A stretch of DNA of 37,668 nucleotides from a virus. Below, one piece after another: positions 1 to 37,668 of the stretch. The notes under the pieces were generated by a model. That model had not been told where the DNA came from, made no database searches, and saw only the letters and a program-made list of their open reading frames with translations. How positions within the stretch are numbered: position 1 is the stretch's first letter; the number at the start of each line of letters is the position of its first letter. The stretch lies in IMG/VR virus record IMGVR_UViG_3300042465_002205, positions 1-37,668 of that record. One strand, given 5' to 3'. Made by a program: the position numbers and the translations under genes.

Positions 1-7
1 ATGTTGT

Positions 8-83
8 GCGGGGTTAGCTCAGTTGGTAGAGCGTCTGCTTTACACGCAGAATGTCGGCGGTTCGAGCCCGTCACTCCGTACCA
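8..83 (+). tRNA. trnV: tRNA-Val (anticodon UAC), CCA encoded
   Basis: A full cloverleaf can be folded. The acceptor stem pairs 8-14 with 73-79 (two G-U wobbles), the D stem pairs GCTC 17-20 with GAGC 29-32, the anticodon stem pairs TCTGC 34-38 with GCAGA 46-50, and the T stem pairs 56-60 with 68-72 around a TTCGAGC loop. Anticodon TAC lies at 41-43 and reads GUA valine codons. The discriminator is A80 and CCA 81-83 is encoded in the DNA. Large phages commonly carry tRNAs that supplement the host for codons used in late genes. No second tRNA was seen in the window. Confidence 0.93.
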
Positions 84-122
84 TATATTATGATTATATT
101 AACAACTAAAGGTAAAACTTAT

Positions 123-596
123 ATGAAGAACTTTATGATTGCAGCCGCTCTTGGCACTGCCACACTTACAACTCCTGCATTTGCTGGCGACTTTTCTGGT
201 CCACGACTAGAAGTTACTGCTGGTGCCGATGACGTTACACAGGGTGTTGACCCTACAGATGTAACTTATGGTGCAGGTCTTGGTTATGACCTTCAACTCG
301 GTAAGGTTGTAGTTGGTGTAGAAGCGACTGCGGACAACGTTTTTGACCGCCGTGATATCGGCGTTGCTGGCCGTCTAGGTTATACCATTAACGATAACGT
401 TCTACTCTATGGTAAAGCTGGTTACTCTAACTGGCGCCAGGTTCGCGGTGTAGACCTTGAGGGTCTCCGTCTCGGCGGTGGTCTCGAAGTCAATCTTCTT
501 GGACCTGTGTATTCTAAGGTAGAATACCGCTATACCGATTTCGACGGTAGCGTTGGCAAGCATGGTGGTCTTGTTGGCGTAGGACTTCGTTTCTAA
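123..596 (+). CDS. Outer-membrane beta-barrel protein (opacity/OmpA-barrel type)
   Basis: The 157-residue product starts with a clear Sec signal peptide ending at AFA before GDF (residues 21-22). The mature part alternates hydrophobic and polar residues with Gly/Tyr-rich strands (YGAGLGYDL, VAGRLGYTI, LLYGKAGYS, YSKVEYRYTDF) and ends in GVGLRF, the C-terminal aromatic beta-signal read by the BAM machinery. This matches small 8-stranded outer-membrane barrels (PF13505-like) of proteobacteria. The ATG at 123 was chosen over longer frames because it has AAAGG 12 bases upstream and puts the signal peptide at the N-terminus; the longer frame would run into the tRNA. A secreted barrel is host-like cargo for a phage, with roles such as superinfection exclusion or surface change. 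The role is inference. Confidence 0.85.
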   Translation: MKNFMIAAALGTATLTTPAFAGDFSGPRLEVTAGADDVTQGVDPTDVTYGAGLGYDLQLGKVVVGVEATADNVFDRRDIGVAGRLGYTINDNVLLYGKAGYSNWRQVRGVDLEGLRLGGGLEVNLLGPVYSKVEYRYTDFDGSVGKHGGLVGVGLRF

Positions 597-602
597 TCCC
601 AC

Positions 603-645
603 CCGTGTGACATCCTGGACATGATGTAAAACTGTCCATATTTTT
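603..645 (+). terminator. Weak candidate hairpin terminator after the barrel gene
   Basis: GGACA and TGTCC form a 5-bp stem around an 11-base loop, followed by ATATTTTTG. The stem is short and AT-poor only in part, so this is a weak candidate for ending the tRNA/barrel transcript. Confidence 0.3.
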
Positions 646-723
646 GTATTTAAATCCAAGAGATTATCTACCATGTTTATAACAGATGGTTTCTCAGAAG
701 ATGTGTCGGATAGGGAGTGTTGT

Positions 724-1257
724 TTGAAGATTTCGGTTACAGGCCATACTTCTGGTATCGGTAAAGCAATATTTGATGCATTGAGTGTCGAGTATGATGT
801 TATTGGACTTTCGCGGACAAATGGTTATGACATAACAACAGAACTTGGTAGATCTAAAATTATTGATGCTGCCTTTGACTGTGATGTTTTTGTGAACAAT
901 GCATTTGATTATGCCAACTACACAGATGCCCAAGTTGTTCTCGCTCGAAAAATATTCGATGTGTGGAATGGTGAGCATAAGTATATTGTTAACATTAGCA
1001 GCCGTGTAAATGATTTTCAACAAATCAACAACCAACCATATGCAGATGCCAAACTGTCTCTAGATAAATTCTATGAAGAAACTAGTATGTCTAATCTTCC
1101 ATCAGTTTTAAACATTAGACCTGGTGCAACAGATACCAGAGTGATGCAAAACAGTAGTGTCGAAAAGATGGTACCAGAGCATCTTGCAGGTGTCGTTAAA
1201 TTTATTATTGATAATTTGCAAAACTTTAGAATTCGCAACATAACATTGCACAAATGA
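724..1257 (+). CDS. Short-chain dehydrogenase/reductase (SDR)
   Basis: With a TTG start at 724 the product has 177 residues and begins MKISVTG. It carries the nucleotide-binding TGxxxGIG loop (TGHTSGIG, residues 6-13), an NNA motif near residue 58 in place of the usual NNAG, the catalytic serine region (NISS, about 90-93) and the YxxxK pair (YADAK, Tyr106/Lys110). This is a compact NAD(P)-dependent SDR of the kind seen in T4-like phages. TTG 724 is preferred because AGGGAG sits 6 bases upstream and the Rossmann strand then begins the protein as usual; an in-frame ATG at 673 has only a weak AGAG upstream. The substrate is unknown. It overlaps the next gene by an ATGA-type junction, suggesting joint expression with an oxygenase. 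Confidence 0.85.
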   Translation: MKISVTGHTSGIGKAIFDALSVEYDVIGLSRTNGYDITTELGRSKIIDAAFDCDVFVNNAFDYANYTDAQVVLARKIFDVWNGEHKYIVNISSRVNDFQQINNQPYADAKLSLDKFYEETSMSNLPSVLNIRPGATDTRVMQNSSVEKMVPEHLAGVVKFIIDNLQNFRIRNITLHK

Positions 1258-1265
1258 AGGCATGT

Positions 1266-1790
1266 ATGATGTCAAGGTATATTAAGGAACTAGAATTTAC
1301 TATCGATCCTGTGCCATACATTAAACTGTGGTCAGAATTACCAGTCATGAAACAACACAATCTGAAATATAGAGAATGTGACGAGGCACTAAGTTTAGAA
1401 GAAAAACTTCAACTTGGTTCGGGTAGTCTACGTGACCAGAATACGCTCAAAAGACAGGATTATACGCAGCATATTTTCCCGCTAATTAAAAAATTAGAAA
1501 ATCAAATATACAATTATTCTAATGGTGACCTGACGATAGATCGAATTAGATTTATGAACATGACACCGATAACATGTTTGAGTTACCATGTTGACCCCGA
1601 TTCTATTCGCTATCACATACCGCTGGTCACTGATTCTGATGCTTTCTTTGTTGTGAATGACATGGTAGAACGAATGCCAGATATTGGTAGACTATATAGT
1701 TTACAAACCAATATTAAACATACTGCGATAAATGCTTCCACTTCTGCGAATAGACTTCATCTAGTTTTTTCAACGCATTTTAATAAATAG
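1266..1790 (+). CDS. Aspartyl/asparaginyl beta-hydroxylase-like 2OG-Fe(II) oxygenase
   Basis: The 174-residue product has iron and 2-oxoglutarate ligand candidates in family order: H108 and D110 in SYHVDPDS, the RYHIPL strand (Arg115-Leu120), H152 in IKHTAINAS and R163 followed by HLVF. The RYHIPL and N-R-HLVF patterns resemble the aspartyl/asparaginyl beta-hydroxylase family (PF05118). The protein would hydroxylate a residue or small molecule; the target is unknown. Starts at 1254, 1266 and 1269 are possible; 1266 is preferred for GAAGG 5 bases upstream. Codon use is AGA-rich like the SDR before it, so the pair may have been acquired together. Confidence 0.72.
   Translation: MMSRYIKELEFTIDPVPYIKLWSELPVMKQHNLKYRECDEALSLEEKLQLGSGSLRDQNTLKRQDYTQHIFPLIKKLENQIYNYSNGDLTIDRIRFMNMTPITCLSYHVDPDSIRYHIPLVTDSDAFFVVNDMVERMPDIGRLYSLQTNIKHTAINASTSANRLHLVFSTHFNK
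1782..1790 (+). promoter_or_regulatory. T4-type late promoter candidate (AATAAATAG)
   Basis: AATAAATAG matches the NATAAATA late box known for T4-like phages. It overlaps the stop codon of the oxygenase gene and lies 26 bases before the next start. Because it overlaps coding sequence, it is weaker evidence than the intergenic copies. Confidence 0.4.
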
Positions 1791-1815
1791 ACTAAAATTA
1801 CAATGAAAGAATATC

Positions 1816-2136
1816 ATGCCAGTATATGATTTAAGAAACAATGAGACGGGTGAAGAGTGGGAAGAAAAAATGTCCTATGATGACATGAAGGCCCTAACTG
1901 CCGATGGTAATGTCGTCATTCTCTATAAGCAGATTAACTTCCTACACTCTTCTGGCTCAGATGGTGGCGGCAAGTTGCCAGACCACTTCAAGGAAGTGAT
2001 GAGCCGAGTTGCGGAACAGAATCCCAATACGCCAGTTGCTGAAAAGTATGGCTCTAAGACCATCAAGGATGTTAAAATCCGTGATGCGGTGGATAAGGCT
2101 CGTAAGAAAGCTGGTGGTTCTTTAGTCGGTTCATAA
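1816..2136 (+). CDS. FmdB-like N-terminal domain phage protein, zinc cysteines absent
   Basis: The 106-residue product starts MPVYDLRNNETGEEWEE, which follows the FmdB/CxxC zinc-ribbon N-terminus (MPxYxxxC..CG..) except that the cysteines are replaced by Asn and Thr. The middle is Gly/Ser-rich (SSGSDGGG) and the C-terminus is basic (KARKKAGGS). Similar short proteins occur in T4-like phages. The possible late box overlapping the previous stop would make it a late gene. No enzymatic function can be assigned. Confidence 0.65.
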   Translation: MPVYDLRNNETGEEWEEKMSYDDMKALTADGNVVILYKQINFLHSSGSDGGGKLPDHFKEVMSRVAEQNPNTPVAEKYGSKTIKDVKIRDAVDKARKKAGGSLVGS

Positions 2137-2144
2137 AATACCGC

Positions 2145-2206
2145 TTGACTTTCTCTGCGAATCTGCTAGGATGTAATAGTAGAGAGAAAAGAGAAAGTGA
2201 TTCGTT
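2145..2206 (+). promoter_or_regulatory. GANTC-type early promoter and leader, copy 1
   Basis: The -35 is TTGACT (2145-2150), the spacer is 16 bp ending CGAATCTGC, and the extended -10 is TGC-TAGGAT (2167-2172). The leader ends GTGATTCGTT directly before ATG 2207. GAATC in the spacer and GATTC in the leader are both GANTC sites. Confidence 0.85.
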
Positions 2207-2533
2207 ATGATTAAAGTTTACCAAATTCAGCTAACCGATGCTGAAATTATCGCTGTCAATAGTGGTGAAACCAGTGACCGCATTCAGGCGTATTTCGACC
2301 GTAGTTTCGAACGCACTTTCAAAGCAGAAAACTTCCAGTATTACACCCATGTGGCTAACGTTGATACCAACGACATGGAAGAAGCGTTTCAACTAATGAA
2401 CCTCTGGGAAGATGAGTCGAAGGTTGAGAAACTCGGTCCTTGTTCATCAATGTCAGTAGGCGATATTCTCGTCCTTGAATGCGGATGGATTTACCGTTGC
2501 GCTTCTTTTGGCTTCGCGCCAATTCCCGCTTGA
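2207..2533 (+). CDS. Hypothetical phage protein with SMSVGDI motif (YodL-like)
   Basis: The 108-residue product ends with an SMSVGDILVLECGWIY stretch followed by an aromatic, glycine-rich tail. This resembles the C-terminal MSVGD motif of YodL-type domains found in mobile-element and phage proteins. The upstream half (YYTHVANVDTNDMEEAF, NLWED) also fits that pattern of a hydrophobic strand, acidic segment and asparagine. No enzymatic residues are evident. Its TGA stop lies inside the TTGACA box of the next promoter. Confidence 0.7.
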   Translation: MIKVYQIQLTDAEIIAVNSGETSDRIQAYFDRSFERTFKAENFQYYTHVANVDTNDMEEAFQLMNLWEDESKVEKLGPCSSMSVGDILVLECGWIYRCASFGFAPIPA

Positions 2534-2590
2534 CATTTCCTCAGAATATGCTATTATAAAGTATAAGCTGAGAAGAGAAAGTGATTCGTT
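2530..2590 (+). promoter_or_regulatory. Early promoter and leader, copy 2 (leader GATTC only)
   Basis: TTGACA (2530-2535), a 16-bp spacer and TGC-TATTAT (2552-2557). The spacer has AGAATATGC, so its GAATC is lost by one base, but the leader keeps GTGATTCGTT before ATG 2591. Confidence 0.8.
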
Positions 2591-2740
2591 ATGAAGTATG
2601 CCTTGATGTTTGCCGGTTTGTTTGCGATGTGTGTTCCTGAAGAAGCTGGTTTTCTTCGTTTCGCTCTACAGGGCGGCTTTGGTTTGATGATGTTCATCGC
2701 TGGTATCGCTCTTATGTTGGAAGAAGAAAAATATGCTTGA
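2591..2740 (+). CDS. Small two-segment membrane protein
   Basis: A 49-residue protein starts directly after the conserved promoter leader. It has hydrophobic runs at about 3-14 and 25-42 separated by PEEAG and ends with acidic EEEKYA. It overlaps the next start (ATGCTTGA). The leader makes translation likely; the function is unknown. Confidence 0.7.
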   Translation: MKYALMFAGLFAMCVPEEAGFLRFALQGGFGLMMFIAGIALMLEEEKYA

Positions 2741-2939
2741 GATTATAAAATGGTTCGGCACCGCGTGTGTCATCGTCGCAGCAACTTGTCGGGCATTTGA
2801 GTTCCATACGGTGGACCTTATCCTGTCGATTATCGGTGCCGCCGCTTGGGGCTATGCTGCTTTCAAGATGAATGATAAACCTTTGATGGTAGTTAATGGT
2901 TTCATTACCGCCATCCTTTTGTATGGAGTTGTGAAATGA
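2733..2939 (+). CDS. Small integral membrane protein
   Basis: The 68-residue product has three hydrophobic segments (about 8-20, 29-43 and 52-67) with short polar links (RAFEFHTVD, KMNDKP). Comparable small membrane proteins are common in marine T4-like phages. It is joined by overlaps to both neighbours. Confidence 0.72.
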   Translation: MLEIIKWFGTACVIVAATCRAFEFHTVDLILSIIGAAAWGYAAFKMNDKPLMVVNGFITAILLYGVVK

Positions 2940-3148
2940 GTTATTGGCTTTTAGTTTTTCTGTTCACGCAAGAGGGTGAGTTTATCTCCAAGGATGTCTA
3001 CGAGACTGCCTCTAAGGAGCAATGCGAACAGTTCGCGGGTGATGTCACTCGCACAATTATCAACACCAAACTCCAGGCACAGTTTCACTGTGTAAGTGAC
3101 GACCACTACATGGGTCGCAAGCAAGATGAGGGTGTCGACTATGACTAA
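2936..3148 (+). CDS. Hypothetical protein with N-terminal hydrophobic segment
   Basis: The 70-residue product opens with a short hydrophobic stretch (YWLLVFLFT) followed by a charged domain with two cysteines (Cys30 and Cys53). This could be a signal-like or anchored periplasmic protein with one disulphide, which is inference. The start overlaps the previous stop as ATGA. Confidence 0.65.
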   Translation: MSYWLLVFLFTQEGEFISKDVYETASKEQCEQFAGDVTRTIINTKLQAQFHCVSDDHYMGRKQDEGVDYD

Positions 3149-3353
3149 TAAGAAAACTCTCGTCAATGTTTACCAGCCTTTGGAGAAATTTGACAAATAT
3201 TACTCTCCATCAGATTATCATTTGAATAAAGATGAGTTGATATCAAAGGTGCATGATAGTATAAAACTGTGGGAACTTCATGGTAAAGATGTGTCGATAG
3301 ACTTGGCAGTAAGTCATCTACTCAATCTCAAATATAAGAAGTATCAAGTATGA
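3141..3353 (+). CDS. Hypothetical small protein
   Basis: The 70-residue product is rich in Lys, Tyr and Asp, without membrane segments or cysteines. The ATG at 3141 overlaps the preceding gene by 8 bases; a longer frame from 3096 would run deeply into that gene. Not recognised. Confidence 0.6.
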   Translation: MTNKKTLVNVYQPLEKFDKYYSPSDYHLNKDELISKVHDSIKLWELHGKDVSIDLAVSHLLNLKYKKYQV

Positions 3354-3466
3354 TTAAGCATCCTCGTCAACGTGAGATGTGGGACGGACTGACTCGATCA
3401 GGCTGTCTCGGCATCGTCCTGTTACTTGTTTTAGCTGCCGTTATAGGAGTTGTGTCTAATGTCTAA
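3350..3466 (+). CDS. Single-pass membrane peptide (38 aa)
   Basis: The ATG overlaps the previous stop as ATGA. The product has a basic N-terminus (KHPRQRE) and one strong transmembrane segment (about 19-37, GIVLLLVLAAVIGVV). Its end overlaps the start of the deaminase gene by 8 bases. The tight fit on both sides supports it as a real gene. Confidence 0.6.
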   Translation: MIKHPRQREMWDGLTRSGCLGIVLLLVLAAVIGVVSNV

Positions 3467-3899
3467 ATGGTGCCAGCGTTTCCTTGATTTGGCCGAACAT
3501 ATCGGCCAATGGTCATATGATCCTCGCACCAAGTTGGGCGCAGTGATTGTGGATGACCGCAATCGTATTATCTCAATTGGCTACAATGGCTTTCCACGCG
3601 GTGTCAAGGACCTAGCAAAACGCTATGAAGACCGCCCCACAAAGCACCTGTTTGTGGCTCATGCCGAGCGCAATGCACTAGATAACTCTCCCATGTCGGT
3701 TGAGGGTTGCACGATGTATGTACCAATGATGCCGTGTAATGAATGCGCCAAGAGCATCATCCAGCGCGGTATTAAGAAGGTCATTTGTTATCAGCCTGAC
3801 CGAGAAGATACGTTTAACTGGGATATTACCGAGTTGATGTTCCATGAAGCAGGCGTCATGTTATATAAGGCAACAAAAGAGCGAACAGATGAAGTTTGA
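3459..3899 (+). CDS. Deoxycytidylate (dCMP) deaminase
   Basis: The 146-residue product has the complete zinc deaminase signature: HAE at 68-70 (His68 ligand, Glu70 general acid) and PCNEC at 92-96 (Cys93 and Cys96 ligands). The preceding SYDPRTKLGAVIV and YNGFPRG strands are typical of dCMP deaminases. It converts dCMP to dUMP, feeding dTMP synthesis during phage replication. The ATG at 3459 has TAGGAG about 10 bases upstream. The enzyme also bears on base hypermodification because it sets the dCTP/dTTP balance. Confidence 0.93.
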   Translation: MSKWCQRFLDLAEHIGQWSYDPRTKLGAVIVDDRNRIISIGYNGFPRGVKDLAKRYEDRPTKHLFVAHAERNALDNSPMSVEGCTMYVPMMPCNECAKSIIQRGIKKVICYQPDREDTFNWDITELMFHEAGVMLYKATKERTDEV

Positions 3900-4449
3900 G
3901 ATATTACAGAATGCCATTTTGTTTCGCGGTGTATTTGAAGATCTCTCAGGATTTGTCAAAGAACAGAAACAAAAACCACTGAAAGATAGTGTGGTAAACG
4001 AAGAAAACGTATATTTTTACGATAAAGCCGTTCGTGATTCAAGTCAAGTCACGGTCAATCGCGATAATACTGTCGTCGAGAAAATCCGTGAAGTATCTAA
4101 ATTCGCCAATGAAAACTATTTTAAGATTAATATCAGTCAATACGCAAAAGAAAATAACTTTCTTCAATATGATAATGGCGGTAAATTTGAACCGCATTAT
4201 GATACTGTGTGGCCAGATACTGTAAAAGGCATAGATAAGACCCCGGTTCGCAAATTGTCATGTATAACATTACTGAATAATACGTTTACTGGCGGAAAAC
4301 TTTCATTGTGGTACAGAGGAAACAGATACAGTTTCCCATTTAATGCAGGTGATATTGTGTTTTTCCCGTCCTACATCTTTCACCAAGTTGATCCAGTTGA
4401 ATCGGGTGTTCGATATAGTTTGGTTTCATGGTCATATGGAGAATTTTAA
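3889..4449 (+). CDS. 2OG-Fe(II) oxygenase (prolyl-4-hydroxylase-like)
   Basis: The 186-residue product contains the double-stranded beta-helix ligands in order: His103 and Asp105 (EPHYDT), His165 (FHQVDPV) and Arg175 for 2-oxoglutarate (VRYSLVSW). The GGKLSLW and NAGDIVFFPS segments are also typical of P4H/PKHD-type oxygenases, which are frequent in T4-like marine phages. The substrate may be protein, nucleic acid or a metabolite and cannot be read from the sequence. It overlaps the deaminase end by 11 bases and the next gene by one base. Confidence 0.88.
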   Translation: MKFEILQNAILFRGVFEDLSGFVKEQKQKPLKDSVVNEENVYFYDKAVRDSSQVTVNRDNTVVEKIREVSKFANENYFKINISQYAKENNFLQYDNGGKFEPHYDTVWPDTVKGIDKTPVRKLSCITLLNNTFTGGKLSLWYRGNRYSFPFNAGDIVFFPSYIFHQVDPVESGVRYSLVSWSYGEF

Positions 4450-4619
4450 TGACCGATTATGCAAAGATATTTAAATCTATTGACAAATGCCGTAAAATAG
4501 CGTATAACGCTAAGAATGAGTGGTTTCAAGCGTATTGGCACGGTGTTGCTGATGACCTAGAAGCCAAGTATGTCTTTGGTCAGCCTTGGCTGCGAACTTA
4601 TGATGGAAAGTTGAACTAA
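4449..4619 (+). CDS. Hypothetical small protein
   Basis: The 56-residue product is aromatic-rich (NEWFQAYWHG, VFGQPWLRTY) and probably helical. Start and stop are each fused to neighbouring genes (TAATG at 4447-4451; the A of the stop TAA is the A of the next ATG at 4619). Not recognised. Confidence 0.65.
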   Translation: MTDYAKIFKSIDKCRKIAYNAKNEWFQAYWHGVADDLEAKYVFGQPWLRTYDGKLN

Positions 4620-4852
4620 TGATTCTTCCTGCTGGTGTAAGTGCTTTTCGTAAACCCGTGCAATTGCCCGGTATGAATTATGGCGAAAGTCATTTTCTAA
4701 ATGGCTTCACATGGCCTTACGTCAATTCCAAAGGCAAGCAGTATGATACCACGTTGACCCCAAGTGGTTGGGTTTGCAATTGCATGGGGTATAACTTCCA
4801 CAACAAGTGTAAACACATTGTTGCGGTACATGAAAAGGTGATAGCAGAATGA
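4619..4852 (+). CDS. SWIM zinc-finger protein
   Basis: The 77-residue product has a CxC...CxH arrangement (VCNCMGYNFHNKCKHIVAV), the SWIM zinc-finger pattern, in its C-terminal third, preceded by a short beta-rich region (GKQYDTTLTPSGW). SWIM fingers bind DNA or protein; here the finger is nearly the whole protein. It precedes another cysteine-rich gene with an ATGA overlap. Confidence 0.8.
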   Translation: MILPAGVSAFRKPVQLPGMNYGESHFLNGFTWPYVNSKGKQYDTTLTPSGWVCNCMGYNFHNKCKHIVAVHEKVIAE

Positions 4853-5250
4853 TTGTTGAGAATACCGTAGTATGTCTGAGTTGTGGGGACAAGATTGTCT
4901 CTAAGCATCGGCATGACTTTGTAACTTGCACCTGTGGTGCTGTCTCTGTAGATGGCGGACAGTCTTATCTTCGTCGCGTAGGCGATTTTGGAAATGCTAT
5001 GGATTTGTCTTGGTCGCTTCCCGATGAAGTCTACAATGATTGCGCAGAGGCAGCACAAAATGCTGCCGACACTGGTCGCAATAAGTTTGGTATTGCTAAT
5101 GCGGTGATGCGGGTTTTGCGTGAGCGTGGACATATTGTCGCCGAAGGTGAACAACGTGTGATGGCAAAGAGTAAGGACCTTGATGAAGTTATGGTCATCG
5201 AGGCAGATGGTAGTTATAATCGCTATAAGAAGGTGAATGAAGATGAGTAA
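4849..5250 (+). CDS. Zinc-ribbon phage protein
   Basis: The 133-residue product has an N-terminal CLSCG...CTCG ribbon (Cys9/Cys12 and Cys27/Cys29) with a His-rich bridge (SKHRHD), then DGGQSYLRRVG, as in small zinc-ribbon proteins of T4-like phages. The C-terminal half is helical and acidic. The role is unknown; regulation of transcription or nuclease inhibition are possibilities only. Confidence 0.72.
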   Translation: MIVENTVVCLSCGDKIVSKHRHDFVTCTCGAVSVDGGQSYLRRVGDFGNAMDLSWSLPDEVYNDCAEAAQNAADTGRNKFGIANAVMRVLRERGHIVAEGEQRVMAKSKDLDEVMVIEADGSYNRYKKVNEDE

Positions 5251-5482
5251 GATTACAGTAGAACTTGATTGGGACACCATTGACGGCATTGTAGTCGGGC
5301 AATTGCGTGACACATGGCAGAACCTCAAGAGCGACTTAGGCGCTGGTAAGTGGGTGTTTGTCTTTGGCGACCAAGAGGCAGAAGATGCCCAAATTCAGAA
5401 GCATATTGATGCGCTTGAGGTAGTCCTCAAGTGGTATTCAACTCCAGAACAACAGGCAGATATGGGTCTAACAGATGAATAA
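5243..5482 (+). CDS. Conserved-type hypothetical phage protein
   Basis: The 79-residue product begins MSKITVELDWDTIDGIVVGQL and has an amphipathic C-terminal helix (AQIQKHIDALEVVLKWYS). Short proteins of this pattern recur in T4-like phages. The ATG at 5243 is preferred to 5237 because AGGTGA lies 6 bases upstream. Confidence 0.7.
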   Translation: MSKITVELDWDTIDGIVVGQLRDTWQNLKSDLGAGKWVFVFGDQEAEDAQIQKHIDALEVVLKWYSTPEQQADMGLTDE

Positions 5483-5654
5483 GAATGATTTGAAAGAAAA
5501 GGCAATTGAAGCCATTCCATATGTTGCGGTGTTCGGCATCGCTGCACTAGCAGTATATGGTATCACCAAGATTGTAGAATCAATTAATGATATTGATTTC
5601 CCACTTGATTGGGGTCATGATCCTTATCTAGACAATATTAATAAGTTGGAGTAA
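5475..5654 (+). CDS. Small single-pass membrane protein
   Basis: The 59-residue product has a charged N-terminus, one hydrophobic segment (about 14-29, IPYVAVFGIAALAVYG) and an acidic tail. The ATG lies inside the end of the preceding gene. Not recognised. Confidence 0.65.
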   Translation: MNKNDLKEKAIEAIPYVAVFGIAALAVYGITKIVESINDIDFPLDWGHDPYLDNINKLE

Positions 5655-5659
5655 GAATA

Positions 5660-5839
5660 ATGGTAAAAGAAGCAAAGGGTGGTACGTTTGCACCCACGGA
5701 TATTCCCGTTATCAAGCGGGCGTTACATTCTTATCTACTCGACCTTATGCGAGTAGAGGGATACAGTGATCGTGAACCACATCCAGATGTGGCTGTTATC
5801 TCAAACCTACTTCACCGATTGGGACGTATCGATGTCTAA
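5660..5839 (+). CDS. Hypothetical small helical protein
   Basis: The 59-residue product has GGAG 8 bases before its ATG. It contains a central YLLDLMRVEGYSD stretch and a PDVAVISNLLHRLGRIDV C-terminus, suggesting a helical bundle. It overlaps the next gene's ATG (GATGTCTAA). Confidence 0.65.
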   Translation: MVKEAKGGTFAPTDIPVIKRALHSYLLDLMRVEGYSDREPHPDVAVISNLLHRLGRIDV

Positions 5840-6107
5840 ATATCTTGTAGAAACTATTTCCATGTTCCGTATGCGGTATGTCGTTGAAGCAAATAGCGCA
5901 GACGATGCCAAAGATGAAGTCACTACGAACGTGGGAGAACTTGCGGAGTTTTCTCAACGCCATGTCGAAGAATTAGTAACCTCCGCTCGTGAAATTGATG
6001 ATGCCGAGTATCTTCGCCAGTTTGATGAGGACAATGAGTATCTAAAAGAGTGGACAGATGGACAGAAATTTTCATTTGTGAACGCAATCGACTATGATAG
6101 CGAGTGA
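5832..6107 (+). CDS. Hypothetical acidic phage protein
   Basis: The 91-residue product opens with a beta-alpha pattern (MFRMRYVVEANSADDAKDEV) common in small phage proteins, then acidic helices. The ATG at 5832 overlaps the previous stop; a longer frame to 5766 would overlap that gene strongly. Not recognised. Confidence 0.7.
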   Translation: MSKYLVETISMFRMRYVVEANSADDAKDEVTTNVGELAEFSQRHVEELVTSAREIDDAEYLRQFDEDNEYLKEWTDGQKFSFVNAIDYDSE

Positions 6108-6279
6108 AGAAGAACAAGAAAGACGTTTGGCAATTTGCCAGGAATGTGAGTACCTAGATGGAAATAGATGCAGCATTTGTCATTGCTATATGCCAGCTAA
6201 AGTGAAACTACTATATACTAAGTGCCCTCAATCAAAATGGGCGGGCGAAACCTTTGTCCCCTTCTGGAGAAGAACATGA
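6094..6279 (+). CDS. Zinc-binding small protein (DUF6171-like)
   Basis: The 61-residue product has CxxC, CxxCxC and one further cysteine (ICQECEYLDG, CSICHCYMP, TKCPQSKW), a layout used by small phage zinc proteins that end in a conserved CPxxKW. The start overlaps the preceding gene by 14 bases. Confidence 0.75.
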   Translation: MIASEEEQERRLAICQECEYLDGNRCSICHCYMPAKVKLLYTKCPQSKWAGETFVPFWRRT

Positions 6280-7004
6280 AGTTATACGTAAACGGTTGTA
6301 GTTTTGCATATGGTATCGGTATTGAGCGTTACGCACCTGGCAATATGAAAGAAGTTTATGCCAAGTGCGAAGCCAAACGTTTCTCTAAACAACTGGCTGA
6401 TGCGTGGGAAATGGAAGAAATGAACGTAGCCACACCTGGCTCCTCTAATTCTCGTATTGCCCGCCGTGCTTTCATTGATATTCTACAACACAAGCCAGAG
6501 CGTGTTATTATCGTGTGGTCTGACCCATCTCGTTTTGAATTCACAGACTATAGAGACGATCCTTATCCCTTCAATGTGGATGCACTTCAACTGCGAGGCT
6601 CATCGTCAGATTTTGACGATATTCCCAAAGATACGAAGAAGGCTCTAGCCATATATTATGAACAGTTATCCTCGTATCACTCGGACCTGTTGAAGACCTT
6701 GTATCATGTGGCTACCATCAAAAATCTGTGCGACTCTCTAGGTATTACCTGTGTCCAGATGTGGTTCCGTGATGCGTGTATTGACACCGCATTGAAGCGC
6801 GGTCTTCAAACTCGACGCATTGCCTCTCGTAAGACCATGGATGAATATATCGATTATCTGGAGACCGACCCGAATATCTTCCTGTTCGATAAGAGCAAGA
6901 CATTTGAGTCTATGGGTAAGAACCTATTGTGTCCATGGGACGACCATCCGAGCGAAGAAGCCCACGTTCATGTGGCGAATTGGTTCAAGGAATACTTTGA
7001 ATAA
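6276..7004 (+). CDS. SGNH/GDSL-like hydrolase
   Basis: The 242-residue product has the block order of SGNH hydrolases: NGCSFAYG near the N-terminus (nucleophile Ser9), PGSSNSRIARR (Gly/Asn block), an IIVWSDPSRFEF strand and a C-terminal DDHPSEEAHVHVANW giving Asp and His of the triad. Such enzymes act on esters of glycans or lipids. Phage relatives are often listed without function. The ATG at 6276 follows TGGAGAAG and overlaps the preceding stop. Confidence 0.75.
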   Translation: MKLYVNGCSFAYGIGIERYAPGNMKEVYAKCEAKRFSKQLADAWEMEEMNVATPGSSNSRIARRAFIDILQHKPERVIIVWSDPSRFEFTDYRDDPYPFNVDALQLRGSSSDFDDIPKDTKKALAIYYEQLSSYHSDLLKTLYHVATIKNLCDSLGITCVQMWFRDACIDTALKRGLQTRRIASRKTMDEYIDYLETDPNIFLFDKSKTFESMGKNLLCPWDDHPSEEAHVHVANWFKEYFE

Positions 7005-7006
7005 AT

Positions 7007-7306
7007 ATGAATATGATTGAACACCCATATGATCCTCATCGCAGGCTTAACGGCAGAGAACGCCAAGAAAAACGTGTTTCTTTGATGGAAGACGTTGATG
7101 ACTATATCAAAGAAATAGTCATGTATTGCGATGATGAAGAAGACCTCATCGCTCTAGGCTCTCTCCTTCAGGTACTTTCTAAAAACATTCTTACTACTGT
7201 TATGGACCGGGGAGACTGGCGCCATATCATTAACAAGTTTGCAAAAGATGTAGAACAACAGCAAGACGTAAGGTCCACTATGGAGTCCATACGCAAATAC
7301 ATGTGA
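7007..7306 (+). CDS. Hypothetical acidic helical protein
   Basis: The 99-residue product is almost all helix, with an acidic YCDDEEDLIAL stretch. ATGs at 7007 and 7013 are both possible. An AATAAATA box at 7000-7007 overlaps the previous stop and the start. There is no close Shine-Dalgarno site (AAGGAA is 14 bases upstream). Not recognised. Confidence 0.65.
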   Translation: MNMIEHPYDPHRRLNGRERQEKRVSLMEDVDDYIKEIVMYCDDEEDLIALGSLLQVLSKNILTTVMDRGDWRHIINKFAKDVEQQQDVRSTMESIRKYM

Positions 7307-7313
7307 GGTGAAT

Positions 7314-7502
7314 ATGGATAAACAGAGCGTAATTAATCACATTAAAGCCCTTGAACAGAAACACCGCGAACAAGACGAAGGCCTTCAAATTCTAATGCAG
7401 CGCCCTAAGCCACAGGACTGGCTGGTAAATACAATCAAGCGCCGCAAACTCAAAATCAAAACCGAAATTGAAAGACTAAAGAATGAACATAACCTTAGCT
7501 AA
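7314..7502 (+). CDS. YdcH-like DUF465 family protein
   Basis: The 62-residue product has the family pattern: INHIKALEQKHREQDEGL, then a polar link, then IKRRKLKIKTEIERL. DUF465 proteins are short helical hairpins of unknown role, common in alphaproteobacteria and their phages. GAGGTG lies 3 bases before ATG 7314. Confidence 0.75.
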   Translation: MDKQSVINHIKALEQKHREQDEGLQILMQRPKPQDWLVNTIKRRKLKIKTEIERLKNEHNLS

Positions 7503-7707
7503 TTGGTTTATTGATAATTGTTTCAAGGGCTTTGTCTTGGCTGCATTTATTGCAGCCACTAAATTTTTCGTTAGCGGAACACATATCGGAGAGACCATGT
7601 TTTTTGGATGGTGGATAGGCTGTGTGCTACTAATTACAATAACTCGCATCCTAGAAGCGATGCACCGCGTAAACATAATTATGGAGGCAATGAATAAAAA
7701 TGATTAA
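7483..7707 (+). CDS. Small membrane protein
   Basis: The 74-residue product has hydrophobic segments at about 16-30 and 40-55 and a polar C-terminus. It overlaps the preceding gene by 20 bases and the next by 8. Not recognised. Confidence 0.65.
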   Translation: MNITLANWFIDNCFKGFVLAAFIAATKFFVSGTHIGETMFFGWWIGCVLLITITRILEAMHRVNIIMEAMNKND

Positions 7708-7891
7708 TACACAACTCTTATACAACGACATGACCAGCGATATGGAAACAGAAGCAGGTGAAAGCACTCTCAATTGTAACATTTACGTTGATGCTAGGGG
7801 TGCCATGCCATCAGAGAAGGCTCGTATCAAGGCCATTCTAGACCAAGCATACAAGGATATCAGGTCAGCCTTATATGACAAGCAACTGTAG
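7700..7891 (+). CDS. Hypothetical small protein
   Basis: The 63-residue product is acidic at the N-terminus and helical at the C-terminus (SEKARIKAILDQAYKDI). It overlaps both neighbours. Not recognised. Confidence 0.6.
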   Translation: MINTQLLYNDMTSDMETEAGESTLNCNIYVDARGAMPSEKARIKAILDQAYKDIRSALYDKQL

Positions 7892-8060
7892 AATCCACAA
7901 CGACCAGTGGCAGCATGTGGGCAAGACTTATTTTGTCCATCAAGCCAAACGCAGAGAAAACTCCACTGCGGTGGAGATGACCCTTGAGGACGATGCAGGT
8001 AACATCATTACCATTACGGTAGCCAATCATCAAATCGAATGGATTGAAGATAACACTTGA
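7875..8060 (+). CDS. Hypothetical small beta-rich protein
   Basis: The 61-residue product is strand-rich (GKTYFVHQ, AVEMTLEDD, IITITVANHQIEWI), like a small beta-barrel. The TGA stop lies inside the TTGACA of the next promoter. Confidence 0.62.
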   Translation: MTSNCRIHNDQWQHVGKTYFVHQAKRRENSTAVEMTLEDDAGNIITITVANHQIEWIEDNT

Positions 8061-8110
8061 CATTTGGTCGCGAATCGCTTATAGTGAGTCTATAAGCGAA
8101 AGAGGTTATC
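8057..8110 (+). promoter_or_regulatory. GANTC promoter with 10-bp perfect palindrome over -10
   Basis: TTGACA (8057-8062) and TATAGT (8080-8085), with CGAATC in the spacer. TCGCTTATAG (8075-8084) and CTATAAGCGA (8090-8099) form a perfect 10-bp inverted repeat around TGAGT, covering the -10 and the expected start point. A GAGTC (GANTC) spans the loop and right arm. The usual GATTCG leader is absent. Confidence 0.8.
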
Positions 8111-8623
8111 ATGCAAATCACAGTTACTGGTATGATTGGAAAGCGGGCTGAGAAAGCCAAGCTGATTAAGGCTGCTGAATTTTTCGCAGCCCAACTGATG
8201 GACCCTCGCATGGTCCGCAACCTCACCCTCGACATTGAAGTTTGGAAAGACCTCGATATCGAAGGTGAATGCGTTGATGAAGACGGCACCAAGAACCCCC
8301 GGTGGTTCACCATTGGACTCAAGAACCAAGACATCGATGAGATGATTAAGGTGCTTGGTCACGAGATGGTCCATGTCAAGCAACATGCAAAGAACGAACT
8401 CCAGACTGGTCATGCGGTCGCTGCCCGTGGTGGTCTCAAAATCTACAGCAAGTGGATGGGTGAAATCTGGAAACCCAAGGGTAAGGAAGACCACTACTTC
8501 GATGCTCCTTGGGAGATAGAAGCATATGGTCGCGAAGTAGGTTTGAACCATAAGTGGTTGGCATCGCAGAAGGCAGAATACAACGATAAGTTGGCAGATG
8601 ACCTAGCAAACGTTTTTGGATAA
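8111..8623 (+). CDS. HExxH zinc metallopeptidase (SprT/minimal-gluzincin-like)
   Basis: The 170-residue product has the catalytic zinc motif HEMVHVKQ (His84, Glu85, His88). Downstream, WKPKGKEDHYFDAPWEIEAYG supplies the likely third ligand in the PWExEA segment, as in phage and plasmid metallopeptidases of the SprT/IrrE type. It may cleave a host protein or crosslink; the target is unknown. It is transcribed from its own promoter, which carries a large palindrome, so it is probably repressed or timed. Confidence 0.82.
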   Translation: MQITVTGMIGKRAEKAKLIKAAEFFAAQLMDPRMVRNLTLDIEVWKDLDIEGECVDEDGTKNPRWFTIGLKNQDIDEMIKVLGHEMVHVKQHAKNELQTGHAVAARGGLKIYSKWMGEIWKPKGKEDHYFDAPWEIEAYGREVGLNHKWLASQKAEYNDKLADDLANVFG

Positions 8624-8627
8624 TATA

Positions 8628-9149
8628 ATGGCAAATAGATTTTTAATCAGTGATACCCATTTCGGGCACACCAATACGTGGGAGAAGTTCACGTTGTCGG
8701 ATGGTAGTCCGTTGCGTCCGTTCACCTCTACAGAAGAGATGGACGAGACGATGGTAGATAACTGGAACAAGACAGTTCGTCCTCAGGATACGGTGTATCA
8801 TCTGGGTGACGTAGTAATCGCCCGACGCCATCTGGAAACAGTGAAGCGTCTGAATGGGCGGAAAATCCTTATCCGTGGAAACCATGACATTTTCAAGGAT
8901 AAGGACTATTATGAGGCAGGATTCGAGCAGATTCATGGCGTTCGCGTGTTTGTGGATCAGTTCATCCTGTCTCATATTCCCTTGCATCCAGACTGTGTAG
9001 GTGAGCGGTTCAAGCGTAACGTTCACGGGCATCTGCATGGTAATCGGATTATGTTGGATGGCGAAGTTGATTCTCGCTATCTGAGCGTATGTGTGGAGCA
9101 GATTAACTTCACTCCCGTTTCTTTTGACCAAGTGCAAAATATGACTTGA
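8628..9149 (+). CDS. Metallophosphoesterase (calcineurin-like)
   Basis: The 173-residue product has the full metal-binding series: DTHFGH near residue 9, HLGDVV, RGNHD, then the SHIPLHP and HGHLHG motifs. It is a small single-domain phosphoesterase of the YfcE-like type common in T4-like phages. Substrates could be cyclic or nucleic-acid phosphodiesters. The ATG at 8628 is preferred to an upstream TTG at 8616 inside the preceding gene. Its TGA stop lies in the next promoter's -35. Confidence 0.88.
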   Translation: MANRFLISDTHFGHTNTWEKFTLSDGSPLRPFTSTEEMDETMVDNWNKTVRPQDTVYHLGDVVIARRHLETVKRLNGRKILIRGNHDIFKDKDYYEAGFEQIHGVRVFVDQFILSHIPLHPDCVGERFKRNVHGHLHGNRIMLDGEVDSRYLSVCVEQINFTPVSFDQVQNMT

Positions 9150-9200
9150 CAAAATGGCACATTCTGCTATTGTGATTAAGACGTTAGAAAGAAAATAAAA
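9146..9200 (+). promoter_or_regulatory. Early promoter without GANTC
   Basis: TTGACA (9146-9151), a 16-bp spacer, TGC-TATTGT (9168-9173). The spacer reads ACATTCTGC, so the family's GAATC is replaced. The leader lacks GATTCG. Confidence 0.78.
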
Positions 9201-9785
9201 ATGAAATTGATTCTTACAGATTGTGATGGTGTTCTATTAGACTGGAACGCCACGTTTATTGAGTGGATGGCCCTCAAGGGTTATGAAGAAGTTCGCACGG
9301 ATGTCTATGGTATCAACGACCGCTACGGTATTGACAAGAAGAAGAGCAAGGAACTGGTGCGTGAGTTCAACGAGAGCGCAGCCATCGGCTTCCTAAAGCC
9401 CTTTCGTGATGCTCTCTACTATGTTCGGCGTATGTATGAAGAGCAGGGTTATCAGTTCCGTGTCATTACCAGCCTGAGCAAGGACCCATGGGCTGTCAAA
9501 GCGCGTGAAGCAAACCTTAAGCAGTTCTTCGGTGACGCCATCGAAAGCGTGATTTGCCTCGAATGTGGCGCAGACAAAGACGATGCGCTTGCACCCTACA
9601 AAGACAGTGGCCTGTTCTGGATTGAAGATAAGCCAGAGAACGTCGAAGCCGGTCTAAAGGTTGGTCTACGGGGCATTCTGATTGACCACGAACACAACGC
9701 CTATACTATGGTGAATGTTGGTGGTAAGCTGGCCCACCGTGCTGAAACGTGGGCCGACATTTACGATGTGGTAAAGGGTCGGTAA
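9201..9785 (+). CDS. HAD-family 5'(3')-deoxyribonucleotidase-like phosphatase
   Basis: The 194-residue product has HAD motif I DCDGVLLDW (Asp7 nucleophile and Asp9), motif II in VITSLSK, and motif IV around IEDKPENVEAG. This is close to the NT5C-type nucleotidases encoded by many phages, which trim dNMP pools. Location next to other nucleotide enzymes supports that role. Confidence 0.8.
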   Translation: MKLILTDCDGVLLDWNATFIEWMALKGYEEVRTDVYGINDRYGIDKKKSKELVREFNESAAIGFLKPFRDALYYVRRMYEEQGYQFRVITSLSKDPWAVKAREANLKQFFGDAIESVICLECGADKDDALAPYKDSGLFWIEDKPENVEAGLKVGLRGILIDHEHNAYTMVNVGGKLAHRAETWADIYDVVKGR

Positions 9786-9787
9786 GA

Positions 9788-9815
9788 TATAAATAGACGC
9801 AATAAGGAGTCTATT
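9788..9815 (+). promoter_or_regulatory. T4-type late promoter and leader (TATAAATAG)
   Basis: The exact late box TATAAATA (9788-9795) lies between genes, followed by G. It is followed by a short leader with AAGGAG before ATG 9816. This is the best-formed intergenic late promoter for a single gene in the window. Confidence 0.7.
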
Positions 9816-10493
9816 ATGCTATCATTTGCCGATTTTATCAACCTCGTAGAAGAAGTTCTGGATGAGGGTATCCATGACCCAGCTAGACGTAAGGCTATCT
9901 TCCTAGCAGGCGGTCCAGGCTCAGGTAAATCATATGTATCTAAGAAGACCACGCACGGTCTTGGCTTCAAGCATGTCAACTCGGATGACCTATTCGAGAA
10001 GGGCATGAAGAAGCATGGCTTGAAAGCCACTCCAGAAAATATCTACTCCAAGAAGGGCCAAGAGATTCGCGGCCATGCTAAGGAACTAACCAAGAAGCGT
10101 GAACACCATTATGTCAAGGGTCGCCTTGGTCTGGTGATTGACGGCACAGGTAAAGACCCAGAGAAGATTAGAAAGCACTCCGAGCGCCTACGTAAAGCAG
10201 GCTACGATACGCACATGGTATTCGTAAACACCTCACTGGAGACTGCCAAGGCACGTAATGACAAGCGTGAACGCAGTCTACCGCATCATGAGGTCGAAAG
10301 AATGCACAAGCAAGTGCAAGGCAACATCGGCCACTTCCAGAAGCATTTCGGTGCAGAACATATGCACATTGTGGACAACGACCACGCCGACGAACATGGC
10401 CTGACACAGGTCCATAAGCACATCCGCAAGATAGCCTCAGCCGAAGTTCGTAATCCTATCGGCAAGAAGGAAGATGCTGCCAACAAAAAATAG
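9816..10493 (+). CDS. P-loop kinase (zeta-toxin-like) with capsid-targeting-like N-terminus
   Basis: The 225-residue product has a Walker A GGPGSGKSY (about residues 31-39), an HVNSDD segment that could hold the catalytic Asp, an LVIDGTGKD strand and a Lid-like Arg cluster (ARNDKRERS). This fits zeta-toxin/polynucleotide-kinase-like ATPases of phages. The first 17 residues (FADFINLVEEVLDE then G) resemble T4 capsid-targeting sequences, with L-x-E sites for the gp21-type protease at LVE (10-12) and LDE (15-17). Together with the late promoter this suggests a virion-packaged, injected enzyme. The kinase fold is well supported; packaging is inference. Confidence 0.82.
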   Translation: MLSFADFINLVEEVLDEGIHDPARRKAIFLAGGPGSGKSYVSKKTTHGLGFKHVNSDDLFEKGMKKHGLKATPENIYSKKGQEIRGHAKELTKKREHHYVKGRLGLVIDGTGKDPEKIRKHSERLRKAGYDTHMVFVNTSLETAKARNDKRERSLPHHEVERMHKQVQGNIGHFQKHFGAEHMHIVDNDHADEHGLTQVHKHIRKIASAEVRNPIGKKEDAANKK

Positions 10494-10496
10494 TGC

Positions 10497-10558
10497 TTGA
10501 CTTTCTTTGCGAATCTGCTATATTTAATAATGTAGTCAGTGAGAGAAAGTGATTCGAA
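10497..10558 (+). promoter_or_regulatory. GANTC-type early promoter and leader
   Basis: TTGACT (10497-10502), a 16-bp spacer with GCGAATCTGC, -10 TATATT (10519-10524). The leader ends GTGATTCGAA before ATG 10559. Confidence 0.85.
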
Positions 10559-10768
10559 ATGATTGTTGCCCAGCCTGCCCTCGACCTCGTTGTGATCCAC
10601 GAAGAACTCCCAGTTCGGGTCTGGTACAACAACCCTGCCCCTCAGAAAGCCGTCTGGCTCATCAAGCCCAACGGTGTGATGCGGCTCTTCGCCAACGAAG
10701 AAGTCTTGGCAATGCCTGTTGCTCCTGCCGCTCTTGCGGCCGAAGCCTTTGCTCCCGTCGTGAAATGA
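10559..10768 (+). CDS. Hypothetical small protein, Ala/Pro-rich C-terminus
   Basis: The 69-residue product has an N-terminal strand-rich half (LDLVVIHEELPVRVWYN, AVWLIKPNG) and an Ala/Pro-rich tail (MPVAPAALAAEAFAPVV). It starts right after a full conserved leader. Codon use is GC-richer than neighbours. Not recognised. Confidence 0.68.
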   Translation: MIVAQPALDLVVIHEELPVRVWYNNPAPQKAVWLIKPNGVMRLFANEEVLAMPVAPAALAAEAFAPVVK

Positions 10769-10772
10769 CCGC

Positions 10773-10833
10773 TTGACATTTGATTGCGAATCGAGTATAT
10801 TGTAAAAGTAGTCAGTAAGAAAGGTGATTCGTT
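10773..10833 (+). promoter_or_regulatory. GANTC-type early promoter and leader
   Basis: TTGACA (10773-10778), a 17-bp spacer with GCGAATCGAG, -10 TATATT (10796-10801). The leader ends GTGATTCGTT before ATG 10834. Confidence 0.85.
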
Positions 10834-11190
10834 ATGGCTTATATGAACCAAAGTGAGAAGGCTCGTCTTGCCCCTAAGATTAAGGCAGCCCTCAAGAAGT
10901 ATAATATGAAGGGTAGTCTTGCGGTTCGCAACTACAGCACCCTTGTTCTCAACCTCAAGTCAGGTCCTCTGAACCTCGCCGACAATGACCGTGGCTATAG
11001 CCAGGTCAATTTGTATTGGTTAGCAGACAACTATCAGGGCAAGGAATTGGCCTTTCTCGAAGAAGTCAAAGCCGCCATGCACGATGGCAACCACGATAAC
11101 AGCAATTCACAGATAGATTACTTCGATGTGGGTTGGTACGTCAAGGTAAATGCTGGTGACTGGAACAAGCCATACCAGAAGGTGGCTTAA
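10834..11190 (+). CDS. Conserved-type phage protein (MAYMNQ...DYFDVGWY)
   Basis: The 118-residue product starts AYMNQSEKARLAPKIKAALK, has an LAVRNYSTLVLNLKSG strand pair, and ends DYFDVGWYVKVNAGDWNKPY. I have the impression that this pattern recurs in phages and plasmids as an uncharacterised family; no catalytic residues stand out. It is expressed from its own early promoter. Confidence 0.75.
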   Translation: MAYMNQSEKARLAPKIKAALKKYNMKGSLAVRNYSTLVLNLKSGPLNLADNDRGYSQVNLYWLADNYQGKELAFLEEVKAAMHDGNHDNSNSQIDYFDVGWYVKVNAGDWNKPYQKVA

Positions 11191-11195
11191 AAGTC

Positions 11196-11252
11196 TTGAC
11201 ATTTTTGTGATTAAATGGTATTATGTACCATACTTTATAATGGAGTTTTATT
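11196..11252 (+). promoter_or_regulatory. Promoter with ATGGTA/TACCAT operator-like palindrome
   Basis: TTGACA (11196-11201), a 17-bp spacer, TATTAT (11219-11224). ATGGTA (11215-11220) and TACCAT (11226-11231) form a perfect inverted repeat around TTATG that embeds the -10. No GANTC is present. TGGAG precedes ATG 11253. The design suggests repression specific to the nuclease-methyltransferase pair. Confidence 0.72.
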
Positions 11253-12722
11253 ATGATTTCTAGTGAACTTTTTGAAATTGATGCAGCCTGCGTCCGTCGT
11301 GAGGAAATAACGGTTGAGCGCCTGTATTACATGATGACCACCGCGTTGACTAGGCTTCATCCTAATCCAGTTGGTCAACGGGCACCAACTAACGATGGCT
11401 TTAAGAATAGCAAAAACGAAGGTATCATCGAATCGATACTTTGCGGCTATGGTGTGGACACCATCTATCTTCGCGATATCACGGTGTATGAGAGTGACAG
11501 TCCCATTCGCAAGCTGTATAACAACCATGGTTATTTGACAATCGATGGCGGCCACCGGTGCCGCGCCATTCGTTGGTTCATTCAAAACAAGTTTTATATT
11601 ACCATCGATGGTAACAAATTTTTCTTCCGAGATTTGCCACAAGACATCCTTGAGAAGTTCATGCAGGCAACGATAGCCGTAAAGTATATCGTTTGCACTC
11701 GGGCTCAGGCTCACAAGTGGTTCCTGATGATTAACAAGATGACCCCGACCAATGAGATCGAGTCTATCATGGCTGACGACGAGTCGGACGTCACTCGGTT
11801 CATTCGAACCATGACCTGGCACGTTCCTGAATATCGCAATAGCGAACAGATTCATCCGATCTTTCGTGTCTATGATTCCAATAAGAGTGAGCATACCACG
11901 GACATATGGAATAAGGCCAATCTTCGCGGTTCGTTCTACTATCATGCATTCATTACCCTTGCCAAGGCAATTGGTAATGGAAATGTGAATGCTGGTGAGA
12001 CCGCATGGAAGACAATTGTAGCAGATGATTATGCTGGAAAGCCTGTAACTAAGAACGCAATCGAAATCTGGAACAAGTTCTTTGACGACCTGCTAAAGTT
12101 CCAGAAGATTTCTCCTTCCAAGAAGGGTCTGGACGATGATAGCTTCGGCTTCTTCTCTTGCTTCTGGTTCCACTTGCAGAACAAGTATGGCAAGAACTTT
12201 CGTCTGGACATGGACACTCTTGCCCCTCTCCTGGGACGCTCCAAGACGCTCCTGACAGTCAAGAATGGCACCCAGAACAATGACTATGACGATACTATTG
12301 TCAAAGATGTGAATGGTGATAGTGAATATTTGAAGACCCTGATGCGGTCATATGTCAAGGCTTTCTCATATGGAAGTAAGCAAGCCTTTGCTGGCGAGTA
12401 TATCCTGAGAGAGGTCGAACGCCAGGCAGATGATGACACTGGCATCATTATCATGGACACAAAGCGCAGCCTGTCTCTCAAGGATAAGGAAGCACTATTT
12501 GCCGCGCAGATGGGAAAGTGCTGGCTTGATTACAACGGACATCCGTGTAAGAGTGCAGGGAAGAAGTTAACGATTGACGATTGCGTCCTCGCCCACGACA
12601 CTCCTTATTCCAAGGGCGGTAAAGCAGAAGATGGTGTAATTATGTGCGGTGCTTGTCATGATGGAATGGGTGTCCTCGATCTGAAACAATATACTCGTCA
12701 TATAGAAGCAGAAAACGCTTAA
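11253..12722 (+). CDS. DGQHR/DUF262-like N-terminal domain fused to HNH nuclease
   Basis: The 489-residue product has a DGGHRCRAI motif at 98-106, the signature position of the ParB-like DUF262 (DGxQR) and DndB (DGQHR) families, within a region rich in aromatic and acidic residues. The C-terminal part (about 420-475) is an HNH-type module: paired cysteines (KCWLDYNGHPC), DDCVLAHDTPYSKGG with the catalytic His, and MCGACHDG. DUF262-HNH proteins include GmrSD-type enzymes that cut modified DNA. Here it is followed after 7 bases by a DNA methyltransferase, so it may cut DNA that lacks or carries a given modification. Exact specificity is unknown. Confidence 0.78.
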   Translation: MISSELFEIDAACVRREEITVERLYYMMTTALTRLHPNPVGQRAPTNDGFKNSKNEGIIESILCGYGVDTIYLRDITVYESDSPIRKLYNNHGYLTIDGGHRCRAIRWFIQNKFYITIDGNKFFFRDLPQDILEKFMQATIAVKYIVCTRAQAHKWFLMINKMTPTNEIESIMADDESDVTRFIRTMTWHVPEYRNSEQIHPIFRVYDSNKSEHTTDIWNKANLRGSFYYHAFITLAKAIGNGNVNAGETAWKTIVADDYAGKPVTKNAIEIWNKFFDDLLKFQKISPSKKGLDDDSFGFFSCFWFHLQNKYGKNFRLDMDTLAPLLGRSKTLLTVKNGTQNNDYDDTIVKDVNGDSEYLKTLMRSYVKAFSYGSKQAFAGEYILREVERQADDDTGIIIMDTKRSLSLKDKEALFAAQMGKCWLDYNGHPCKSAGKKLTIDDCVLAHDTPYSKGGKAEDGVIMCGACHDGMGVLDLKQYTRHIEAENA

Positions 12723-12729
12723 CCTTCGT

Positions 12730-13764
12730 ATGGCCAAAAAATATCAAATTACCCATCTAGGCAAGACACTTCATACCGACCACTGGGTGGACTTGCCAGA
12801 GGATAAGTGCTTACAATTGAAGGCTGCGTATTACGAAAAGCCTGACTTTGAACTGGTCAAGAAAAATCTAAAAGCAGTATACGATGGTAGCACTATCATA
12901 GGTACCATTACCAATTACTACGTAAAAGACCTTATGGCTAAGGTAAAGCTAGAGTCTCCACGTTGGTCAATCGAAGAGGTATTCGAATCTATGGATTTGA
13001 TTCGATACTTCTGGAGCAGGGTGCTTTCTAGTGACAAGGTATATCCGAAGACCAATTCTGATATAGAGAACTTCGAGTCCGCATTACGGCTTAGTGGCGG
13101 TGGTGTGGCAATGAAGCCGTCTAATTATCCAATTAAGTCGGTTGATGATATCCTATTCAGGTATAATATCAACGGTAAATACTATGACTTCTCTTGTGGT
13201 TGGGGCGTTAGAATGCTGTCATCACTGAGGAACCGAGTGGAATATTATGGTACTGACCCGAATAATCTACTAGTAGAACGGCTCAACCAAATGGCTACTG
13301 ATTATAATGCCGTGAATGGCACATCGGCGAAGTATGACATTCGATGCCATGGTTCTCAAACGTTTGTTCCCGAATGGGAGAACACCATCGGTGTAGCATT
13401 TAGCAGTCCGCCATATTTCAGCCTAGAAGATTATAGAATTGGTGACCAGTCATATAAGCCAGGTACCACATATCAGGAATGGCTAGATACATATCTAAGA
13501 CCTACTCTGGAAAACATCAAAAAATATCTAATTGATGATGGGAAGATGCTAATCAACATCAAGGACTTCCTGAATTATAAGTTGTGCGCAGACACAAGGC
13601 AGATTGCAGAAAGTCTGGGATTTTATTATGTGGAGTCCCTCACGCTAAAGAATATAACCAGACCCAGTGCCAAGGTAGATATCAATACAGACGAGAGTAT
13701 TATGGTATTCTCAAAAAAGCCAGAGAAGCCTGTGCCCGTCACATTGGACCATTTATTTTCTTGA
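12730..13764 (+). CDS. Amino-type DNA methyltransferase
   Basis: The 344-residue product has a SAM-binding motif I (YDFSCGWG, about 152-159), an acidic motif II (YYGTDPNN) and the catalytic motif IV as SPPY (226-229 in SSPPYF), which fits N4-cytosine or N6-adenine methyltransferases with a D/N/S-PPY core. Later IKDFLNY and a C-terminal beta segment follow. It is co-transcribed with the HNH protein, giving a restriction-modification-like pair. It could instead be a stand-alone protective methylase. The TGA stop lies inside the next TTGACA. Confidence 0.85.
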   Translation: MAKKYQITHLGKTLHTDHWVDLPEDKCLQLKAAYYEKPDFELVKKNLKAVYDGSTIIGTITNYYVKDLMAKVKLESPRWSIEEVFESMDLIRYFWSRVLSSDKVYPKTNSDIENFESALRLSGGGVAMKPSNYPIKSVDDILFRYNINGKYYDFSCGWGVRMLSSLRNRVEYYGTDPNNLLVERLNQMATDYNAVNGTSAKYDIRCHGSQTFVPEWENTIGVAFSSPPYFSLEDYRIGDQSYKPGTTYQEWLDTYLRPTLENIKKYLIDDGKMLINIKDFLNYKLCADTRQIAESLGFYYVESLTLKNITRPSAKVDINTDESIMVFSKKPEKPVPVTLDHLFS

Positions 13765-13811
13765 CATTTGCCTGCAAATCGTCTATAAGTGATTATAGAA
13801 AGTGAGAAGTT
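13761..13811 (+). promoter_or_regulatory. Early promoter with TCTATAA/TTATAGA palindrome over -10
   Basis: TTGACA (13761-13766), a 17-bp spacer ending CAAATCGTC, -10 TATAAG (13784-13789). TCTATAA (13782-13788) and TTATAGA (13793-13799) form a perfect 7-bp inverted repeat around GTGA. The GAATC of the family is degenerate here (AAATC). Confidence 0.75.
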
Positions 13812-14090
13812 ATGTATACCACTAAAGAAACATTGGAATATATTCAGAGCCTCGGTGATTGGGGCAATTTGATTGATGAGTGGTCCGTAGTAGACCGCAC
13901 AGCAATCGTCTGGGCAGAGGAAGTGGAGAATAAATCTACCACGGCTCCTTGGCGTACCTCATACGTGGTCCGCTATTGGGAGAAAGGTGAGTGGATTGAT
14001 ACTCGGTCATTCTATATGCAAGAAACCGCTCTTGACTTTGCCCGCGATTTTGTTAATAGTCCCCACCGCCTGCCGTATCCTACCGACTAG
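13812..14090 (+). CDS. Hypothetical protein
   Basis: The 92-residue product is Trp-rich (GDWGNLIDEWSVV, PWRTSYVVRYWEKGEW) with a C-terminal helix ending in PHRLPYPTD. It probably folds as a small alpha/beta domain. Not recognised. Its stop overlaps the GTG start of the next gene. Confidence 0.68.
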   Translation: MYTTKETLEYIQSLGDWGNLIDEWSVVDRTAIVWAEEVENKSTTAPWRTSYVVRYWEKGEWIDTRSFYMQETALDFARDFVNSPHRLPYPTD

Positions 14091-14857
14091 TGTTACAGGG
14101 CAAAAAAGCAACTCTAATTGTGATGGATGATTTTGGTATGGCGTTCTCTAGCGCAGATGTAAGGAAGATTAATACTATCAAGGATATCTTCCGTGCTAAG
14201 ATGGGAGACTTTGATGAAGAACTTCCTATGGCGTATACCCAGTATTTCAAGGACGGCATCATTACCGGCGGTGCTTTTGCCTCTCTGTGGCACCATGAAG
14301 AGCCTAAGGACTGGGACTTCTATTTTACAGATGGTAATATGATGTCCGACTTTCAGGCTAAAGTGATGAACGGTGACCCGGCTGGCCTCTTGTTACAATG
14401 CGTTAAGGACACTGGTCCATACTTCACGCAAGTCCAGGTTGATGGTAAGCTGGTTACCGCTAATGCCGTGACGCTCAAGTGCGGTCTCCAAATGATTACG
14501 ATGGCAACGGCCAATCACCGCAAGTATTTTGATTTCATTCACTGTATGCCATACTATGACTACAACAAGGATGAATTGTATATCAGCCCTCAACAGCTGG
14601 ACGCCATCAAGCGCAAGCAGATTATCAAGAACCCCAACTTTAAGGGCACACCGAAGCCATTCCGTGTGGAGAAATATCTTGACCGCGGCTGGTCTCTATT
14701 GACTACCGATACACAGGGCACGATGAGTCATCATGCACTTAGGGCAGCGCCGGCTGGCGGAATACCGGGAGAAATGCGATTGTCCAATAATGGTACTACC
14801 CTAGAATATTATGATGGCACAGCATGGGTCATGACTGGTAATCAAAAAACCGCTTGA
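14090..14857 (+). CDS. Nucleotidyltransferase-fold protein with structural-protein-like tail
   Basis: The 255-residue product has GGAFASLWHHEEPKDWDFYF at about 64-83, which matches the GG...DxDxxF core of pol-beta-type nucleotidyltransferases. The following region carries strands that alternate with basic patches. The last ~45 residues (GGIPGEMRLSNNGTTLEYYD, then GTAWV) look unlike the catalytic part and instead resemble the GEIRLN..T..LEYYDGT.W repeat of phage fibre and virion proteins. Starts GTG 14090 and ATG 14123 are both possible; GTG overlaps the previous stop. A fused virion-association tail is an inference. Confidence 0.65.
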   Translation: MLQGKKATLIVMDDFGMAFSSADVRKINTIKDIFRAKMGDFDEELPMAYTQYFKDGIITGGAFASLWHHEEPKDWDFYFTDGNMMSDFQAKVMNGDPAGLLLQCVKDTGPYFTQVQVDGKLVTANAVTLKCGLQMITMATANHRKYFDFIHCMPYYDYNKDELYISPQQLDAIKRKQIIKNPNFKGTPKPFRVEKYLDRGWSLLTTDTQGTMSHHALRAAPAGGIPGEMRLSNNGTTLEYYDGTAWVMTGNQKTA

Positions 14858-14910
14858 CATTTCCTACGAATCTGCTATTGTAAGAATATAGAGTGAAAAA
14901 GGAGATTGTT
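14854..14910 (+). promoter_or_regulatory. GANTC-type early promoter
   Basis: TTGACA (14854-14859), a 16-bp spacer with ACGAATCTGC, -10 TATTGT (14876-14881). The leader differs: AAGGAG then ATTGTT before ATG 14911, without GATTCG. Confidence 0.82.
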
Positions 14911-15171
14911 ATGCGAGTCGAACCTGTTGGTATGAATATTCAAGGTGTTGTGAGCCAGATTTGCAACTTCCTAGCCTATGTCGGTGACTTTTACGCCGAG
15001 GGTGGTCTATATGATATGGGTGCGTCCTCGCGCCAGATCCTTGACGCCTTCGACATTTACGCCAAGCGAGTTGGCTACGAGAACATCGCACTGGACTCGG
15101 TAGACCGTGAGGCTATTCGTGATATTATGATTGATGAATTTGGATTGGAGTTTCCACACAATGCGACATAA
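14911..15171 (+). CDS. Hypothetical protein upstream of DNA ligase
   Basis: The 86-residue product is helical and acidic (RQILDAFDIYAKRVG, AIRDIMIDEFGLEF). It overlaps the ligase start by 11 bases, suggesting coupled translation. Not recognised. Confidence 0.68.
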   Translation: MRVEPVGMNIQGVVSQICNFLAYVGDFYAEGGLYDMGASSRQILDAFDIYAKRVGYENIALDSVDREAIRDIMIDEFGLEFPHNAT

Positions 15172-16462
15172 ATGGATTGAACAACTAAACGAGTCCGATA
15201 GCCGCCTGCACAAGGAAGATGTCCTTGCGCGGGCGTTGATTGCAGGTGACCGTATTTTCCTTCACGGCCTGCAGACATGCTATAATCCGTATATCACCTT
15301 TGGTGTGAAGCAGATACCGTCAACTGAGGGCATCACTGGTGCACCGAATCCGTATGTGGAGTTTGATATTCTCCTTACCAAACTGTCTACCAGGCAGTTA
15401 ACTGGTCATGCAGCCCGTGACGCCATTCTTGGCATGTCCCTCAAGTTTGACAGTGATGAGTGGAATCTGTTCCTTGCTCCTATCCTGCGCCGTGATATGC
15501 GGTGCGGTATTAGTGAGAAGACCATCAATAAGGTATGCAAGGGTACCGACTACGTGATACCCACCTTTGGTTGCCAGCTTGCTGCTAACAGCGAAGGGCG
15601 ACCAGAGATGGTAGGTACCAAGTGGCTTGAGCCTAAGCTGGATGGTGCCCGTGTGTTGCTGATGGTTACCGAAGATAATACAGCCACGTGCTACAGTCGC
15701 AACGGTAAGGTATTTGATAACTTCCCACATGTGGAACAACAGGTCCTGAGCAATGTGTATGCTATCCGTGCTTACCTTAAAACCAAGGGTGGCTTCGTGC
15801 TTGATGGCGAGATTATGGGCAAGTCCTTTCAAGACCTGATGCGTCAAGCACAGCGTAAGGAGAACGTCCAGACACAGGACACCGTGTTCAACGTGTTTGA
15901 CATTCTACCTCTTGAGGACTTCAAGCGTGGCTTCTGGAATGCACAGCTACGCAAGCGGCTTGCAATCCTGACTGAAATGCAGCCTGTATTTGATGCCATG
16001 CCTAACGTTACGCGGGTAGATAGCCAGATTGTGGTAGACCTCAGTACCGAAGAAGGCCGCAACAAGCTCCATGAGTATGCCACAGAGATGGTAACGGCTG
16101 GGTTCGAAGGCATCATGATTAAGGACATGGAAGCACCGTATGAGTGTAAGCGCAACACCTTCTGGATGAAGTGGAAGCCTGTAATTACCGTAGACCTTCC
16201 TGTCATTGGTCTAGAAGAAGGCACTGGTCGCAACAAGGAGCGTCTGGGCGCTCTAGTGTGCAGTGGCATTGACCACGGTAAAGATATCACAGTCAACGTT
16301 GGTAGTGGCTTTAGTGACACCGAGCGTGACCTATTCTGGAATCAGAAGAGTGATGTGGTAGGCCGCACAGTGGAAATCCTGTGTGATGTAATAACTCAGA
16401 ACCAAGACGGCAGCTATTCGCTGCGGTTCCCACGGTTCGTTAGGTTTAGAGAGGACAAATAA
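15161..16462 (+). CDS. ATP-dependent DNA ligase
   Basis: The 433-residue product has ligase motif I EPKLDGAR with the adenylated Lys159 and Arg164, motif III (GFVLDGEIMG), motif IV (FEGIMIKD), motif V (FWMKWKP) and a C-terminal OB-fold stretch (LGALVCSG, VNVGSGFSD, VEILCDVI, LRFPRFVRFRED). It seals nicks during phage replication and repair. The length fits phage ligases with an N-terminal helical domain. ATG 15161 has GGAG 10 bases upstream. Confidence 0.95.
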   Translation: MRHKWIEQLNESDSRLHKEDVLARALIAGDRIFLHGLQTCYNPYITFGVKQIPSTEGITGAPNPYVEFDILLTKLSTRQLTGHAARDAILGMSLKFDSDEWNLFLAPILRRDMRCGISEKTINKVCKGTDYVIPTFGCQLAANSEGRPEMVGTKWLEPKLDGARVLLMVTEDNTATCYSRNGKVFDNFPHVEQQVLSNVYAIRAYLKTKGGFVLDGEIMGKSFQDLMRQAQRKENVQTQDTVFNVFDILPLEDFKRGFWNAQLRKRLAILTEMQPVFDAMPNVTRVDSQIVVDLSTEEGRNKLHEYATEMVTAGFEGIMIKDMEAPYECKRNTFWMKWKPVITVDLPVIGLEEGTGRNKERLGALVCSGIDHGKDITVNVGSGFSDTERDLFWNQKSDVVGRTVEILCDVITQNQDGSYSLRFPRFVRFREDK

Positions 16463-16887
16463 TGGGTGATGATGACGATTATGCATCGATTTTAAATAAA
16501 ACTCTTACTGGAACGGTATACAAGGCCGCAAGCGCCGCTTGGAAGGCTAATGATTGGGATAGTGCGTCACTTCCAAGTGGCGGCGGTGGAGCTGGTGGTT
16601 CCATCACCGCGGTCACGAATACCTATACTCAAAGTCCAGGAGAACTGCTGGATTATACCATGAAGTATGACATGCATTGGATACAGGCATCTGGTATGCC
16701 AGAGGTAGAACTGAATTTGCATGTCAAGCGGGAACTTGCCGCCAAGTTGGCACAACAGATGATGGACGACGGACATATCGTGTTTACGAAACAGCATGAC
16801 CTGGCAGACAACTCCATGCGCTTCAAAGCCTACACCTGGGTAGGCAACAAAGATTTTATTGAACAACAACGAAAGAACAAGCGATGA
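16462..16887 (+). CDS. Hypothetical protein with glycine-rich linker
   Basis: The 141-residue product has an acidic start (GDDDDYASIL), a GGGGAGGS linker near residue 39-46, and a C-terminal alpha/beta part (VELNLHVKRELAAKLAQQMMDDGHIVFTK). The ATG overlaps the ligase stop. It could be a two-part adaptor; not recognised. Confidence 0.68.
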   Translation: MGDDDDYASILNKTLTGTVYKAASAAWKANDWDSASLPSGGGGAGGSITAVTNTYTQSPGELLDYTMKYDMHWIQASGMPEVELNLHVKRELAAKLAQQMMDDGHIVFTKQHDLADNSMRFKAYTWVGNKDFIEQQRKNKR

Positions 16888-17063
16888 CCGAAATTACACA
16901 AGAAATGAAAATTACCGCAATCGCGGGCGATATCTACCAAGGCATGACCCAGACCGAAGTGGATGCGTTTGTCATTCGCCAAATCGAAGCCTCACTTGAA
17001 CTCCTACCAGAATCCGATGTGAACGGAATGTATCAAGAAATCTTAGCAGAAATCGCCATTTGA
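16884..17063 (+). CDS. Hypothetical small helical protein
   Basis: The 59-residue acidic product starts in an ATGA overlap. It is predicted helical throughout (TEVDAFVIRQIEASLELL). Not recognised. Confidence 0.6.
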   Translation: MTEITQEMKITAIAGDIYQGMTQTEVDAFVIRQIEASLELLPESDVNGMYQEILAEIAI

Positions 17064-17076
17064 CCAAACGAATCGC

Positions 17077-17138
17077 TTGACTTCTCCTGCGAATCTGCTA
17101 TTGTTAGATAGTAGTGAGAAGAAAGAGAGTGATTCGAA
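17077..17138 (+). promoter_or_regulatory. GANTC-type early promoter and leader
   Basis: TTGACT (17077-17082), a 16-bp spacer with GCGAATCTGC, -10 TATTGT (17099-17104). The leader ends GTGATTCGAA before ATG 17139. A further CGAATC at 17068-17073 lies just upstream of the -35, giving three GANTC sites in about 70 bp. Confidence 0.86.
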
Positions 17139-17375
17139 ATGATTGATATCCTAGAAAACGTAGCGAAGTTTGACCGCGTTGTTGCCGAGCATGTCCTGTG
17201 GATGTTTGATGACGCCGAAGAGATTGGAAGCAGCGATATCAACGCCTGCGTGAACAACATCCTGATGGAATATTACCCCAAGGCTAGCGATGCTCCTGCT
17301 CACCAGTTTTCTATTGCTAAGATTGCTGTTCGTCAGGCCCTCTTCAACATGGAAGATATTCGCAACCTCTATTAA
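17139..17375 (+). CDS. Hypothetical protein
   Basis: The 78-residue product is helical and acidic (VAEHVLWMFDDAEEIG, ACVNNILMEYY). It starts after a complete conserved leader. Not recognised. Confidence 0.68.
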   Translation: MIDILENVAKFDRVVAEHVLWMFDDAEEIGSSDINACVNNILMEYYPKASDAPAHQFSIAKIAVRQALFNMEDIRNLY

Positions 17376-17383
17376 TTTAGGGG

Positions 17384-17445
17384 TTGACATTCTGGTAAAT
17401 CCTGCTATTGTTAGATAGTAGTCAGTGAGAAGAAAGTGATTCGTT
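17384..17445 (+). promoter_or_regulatory. Early promoter, leader GATTC only
   Basis: TTGACA (17384-17389), a 16-bp spacer reading GTAAATCCTGC, -10 TATTGT (17406-17411). Spacer GAATC is degenerate; the leader keeps GTGATTCGTT before ATG 17446. Confidence 0.82.
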
Positions 17446-17619
17446 ATGATGAAGTATCAGTTTGAAGCAAACGGTAAGAAGATTGTGGTTGAAGCAGAAC
17501 GTATGGTTGAGGCCATGACCAAAGCCAACAAAGAGTTCGGTGGTCTGCCACAGGGTGCCTGGGTAGCCAAGAGTTCTATCCGCAGTTTCTACTGGGCAGC
17601 TGGTAATTTTTTTGATTGA
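17446..17619 (+). CDS. Hypothetical small protein
   Basis: The 57-residue product starts directly after the conserved leader (MMKYQFEANGKKIVVEAE). It has a beta-alpha-beta look, with a PQGAWVAKSS strand near the end. Not recognised. Confidence 0.68.
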   Translation: MMKYQFEANGKKIVVEAERMVEAMTKANKEFGGLPQGAWVAKSSIRSFYWAAGNFFD

Positions 17620-17630
17620 GGAGTTTTGAT

Positions 17631-17813
17631 ATGAACGGTTTTGAACAGAGTATCGCAGCGATTACAGGTCGCACTTTGCATAGTGAAGTAAATGAAATTG
17701 TCCAGCAAATGTATGCATACGGTCTCCGCTTTAGCGAACTGTCGGCTGCTTCTTTTAAAACATGGGCCAAGCGTTGTGAACGTGAATTGGTAGATGCTGC
17801 AATCCTCAACTAA
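17631..17813 (+). CDS. Hypothetical small helical protein
   Basis: The 60-residue product is preceded by GAGGAGTTTTGAT, a leader nearly identical to that of the next gene. It is helical (EVNEIVQQMYAYGLRF, WAKRCERELVDAAI). Not recognised. Confidence 0.65.
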   Translation: MNGFEQSIAAITGRTLHSEVNEIVQQMYAYGLRFSELSAASFKTWAKRCERELVDAAILN

Positions 17814-17824
17814 GGAGTTTTGAT

Positions 17825-18028
17825 ATGATTGATGTTACTGAAATGACCGATGCCGAATTGCTCTCGGCTCTTATCGAGGGTGCCAATGTTCCCTCCGAGT
17901 CTTTTGTTGCCTATAAGGCAGGATACTATGAATCCACCCTTCTCGCTATGATGGCACGGTTTCCAGAAGTGCGGAAAGAGATTGGTGAGCGGACCCGGAT
18001 GGCCAAGTGGATGAAAGAAGGAGTTTGA
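17825..18028 (+). CDS. Hypothetical small protein
   Basis: The 67-residue product is preceded by AAGGAGTTTTGAT, matching the leader of the gene before. It is helical and contains MTDAELLSALIEG and RTRMAKWMKEG. The shared leader suggests equal, strong translation of the pair. Confidence 0.65.
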   Translation: MIDVTEMTDAELLSALIEGANVPSESFVAYKAGYYESTLLAMMARFPEVRKEIGERTRMAKWMKEGV

Positions 18029-18032
18029 TTAG

Positions 18033-18473
18033 ATGCCTAATTGGTGTAGTAATACTGTTACCGTTGAACATGCGGACCCCGCAATGATTGACAAGTTTGA
18101 ACAAGCTGTCCGGGAGAGCAATCTGTTCCAGACGTTTGTTCCTCTCACTGAATGGAAATATGATGATGCCGTTGAATCTTGGGGTACCAAGTGGGATATC
18201 TCCAATGGTGAGGTAATCGACCGCTATATGCCCGAGGTGCTTTGCGTAGCCTTTGAGACCGCGTGGTCGCCACCCATTGCATTCTATGATGACCTCATGC
18301 ATCTAGGATTTACCGTCAACGCACACTATTTTGAGTCGTCCTTCGTCGGCCAATATATAAATGGCGAAGATGAATGCTATGATGTTGATCCAGACGACCT
18401 GTCCAATATCCCAGAAGATATGAACGAAATGTGGGGTATCACCGAGATGTATGAGGACTGGGATGCTGACTAA
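18033..18473 (+). CDS. YubB/Api92-like ferredoxin-fold protein (DUF1281-like)
   Basis: The 146-residue product starts MPNWCSNTVTVEH, the family's hallmark N-terminus, followed by a small alpha/beta domain (FETAWSPPIAFYDDLMHLGF) and an acidic C-terminus. The family is common on phages and plasmids with unknown function. GAAGGAG precedes the start. Confidence 0.8.
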   Translation: MPNWCSNTVTVEHADPAMIDKFEQAVRESNLFQTFVPLTEWKYDDAVESWGTKWDISNGEVIDRYMPEVLCVAFETAWSPPIAFYDDLMHLGFTVNAHYFESSFVGQYINGEDECYDVDPDDLSNIPEDMNEMWGITEMYEDWDAD

Positions 18474-18639
18474 AGAACAGGAAGCCATTGACAACCTCCG
18501 TTGGCGTGAAGCCAAGTGCTGGGACATGGCAGAGGTATTTCTTCTGAACCGTGACGCACATGGTGTAATGGATATGGGTGCTGAATTGCAGTCATTGCAA
18601 CGGGCCATCAATGAATTGGAAAAGCTAAAAGAGGTCTAA
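18463..18639 (+). CDS. Hypothetical small helical protein
   Basis: The 58-residue product overlaps the preceding gene by 11 bases. It is a likely helical hairpin (DNLRWREAKCWDMAEVFLL, QSLQRAINELEKL). Not recognised. Confidence 0.62.
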   Translation: MLTKEQEAIDNLRWREAKCWDMAEVFLLNRDAHGVMDMGAELQSLQRAINELEKLKEV

Positions 18640-18653
18640 TATTCATCTGGACG

Positions 18654-18661
18654 AATAAATA
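18654..18661 (+). promoter_or_regulatory. Late-type box AATAAATA just before a start codon
   Basis: AATAAATA ends 6 bases before ATG 18667, where a late transcript would begin at or near the start codon. There is no Shine-Dalgarno site in the gap, so a leaderless late message is possible. One isolated case; could be chance. Confidence 0.35.
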
Positions 18662-18666
18662 AGAAT

Positions 18667-19230
18667 ATGAATATACTCAAAACCCCACTTACGATAGATG
18701 CACTACGAGAACTCGGTGATCAAGAGAGTGTGATTCCTCATTACATGGGCCTCGGTGTGGTCAAGTTACCCGTGTCTCATCGTTATGCGTATCACTTTTA
18801 TAGCGATAAAGCTGAGGTCTTCTGTGATCCTATACACGAACACAGATTTAACTTTACATCAACTGTGGTGCGTGGTCGATTGAAAAATACTCTATACACA
18901 TTATTCGACGATGATCCAAACTCTCCATACGTGGTTGAGGAGGGAGAATGTGGACCTGGCACCGACAAGACCATAACGATGAGAAACGTTAGGGTACATG
19001 AATCTGCATCATTTGTCACCTCTGAGGGAGAATCCTACTCACTTGCCTATGATACATGGCATAGAGTGGAGTGTCTTACTAACAAAGTGATAACATTCCT
19101 GGACAAACAGCCATTCGTGCATTATATGGGCAGAATTCTACAAGACAGTAGTAATCCATTACCCTGTTCGTTTAGTCGTCCAAAGACAGTGAAAGACTGT
19201 TGGGAAATTATAGAATACACTATCACATAA
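18667..19230 (+). CDS. Cupin-fold protein
   Basis: The 187-residue product has a cupin motif 1-like stretch (DPIHEHRFNFTSTVVRG, His ligand candidates) and a motif 2-like segment (SYSLAYDTWHRVE) about 65 residues later. This spacing fits a single-domain metal-binding cupin. The enzyme type is not clear. Codon use is AT-rich compared with the neighbours. Confidence 0.7.
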   Translation: MNILKTPLTIDALRELGDQESVIPHYMGLGVVKLPVSHRYAYHFYSDKAEVFCDPIHEHRFNFTSTVVRGRLKNTLYTLFDDDPNSPYVVEEGECGPGTDKTITMRNVRVHESASFVTSEGESYSLAYDTWHRVECLTNKVITFLDKQPFVHYMGRILQDSSNPLPCSFSRPKTVKDCWEIIEYTIT

Positions 19231-19236
19231 AAACAC

Positions 19237-19282
19237 TTGATTTTTCGCAAATTGTAATAGTAATTGAAGGAGTATATAAAAT
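19237..19282 (+). promoter_or_regulatory. Weak promoter before SGNH gene
   Basis: TTGATT (19237-19242) is followed by an AT-rich TAATAGTAAT stretch in place of a well-spaced -10. AAGGAG (19267-19272) precedes ATG 19283. Divergent from the main family. Confidence 0.45.
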
Positions 19283-19711
19283 ATGCTTGAATGTTTAATC
19301 ATCGGTGACTCCATCGCCGTAGGTACCAAGATGTTTGCACCCACTGAGTGTGTGTCCTATTCTAAGGGTGGCTTCAACACCTGGCAATGGAACAAGCGTT
19401 GGGGTACCACACCACTAGCGGCTAAGACTGTAGTAATCAGTCTTGGTACCAATGACCACAAAGGTGTGAACACCGCCAAAGAATTGGCCAAGGTGCGGTA
19501 CCGTATCAAGTCTCTCAAGGTAGTATGGATTATGCCTCCGTGTAATCCTAAATTCTGCAAGCCTGGTGTAAATGCCACGGTCAAGCAAATTGCTAACAAC
19601 TACGGTGATACCATCATCGGTACCAAATTCGTGCAGCCAGATGGTGTCCACCCCTCATGGCGTGGGTATAAGCAGCTAGTGACATTCTCAGGGATATCAG
19701 ATTCCAAATGA
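19283..19711 (+). CDS. SGNH/GDSL-type hydrolase
   Basis: The 142-residue product has GDSIAVG (block I, Ser nucleophile at residue 10), SLGTND (block III) and DGVHPSWRGY (block V Asp and His). All catalytic blocks are present in a compact form. Possible substrates are acyl or acetyl esters on host surface glycans. It differs from the 6276 protein in the block sequences. Confidence 0.85.
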   Translation: MLECLIIGDSIAVGTKMFAPTECVSYSKGGFNTWQWNKRWGTTPLAAKTVVISLGTNDHKGVNTAKELAKVRYRIKSLKVVWIMPPCNPKFCKPGVNATVKQIANNYGDTIIGTKFVQPDGVHPSWRGYKQLVTFSGISDSK

Positions 19712-19971
19712 GTAACGCAACTATGATGACCAATCCACGGTCAGTGGCGGTCACACAGCCGACCAGACCTCCCCTGCCGCCTATCAATGTGCCGCTGCCT
19801 GAGAAGATGGAGATTAGAGTGGTAGAATACACCAAGGGTCTCCGTCTTGTCAAGACAGAACTCCAATACCGCATGTGGCACTATGACCAGTATGGTATGG
19901 TGGTATCCAATCCCACCGAATGGGAACAGGTAGAACGTGTTAGGATTGACCTTGACCAAGATATCGCTTGA
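19708..19971 (+). CDS. Hypothetical protein, proline-rich N-terminus
   Basis: The 87-residue product has a Pro-rich stretch (QPTRPPLPPINVPLPEK), then an alternating strand region (IRVVEYTKGLRLVKTELQYRMW). ATGA overlap with the preceding gene. Not recognised. Confidence 0.65.
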   Translation: MSNATMMTNPRSVAVTQPTRPPLPPINVPLPEKMEIRVVEYTKGLRLVKTELQYRMWHYDQYGMVVSNPTEWEQVERVRIDLDQDIA

Positions 19972-20068
19972 TGCCGACAACCGTATGCTCCGTATGGGCT
20001 TCGGTAAGCACAACGGGCGCTGGTTCTTTCGTGTAGATTTATGGTGGTTCGGTGTTAGGTTATCATGA
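19952..20068 (+). CDS. 38-residue protein with TTG start
   Basis: A TTG-started frame gives TKISLDADNRMLRMGFGKH followed by NGRWFFRVDLWWFGVRLS. The regular LDADNR...GFGKHNGRWFFR pattern is protein-like, overlaps the preceding gene by 20 bases and ends in an ATGA overlap with the next start. TAGGA at 19941-19945 gives a ribosome site. No ATG is available in this frame upstream. Confidence 0.6.
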   Translation: MTKISLDADNRMLRMGFGKHNGRWFFRVDLWWFGVRLS

Positions 20069-20571
20069 TGGATACTCTAATCCTAATCGCATTAGAGAAT
20101 GAAGCACCTACCCTCTCTGGCATGGCCAACTGCTATGTCACTGGTATGGGTAAGGTCAACGCAGCCGCCACCGCAGCCAGGCTGATTGAGCGCCACAAAC
20201 CCAAGCGAGTAATCAATTTCGGTACCGCTGGTGGCATCACCGTCACCTCTGGCATTCACCAATGCACCACCTTTACACAGCGAGACTATCATAATCCGTT
20301 TGATACACCACACACTATCGCCACAGTGGGTGACGGTCTGGTACTGTCCACGGGAGATAATTTCGTAGAAGACACCACCAATATCGATGCAGACCTAGTG
20401 GACATGGAAGCATATGCCATTGCTAGAGTGTGTGAAGATACTAATACACCATTTTTCTGCTACAAGTATATCACCGACGAAGCCAACACCTCATCCGAAG
20501 AGGCTTTCGCAAAGCATATCGCGGACGGTGAACCACATTATATGAGAATTTTGTCCGAAAAAATAACTTGA
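20065..20571 (+). CDS. MTA/SAH nucleosidase-like phosphorylase-fold protein
   Basis: The 168-residue product follows the PNP/UDP phosphorylase fold: ILIALENEAP (acid-base Glu region), GMGKVNAA, INFGTAGGI, VDMEAYAIARV (nucleoside-binding Met-Glu) and KYITDEAN with the catalytic Asp. It resembles 5'-methylthioadenosine/S-adenosylhomocysteine nucleosidase. It would relieve SAH inhibition of methyltransferases or alter SAM recycling, which fits a phage that carries its own DNA methylase. Shorter than the usual ~230 residues, so a minimal version. Confidence 0.8.
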   Translation: MMDTLILIALENEAPTLSGMANCYVTGMGKVNAAATAARLIERHKPKRVINFGTAGGITVTSGIHQCTTFTQRDYHNPFDTPHTIATVGDGLVLSTGDNFVEDTTNIDADLVDMEAYAIARVCEDTNTPFFCYKYITDEANTSSEEAFAKHIADGEPHYMRILSEKIT

Positions 20572-20629
20572 CATTTTGGACGAATCTGCTATTGTAAAAT
20601 AGTAGTTTGAAGAGAGAAAGTGATTCGTT
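20568..20629 (+). promoter_or_regulatory. GANTC-type early promoter and leader
   Basis: TTGACA (20568-20573), a 16-bp spacer with GACGAATCTGC, -10 TATTGT (20590-20595). The leader ends GTGATTCGTT before ATG 20630. Confidence 0.86.
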
Positions 20630-20800
20630 ATGTTTGATGAAATTTTTATGAACCTACGTGAAGCTCTTAATGCTAATGGCTTCAACTTACCCTACTATGA
20701 ATGGGATCTGAACGAAAAGGCTAAAGAAGCTGTTGAAGCCTACGGCCGCCGTGAAATCGGGTGTATCGATGCACTTGAACTAATACAGGATGCTATGTGA
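20630..20800 (+). CDS. Hypothetical small protein
   Basis: The 56-residue helical, acidic product starts directly after the conserved leader and ends in an ATGTGATG overlap with the next gene. Not recognised. Confidence 0.68.
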   Translation: MFDEIFMNLREALNANGFNLPYYEWDLNEKAKEAVEAYGRREIGCIDALELIQDAM

Positions 20801-21354
20801 TGATATTGACATTGGACGGGAAGACTGAATTCCCAAGCGAATTTACCTATAGAATGCGTGATATTATCACCGCACTGGAAGGTAGAAATCCCCTATACAA
20901 GTCGCAGCTGGTACGGCTCGTAGTATATCAAGGTCGTCCACGACCCACAATTGAGATGGAAAACCCGGGCAAGGGAAGAGGTATCTATGTCATTGGTCGT
21001 GATAACCCACTGACACCCGCCGAGAACTTCTTGTATTTCGGCTCAACCATCTCCATGGGTCATGAGGAACGACTAAGAAAGATCCTCAGTCACGCAGCCA
21101 ATGTCGTGGGTAAAGGTGACAATATTCTACCGGTCTCACGGTTCATCCGGGACAACTGTAACAAAAATCTACAAAATATTCGCACAATCTTTATACCATT
21201 GGATTGGTCCGATCGTGATATCCGTGACATGGAGATGGCAGTAGTCAATCACATGAAGAGTGTATATGGTCACCTAGTAAAGAACGAACGCTTTGGTAAA
21301 GCACCAACGCGCCCAGCAGTGAGAGAACCAGTGATGGCTCTTGAAGGTATATAA
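20797..21354 (+). CDS. GIY-YIG-like nuclease-fold protein
   Basis: The 185-residue product contains RGIYVIGR...FLYFGST (the two GIY-YIG strands), then an Arg-bearing helix (HEERLRKILSHA) and a later Glu in DMEMAVVNHM that fits the catalytic glutamate position. The order matches GIY-YIG nucleases, although the N-terminal ~65 residues are unfamiliar. It could be a homing or repair nuclease or a degraded relative. Confidence 0.65.
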   Translation: MMILTLDGKTEFPSEFTYRMRDIITALEGRNPLYKSQLVRLVVYQGRPRPTIEMENPGKGRGIYVIGRDNPLTPAENFLYFGSTISMGHEERLRKILSHAANVVGKGDNILPVSRFIRDNCNKNLQNIRTIFIPLDWSDRDIRDMEMAVVNHMKSVYGHLVKNERFGKAPTRPAVREPVMALEGI

Positions 21355-21358
21355 TCGG

Positions 21359-21598
21359 ATGGTAGACTATATCGTAACATACCTCCCGTGGCTGATGTCT
21401 TGCCTTACCATATGGATGACGCTCCTAGCTGGTAACAACCACCAGTCCGCATGGGCAGTCGGGCTTGTCAATCAAGTCCTATGGGTAACATGGATTATCG
21501 CCAGCCAAGCGTGGGGTCTAATCCCTATGAGTATTACACTCGCCATCGTCTATACTCGCAACCATTTCAAGTGGAACACCAGAGAGGAAAGCAAATGA
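21359..21598 (+). CDS. Phage membrane protein, three helices
   Basis: The 79-residue product has hydrophobic segments at about 5-21, 31-46 and 50-64 with conserved-looking WMTLLAGNNHQSAWAVGL and NHFKW motifs. I recognise this as a common small phage membrane family without an assigned function, possibly PnuC-like in shape only. The ATG at 21359 is 5 bases after the preceding stop. Confidence 0.7.
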   Translation: MVDYIVTYLPWLMSCLTIWMTLLAGNNHQSAWAVGLVNQVLWVTWIIASQAWGLIPMSITLAIVYTRNHFKWNTREESK

Positions 21599-21777
21599 AT
21601 ATCAAACTTAAAGCCTGGCTAATCACCCTAGCCATACCAGTCCTAGTGGCTATCTTGACGGTTCTCATCGCAAGGTTCCCGCTGGTAATATTGTTGGTTC
21701 TGGTAGGCGGAGCATTATATCTCTTGTATAGCGGCATATTGAACTATCTTGAATTCAAAGAGAACCGAAACCAATGA
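21595..21777 (+). CDS. Small membrane protein
   Basis: The 60-residue product has two strongly hydrophobic segments (about 7-23 and 26-42) and a basic end. GAGGAAA lies before ATG 21595, which overlaps the previous stop. Not recognised. Confidence 0.65.
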   Translation: MNIKLKAWLITLAIPVLVAILTVLIARFPLVILLVLVGGALYLLYSGILNYLEFKENRNQ

Positions 21778-21793
21778 TATCCCCACCTTTTAC

Positions 21794-21852
21794 TTGACAT
21801 TACCGACGAATCTGCTATTGTAAGAGAGTAGTCAGAGAGAAAGTGATTCGAA
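21794..21852 (+). promoter_or_regulatory. GANTC-type early promoter and leader
   Basis: TTGACA (21794-21799), a 16-bp spacer with GACGAATCTGC, -10 TATTGT (21816-21821). The leader ends GTGATTCGAA before ATG 21853. Confidence 0.86.
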
Positions 21853-22116
21853 ATGAGCAGACCTCAACAAGCAGTGTTAGCAATGGGAAAGTTTCTGCGC
21901 CATCACGGTGTGCGCTATACCAAGCGCCAAGCTGTTGGTAGCGATACGTATTACTACGAGGTGTCGGTGGGCAATACCGTGAAGTTGGTCCGCATAGCAG
22001 ACCATCCTGGTGTTACGAACCGGATGACCTGGCATCCAGACTATAATATCGAGTCGAATGCAGACTTCCGTCGGTTCAAAAAGCAATTCCGCAATACTCT
22101 TCTGGAGATGTATTAA
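21853..22116 (+). CDS. Hypothetical basic protein
   Basis: The 87-residue product is basic and strand-rich (GVRYTKRQAVGSDTYYYEVSVG). It may bind nucleic acid, which is inference from charge only. Starts after a complete conserved leader. Confidence 0.68.
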   Translation: MSRPQQAVLAMGKFLRHHGVRYTKRQAVGSDTYYYEVSVGNTVKLVRIADHPGVTNRMTWHPDYNIESNADFRRFKKQFRNTLLEMY

Positions 22117-22119
22117 ACA

Positions 22120-22509
22120 ATGATATTCCACGCTGATAGAACAACACCCAAAGACGGCCGCATATTCGTATTCGGCTCTAACCTAGGTGGTAAGCATGGT
22201 GCTGGTGCGGCATTGGAAGCAAGACTGCGGTACGGCGCATTGCTTGGTAAAGGCGAAGGTCTGGTAGGTAATTCATATGCAATTCCAACTAAGACTACAT
22301 CATTCGAATGTCTCTCACTGGCTGAAATCCAACTATATGTCGAGGATTTCGTGCAGTTTACACGAGAGAATCCAGACCTGCAGTTCTTTGTAACACGTGT
22401 CGGATGTGGCCTAGCAGGCAATAGAGACGAAGATGTCGCACCCATGTTCAAAGGTGCAATCAACTGTTCATTCCCAGAGACCTGGCAGGTTTATCTAAAT
22501 GTTCGTTGA
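22120..22509 (+). CDS. Macro-domain-like protein (A1S_2505 family type)
   Basis: The 129-residue product has IFVFGSNLGGKHGAGAALEA, the nucleotide-loop pattern of phage macro-domain proteins, then a GNSYAIPTK motif and an FVTRVGCGLAGNRDEDVAPMF block, matching the A1S_2505-type family. Macro domains bind or remove ADP-ribose. In a phage this may reverse ADP-ribosylation or bind signals made by TIR-type defences; that role is inference. Confidence 0.82.
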   Translation: MIFHADRTTPKDGRIFVFGSNLGGKHGAGAALEARLRYGALLGKGEGLVGNSYAIPTKTTSFECLSLAEIQLYVEDFVQFTRENPDLQFFVTRVGCGLAGNRDEDVAPMFKGAINCSFPETWQVYLNVR

Positions 22510-22681
22510 GTTTACAGCAAGATCTGGACAGAAGCATTACATCAATGTTAATCATGTTATCCGTGTAACATACACTACAGACCCATGGCCAGAGAAGGTA
22601 TACTTAAATCTAGTAGATGGAACAGTAATCGATGTTGACCTGTCGTATGAAGATGCATGTAAGCAAGTCATAAACTACTAA
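22499..22681 (+). CDS. Small beta-rich protein
   Basis: The 60-residue product is strand-rich (VEFTARSGQKHYINVNHVIRV, VYLNLVDGTVIDVDL) and resembles small SH3-like barrels found in phages. Overlaps the macro-domain gene by 11 bases. Not assigned. Confidence 0.62.
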   Translation: MFVEFTARSGQKHYINVNHVIRVTYTTDPWPEKVYLNLVDGTVIDVDLSYEDACKQVINY

Positions 22682-22734
22682 CCCACGGCCGAAATGAACA
22701 AATTTTCATTATTTTTGTATAAAGGAATAACAGT

Positions 22735-22830
22735 ATGATAAAGTATATAAGAGAGAATATCAGTAGCTATGGACCAATAGAATGGTCATTAGTAGTAGCA
22801 ATCATCGTTGTATTGATACTCCTGGTGTAA
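22735..22830 (+). CDS. 31-residue single-pass membrane peptide
   Basis: A short N-terminus (IKYIRENISSYGPIEW) precedes one transmembrane segment (SLVVAIIVVLILLV) ending at the stop. AAGGA lies about 11 bases before the ATG. Plausible but too short to prove from one sequence. Confidence 0.45.
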   Translation: MIKYIRENISSYGPIEWSLVVAIIVVLILLV

Positions 22831-22849
22831 TACTAAAATGTCCGTTTGG

Positions 22850-22914
22850 TATAAATAAGTGTGGTTCGCGAGGTGCAACTCCAACCACTCTAATACTAAA
22901 CAGGAGTATCAGCA
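22850..22914 (+). promoter_or_regulatory. Late promoter with 5' leader hairpin
   Basis: TATAAATA (22850-22857) is an exact late box in a gene-free gap. The transcript would start about 22863 and carry a hairpin: GTGGTT (22861-22866) with AACCAC (22883-22888) and inner GAG (22870-22872) with CTC (22879-22881). AGGAG follows before ATG 22915. A late box with a leader hairpin is reminiscent of T4 homing endonuclease control. Confidence 0.65.
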
Positions 22915-23532
22915 ATGACTATTTATCCGCATGAGGCCTTCGTTTATCTGTGGCATCACGGACCCACCAAAACCTACTATCTAGGCTTTCATAGAGGCAC
23001 ACCAGACGATGGTTATGCCCATTCGTCGTCCGCACTTCCCGAGTGGGATGCCAATAGTCCGCCACCCGGATGGCGCAGAAGAATATTAGCATATGGTGCC
23101 GCGGCCGAAATGTATGAATTAGAACATATTCTTCTAAAGAAAAGAGCAAAATATTTCAGAAAAAGATATCACAATAGAGTGGTATGGGGTGGTAGTTATG
23201 CGCTATGCATGGGCGAAAAATCACCTGAAATGAGAGAGAGAATTCGTAATACAATGAAAGGTACCAGAGTAGGAGAAGATAATCCTATGTATGGTAGACA
23301 ACAGAAAGAATCCACTAGAAATAAGATTGCTGCTAAAGCAAGAGAAAGAAAGCGTGGCTGGGTCACAGAACCAGATGGTACCACTCATTTGATTGATCCT
23401 ACGACATTTGTATTACCAGAGGGTTGGTTAAGAGGTAGGGTTATAGGATATATACCAAAGTCTCGTCATATAGCAGTAAAAAGTCGCACCATACGCCATG
23501 ACTTAGTAACACCACCACTTATAGGACTATAG
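22915..23532 (+). CDS. GIY-YIG/NUMOD3 homing endonuclease (Seg-like)
   Basis: The 205-residue product starts with VYLWHHGPTKTYYLGFHRG, a GIY-YIG-type strand pair, and LEHILLKKRAKYF with a likely catalytic Glu. A NUMOD3-type DNA-binding motif follows (GEDNPMYGRQQKESTRNK). The C-terminal region is basic. Arginine is coded mostly by AGA, unlike the CGT/CGC of nearby genes, consistent with recent transfer. It probably cuts a related phage at the matching site to promote its own spread. Confidence 0.8.
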   Translation: MTIYPHEAFVYLWHHGPTKTYYLGFHRGTPDDGYAHSSSALPEWDANSPPPGWRRRILAYGAAAEMYELEHILLKKRAKYFRKRYHNRVVWGGSYALCMGEKSPEMRERIRNTMKGTRVGEDNPMYGRQQKESTRNKIAAKARERKRGWVTEPDGTTHLIDPTTFVLPEGWLRGRVIGYIPKSRHIAVKSRTIRHDLVTPPLIGL

Positions 23533-23575
23533 TAGGTTACCACGTAGGTTACCACGTAGGTTACCACGTAGGTTA
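23532..23575. repeat. Tandem 12-bp repeat with palindromic core
   Basis: GTAGGTTACCAC occurs three times head to tail (23532-23543, 23544-23555, 23556-23567) plus a partial copy GTAGGTTA. Each unit contains the palindrome GGTTACC; ACGT also recurs at each junction. The array starts at the last base of the homing endonuclease stop codon. Confidence 0.92.
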
Positions 23576-23721
23576 GTAAATCCCACTAACTATTAGTATA
23601 ATATTCGTATTCCAGTGTGTATGAACTAGACGCCTATACCAGAGTAATCCAGTGACCATTCAGGCTGAGATAATTGCTTTGGCAAAAAAGTTTTCCTTGG
23701 ACCACCCACGGTGTTTTTATC
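23576..23721. other. Gene-poor AT-rich stretch after the repeats
   Basis: About 145 bases with no convincing gene. It has ACTAA-CTA-TTAGT, a short perfect inverted repeat (23586-23598). An open frame from GTG 23652 reads into the next gene but has no ribosome site. Confidence 0.5.
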
Positions 23722-23801
23722 TTGACATGGCGGTACCTCTATGCTATATTATAGATAATACGAATCAAAACGGTTCGGTAACCCTCACTAGGAGAACTAC
23801 C
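23722..23801 (+). promoter_or_regulatory. Sigma-70 promoter with CGAATC in leader
   Basis: TTGACA (23722-23727), a 17-bp spacer, TGC-TATATT (23745-23750). The spacer lacks GAATC; CGAATC occurs in the leader at 23761-23766, and AGGAG precedes ATG 23802. Confidence 0.8.
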
Positions 23802-23966
23802 ATGAGAGACTATACCATTACGAAGATAAAGCCCGGTACCTACCTGCTGGACCTATACGTTAACGGTTCATGGGTAGCGGACCGAAAGGGTTCCAAGCAT
23901 GCGGTTGAGCAATATGCCTCTAGCTATATCAACAAGCGTATGCCACAACGATTTATCATGACCTAG
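23802..23966 (+). CDS. Hypothetical small protein
   Basis: The 54-residue product begins RDYTITKIKPGTYLLDLYVNG and ends basic. ATG 23802 is chosen because a good promoter and AGGAG lie directly upstream; the in-frame extension to 23652 would contain the promoter. Not recognised. Confidence 0.65.
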   Translation: MRDYTITKIKPGTYLLDLYVNGSWVADRKGSKHAVEQYASSYINKRMPQRFIMT

Positions 23967-23989
23967 TTTTACTTCCTTTCTCTAGGTCA
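23959..23989 (+). promoter_or_regulatory. 8-bp inverted repeat at gene end
   Basis: TGACCTAG (23959-23966) and CTAGGTCA (23982-23989) form a perfect inverted repeat that includes the stop codon. It lies just before the strong terminator and could act as an attenuator or compete with it. Confidence 0.5.
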
Positions 23990-23995
23990 CACACT

Positions 23996-24028
23996 GGTCT
24001 CCGGGTTAACGACTCGGGGACCTTTTTT
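23996..24028 (+). terminator. Rho-independent terminator
   Basis: A 10-bp stem (GGTCTCCGGG with CTCGGGGACC, two G-U pairs) closes a TTAACGA loop and is followed by TTTTTT. This is the clearest intrinsic terminator in the window. Confidence 0.88.
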
Positions 24029-24039
24029 ATGTTTTTCTC

Positions 24040-24131
24040 TTGACGAATCACTCGGCCTGTGGTATAAAGGAGTGTAGCGACTAAAGAATAACTCCATTGA
24101 ATCAATCACTTAGGTTAGCTGAAATGAATGG
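24040..24131 (+). promoter_or_regulatory. Promoter with no gene of its own; possible small RNA
   Basis: TTGACG (24040-24045), a 17-bp spacer starting AATCAC, -10 TATAAA (24063-24068). The GAATC overlaps the -35 end. Its transcript would cross GGAGT/ACTCC (24069-24073 with 24091-24095) and ATTGAATCAAT, a short palindrome centred on GAATC, before a second promoter. Only a three-codon frame is present. Confidence 0.55.
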
Positions 24132-24194
24132 TTGACATTACTGACGAATCTGCTATATTGAGTAAGTAGTCAGTGAGAAGAAAGTGATTCGAAA
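24132..24194 (+). promoter_or_regulatory. GANTC-type early promoter and leader
   Basis: TTGACA (24132-24137), a 16-bp spacer with GACGAATCTGC, -10 TATATT (24154-24159). The leader ends GTGATTCGAAA before ATG 24195. Confidence 0.86.
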
Positions 24195-24296
24195 ATGTGG
24201 TTGTTTGCTCTTGCCGTTGTCGCCTTCGTGATGTTCCAGATCGTTCGTGAAGACATTGCTGCTGGTTATGAACTCGTCCCTGCGGAGATTGTGTAA
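24195..24296 (+). CDS. 33-residue single-pass membrane peptide
   Basis: The product has an N-terminal transmembrane segment (WLFALAVVAFVMFQIV) and a short acidic tail. It starts right after a complete conserved leader and is fused by TAATG to the next gene, which supports translation. Confidence 0.62.
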   Translation: MWLFALAVVAFVMFQIVREDIAAGYELVPAEIV

Positions 24297-24433
24297 TGTT
24301 TAAAGTCCAGTATCGCTATTATAACTACGCCCTCAAGACCAAGTTCTTTGAAGAGTATGAAGATGCTCGTAAGTTCTGGAACTATATGCGAGTTCAAGCA
24401 GGCATTCGATATACCGAACTAATTACCGCTTGA
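24296..24433 (+). CDS. 45-residue aromatic-rich protein
   Basis: The product starts FKVQYRYYNYALKTKFFEEY and has an EDARKFWNYMRVQAG helix. Its TGA stop lies inside the next TTGACA. The pattern resembles small phage proteins that capture an amphipathic helix; no function known. Confidence 0.65.
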   Translation: MFKVQYRYYNYALKTKFFEEYEDARKFWNYMRVQAGIRYTELITA

Positions 24434-24488
24434 CATTCCCTGCGAATCGTGTATAGTGAAATAGTAGTCAGAAGAAAGAGAACGAATC
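24430..24488 (+). promoter_or_regulatory. GANTC-type promoter, leader GAATC in flipped orientation
   Basis: TTGACA (24430-24435), a 16-bp spacer with GCGAATCGTG, -10 TATAGT (24452-24457). The leader has AACGAATC touching ATG 24489, so the GANTC (24484-24488) is kept although the surrounding leader sequence is reversed relative to the usual GATTCG. Confidence 0.86.
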
Positions 24489-24821
24489 ATGCAGAACCAG
24501 ATTGAACAGCTAATCCAAGACATCAACGCCGATTACCGCGCATGGCAGACATGCAGTGGTAAGCCACGCAGCGAGATTAACGACCGTATGTATGACGAGT
24601 TCGTAGAGGGTATCCGTGTCGAAGAAGGCCGTAAGTATATCCGCATCGTCACGCAGAACAGCGTCTGGGGTTTCATTCAGAAAGAAGACTGCGCTAAGGG
24701 GTTCCGTAAGGGTGATATCCTCAAAGCCGCTGGTTGGAATGCACCTACTAAGAACAAAGCACGTGGTAACATTCTCGACGGTGGGTACAGCATCCAGTGG
24801 ACTGGCCCACGTTACCTCTAA
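24489..24821 (+). CDS. Hypothetical protein
   Basis: The 110-residue product has a helical N-terminus (IEQLIQDINADYRAW) and a strand-rich rest (KYIRIVTQNSVWGFIQ), with an FRKGDILKAAGWNAPTKNKARG stretch typical of widespread phage proteins of unknown role. Its end leads into AAAAGGAA for the next gene. Confidence 0.7.
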   Translation: MQNQIEQLIQDINADYRAWQTCSGKPRSEINDRMYDEFVEGIRVEEGRKYIRIVTQNSVWGFIQKEDCAKGFRKGDILKAAGWNAPTKNKARGNILDGGYSIQWTGPRYL

Positions 24822-24837
24822 GAAAAGGAATTATATT

Positions 24838-25047
24838 ATGAATTTATTTGAACAAATCGCCGCTCATGAAGACCCCTATGAGCATTTTTATGAATGCATT
24901 AGTGGTAATCATGGTAAGATGGCTGAACAAGCCTGTAGTGATATCTACAATGATGTCTCCATCGATCAATCGCTCCATCCAGATGATGATTTCGAGAAGA
25001 TTATTGAGATCGCCGTAGAGCAAATCATCGATGACTTTGGTGCCTAA
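24838..25047 (+). CDS. Hypothetical acidic protein
   Basis: The 69-residue product is very acidic (HPDDDFEKIIEIAVEQIIDD), which could indicate a DNA mimic or simply a helical protein. AAAAGGAA gives a ribosome site 9 bases upstream. Not recognised. Confidence 0.66.
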   Translation: MNLFEQIAAHEDPYEHFYECISGNHGKMAEQACSDIYNDVSIDQSLHPDDDFEKIIEIAVEQIIDDFGA

Positions 25048-25062
25048 TAGAGGAAATAGATT

Positions 25063-25287
25063 ATGGATATGATAGGTTTTGATCAGTATTATCAGCATGA
25101 ACCATCACGGAATGCTCTATTGGATACTGGAACACCAGAGTCCGCACGGGATGTACCCTGTGATGGATGTCCTATGATGGAAGACTGTGGCGCCAAGGGT
25201 CTGGAATGTGTAGCGTTCCGTCAGTGGGCAGCCGATGGCGATTTCATGGACAAAGATATGGCACGGCTCCGTAGGGCTATGAAGTGA
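25063..25287 (+). CDS. Cys-containing small protein
   Basis: The 74-residue product has four cysteines in CDGCPMMEDCGAKGLEC (about 33-49), a likely small metal-binding knuckle. AGAGGAAAT precedes the start. Not recognised. Confidence 0.68.
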   Translation: MDMIGFDQYYQHEPSRNALLDTGTPESARDVPCDGCPMMEDCGAKGLECVAFRQWAADGDFMDKDMARLRRAMK

Positions 25288-25522
25288 CCTGTAGTTGGTA
25301 TAGGTTGTAGTCCGTAGTGGTTGCACAGACTTAGAGCCAGGAAAGCCATATAGAAAATCTCCATTAGGTTGGTGGTGGACCGGGGGTTTAGCACACACTA
25401 GAGCTTTGAAAGGTCTTCCTGTGGACCAAAAAAAGCTGCCGTGTCACCGCGATTTTCATTTCCTGGCACCCAAAAAATTTTTCCGGCCAGATTTGGCATT
25501 CTAAAAGACGAGGTACTATATT
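25288..25522. other. 235-bp gene-free stretch with unexplained structure
   Basis: No start-codon ORF with a ribosome site was found. A frame without a start codon stays open for about 65 codons (to the stop near 25503) and ends in protein-like sequence. GGTC...GGACC plus AAAAAAA near 25420 and GTGTCA/TGGCAC near 25441-25470 could be RNA hairpins. Unassigned. Confidence 0.4.
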
Positions 25523-25768
25523 ATGAATAACGTTACTAAGATTGATGGCACTCCGTTTGCACCAGTGGCTACTATGACACTCGAAGAAGCGTTGCAGGCT
25601 GATGCACCCTACTTTGATGACCTTATGGACGGCCGTGTAGGGGCTCTACAGTTGGCCCTCTATGATATGGATATGGATAAAGAAGCCAATATGATTGAGC
25701 AAATTCTGTGGAAGTTGGTTAATGCTACTATCACTGAACAGTATCGTTCTACAGTGCCAACATTATGA
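25523..25768 (+). CDS. Hypothetical acidic protein
   Basis: The 81-residue product has a TLEEALQADAPYFDDL segment and a repetitive DMDMDKEANMIEQIL helix. ACGAGG precedes the start. Not recognised. Confidence 0.65.
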   Translation: MNNVTKIDGTPFAPVATMTLEEALQADAPYFDDLMDGRVGALQLALYDMDMDKEANMIEQILWKLVNATITEQYRSTVPTL

Positions 25769-25782
25769 TACCGAAAAAACTC

Positions 25783-25832
25783 TTGATTTTTCTACCTATA
25801 TACTGTATAAGTGTAAGAAATAATGGAGATAC
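25783..25832 (+). promoter_or_regulatory. Sigma-70 promoter without GANTC
   Basis: TTGATT (25783-25788), a 17-bp spacer, TATAAG (25806-25811), then TGGAG before ATG 25833. Confidence 0.65.
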
Positions 25833-26444
25833 ATGGTGAGTGATGTAAAAGAATCTGGTGAATACGAAAACTATCTGGACCAAGATGCACGTATGCAAGA
25901 CGAGTATCGCATGTCCCTGGAACATCTGGTAGGGGTGATTGATACACCTCTTGCGGATAACTCTGGTAAACGTAAGGTCGACCCTGATTTGTGGAAAGCA
26001 ATCTACGTCCACTTCCGCAGCGTTGAGGATATCGTAGACTTCTCGAAACGTATCGGGTATATCGTAGCGAGTAATCTTAAAGACTTCTGGTACCCCTTAG
26101 CCGATCCTCGCGCTTCGCTGTTTGATGACGGCCAAGCGCCTTTGGTGGATGTGGAGGCGCGTTTATGCGCTCCGCGAAAGGATAAGAACTTAGCTTCGCT
26201 TGAAGTGGAAGTGAATGAGACCGAAGAGAGTGCTTGGAAAGAGCATTGGGTGGGGATGCCAGAGTTTGAGTATCTAGAAGATAGTGGTCCCATTCGGTCG
26301 GTGATTGTGAAGTTTCGTCGGCTTGAGGACTATGAAGAGTTCTCGCGGCGTATTGACCAGGTGCTGACCGATAAGTCTAAGGCTATCTGGCACCCTAAGC
26401 TAGAGCGAACACCTAACTATCTTCTGAGGTGGATAGAAGAGTGA
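25833..26444 (+). CDS. Protein with internally duplicated domain
   Basis: The 203-residue product contains two related segments: IYVHFRSVEDIVDFSKRIG...FWYPLADP and VIVKFRRLEDYEEFSRRID...IWHPKLERTP. They share the pattern V.F....D...FS.RI..........W.P. The second unit follows MPEFEYLEDSGPI, which matches widespread phage proteins of unknown function that carry one such unit. The copies differ enough that the duplication is not recent. Confidence 0.68.
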   Translation: MVSDVKESGEYENYLDQDARMQDEYRMSLEHLVGVIDTPLADNSGKRKVDPDLWKAIYVHFRSVEDIVDFSKRIGYIVASNLKDFWYPLADPRASLFDDGQAPLVDVEARLCAPRKDKNLASLEVEVNETEESAWKEHWVGMPEFEYLEDSGPIRSVIVKFRRLEDYEEFSRRIDQVLTDKSKAIWHPKLERTPNYLLRWIEE

Positions 26445-27292
26445 TTGAACGTATCTTCATCCCCACAGTCAATCGGGCCGACAACCAGATTACATACAAT
26501 AATCTTCCTGAAGAGTTGAAGAGTAGAGTAACTATGGTTGTGCAGGCGTGGGAGCGTGACCAATATCATTATCCCTGTGAGTATCTGGTGCTGCCAGAAG
26601 AAATCAATCTGACTGACTACTATTGCTTACCCAAGACTCGTAAGATAATCTACGAGGCTGGCCAGAATATGAAGTATGCGGTCATTGATGATGACCTTAC
26701 ATTCGGTAGACGTAACGCCAAATACTGGACTGGCGTGTCTAATATGGAAATGTCTAAGCGTAAAGCTACAGATGAAGATGTCCTAGAAATGTTTGACCTA
26801 TATAGTAAGTGGTTAGACGATGCGACTGTGACAGTATGTGGTCCCGGTCATGCCGAGAACCCACCACAAGACAGTGCGTATAGTAACAACTCTTCTCTTA
26901 GTAGTGCAATCTTTGTAAATGGTAATGATTTCAAAGACTTACTGCCCGAACTTGAACTAACTCGTGTGAAAGTCGCAGAAGATGTTGTTTTTCTTTTGAG
27001 TTTATTGGCTCATGGTTATGGCAATCGTGTCAGTCAAGAGTTTGTATTCTTCAATAACAGTGTCCACAAAGCAGATATGACATCTACTGTGTGGGATGAA
27101 CAAACATATGAGGATACTCAACGGGATCATAAGATTGTTGAATCGATGTTCCCTGGTATTTTCACAATTTTATATGACGATAAGACTGGTGAGCGTATCA
27201 AAGGTGGATTTCGTGATTTTGGTAAGAGCAAAATACGCTGGAGTGAAGCCCTTGGTTCAGCCCAAAGAGGTAATTTGGAGGATTTATTTTAA
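26441..27292 (+). CDS. Glycosyltransferase-like protein (GT-A fold, phage type)
   Basis: With the GTG start at 26441 the product has 283 residues and begins IERIFIPTVNRADNQIT, a nucleotide-sugar-binding strand pattern. YAVIDDDLTF (DDD, 83-85) fits the GT-A DxD position. The next gene has a similar start (VYIVSKGRADTMIT) and VLDDNISDF, so the two are likely distant paralogs of the glycosyltransferase group found in phages with modified bases. GTG overlaps the previous stop; ATG is not available near. Confidence 0.68.
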   Translation: MIERIFIPTVNRADNQITYNNLPEELKSRVTMVVQAWERDQYHYPCEYLVLPEEINLTDYYCLPKTRKIIYEAGQNMKYAVIDDDLTFGRRNAKYWTGVSNMEMSKRKATDEDVLEMFDLYSKWLDDATVTVCGPGHAENPPQDSAYSNNSSLSSAIFVNGNDFKDLLPELELTRVKVAEDVVFLLSLLAHGYGNRVSQEFVFFNNSVHKADMTSTVWDEQTYEDTQRDHKIVESMFPGIFTILYDDKTGERIKGGFRDFGKSKIRWSEALGSAQRGNLEDLF

Positions 27293-28242
27293 TGACTAAC
27301 CCTAAGTATCCCGTTTACATTGTTTCTAAGGGTCGTGCTGATACTATGATTACTTCGCGGTCACTGACTCGCATGAAGATACCTCATTATATCATCATCG
27401 AACCTCAAGATGAAGCAGACTATGAACAGGCCAAAATCAATTTTGGTCTAACTGACTACGTTACTCTGCTTGTTGCGCCGTTCTCTAATCATGGTGATGG
27501 TCCTGGTCGTGCTAGAAACTGGGCATGGGACCATTCTATCAGTATCGGTGCTACCGCTCACTGGGTTCTAGACGATAACATTTCAGATTTCTATCGTCTC
27601 CATCGCAACGAACGTATTCGTGTGGAGTCTGGTGTGTTCTTCACAGTCATGGAAGACTTCTTTGACCGATATGAGAACCTTTACATCGCTGGTCCGCAGT
27701 ATCGTTTCTTCATTGCACCGAACCAAAAGTATCCGCCGTATGTCGCAAACACTCGTATCTACTCGACATTGCTAATCCGTAATGATTGTAAGCATCGTTG
27801 GCGCGGCCGTTACAATGAAGATACTGATATTTGTCTTCGCGTCCTCAAAGACGGTGACTGCACCGTGCAGTTCAATGCGTTCTTACAGGGTAAAGTTGCT
27901 ACACAGACCATCAAGGGTGGTAACACCGCAGAGTTCTATCACAAAGAATTCTTGGAAGAGGGTGAAGAAGTAGAAGGCAAGCGTTACCACGAGAAGGGTA
28001 CCATCAACAAGTCACAGATGTTGGCTGATATGCACCCAGATGTTGCTCGTGTTGTGTGGCGTTATGGTCGCTGGCATCATTATGTTGACTATACACCGTT
28101 CAAGAAGAACACATTGAAGCTAAAAGACGGTGTTGTTCTTCCCGAAGGCGTCAACAATTACGGTATGAAGCTGATTACTCTGCCAGATGACGTAAAATAT
28201 TCAATGAATATGCAAATTGATGATTTTATGTCAACAATTTAG
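27292..28242 (+). CDS. TET-associated-type glycosyltransferase
   Basis: The 316-residue product has YPVYIVSKGRADTMITSRSL, VAPFSNHGDGPGRARNWAWD and WVLDDNISDFYRLHRN (DDN, 94-96), and later RNDCKHRWRGRYNEDTDICL and HYVDYTPFKK. These blocks match the phage glycosyltransferase family described with TET/JBP base oxygenases, which adds sugars to hydroxylated pyrimidines. No TET/JBP gene is visible in this window. If it is active, phage DNA may be glycosylated, protecting it from restriction. Substrate is inference. Confidence 0.78.
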   Translation: MTNPKYPVYIVSKGRADTMITSRSLTRMKIPHYIIIEPQDEADYEQAKINFGLTDYVTLLVAPFSNHGDGPGRARNWAWDHSISIGATAHWVLDDNISDFYRLHRNERIRVESGVFFTVMEDFFDRYENLYIAGPQYRFFIAPNQKYPPYVANTRIYSTLLIRNDCKHRWRGRYNEDTDICLRVLKDGDCTVQFNAFLQGKVATQTIKGGNTAEFYHKEFLEEGEEVEGKRYHEKGTINKSQMLADMHPDVARVVWRYGRWHHYVDYTPFKKNTLKLKDGVVLPEGVNNYGMKLITLPDDVKYSMNMQIDDFMSTI

Positions 28243-29290
28243 TTGTCATCTCGCCTTTTTCGATGTAATTTCTTACCGTTAGTGGTAAAGTCTTACCGGA
28301 AGACTGACTAAAGCGATTTCCTTCTAATTTTAGACGGATATCAAACAAAACTTTCCCATCTACAAGAAATTGTAGCTTGGGAATTTTGTTTTTTGGCATT
28401 ACGCCGCTTCCTTGGTAATCACCCTCATTCAATTTGTCTGTTATACCACTATTAAGTTTCAATTCGATGTCTTTGTCTTTCAACTTTTCTTCCAATTTAT
28501 CGAAATCGTATACTTTTGCCTGATCTCTGTTTAGTTGGACAAGAACTACACTCTCTTCATTCGAAGTTGCGTGAAATTTCATGAAATCTGCGATAGCTTT
28601 TCTCAGAAATTTTTGATCTTTTCTTTTTATTTGATCGTATGCTTCTGTATATGCTGTTGTTAGCGCGGGCGCCAATTGTTTTTTCGATAACATATCGACA
28701 TATGTAGTTTCTGTGGCATTTGAAAATGATACTCCCAGCGGCGCAAAGAGAGATGTCATGCTGGCCCATTTTGAACCACCTACTTGTCCAAATTGTTTAA
28801 CGTCTCCTGCTTTAAGAGAGACGCCGACTCCGCATTGTTTTCCATCAACTACTACTTTTAGGTCAACTTTAGTTCCAGTTTGGTCTAATAAACCCTCTGC
28901 ATTAACTTCTATCGTATTCTTTTGGTTATTTGTGTAGATTGTATCTGCCCATTGTTTTATATAATGACCGTTCGCATACATTACTGCCGATCGGACAAGT
29001 GACATTATATCTGATTTAGTGTAAATCGAAGTATCTAAAAATGCAGTCATATTATTTTCGGCTAGATTTACCTTACATATCACCGTGTCTATAACGTCTG
29101 CTTGCTCATTAGGAGAGGAAAACGTTGTAGTAGAAGTTACGCCTTTTATTTCTTTTTTAGCTTTACTTAACTTCTTAATAATATTAGTAACATCATTAGT
29201 ATTAATGATTTTTGTTTTAGACATGAACCTGGCAGTTATAGCGGCACATAAAATTCCTTCTGAAACATCACCTCTATTAAAACTTGCCAT
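28226..29290 (-). CDS. PD-(D/E)xK-like nuclease candidate
   Basis: The 354-residue product begins ASFNRGDVSEGILCAAITARF. The middle has TKVDLKVVVDGKQ followed by GVSLKAGDVKQFGQVGGSKW, which fits a PD-(D/E)xK core with Asp and a Ser-x-Lys in place of Glu-x-Lys. The start at 29290 has AAGGAA upstream; a longer frame to 29428 would cross the late promoter. The gene runs left, its last 17 bases overlap the end of the glycosyltransferase gene, and it is AT-rich with AGA arginine codons. The fold is a tentative call. Confidence 0.6.
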   Translation of the reverse strand: MASFNRGDVSEGILCAAITARFMSKTKIINTNDVTNIIKKLSKAKKEIKGVTSTTTFSSPNEQADVIDTVICKVNLAENNMTAFLDTSIYTKSDIMSLVRSAVMYANGHYIKQWADTIYTNNQKNTIEVNAEGLLDQTGTKVDLKVVVDGKQCGVGVSLKAGDVKQFGQVGGSKWASMTSLFAPLGVSFSNATETTYVDMLSKKQLAPALTTAYTEAYDQIKRKDQKFLRKAIADFMKFHATSNEESVVLVQLNRDQAKVYDFDKLEEKLKDKDIELKLNSGITDKLNEGDYQGSGVMPKNKIPKLQFLVDGKVLFDIRLKLEGNRFSQSSGKTLPLTVRNYIEKGEMTTKLLT

Positions 29291-29313
29291 TTTATGTGTT
29301 CCTTTTTTACTTT

Positions 29314-29333
29314 TATTTATAAATAGAAGTGAT
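29314..29333. promoter_or_regulatory. Palindromic two-way late promoter TATTTATAAATA
   Basis: TATTTATAAATA (29314-29325) is its own reverse complement and holds TATAAATA on both strands (plus 29318-29325, minus 29314-29321). The minus-strand box is well placed for the nuclease-like gene, with AAGGAA between it and ATG 29290. The plus-strand box ends 9 bases before ATG 29334, so that message would be nearly leaderless. Confidence 0.68.
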
Positions 29334-29621
29334 ATGTCATATGATACGATATTTAAACTTATTGGAGATGTAGGATTCCCCATCGCAGCGGCCTTGCTCG
29401 GTGGTGTCTTCGTGTATTTTGTCATCAACTACATTCTTGAGAGCGTTGTGAAGGCGATTAAGGGAATGCAGGGTATTATTATGGGGTTAGACAACCGCGT
29501 GAAAACTATGAACCATGATATTATTCGCGTTGATGCTGTTGTTAGTTCCGCTTTGGGTTTGAAACCAGACCTTGATAGAATTGCACGAGCCGACGGGAAG
29601 AATGACGCAAGGCGGGACTAA
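29334..29621 (+). CDS. Small membrane protein, YvrJ/holin-like
   Basis: The 95-residue product has GFPIAAALLGGVFVYFVINYIL (one transmembrane segment, about 14-35) and then a helical tail with LDNRVKTMNHDIIRVDAVVSSALGLKPD. The GFPI plus segment and D-x-IR motif are shared with the next protein, so they are tandem paralogs. Small proteins of this layout are candidates for holins or for membrane adaptors of the fibre system. Confidence 0.7.
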   Translation: MSYDTIFKLIGDVGFPIAAALLGGVFVYFVINYILESVVKAIKGMQGIIMGLDNRVKTMNHDIIRVDAVVSSALGLKPDLDRIARADGKNDARRD

Positions 29622-29887
29622 TGGATCCGCAACTGATTGCAGAACTTGTTAAGCAGTATGGATTTCCCATTGTGGCCTCAGTCGGTATGGGATATTTCGT
29701 GTGGTTCATTTATAAATTCGTAACAGATAAATTAATGCCGTTGATTGGCGAGACAAATGTAATTTTGATCGCGTTGATTGACCGAATTCGTATGTTAGAT
29801 AACGATCTTATCAGATTAAATCAGAAGGTGAGTGTTGTATTGCAAATAAAAGAGGATCATAGTAATGATGTTAAAAATAAAAATTGA
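29621..29887 (+). CDS. Small membrane protein, paralog of preceding
   Basis: The 88-residue product has YGFPIVASVGMGYFVWFIYKF (segment about 13-33) and LIDRIRMLDNDLIRLNQKVSVVLQIKED, aligning with the preceding protein at GFPI, FV.F, DR and D.IR...V...L..K.D. The start overlaps the previous stop (TAATG). Confidence 0.7.
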   Translation: MDPQLIAELVKQYGFPIVASVGMGYFVWFIYKFVTDKLMPLIGETNVILIALIDRIRMLDNDLIRLNQKVSVVLQIKEDHSNDVKNKN

Positions 29888-29999
29888 GATCCTTAAAGTA
29901 TTTACGCTTGAATTAGATTTTTCTTCAAATAAAACTATAAAGGAAGAGAAAAATGTTAAAACGAGCGCCGATGCTCCTGCTACTACTAAGCCTAAGTAG
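29865..29999 (+). CDS. 44-residue basic protein before csgF
   Basis: AGAGGA lies 8 bases before ATG 29865. The product has a hydrophobic amphipathic start (LKIKIEILKVFTLELDF), a Lys/Glu middle and an Ala/Thr/Pro tail. It overlaps the end of the previous gene and the first 47 bases of csgF in another frame. Good ribosome site but no recognised family. Confidence 0.5.
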   Translation: MMLKIKIEILKVFTLELDFSSNKTIKEEKNVKTSADAPATTKPK

Positions 30000-30402
30000 T
30001 CCTGCATACGCCGACCCTATTGTTCAACAGTTTAAATCACCTTCCTTTACTGGTTATGGGTGGTCTTCGCATGTGCAATCAATCGATGCGCAGGAGCGTT
30101 CTCGTGAGCAAGCAATCAAAGATGCTGAGGCAGCAAAGGCGGCACTAGCAAGAGCAGAGGCATCAAACACTCCTCTTGCAAAGTTTATGGCGCTGTTTAC
30201 CTCTCAGGTTTACGCACAACTTGCTACACAACTTTCAAACAATCTGTTCGCAGAAGGTGGGAATGCCAGCACAGGAACATTCAATCTTGATGGCAACTCA
30301 GTAAGTTACGTTAAGACGGGAACAGAAGTCACACTAACAGTTGTCGATAAGAATGGTAACACTACGGTTGTTACTGTTCCTATTGCTACGTTTGCGTTCT
30401 AA
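29953..30402 (+). CDS. csgF: CsgF, curli assembly factor
   Basis: The 149-residue product has a Sec signal peptide ending SPAYA before DP (residue 20). The mature N-terminus VQQFKSPSFTGYG matches the CsgF segment that threads into CsgG (TFQFRNPNFGG in E. coli), including the aromatic/Asn-Pro pattern. The C-terminal domain reads FTSQVYAQLATQLSNNLF then TGTFNLDGNSVSYVK, matching the CsgF SQIL..LL..I.TG region. It is slightly longer than E. coli CsgF, with an Ala/Glu-rich insert near residues 40-65. AAGGAAGAG lies before the ATG. Its neighbour is csgG in the same order as a minimal secretion pair. Confidence 0.9.
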   Translation: MLKRAPMLLLLLSLSSPAYADPIVQQFKSPSFTGYGWSSHVQSIDAQERSREQAIKDAEAAKAALARAEASNTPLAKFMALFTSQVYAQLATQLSNNLFAEGGNASTGTFNLDGNSVSYVKTGTEVTLTVVDKNGNTTVVTVPIATFAF

Positions 30403-30412
30403 GGAGATGACC

Positions 30413-31237
30413 ATGAAAAAGTTAATTCTCCTTCCACTTCTTCTCGCAACTTCTGGTTGTGTTGGTGCGCTTCATCCTACCACCAACCAATCATATCTCT
30501 TTAGAGACGATGCCGAAGTCAAGCGTTTTGCTAATCCAAAACTGTTCAAGAATCTACCAGAGTTAGATGGTCAACCAATTCCCATCGCTCTATACTCGTT
30601 CACTGATAGAACTGGTCAACGTAAACCATCTTCGACCCTTGCAAGTTTCTCTACTGCGGTAACTCAGGGTGCAGATGCATATTTGATTAAGACTTTGCAA
30701 GATACGGGTGATGGTAAGTGGTTTGTTCCCGTTGAACGTGTCGGTATTGATTCGCTGATCAAAGAACGTCAACTTGTTCGTCAAATGCGCGAACAGATTT
30801 CAGGAGAGAGCGCAGAACCTCTGCCTCCATTGAAAGTTGCGGGTATCATCATTGAAGGTGGTATCATCGACTACAACTCAAACATCAAGACTGGTGGTAC
30901 TGGTGCTCGCTTCCTCGGCGTCGGTCCATACCAGCAATATACACAAGACCAAGTTACAGTTAGTCTTCGTCTAGTCTCTGTCCAAACAGGCGAAGTTCTC
31001 AATTCGGTTACTGTAGAGAAAACAGTTCTCTCTACTTCTGAGGGGATAACTGCATTCACATTCTTTGACATGGCAACCAAAGCATTTGAATTTGATGGAC
31101 AACAAACAAGTAATGAAGCCGGTAGTTATGCGATCCGTTCTGCCATAGAAACGGCCGTTGTTGAGTTAATCAAGGATGGTGAAAAGAAAAATCTATGGAG
31201 ATTCAAACAAAAGGAAACGACAAATGAAACTAAGTAA
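30413..31237 (+). CDS. csgG: CsgG, curli secretion lipoprotein pore
   Basis: The 274-residue product starts with a lipoprotein signal (TSGC, Cys16) and then follows CsgG closely: ALYSFTDRTGQRKPS...ASFSTAV, DGKWFVPVERVGIDSLIKERQLV, IIIEGGIIDYNSNIKTGGTGARFLGVG, YTQDQVTVSLRLVSVQTGEVL and the C-terminal SAIETAVVELIKDG. E. coli CsgG forms a nine-subunit outer-membrane export channel. The constriction Phe (E. coli Phe56) appears kept at Phe79, whereas the Tyr51 and Asn55 positions look replaced by small residues and the loop is one residue longer. AAGGAG directly follows the csgF stop. Confidence 0.95.
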   Translation: MKKLILLPLLLATSGCVGALHPTTNQSYLFRDDAEVKRFANPKLFKNLPELDGQPIPIALYSFTDRTGQRKPSSTLASFSTAVTQGADAYLIKTLQDTGDGKWFVPVERVGIDSLIKERQLVRQMREQISGESAEPLPPLKVAGIIIEGGIIDYNSNIKTGGTGARFLGVGPYQQYTQDQVTVSLRLVSVQTGEVLNSVTVEKTVLSTSEGITAFTFFDMATKAFEFDGQQTSNEAGSYAIRSAIETAVVELIKDGEKKNLWRFKQKETTNETK

Positions 31238-31997
31238 GTTTTTATTCGTTGGAGCTGCACTTTGTTATGGAACATCTGCGATTGCACAGACTGTATTGCC
31301 GACAGCGCCAACACCACCAGCAATTGTAACAACATCGCCTAATGAAACCGATGCGAATGCTGTTGCAACAACAAACAAGGTGTATATCGATCAAGAGGGG
31401 GGTAACGTAGATGTTAACGTTGTTCAAACTGGGACTGCTAATGTCATCGGTTCTGCTATTGATCCTATTTACCTACGTGGTGATAACCAAAGCGTCATCG
31501 CAATTCAAACAGGCAATGGAAACCAACTTTATATGGGTATCGTATCCGACACCGGAGCCCAAGGAATCGCCGATGTAACAATTCGTCAAATCGGTGACCT
31601 GAATACCGCTGATATCCGTTGCGGAGTATTACAATCAGATTCTTCGTGTAATCAGCTTGACATGAATGCTAAGTTCACTGGTAATAACAATGCTTTTGTT
31701 TTCCGTGGTTCGGGTGCAAATATCCGCAACTCAATGGAGTTCAATGGTAATAATAACACTATCAATATGGATGCGTTGTCACCTAATGCAACACAGACCC
31801 TTCTAGTAACGGGTAACTACAATGATTTTGATGTTACACAAACTGACCTCGGTGGGACATTCGGTCACTCTCTGTATGTAAATCTAACAGGCTCTCTTAA
31901 CACCATAACAACACAACAATATGGTGCCTCAGAAACTGTGATCAACATCAACAGCGTGGGATCTAATGGCACGTTTAATATCAAAACTGGTCACTAA
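31224..31997 (+). CDS. Curlin-repeat fibre subunit (CsgA/CsgB-like)
   Basis: The 257-residue product has a signal peptide (cut after AIAQ region), a Pro/Thr-rich link, and then repeated N-x-(V/I)-x-x-Q-x-G strands: VVQTGTANVIG, IQTGNGNQLYMG, IRQIGDLNTADI, FTGNNNAFVF, FNGNNNTINM, VTGNYNDFDVTQ, LTGSLNTITTQQYG. This is the amyloid-forming curlin pattern, looser than E. coli CsgA and with two cysteines in one unit. It starts inside the csgG end, so it is co-translated with the secretion pore that would export it. Confidence 0.85.
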   Translation: MKLSKFLFVGAALCYGTSAIAQTVLPTAPTPPAIVTTSPNETDANAVATTNKVYIDQEGGNVDVNVVQTGTANVIGSAIDPIYLRGDNQSVIAIQTGNGNQLYMGIVSDTGAQGIADVTIRQIGDLNTADIRCGVLQSDSSCNQLDMNAKFTGNNNAFVFRGSGANIRNSMEFNGNNNTINMDALSPNATQTLLVTGNYNDFDVTQTDLGGTFGHSLYVNLTGSLNTITTQQYGASETVININSVGSNGTFNIKTGH

Positions 31998-33111
31998 TCT
32001 TCTACTGATTTTTCTGTTATCGACTCCTGCCTTTGCTGGTATTGGGTCGATAACAGATTTCAGAGGAGGTGGTGCTATTAAGCGTGGCGCCAAGACTACG
32101 GTAGCGTCTAAGGGCGCTGGTGTAGAAAAGATGGATACAATTTCTACAAACTCGCAAGGTAGATTTAGGATTACATTCAATGACTCGACTACTGTTAATA
32201 TTACAGAAAACTCTCGACTTCTTGTGGATGACTTTGTGTATGATGGGGGAGGGAAGACGAAGGGCAAACTTGGACTTCGGGTCGCGCTCGGCACCGTCAG
32301 ATACACCTCAGGTAAAATCGCCAAAGGCAACGGAAAAGGCGTAAACATTCGCACACCAACTGCTACTATCGCAGTTCGTGGCACGGACTTCGTTATGTCG
32401 GTCGATGAAGCAGGTCGTTCTACGGTCGTGCTGGTTCCCGAATGCTATAACGAATTAGATATTACAAAGCAAACTGCCGATTGTCCCAATGGGGCAATCG
32501 ATGTTATCACTGCGGCGGGTGTGGTTACATTAAATCAACCATTCCAAGCAACGGTTGTAGAAAACTCGTATGCTCCTCCTGCGCCACCAGTTGTCATCAA
32601 TCCTCTTGTTAAGACACTAGACAACAACGTCCAAATCGTTCCTCTAGAAACAGATGATGGTCAAAGTATACTTCAACTTGCTAGAGACAGTTTGAAGAAG
32701 TTTACTAATCCAGCAAGAGCGGCATCGGATGATAACAAAGACCCAGATGCTGGTACAACTGATAACGTCGAACAAGTTTCGGTAGCAATGCTTCGTCCAG
32801 CAACACCACAAGAACTACTGGAAGTTTTTGCTGAATATAATGAAGGCAACACACCTCCAGAAACAATCTACACTAATGTTTCTCCTACGTTCAAGAAAAA
32901 CTTACAGGTCGGCTGGGTGTATACTCGCTTATCTGAGGATAAGCAACAAGCGGTAACTATCTGGTTAGAAAAAGGAACTGAGGCGCAAGTAGTTTCAGTT
33001 CAAAACGGTCTAGTCGATGTTTATAACTTCATGGACGACAAGTGGACATCATCAGGAACTGGTAGACCACAAGGTAATATTACAGTGATACAGGAAACAG
33101 GTGTAAGATGA
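31966..33111 (+). CDS. FecR-domain periplasmic/secreted protein
   Basis: The 381-residue product has a signal peptide ending AFA before GIG (residue 24), then a FecR-type core: GGGAIKRGAKTTV, GVEKMDTISTNSQGRFRITFND, STTVNITENSRLLVDDF, LRVALGTVRYTSGK and VNIRTPTATIAVRGTDF. The C-terminal half is Pro-rich, then helical. FecR domains sense envelope signals in TonB/sigma systems and also pair with CHASE2-cyclases in bacteria. Its start overlaps the curlin gene by 32 bases. Confidence 0.87.
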   Translation: MARLISKLVTNLLLIFLLSTPAFAGIGSITDFRGGGAIKRGAKTTVASKGAGVEKMDTISTNSQGRFRITFNDSTTVNITENSRLLVDDFVYDGGGKTKGKLGLRVALGTVRYTSGKIAKGNGKGVNIRTPTATIAVRGTDFVMSVDEAGRSTVVLVPECYNELDITKQTADCPNGAIDVITAAGVVTLNQPFQATVVENSYAPPAPPVVINPLVKTLDNNVQIVPLETDDGQSILQLARDSLKKFTNPARAASDDNKDPDAGTTDNVEQVSVAMLRPATPQELLEVFAEYNEGNTPPETIYTNVSPTFKKNLQVGWVYTRLSEDKQQAVTIWLEKGTEAQVVSVQNGLVDVYNFMDDKWTSSGTGRPQGNITVIQETGVR

Positions 33112-34562
33112 AAAGACTAATTGCTCTCTTCCTACTATTCTTTGCGATGCCAGTATTTGCACAAGTTACGAACTACGGTTTCGAAAACGGCGACTATGCG
33201 GGCTGGACTGTTAGTAACGGTTCTACTGCACTAAAAACAAACTGGAGTTCTGATGGTTCAGGTGTTCAAGTAACAACTGGTATGACTAACTATTGTCCAG
33301 GTGGCGGTAAGTGCTGGACTATTACACCATATGGCTCATACATGGTATCGCTACAAGCAGGTGGTGGTTCGCCTGGATTTGATGGTGCTATGTCTACCTT
33401 GGGATTACAAAGTTCTACAATTACATCAATTAAGAACACCATTTACTCTAATGGTAACATGTATCCTACAAATGCAACTTCTATCAGTAGAACAGTATTT
33501 CTTCAAGCTGGAGTGACATACACTTATGCTTGGCAGTATGTTTCGACCGACTATGTTCCATATAATGATGGTTCGATGATCACAGTTACGGGTGGTCCAG
33601 GAACTGCCACAATCAATGGACAAACACAAGACTTTGCGCTTCTCGGATTTACCAATCAAGGAACTGGTAACTATTCTGTGGGTTCTTATGGTGCGACTGG
33701 TTGGCAAGTCGCGGTGTTCACTGTACCTACAGATGGCAACTATCTACTAGGGTTTGCCTCATTCAATCTAGGCGATACAGCATTGTCACCAATTCTATTC
33801 ATCGACCAAATGCAAGGAACAACTTCGCTCAACGGAACAACCTTTACACCAGTTGCTCCGAATGCTGGTTCTTCTGCGCCGCCACCTCCTGCTCCTGAAC
33901 CCCCTGCACCCACTTATCCGCTTGCATCAATTAGTGCTAACCAAACACTAAAGATTAATCAAAAAAATTCTATTACTCAAAACTCTATCTACATCAATGC
34001 AACTGGTTCTAACAACTCAGTTTATATTGAACAGTTTTCTAAGCAGAACCAAATTCGTGGTGTCAATGGCGCACAAGCAATGACTATTAACGGTAGCGGT
34101 AACAACATTACTATCAATCAAGGTACAGCGACCACGCCAATCGGCAAGAACCTAGCAGAAGTTTCTGTTACTGGTAACAACAATATAGTATCGTTGACAC
34201 AACAATATAATGGTAAATACGCCGAGATTATAACCAATGGTCTAGGTAATCAAATAACTGTCCAGCAAAAAGATGTTAATGAAAAATCGTTGTTTATCAA
34301 TGCTTTAGGAAATACTAATGTTATCGGTGCGTTACAAGAAGGTACTGGCAATCACTTCTTAGAAATTAATGCCCCATTTGGTGGAGTTACTGCATCTGTT
34401 ATCCAATTAGGTTCTTCTGCAAAGCAATTTCAACTTTTACTAAATAGTCCTGGAATTGGTGTGACGGTTACACAAAATAACTTGACTGTCGCTGACTCTG
34501 CGAAAATGGAAATAACATGCACGACTGGACCATGTAATGGATACTCTTACACAAAGAACTAA
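33108..34562 (+). CDS. Large curlin-repeat protein with beta-sandwich-like N-terminal domain
   Basis: The 484-residue product has a signal peptide (cut near FAQ19), an N-terminal domain opening NYGFENGDYAGWTVSNG, like jelly-roll carbohydrate-binding domains, a Pro-rich linker (about 250-271), and then curlin repeats such as YINATGSNNSVYIEQ, INGSGNNITINQG, VTGNNNIVSLTQ, ITNGLGNQITVQQ and LGNTNVIGALQEGTGN. It may be an adhesive or capping subunit of the same fibre: the repeats join the amyloid and the N-terminal domain faces outward. Four-base overlap with the fecR-type gene. Confidence 0.85.
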   Translation: MKRLIALFLLFFAMPVFAQVTNYGFENGDYAGWTVSNGSTALKTNWSSDGSGVQVTTGMTNYCPGGGKCWTITPYGSYMVSLQAGGGSPGFDGAMSTLGLQSSTITSIKNTIYSNGNMYPTNATSISRTVFLQAGVTYTYAWQYVSTDYVPYNDGSMITVTGGPGTATINGQTQDFALLGFTNQGTGNYSVGSYGATGWQVAVFTVPTDGNYLLGFASFNLGDTALSPILFIDQMQGTTSLNGTTFTPVAPNAGSSAPPPPAPEPPAPTYPLASISANQTLKINQKNSITQNSIYINATGSNNSVYIEQFSKQNQIRGVNGAQAMTINGSGNNITINQGTATTPIGKNLAEVSVTGNNNIVSLTQQYNGKYAEIITNGLGNQITVQQKDVNEKSLFINALGNTNVIGALQEGTGNHFLEINAPFGGVTASVIQLGSSAKQFQLLLNSPGIGVTVTQNNLTVADSAKMEITCTTGPCNGYSYTKN

Positions 34563-36600
34563 AAAAGTTTTACTCTCGCCTTGGTTGGCGCTATTTACTT
34601 TTAGTATTCTTCTTTGGGTAAAACTATCTGACCCATACATGGTAGAATCCACAAGATTGAAGTTTTATGATTATTTGATGCTTGGTTCGCCGACGCAATC
34701 CGAACAAATTGTAACCGTCAATATTGGGGAGAAAGCAATTGAGAAATATGGCCAGTGGCCTTTCCCGCGGGAAGTCCATGCTAAAATTATTGGGGACATT
34801 TATGGCAGAGGGGCTGCTCTTGTTGGTGGCACTATACTTTACCCTGAGCCTGATCGGATGGGGACTGATAGAGTTCTTGCGAATTCCCTAAATCAGTATC
34901 CAGTTGTTCTGAGTCAGACGGTAAGCGACTCTTGTTCACGGGCAAGTGCGACAATTCGGAGGACAGGCGTTGCCGTAATCGGCGATGGAGAAGCAACTGA
35001 ATTTCTTCCTCAATACCCGTGCGTTCTAAGTAATATTGCACCTCTGCAAGAAGCCGCTGCCGGTGTTGGGATAACGTCAACCCTACCCGAGAGTGATGGG
35101 GTTGTAAGGCGAGTTCCTCTTCTATCTCAAACATCAGGCGAATACTATCCCGCATTTGCTCTAGAGATGCTGCGTGTAGCTGCAGGAGACTCTTCGTATC
35201 AAGCCAAGATAAATCAGACTGGGGTCGAAGCATTACGAATTCCTTCTTTTGAAACTATTAAAACAGATGAATATGGTAGAGTGTTCGTCAATCCGAACTA
35301 CCGATTCCAGTCAGTCGAAATTGGAGCGGATCCTTTACCTGACCTGAATGGTAAAATTGTGATTGTTGGTGTAACTGCTGCTGGTATTGCGAACCCTGTA
35401 GCGACTCCATCAGGTGCGCAACATCCCCACGTCCTTCAGGCGAGTATTCTTGAAACTCTGATAAATGGAGATTCTGTTTCGATTCCGAACTGGTCAGCAA
35501 TTGCGGATCTAGCGGCGTTTCTGGGTCTTGCTCTGGCATTGATAATTCTTTCTCGTTTTCGTTTCTCTATAATTTATATCGGCATATTACTAGCTGGATA
35601 TTTTTATCTACCAACATATCTGTTCGTAAATAAAGGTATTCTGTTTGATGTAACATTCAACATCATTGCCATTGCACTAATTTACATTCACATCTATACA
35701 GTAAAGTTTATTAGTGAATTCCTTCAGAAGCAACAGATTAAGAAACAGTTTGGCACATATCTGTCACCTGCGATGGTTGAGAAGTTACAGAAGAATCCAG
35801 AACTACTTGCTCTAGGTGGTGAGTCCAGGGAGTTGTCGATAATGTTTACCGACGTTCGTGGGTTTACTACTATATCAGAACACTATGGTGAGGACGTTCA
35901 AGGCTTAACTAAGATTATGAACAGATATATGACAGCGATGACCGCTCGTATTATCGAAAATGAAGGCACACTTGACAAGTATATTGGTGACGCACAGATG
36001 GCTTTCTGGAATGCACCGTTAGATGATAAAGACCATGCGTTGAATGCTGTCCGCACAGGACTCGCAATGCTACAAGATTTGGAGACTTTCAATGAAGAAG
36101 TTAAAGCAGAAGGCATTCCAGCTTTCGGTATGGGCCTTGGTATTAACACTGCCACTGTGGTTGTTGGTAATATGGGCAGCGACCAGCGTTTTGATTACAC
36201 TTGCTTGGGTGATGGGGTTAATCTGGCTGCTCGTCTCGAAGGTCAAACCAAACCTTATGGGGTCAAACTCATCGTCGGACCACAAACGGCCGAATTGGTT
36301 AGGGATGTATACCAAGTAGTCGAACTAGATTTGATTGCTGTCAAAGGTAAAACCGAGCCAGCTAAAATTTTTACTGTCTTAGAAACCTTCGACCACGCGG
36401 GTGAGAAACAACATGAGAAGTTTCTAACACTATATCGTCAAGGTAACTGGGAAGCTGCCCAAAAATTTGCCAGCGACTTAAAGAAGTGCTGGCAAGGTAA
36501 TTTATCAGATTATTACGACTCGATGATTAGCCGTATTGAAGAGTTTCGGGTGTCACCTCCGAAAGATTGGGACGGGGTGTATCGGGCGACTTCGAAGTAA
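34537..36600 (+). CDS. CHASE2-domain class III adenylate cyclase
   Basis: The 687-residue product has an N-terminal membrane segment (about 15-30), a CHASE2 periplasmic domain (about 35-318), three membrane segments (about 322-338, 344-362 and 370-388) and a class III cyclase domain (about 430-615). The catalytic set looks complete: metal ligands Asp439 (FTDVRGFT) and Asp485 (GDAQMAF), adenine-selecting Lys481 and Thr555, and transition-state Asn562 and Arg566 (VNLAARLE). It would make cAMP in response to a periplasmic signal, plausibly from the FecR protein. It overlaps the curlin gene by 26 bases, so belongs to the same operon. Confidence 0.93.
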   Translation: MDTLTQRTKKVLLSPWLALFTFSILLWVKLSDPYMVESTRLKFYDYLMLGSPTQSEQIVTVNIGEKAIEKYGQWPFPREVHAKIIGDIYGRGAALVGGTILYPEPDRMGTDRVLANSLNQYPVVLSQTVSDSCSRASATIRRTGVAVIGDGEATEFLPQYPCVLSNIAPLQEAAAGVGITSTLPESDGVVRRVPLLSQTSGEYYPAFALEMLRVAAGDSSYQAKINQTGVEALRIPSFETIKTDEYGRVFVNPNYRFQSVEIGADPLPDLNGKIVIVGVTAAGIANPVATPSGAQHPHVLQASILETLINGDSVSIPNWSAIADLAAFLGLALALIILSRFRFSIIYIGILLAGYFYLPTYLFVNKGILFDVTFNIIAIALIYIHIYTVKFISEFLQKQQIKKQFGTYLSPAMVEKLQKNPELLALGGESRELSIMFTDVRGFTTISEHYGEDVQGLTKIMNRYMTAMTARIIENEGTLDKYIGDAQMAFWNAPLDDKDHALNAVRTGLAMLQDLETFNEEVKAEGIPAFGMGLGINTATVVVGNMGSDQRFDYTCLGDGVNLAARLEGQTKPYGVKLIVGPQTAELVRDVYQVVELDLIAVKGKTEPAKIFTVLETFDHAGEKQHEKFLTLYRQGNWEAAQKFASDLKKCWQGNLSDYYDSMISRIEEFRVSPPKDWDGVYRATSK

Positions 36601-36664
36601 CTTCTTGTTCGAATAGTTCCTTCTCCATCTGAAAGAAGTGTTCTTCTAGTTCTTCGTCGTTCAT
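36527..36664 (-). CDS. 45-residue acidic protein, antisense to cyclase end
   Basis: The start is fused to the preceding minus-strand gene as TAATG, with AGGAAAGAG upstream, giving an acidic product starting NDEELEEHFFQMEKELFEQE. Its last 74 bases run antisense to the end of the cyclase gene. The junction type equals that between the two genes before it, which supports a real third gene. Confidence 0.55.
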   Translation of the reverse strand: MNDEELEEHFFQMEKELFEQEVTSKSPDTPRPNLSEVTPETLQYG

Positions 36665-36879
36665 TAGAAACTCTTTCCTAGATTAAGTTGACAAAACTTT
36701 CGGAACATATCTTCGAAGTTGCCGGTCTTATAAACCCAGGCATCATAGAGACCCTGTAAAGAGTAACTATCGGAAGCAGACTTACTTACATAGTAGCCTC
36801 TTTCTTCAAGTTCTGCTACGAGTTCTTCATCGTCAAAGTCATCCATATAAACTTCGACTTCTGTAGTAATACTAACCAT
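36664..36879 (-). CDS. Hypothetical acidic protein
   Basis: The 71-residue product has VEVYMDDFDDEELVAELEERGYYV, a pattern of short phage proteins, and an aromatic C-terminal half. The start is fused to the previous stop as TAATG. Not recognised. Confidence 0.7.
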   Translation of the reverse strand: MVSITTEVEVYMDDFDDEELVAELEERGYYVSKSASDSYSLQGLYDAWVYKTGNFEDMFRKFCQLNLGKSF

Positions 36880-37070
36880 TATGCTACCTTCCTTTTATAT
36901 GCCACACGGCCCTCCAGATACTCTTCAAAAGACGAATAGGTTGGGATACCATTCGCTCCGAGTTCAAAATTAATTTCTAAGAACGACTCAAGTTCATACT
37001 GCCAGCCGTTCCATGCAACACCTAACTCTTTGAGTAGGTTCTCTTCATTTCTAGATATTTCAAGAATCAT
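36879..37070 (-). CDS. Hypothetical protein, first gene of leftward operon
   Basis: The 63-residue product is helical and acidic (NEENLLKELGVAWNGWQYELESFLEI). ATG 37070 is preferred to 37082 because GAGG lies 6 bases upstream. Not recognised. Confidence 0.68.
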   Translation of the reverse strand: MILEISRNEENLLKELGVAWNGWQYELESFLEINFELGANGIPTYSSFEEYLEGRVAYKRKVA

Positions 37071-37124
37071 CACACACCTCATTGCTTACATTATAGTTAT
37101 AGACGATTCGCAGCCAAAAGTCAA
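37071..37124 (-). promoter_or_regulatory. GANTC-type early promoter for leftward operon
   Basis: On the minus strand TTGACT (37124-37119), a 17-bp spacer with GCGAATCGTC and TATAAC (37101-37096). It is the only leftward member of the family seen. Confidence 0.83.
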
Positions 37125-37137
37125 GCGGTTTTTTCTA

Positions 37138-37187
37138 TTGACAAACTGCCCGTTATGTTGTATTGTGAAATTCATGAGGAGATTGTT
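37138..37187 (+). promoter_or_regulatory. Sigma-70 promoter without GANTC
   Basis: TTGACA (37138-37143), a 17-bp spacer, TATTGT (37161-37166), then GAGGAG before ATG 37188. It is back to back with the leftward promoter, 13 bp apart. Confidence 0.8.
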
Positions 37188-37589
37188 ATGACTATGCACT
37201 TGTTAGGTCCAGCCTACACTACGACAAATACTAAAAAGCGTAAAACTGCAAACAAAGGCGTAACTGCCAAGTATGCACAGGACTGGGTTGATTACAATAA
37301 GCAGATGAAACGTATTGGTTGCAAGACTAAGACGTTCGACGAATATGTGCAATATCGTCAGGGCAATTATAAACCCAAGTTGCGTGGCACACCTCTTCCT
37401 GATTATCAGGTCAGTGACCATCGTCAAAAGTATCCTTCTGGTGATGGGCTTGGTGTCACTTTTGCTAAGAAGCCTAACGAATATACTGGTACTCTGATTA
37501 GGGGTATTGCCACCATGCATAAATCTAATGCAGTGCCAGTGATCAATCAAGATCAGATGGAAGAAATTTCGAGGATGCGCCGTGGTTAA
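37188..37589 (+). CDS. Conserved-type basic phage protein
   Basis: The 133-residue product is basic with SDHRQKYPSGDG and IATMHKSNAVPV motifs that recur in T4-like phage hypothetical proteins. Central DWVDYNKQMKRIG and TFDEYVQYRQG suggest a helical DNA-associated protein. No function assigned. Confidence 0.75.
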   Translation: MTMHLLGPAYTTTNTKKRKTANKGVTAKYAQDWVDYNKQMKRIGCKTKTFDEYVQYRQGNYKPKLRGTPLPDYQVSDHRQKYPSGDGLGVTFAKKPNEYTGTLIRGIATMHKSNAVPVINQDQMEEISRMRRG

Positions 37590-37668
37590 TTTTGATGTTG
37601 TATTAAATTGGATGGAATACATCCGTAATAATCCAGAGAATGCATACAGATTCTCGGAGAACTTTTGG
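37583..37668 (+). CDS. Partial hypothetical protein, cut by window end
   Basis: A GTG start overlaps the previous stop, with CGAGG upstream; the frame (VNFDVVLNWMEYIRNNPENA, then YRFSENFW) stays open to the end. Related short phage proteins share the W-M-x-F/Y-IR-x-N pattern. The 3' part lies outside the window. Confidence 0.65.

Follow-up and report, generated by a model that had tools for sequence, protein, structure and literature searches.

Methylation of GANTC times the cell cycle in one group of bacteria. In Caulobacter, promoters with GANTC between the -10 and the -35 form one distinct timed cell-cycle class (PMC4287350). The alphaproteobacterial sigma70 cofactor GcrA binds CcrM-methylated GANTC and prefers TGATTCG/YGAKTCK (Haakonsen 2015, cited in PMC7987155), and TGATTCG is the exact extended motif given for GcrA activation (PMC7987155). 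CcrM-bearing genomes under-represent GANTC overall and over-represent it between genes (PMC3973325). When alphaproteobacterial phages were scanned for GcrA sites in a published study, the sites showed no positional bias (PMC9437464).

The window analysed here, a DNA stretch of 37,668 nucleotides, comes from a freshwater T4-like phage with many small genes that are driven by copies of one strong host-type promoter. Its terminase (49% to cyanophages) places it in the T4 superfamily, and it has many proteins in common with HTVC008M, Melnitz, Cr30 and phiM12. Melnitz, whose host is a betaproteobacterium, is the closest phage by shared proteins; at the DNA level, no nearest cultured phage was found. 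The comparison covers a clade of seven related contigs; G005 is a 171-kb relative. On its + strand, G005 also carries 22 copies of a late motif, TATAAATA, which is separate from the early promoters.

The original prediction described about 20 promoters, with GAATC at 12 or more of them. Direct reading of the window finds GAATC at all 12 that were named (Table 1): eleven have a -35 TTGAC(A/T) followed by a 16-17 bp spacer that contains CGAATC, and in the twelfth GAATC lies across the 3' edge of the -35 (TTGACGAATC). The family size of about 20 is reached once decayed members are included, namely those marked in Table 1 and two at 11196 and 37138. The promoters show the -35/-10 match, the 16-18 bp spacer, the TGn and the small early-type genes downstream that are typical of sigma70 early promoters, with GANTC inside them, near or between -35 and -10. 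Within the spacer, GAATC invariably ends three bases before the -10 hexamer (-20 to -16), both in the 16-bp class (CGAATC-TGC-TATTGT) and in the 17-bp class (CGAATC-GCT-TATAGT). The spacer element, GATTCG (top strand CGAATC), thus occupies -21 to -16. Most family members have a second copy on the opposite strand, TGATTCG, which the original prediction does not mention; it lies 38-41 bp beyond the spacer copy, directly 5' of the start codon. Taken together, the copies at start codons read TGATTCG, in one orientation or the other. This is the best form of YGAKTCK, whereas the spacer copies read GATTCG and match the Y in only 13/31.

Table 1. Promoters of the family and two genes in the window. 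Named, promoter listed in the original prediction; decayed, counted only in the extended family.
Feature	Position	Strand	Group	Relatives
Promoter TTGACT-16-TAGGAT; GAATC 2159-2163; TGATTCG before ATG (GATTC 2199)	2145..2172	+	named	kept in 5 relatives
Family promoter without spacer GANTC (GAATA); 5'UTR TGATTCG retained (GATTC 2583)	2530..2557	+	decayed	
Promoter TTGACA-17-TATAGT, 17-bp class; GAATC 8072-8076	8057..8085	+	named	alternate 16/17-bp classes, GAATC retained
Family promoter without GANTC (ACATTCTGC TATTGT)	9146..9173	+	decayed	
Promoter TTGACT-16-TATATT; GAATC 10511-10515; 5'UTR GATTC 10551	10497..10524	+	named	
Promoter TTGACA-17-TATATT; GAATC 10788-10792; 5'UTR GATTC 10826	10773..10801	+	named	
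DNA methyltransferase, N6_N4_Mtase family; SPPY motif IV downstream of motif I	12730..13764	+		
Family promoter, GAATC changed to AAATC in window	13761..13789	+	decayed	GAATC retained in G004, G005
Promoter TTGACA-16-TATTGT; GAATC 14868-14872	14854..14881	+	named	
Promoter TTGACT-16-TATTGT; GAATC 17091-17095; extra CGAATC 17069; 5'UTR GATTC 17131	17077..17104	+	named	
Family promoter without spacer GANTC (AAATCC); 5'UTR GATTC 17438	17384..17411	+	decayed	
Promoter TTGACA-16-TATTGT; GAATC 20582-20586; 5'UTR GATTC 20622	20568..20595	+	named	
Promoter TTGACA-16-TATTGT; GAATC 21808-21812; 5'UTR GATTC 21845	21794..21821	+	named	
Promoter TTGACA-17-TATATT without spacer GANTC; CGAATCA (= TGATTCG) just downstream, 23761	23722..23750	+	decayed	
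Promoter TTGACG-17-TATAAA; GAATC 24045-24049 on -35 edge (CGAATCA = TGATTCG)	24040..24068	+	named	
Promoter TTGACA-16-TATATT; GAATC 24146-24150; 5'UTR GATTC 24186	24132..24159	+	named	
Promoter TTGACA-16-TATAGT; GAATC 24444-24448; reversed CGAATC adjoining ATG (GAATC 24484)	24430..24457	+	named	
Leftward promoter TTGACT-17-TATAAC; GAATC on - strand (GATTC at + 37105)	37096..37124	-	named	
OMP_b-brl outer-membrane beta-barrel protein; host hint	51..596	+		cellular relatives found all alphaproteobacterial

The positional enrichment that had been predicted is clear. Among 98 mechanically defined promoters of the seven clade contigs, 31 carry GANTC at exactly -20 to -16, while none of 23 control pentamers has more than one match at this offset; in distant relatives GANTC occurs there in 0 of 187 promoters. 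For the window alone, the count is 9 of 15 strict promoters. A loose PSSM, which had drifted into background with 95 control hits, does not enter the statistics. The genome-wide count suggested in the original prediction shows GANTC to be depleted rather than in excess, with 108 observed against 141 expected in the window and 519 against 654 in the 171-kb relative. GATTCG/CGAATC is 7.5-29 times denser in intergenic than in coding DNA, an enrichment restricted to promoter regions. We discarded an intergenic enrichment of GACTC/GAGTC in relatives, which is mostly due to tRNA T-loops (GGTTCGAGTCC).

The element is not confined to this clade. At least 119 viral stretches have spacer CGAATC, often multi-copy (26 single matches for a permuted and 58 for a reversed hexamer as controls), and it recurs in other T4-like phage groups. 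G005 holds 14 such promoters and G207 holds 4-5, the closest of eight references to G207 being the Sinorhizobium phage phiM12. Group C has dense promoter arrays (L139, L193), which we set aside, as they represent a different promoter family with only occasional GANTC. A BLAST of a 30-bp promoter against cultured phages returned chance matches only, and in 385 alphaproteobacterial genomes the pattern is not enriched (37 matches, about as many as for the reversed-pattern control). The proposed reading by CcrM agrees with the Caulobacter class of spacer-GANTC promoters (PMC4287350), but the layout is absent from the cultured alphaproteobacterial T4-like phages Cr30, phiM12, phiM9 and RHph_I1_18 (0-1 such promoters), whose hosts have CcrM; RHph_I1_18 was chosen via a 68% RNR match.

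Of 24 equivalent pentamers, GANTC is the one that coding DNA avoids most strongly in 7 of 7 clade contigs (0.62-0.77), and six non-alphaproteobacterial control phages all lie above the clade contigs (0.82-1.09). As a host signature this avoidance is suggestive, yet the ranges of host groups overlap. Combined with the porin-like outer-membrane protein, which matches only Hyphomicrobiales and Sphingomonadales, it makes a CcrM-bearing alphaproteobacterial host plausible. A GcrA gene was found in none of ten phage records; a D12-type adenine methyltransferase was looked for and not found, and G003, G005 and G006 hold no PF01555 methyltransferase.

The spacer GAATC is under purifying selection. Orthologous promoter pairs differ in AATC (-19 to -16) in 0 of 51 cases, compared with 8% at -20, 14% at -21 and 29-63% at most other spacer positions, and orthologues change between the 16- and 17-bp classes with GAATC retained. 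A single cassette recently copied around the genome, with GAATC hitch-hiking, would explain why the flanks are also alike within the window (CCGC before the -35, AGTCAGTGAGAGAAAGTGATTCG after the -10). The orthologue comparison rejects this as sole cause, and G205 and G207 share the element within unrelated flanks; we regard it as very improbable. The N of GANTC (-18) likewise changes in 0 of 51 pairs and is A in 29 and T in 2 of the clade promoters, never G or C, and thus is not the free position expected if only the methylatable bases mattered. The G at -20, essential for CcrM methylation, is absent from a few surviving promoters. With N invariant and the methylatable G sometimes lost, methylation as such cannot be the sole selected property. 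Spacer GACTC/GAGTC stays at background level; YGAKTCK would permit GAGTC. In L302, L318, L334 and L339, CGATTC replaces CGAATC in the same cassette, therefore the double-stranded GATTC site can flip strand. What survives of the predicted GANTC/CcrM site is a fixed, non-random and selected element; its conserved letters are GAATC/GATTC, mostly CGAATC, and not GANTC.

We tentatively interpret the sites as early sigma70 promoters into which a GcrA-type GATTCG element is built, and narrowly favour this over a promoter element that is blind to methylation. They would be T4-superfamily early-type promoters used by the host's sigma70 RNA polymerase (TTGACA, 16-17 bp and, in many cases, an extended -10 TGn), each with GATTCG at -21 to -16 and frequently with a further copy at the start codon. 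Host GcrA would be the most likely reader. Docked beside the -10, GcrA would favour phage promoters over host ones and could link promoter strength to the methylation state of phage DNA. The alphaproteobacterial host, site methylation, GcrA binding and any timing effect are steps that we infer. With somewhat more reserve, we extend the proposal to widespread uncultured T4-like phages, which may have built a GcrA-read methylated GATTCG into the early-promoter spacer, with CcrM boosting or timing transcription, and purged GANTC elsewhere. The methylation-blind element is a serious contender that we place second: the host sigma70 holoenzyme, or a DNA-binding regulator of phage or host, would contact GAATC directly, and the overlap of GAATC with GANTC would be coincidental. 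An N, A or T only, that is as fixed as the core next to a less fixed methylatable G speaks for it, as do the constant spacing of 3 bp from the -10 in both classes, family promoters that manage without GAATC, T4 early promoters with consensus blocks beyond -35/TGn/-10 (PMC2988021) and the different conserved spacer of distant relatives, TTGACAATAAATCC. However, the element would then match by chance the very pentamer that these genomes avoid most in their coding DNA, sigma contact would fail to account for the same 7-mer in both orientations at the start codon and elsewhere, and no candidate regulator was found. The inverted and regularly spaced CGAATC in the spacer and GATTCG at the start codon might instead be half-sites with which a phage repressor or looping protein switches off the early genes. 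This is unlikely, given that the second copy is present in 23/42 spacer-GANTC promoters and missing from roughly half, 13 promoters have the downstream copy only, and no conserved repressor gene was identified. That the phage's own methyltransferase marks the GAATC sites is hardly credible, even though it belongs to the N6_N4_Mtase family and is encoded in the same region: G005 lacks it and retains its promoters, so it is dispensable for them, and its motif order, unlike that of CcrM, also counts against it.

If methylation is read, the early promoters of a lytic phage would stand, across its whole genome, under a host cell-cycle epigenetic mark, beyond the known single Dam-controlled phage promoters, and would offer ready-made reporters for GcrA-sigma70 use of GATTCG at a fixed position. 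If it is not read, what remains is a spacer element under strong selection at -20 to -16 that several uncultured phage groups have in common and that can serve as a marker of host or lineage. To our knowledge, no standard sigma70 element has been described at this position.

The likeness to GcrA/CcrM-dependent sigma70 promoters (PMC7987155; PMC4287350) consists of GANTC between -35 and -10, the core GATTCG and nearby TGATTCG copies. Such promoters are known only for host genes; the phage copies, putative sites known from sequence, differ in an N fixed as A/T and in their rigid position. CtrA-controlled promoters of alphaproteobacterial phages (PMC9437464) share the concept of promoter sites through which a phage reads the cell-cycle circuit of its host. 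They use another regulator and another motif, and methylation is not involved. Adenine methylation decides transcription at the phage promoter Mu mom. It does so as well in Dam/OxyR-controlled P22 gtr (PMC2909390), which resembles the methylation reading considered here. Dam-controlled phage promoters are single, use GATC and involve a repressor or phase variation, unlike a genome-wide early promoter family. We know of no GAATC-type block at -20 to -16 in T4. T4 early promoters (PMC2988021) resemble the present family as many near-identical strong sigma70/TGn promoters with extra consensus and small early-type genes downstream, whereas the present family differs in having GAATC at -20 to -16 and a copy at the start codon.

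All twelve window promoters named in the original prediction, a family typified by TTGAC(A/T), a 16–17 bp spacer and GAATC, are present as described when the sequence is read directly. Their register is set by the -10 element, with CGAATC at -21 to -16 in both spacer classes. Under a spacer-blind definition (TTGAC[AT], 15–18 bp, TA[TA][ATG]NT, ATG downstream), GANTC, the CcrM methylation site, occupies the exact offset in 9/15 window promoters. For the clade, comprising the window and six longer contigs (G001–G006), the count is 31 of 98 unique promoters, and each of 23 control pentamers of the same composition type occurs there at most once. Promoters of distant relatives have no GANTC at this offset (0/187) and carry a conserved spacer of their own, TTGACAATAAATCC...TATAAT. 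Distant loci L008, L011, L015, L017, L038 and L074 use a different cassette for their early promoters, TTGACAATAAATCC(N)TTTGG..TATAAT, followed by the conserved 5'UTR ATCGGTATAGT...AACGGAG.

Promoter classes and located features of the window
Feature	Position (strand)	Content
16-bp spacer class		CGAATC-TGC-TATTGT, extended -10
17-bp spacer class		CGAATC-GCT-TATAGT
Second-site copies	23761; 24045	CGAATCA = TGATTCG
Beta-barrel gene	51-596 (+)	
489-aa protein, then methyltransferase gene	11253-13764	DGGHR-like motif in 489-aa protein
Methyltransferase gene	12730-13764 (+)	N6_N4_Mtase family, SPPY motif
Two adjoining TET-associated glycosyltransferases	26429-28242	PF20691, related to T4/T6 HMC-glucosyltransferases
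Predicted curli-like secretion cassette	30341-36600	CsgG, two curlin-like N/Q-repeat proteins, FecR-domain protein, CHASE2-type adenylate cyclase

The GAATC promoter element is real and strongly selected. Pairing promoters by the protein encoded downstream gave 51 pairs over the seven contigs. Not one pair differs at -19 to -16; G at -20 differs in 8% and C at -21 in 14%, rising to ~30% at -15 to -13 and 43–63% at -22 to -26. Families were retained if one member carries GA.TC. This choice favours conservation of the four named bases and leaves N free, yet N is identical in all 51 pairs. Some families belong to the 16-bp class in one relative and to the 17-bp class in another, with GAATC kept. 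With AATC invariant among diverged neighbours and GAATC surviving these swaps, the element is under purifying selection, which answers the concern that recent duplication alone explains GAATC.

The window covers 37.7 kb of the genome of a phage that belongs to the T4 superfamily and is uncultured. The terminase of one relative is 49% identical to cyanophages, and many proteins are in common with Methylophilales phage Melnitz, Pelagibacter phage HTVC008M, Cr30 and phiM12; the CHASE2/adenylate cyclase protein has a counterpart in Melnitz and HTVC008M. G001–G006 (46–172 kb) come from five relatives (ligase identity 90–96%) plus locus L080. The near loci have a GC of 0.44–0.47, whereas 73 relatives further away lie mostly at 0.33–0.43.

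Across 2.9 million viral contigs, the pattern TTGACWT-(6-7)-CGAATC-NNN-TATNNT matched at least 119 stretches, many with 2–7 copies. A permuted hexamer gave 26 stretches and a reversed hexamer in the same register 58, with one match each. Two linked T4-like groups (69 + 20 loci) hold most of the matches listed, and phage contig G207, nearest of eight references to Sinorhizobium phage phiM12, has 4–5 such promoters. Among the matches listed in the CGABTC scan, unique CGATTC cases number at least 43, CGACTC at least 10 and CGAGTC at least 10; G or C at N is at background level. Some of the CGATTC cases are homologous cassettes (L302, L318, L334, L339); the site can therefore flip strand, from GAATC to GATTC. 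Loci L139 and L193, of a phage group without link to the window, hold 27 TTGAC(A/T)...TATAAT promoters in ~11 kb, in L193 nearly all on one strand, which makes a strikingly dense array.

GANTC is enriched at the promoter offset and under-represented genome-wide. Among 24 equivalent pentamers it is the one that coding DNA avoids most strongly, in 7/7 clade contigs (0.62–0.77). CcrM-bearing Alphaproteobacteria likewise under-represent GANTC overall and over-represent it intergenically (PMC3973325). Control phages range over 0.01–0.94 with alphaproteobacterial hosts (n=11) versus 0.82–1.09 with others (n=6), and the avoidance is a suggestive, not decisive, sign of an alphaproteobacterial host. 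The beta-barrel protein has matches only in Hyphomicrobiales and Sphingomonadales. In HTVC008M (L486–L493) and RDJL Phi1 (L547–L549) the purge of GANTC within coding sequence is nearly complete, at 0.18 and 0.01 of the expected count. Phage phiM9 (L478–L485) avoids GAATC/GATTC (0.42–0.54) and not GACTC/GAGTC (0.90–0.95), so its bias at N is restricted to A/T, just like that of the clade promoters.

The window and G001–G005 are poor in GATC (observed/expected ~0.3–0.5); G006 is hardly short of it (0.89), and Melnitz stands at 0.05. This depletion suggests further restriction or methylation pressure. Given the PF20691 pair, phage DNA may carry glycosylated cytosines, with a possible effect on GANTC methylation. 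The phage's own SPPY-type methyltransferase is absent from the 171-kb relative G005, where 14 promoters with the GAATC layout persist, so the promoters can do without it. There the next promoter follows directly, and the segment looks gained or lost as a unit.

In 27/108 clade promoters, TGATTCG lies at constant distance just 5' of the start codon; in a few, a reversed copy, CGAATC, adjoins ATG. The forward copy may serve in part (GTGAT) as a Shine-Dalgarno sequence. The reversed and tabulated copies all read CGAATCA, and their existence points to a double-stranded DNA site.

The best reading is that these would be sigma70 promoters of the early type, each with GATTCG as a built-in element. 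A link of this element to host GcrA/CcrM is proposed because it coincides with GANTC avoidance and a known GcrA motif. A methylation-blind promoter element is almost as likely: selection for CcrM methylation alone predicts a drifting N and a fixed G, and the reverse is observed. The layout is absent from cultured T4-like phages of CcrM hosts (Cr30, phiM12, phiM9, RHph_I1_18), 385 alphaproteobacterial genomes gave 37 matches, about as many as the reversed pattern gave as a control, and no GcrA gene was found in ten phage records. Within the literature searched, the GAATC promoter family is apparently new. In Caulobacter, GANTC between -10 and -35 marks one timed promoter class (PMC4287350) and GcrA, a methylation-dependent sigma70 cofactor, prefers TGATTCG or YGAKTCK, a preference that Brevundimonas GcrA does not share (PMC7987155).

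Follow-up and report, generated by a model that had tools for sequence, protein, structure and literature searches.

What use a phage might make of a complete-looking curli-type amyloid secretion locus is the question raised by a 37,668-bp linear virus fragment in IMG/VR (record IMGVR_UViG_3300042465_002205), which is referred to here in its entirety as the window. A first-pass annotation had recognized such a locus at 29953-36600, and Pfam profiles and gene neighbourhoods agree on its six genes, which follow one another in the order csgF, csgG, curlin 1 (cur1), fecR, curlin 2 (cur2), and cyclase. Some details needed correction: fecR sits between the curlin genes rather than behind both, the curlins of the window score below the Pfam cut-off, and the unit does not start at csgF (29953) but includes a promoter and two genes for small membrane proteins upstream (29318-29887); these, and the head of curlin 2, which is not a curlin, had been overlooked. 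The whole phage module with curlins, FecR, and cyclase is already known (PMC9599517; HTVC008M and Melnitz annotation). Because it has been published and annotated, the locus is less surprising than initially rated. The operon is thus an established feature of marine relatives, including Melnitz and HTVC008M; new here are the small membrane pair, the late promoter, the selection data, the exchangeable head of Cur2, the jumbo-sized carriers, and the deletion scars.

The window is not a segment of a bacterial chromosome, since it is an IMG/VR virus fragment and its larger clade mates encode the T4 major capsid protein Gp23. This protein is found in five larger close relatives (E < 1e-130), at 66% to the Melnitz protein, and the window fragment itself is without gp23. 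Judged by gene content, the lineage is that of a T4-like phage, in which both Gp23 and late promoters are found. The curli module is also present on jumbo-sized T4-like contigs of 245-372 kb. Megablast gave no match between the window and named phages, and the terminase profile phrog_2 was left out as proof of virus identity, being unspecific (11 of 14 control genomes match).

A type VIII secretion module of pelagiphages, including Pelagibacter phage HTVC008M, has been described before (Wittmers, 2022; PMC9599517). It has the same order of CsgF, CsgG, CsgA/B, FecR, a second CsgA/B, and adenylate cyclase, and CsgE is absent from both. When the small membrane pair is counted in, eight genes occur in identical order in the window, in HTVC008M, and in the curli operon of the Methylophilales phage Melnitz (PMC9004378). 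The window proteins are only ~27-50% identical to those of HTVC008M, and the Cur2 proteins differ in their heads, which are CBM-like in the window, of the PA14 type in HTVC008M, and lacking in Melnitz. Melnitz was said to lack csgA and csgB (Buchholz, 2022; PMC9004378); according to the record annotation, both of its curlin genes carry curlin repeats, and its Cur2 scores above the PF07012 cut-off. In a viral sample of 92 distinct CsgG loci, with presence counted over distinct loci that have enough flanking sequence, CsgG is accompanied by CsgF (52/52), Cur1 (49/49), FecR (41/41), the cyclase (17/17), and the small pair (17/17), and by a second curlin in 27 of 30 loci, three of these adequately covered loci being without it. 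Purifying selection is strong on each of the eight genes (median dN/dS 0.04-0.15), which argues that the fibre subunits are not relics.

The secretion components proper are well recognizable. CsgF (29953-30402, plus strand) has a signal peptide and matches PF10614 (7e-18) over positions 5-132 of 132, essentially the whole model; the N-terminus of the mature protein bears the conserved motif F-K-x-P-x-F-x-G, and identity to the CsgF proteins of Melnitz and HTVC008M is 38-41%. The gene for the outer-membrane secretion pore lipoprotein CsgG (30413-31237, plus strand; PF03783, 2e-52) begins at 30413 after correction of the start from 30341, so that the product opens with the lipoprotein signal MKKLILLPLLLATSGC and, by eye, the lipobox TSGC. 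Both profiles bear out the proposed export pore and its associated factor, and CsgG aligns with E. coli CsgG structures (1e-47) across both pore beta-hairpins. The absence of a CsgE equivalent also stood: PF10627 matched none of 14 viral records, some of them fragments, and matched the E. coli positive control. Bacteria can form fibres for which CsgE is not essential (PMC7029224), and its absence alone therefore does not exclude membership in the curli family.

Recognition of the two curlins required several lines of evidence. Cur1 (31224-31997, plus strand) is a CsgA/B-type curlin with a signal peptide and repeats of ~22 residues, matching an NQ autocorrelation peak at 22. Against PF07012, the two window proteins reach 15.8 and 14.0 bits, below the Pfam cut-off of 20.7; among their relatives, 26 of 42 curlin-1 and 19 of 44 curlin-2 proteins match at E ≤ 0.01. 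A curlin-1 profile matches the solved curlins 8c50 (8e-06) and 8enq (0.008), and AlphaFold models of both curlins have a strand period of 11 residues (pLDDT 81 for Cur1). Foldseek found no significant fold match in the PDB for the Cur1 model, and its assignment as a curlin therefore depends on the repeats, the profile, and the periodicity of the model. The earlier claim of two curlin-repeat proteins consequently holds through the relatives, the profile match to solved curlins, and the predicted periodicity, by which we class them as curlins, but not through their own PF07012 scores.

Cur2 (33108-34562, plus strand) is a fusion of a putative adhesin with a curlin, modelled by AlphaFold as a CBM-like beta-sandwich head (residues ~20-260) on a curlin stem (~280-484). 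Foldseek relates the head to CBM61 (probability 1.00, TMt 0.63), CBM4-2, and CBM16. Among 44 Cur2 relatives, the head is of the PA14 type in five and of the F5/8 type C in at most eight, and some have none; no relative of the window head was found in named phages. Pairwise identities between the window and other loci separate head from stem and pore: head, stem, and CsgG are 72, 25, and 47% identical in one locus (L068), 90, 65, and 81% in a second (L042), and 24, 47, and 74% in a third (L036). By these comparisons, heads are swapped without regard to stem and pore, as one would expect for a part that recognizes a ligand. An exchangeable head of a sugar-binding type suggests that the fibres would act as glue and that the module is not a mere pore.

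The two remaining genes of the six may form a signalling branch. The exported FecR-domain protein (31966-33111, plus strand) has a signal peptide, identified by eye, followed by the domain at residues 57-157 (PF04773, 2.8e-13); no anti-sigma domain and no other Pfam domain above the cut-off was found in it. Below the cut-off, it resembles the surface proteins LipL45 and Lsa33 and the LapA retention module. The name FecR derives from iron uptake, yet a role as an iron-citrate anti-sigma regulator was rejected, given the signal peptide directly ahead of the FecR domain and the lack of an N-terminal anti-sigma domain. The last gene (34537-36600, plus strand) encodes an inner-membrane CHASE2 sensor and class III adenylate cyclase (PF05226, 6e-39; PF00211, 2e-17), so that both the FecR and the CHASE2 assignment of the first-pass annotation are matched by their profiles. 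Its putative catalytic residues are D439, K481, D485, T555, N562, and R566; the first three are invariant in 110 of 110 viral homologues, and R566 is present in all 109 that have a residue there, while position 555 is T, D, or S and position 562 is Ser in 33 relatives. By alignment, the cyclase carries the class III residue set, with two metal-binding Asp, a purine-binding Lys plus Asp/Thr/Ser, and a transition-state Asn plus Arg.

Upstream of csgF, smTM1 (29334-29621, plus strand; start inferred from alignment) encodes a membrane protein of ~95 residues with one N-terminal transmembrane segment and a conserved amphipathic helix, and belongs to PHROG 18771, a family without known function. It is followed by smTM2 (29621-29887, plus strand), which encodes an 88-residue paralogue with no Pfam or NCBIfam family. 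Both are part of the curli unit, as all viral curli loci with adequate coverage contain the pair (17 of 17 distinct CsgG loci with at least 7 kb on both sides). Weak similarity of smTM2 to the PHROG 4898 holin is sub-threshold (E = 0.0088), as is that of the pair to YvrJ (E = 0.07). The "histidine kinase" placed before csgF in the pelagiphage description (PMC9599517) probably corresponds to this pair, in which no kinase domain was detected at permissive E-values.

The unit is headed by a T4-type late promoter, TATAAATA (29318-29325, plus strand), 8 nt 5' of the smTM1 ATG. Because TATAAATA lies inside the palindrome TATTTATAAATA, it can be read on the minus strand too, where a copy at 29314-29321 faces a divergent gene (28226-29290). 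The exact motif precedes smTM1 in 43 of 113 distinct regions, as against ~0.4 expected (~100-fold over chance), and smTM2 in 2 of 111; at the module start it is kept in 33 different, unrelated upstream contexts. It also stands 5' of gp23 and its neighbours in clade mates (L090, L092-L095), and in Melnitz the late promoter motif overlaps the smTM1 start. Sigma-70 promoters and intrinsic terminators showed no clear excess over shuffled sequences.

Taken as a late-expressed phage operon, the locus would lead an infected Gram-negative cell to export sugar-binding, adhesive fibres of the curli type, a reading to which we assign a probability of roughly 55%; fibre formation, the ligand, the host, and the roles of FecR, the cyclase, and the small proteins are inferred. 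Cur1 and Cur2 would leave the cell by the Sec pathway and then CsgG, and at the pore CsgF would link secretion with assembly. The amyloid shaft would consist of Cur1, and Cur2 would join it by its curlin stem so as to display its head. Through such fibres the dying cell, or its debris and the progeny, could become attached to glycans of nearby cells or particles, and new virions would be more likely to encounter a host. In the periplasm, FecR and the CHASE2 cyclase would probably monitor the condition of the envelope or the fibre and signal via cAMP, and the small membrane proteins may serve either as a holin-like pair or as an accessory of the inner membrane. Should the fibre reading be true, the virus gives its host an adhesive amyloid not otherwise made and steers where the progeny go, which would account for the retention of such long operons in very different aquatic phages. 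We advance more tentatively, and at clearly lower confidence, the wider proposal that phages, jumbo-sized T4-like ones included, deploy a late lectin-tipped amyloid fibre whose sugar-binding head is exchanged independently of shaft and pore, like tail-fibre tips, and which tethers dying cells, debris, and progeny to new prey or particles; the FecR/CHASE2-cyclase sensor and the obligate small pair would then belong to the secretion machine as components not described before. Head exchange, the late promoter, and naturally occurring deletion variants make the long-standing question of what phage curli are for testable, partly in phages already cultured. Against the fibre reading, no clumping was seen in cytograms or TEM of Melnitz-infected cultures (Buchholz, 2022; PMC9004378), although this phage has a headless Cur2; the missing CsgE, the three loci without a second curlin, the curlin scores below the Pfam cut-off, and the lack of a significant PDB match for Cur1 also count against it.

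The first-pass annotation had offered cell binding, superinfection blocking, and increased permeability side by side. Of these, late adhesion or aggregation is better supported than pore-type permeability, given the late promoter and the exchangeable heads of sugar-binding type; early superinfection exclusion is less likely, late exclusion less clearly so. We regard as unlikely that the module is a lysis or release device, in which the CsgG pore, perhaps aided by a holin-like small pair, acts late to depolarise or permeabilise the envelope and the curlins are secondary. A pinholin or secretin role for phage CsgG has been considered, with a narrowed-pore argument (Buchholz, 2022; PMC9004378), and the late promoter, the weak holin similarity of smTM2, and the constant linkage of the small pair, which is retained in three loci with deleted curli genes (L158, L160, and L161), all fit. 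However, Cur1 is universal (49/49), the curlins are under strong purifying selection, CsgF is full-length by profile, natural deletion variants show the pore to be dispensable, and sugar-binding heads would have no role in a pore.

Somewhat more doubtful is superinfection exclusion, proposed in PMC9599517, by which a fibre mat on the infected cell would block adsorption of other phages. Surface fibres would mask receptors, and the module is phage-encoded and conserved, but a late promoter implies action after most superinfection, and shielding would not need swappable sugar-binding heads. Improbable, too, is that envelope genes are exchanged at the site 3' of the small pair, with curli as one option and no single shared function. 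In its favour, the module was lost by deletion in relatives, with scars left behind, in at least three independent events: the CsgF N-terminus is joined in frame to the cyclase tail (L160), csgF is truncated (L161), or a metallophosphatase gene, LpxH-like by eye, stands with a cyclase remnant (L156). On the other side, the module genes occur together in 17 of 17 well-covered loci even when rearranged, which argues that they depend on one another. Very improbable is an ungated CsgG pore admitting large molecules for phage replication (PMC7029224; PMC9599517), which the missing CsgE (14/14 viral records) and the FecR name would fit, but not the late expression indicated by the promoter, the universal curlins and CsgF, or an exported protein that matches the FecR domain only and resembles surface proteins rather than an iron regulator.

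Bacterial curli loci (E. coli csgBAC-csgDEFG; sphingomonad csgF-csgG-curlin) share the CsgG pore, CsgF, and curlins with the window, which differs in missing CsgE. Unlike the window, the bacterial loci compared (L085-L089 and L140-L142) have no FecR, cyclase, or small pair within ~9 kb, and neither the four CsgF loci over the cut-off in 289 alphaproteobacterial genomes nor five sphingomonad loci have FecR or cyclase near csg. A FecR gene adjoins close relatives of the cyclase in three of the top four alphaproteobacterial matches (L110, L112, and L113), where the two are divergent and, unlike in the window, not joined to csg genes. Sinorhizobium possesses CHASE2 cyclases as well as a cAMP-regulated exported FecR-domain protein (PMC5498481). 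The sole "bacterial" match with the whole module, a Flavobacteriaceae MAG (L084), is probably a phage contig, as it has the small pair.

The curli-type genes of the window, a linear IMG/VR virus fragment of 37,668 bp, belong to an almost gap-free unit of eight genes on the plus strand (29334-36600), which encodes two small membrane proteins (smTM1 and smTM2), CsgF, CsgG, a first curlin (cur1), an exported protein with a FecR domain, another curlin (cur2), and a CHASE2 adenylate cyclase. The first-pass annotation rightly placed the csg, curlin, FecR, and cyclase genes together, but its order of two successive curlins followed by FecR is slightly wrong, as FecR sits between them. In profile searches with the window proteins, CsgF, CsgG, FecR, CHASE2, and cyclase profiles all clearly exceed the cut-off, and the alignment of E. 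coli CsgG structures with the window CsgG (1e-47) spans both pore-forming hairpins. Taken alone, cur1 and cur2 score below the Pfam curlin-repeat cut-off. Their identity as curlins follows from repeat matches in relatives (E ≤ 0.01 in 26 of 42 for cur1 and 19 of 44 for cur2), from matches of the cur1 profile to the solved curlins 8c50 (8e-06) and 8enq (0.008), from a 22-residue peak in the cur1 Asn/Gln autocorrelation, and from the regular strands, spaced by 11 residues, in its AlphaFold model (repeat pLDDT mostly >85). A Foldseek search of this model against the PDB gave no significant match.

The lineage of the window is that of a phage. T4 Gp23 is encoded on larger clade-mate contigs (96-171 kb) and is 66% identical to the proteins of Methylophilales phage Melnitz and Pelagibacter phage HTVC008M. 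Both of these isolated phages carry all eight genes in the same order, and published accounts describe csgF/G with co-occurring genes in phages (PMC7029224), an incomplete curli module put forward as a lysis device (PMC9004378), a set of csgF, csgG, csgA/B, FecR, and cyclase genes in which a 'histidine kinase' precedes csgF (PMC9599517), and curli genes in a T4-like Bacteroidetes virus (PMC7198788). Thus, the phage curli module has been known for years, and the window adds one more example. A Flavobacteriaceae MAG contig with the entire phage module (L084; PAHL01000002.1) is probably phage DNA that ended up in a bacterial bin; another cyclase contig from this MAG (L098) has a score resembling the phage family. 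The CsgG match in a short unannotated 'phage' record (OR851715.1, Salmonella phage S.Kent 1-2-1, 1,499 bp) more likely reflects host DNA than a phage gene.

The small membrane pair extends the curli unit beyond its published description. smTM1 and smTM2 are paralogues (PHROG 18771) that each have a conserved helix (LDNRVKTMNHD / LIDRIRMLDNDLIRL) and a single membrane segment at the N-terminus, and among named phages they are restricted to curli phages. Across 56 distinct CsgG-anchored loci, counting for each gene only those with sufficient flank, the partners were CsgF (52/52), cur1 (49/49), FecR (41/41), the cyclase (17/17), the small pair (17/17), and a second curlin (27/30); linkage of the pair persists despite module rearrangement. 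A pair-anchored scan also recovered contigs of 245-372 kb, six of which have a Gp23 match; therefore, jumbo-sized T4-like phages carry the unit as well.

The curli part itself is dispensable and was lost more than once, with the small pair kept. In locus L160, the pair is followed by a single ORF joining the CsgF N-terminus (PF10614, 7.6e-07, residues 6-46) to the cyclase tail; csgF is truncated in L161, L156 has a metallophosphatase gene and a cyclase remnant, and in L158 no curli genes are left after the pair. The scar in L160 (4734-5730) has directly after it an ORF for an HNH-like endonuclease (by eye), which may have driven the loss. The metallophosphatase, LpxH-like by eye, lies within or replaces curli modules in L156 (10560-12300) and L198 (15050-15835), where lipid A modification is a possible role.

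An exact TATAAATA, a T4-type late-promoter motif, lies 8 nt upstream of the smTM1 ATG. Of 113 distinct regions upstream of smTM1, 43 contain it (about 0.4 expected), spanning 33 different upstream contexts, compared with 2 of 111 upstream of smTM2; NATAAATA occurs in 69 of the 113 (about 1.1 expected). The late-promoter motif also precedes gp23 and its neighbors in five clade mates (L090, L092-L095). Its position is 13 nt upstream of csgF in HTVC008M, and in Melnitz it overlaps with the start of smTM1. Given how T4 late promoters behave, the transcript is predicted to begin at, or a few bases from, the smTM1 ATG and would be near-leaderless. In the window, the late-promoter site is palindromic (TATTTATAAATA) and common to the curli unit and a divergent gene (28226-29290, minus strand; PHROG 3560, without known function). 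Median dN/dS against 13-15 clade mates, approximate given the high synonymous divergence (median 0.7-1.4), is 0.04-0.15 across all eight genes, which excludes that they are relics.

Modeling indicates that cur2 is an adhesin-curlin fusion, with a curlin stem of ~200 C-terminal residues and an N-terminal head of ~240 residues modeled as a beta-sandwich. Foldseek relates the head to the carbohydrate-binding modules CBM61 (probability 1.00, TM 0.63 on target), CBM4-2, and CBM16, with modest E-values (1e-3 to 1e-2) and an overall TM that is low owing to partial query coverage. Relatives instead carry PA14 (HTVC008M, L204, L063) or F5/8 type C heads (L049, L198), or none (Melnitz and short forms). 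Head, stem, and CsgG identities to the window are 72, 25, and 47% in L068, 90, 65, and 81% in L042, and 24, 47, and 74% in L036; in L222, head and stem share 62 and 25%. Head and stem thus have separate histories. In L211, a cur2-type head is fused to another C-terminus, a beta-barrel that, like signal peptides and the lipobox, was assigned by eye. Such head exchange is typical of ligand-recognition domains and offers the strongest hint to function.

An iron-regulator label for the FecR-domain protein is unlikely, since it has a signal peptide (by eye), no anti-sigma domain was found in the window protein, and it weakly resembles surface proteins as well as the LapA retention module. The cyclase is probably active, as D439, K481, and D485 are invariant among homologues (110/110), as is R566 (109/109). 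Close relatives of the cyclase in Alphaproteobacteria adjoin a FecR gene in three of the four top matches, independently of curli; this is consistent with a sensor pair that already existed and was joined to csg genes. None of the bacterial loci examined combines csg, FecR, and cyclase genes.

The analysis establishes gene content, order, promoter motif, selection, and head swapping. Taken as a whole, we consider the late adhesive-fiber explanation somewhat favored (probability about 0.55). The curlins would be exported and form fibers, which may bind sugar and capture cells or particles, and FecR and the cyclase would perform sensing. What speaks most against it is that Melnitz cultures showed no clumping (PMC9004378), although the Melnitz cur2 is headless.

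Upstream of the unit, two adjacent TET-associated/beta-glucosyl-HMC-type glycosyltransferases (26429-28242; both PHROG 842, the second PF20691 at 2e-42) suggest glycosylated phage DNA bases. The window also encodes an ATP-dependent DNA ligase (15131-16462; PHROG 114, 4.5e-97) and, at its left edge, a tRNA-Val (anticodon TAC; 8-83) that could aid host assignment.
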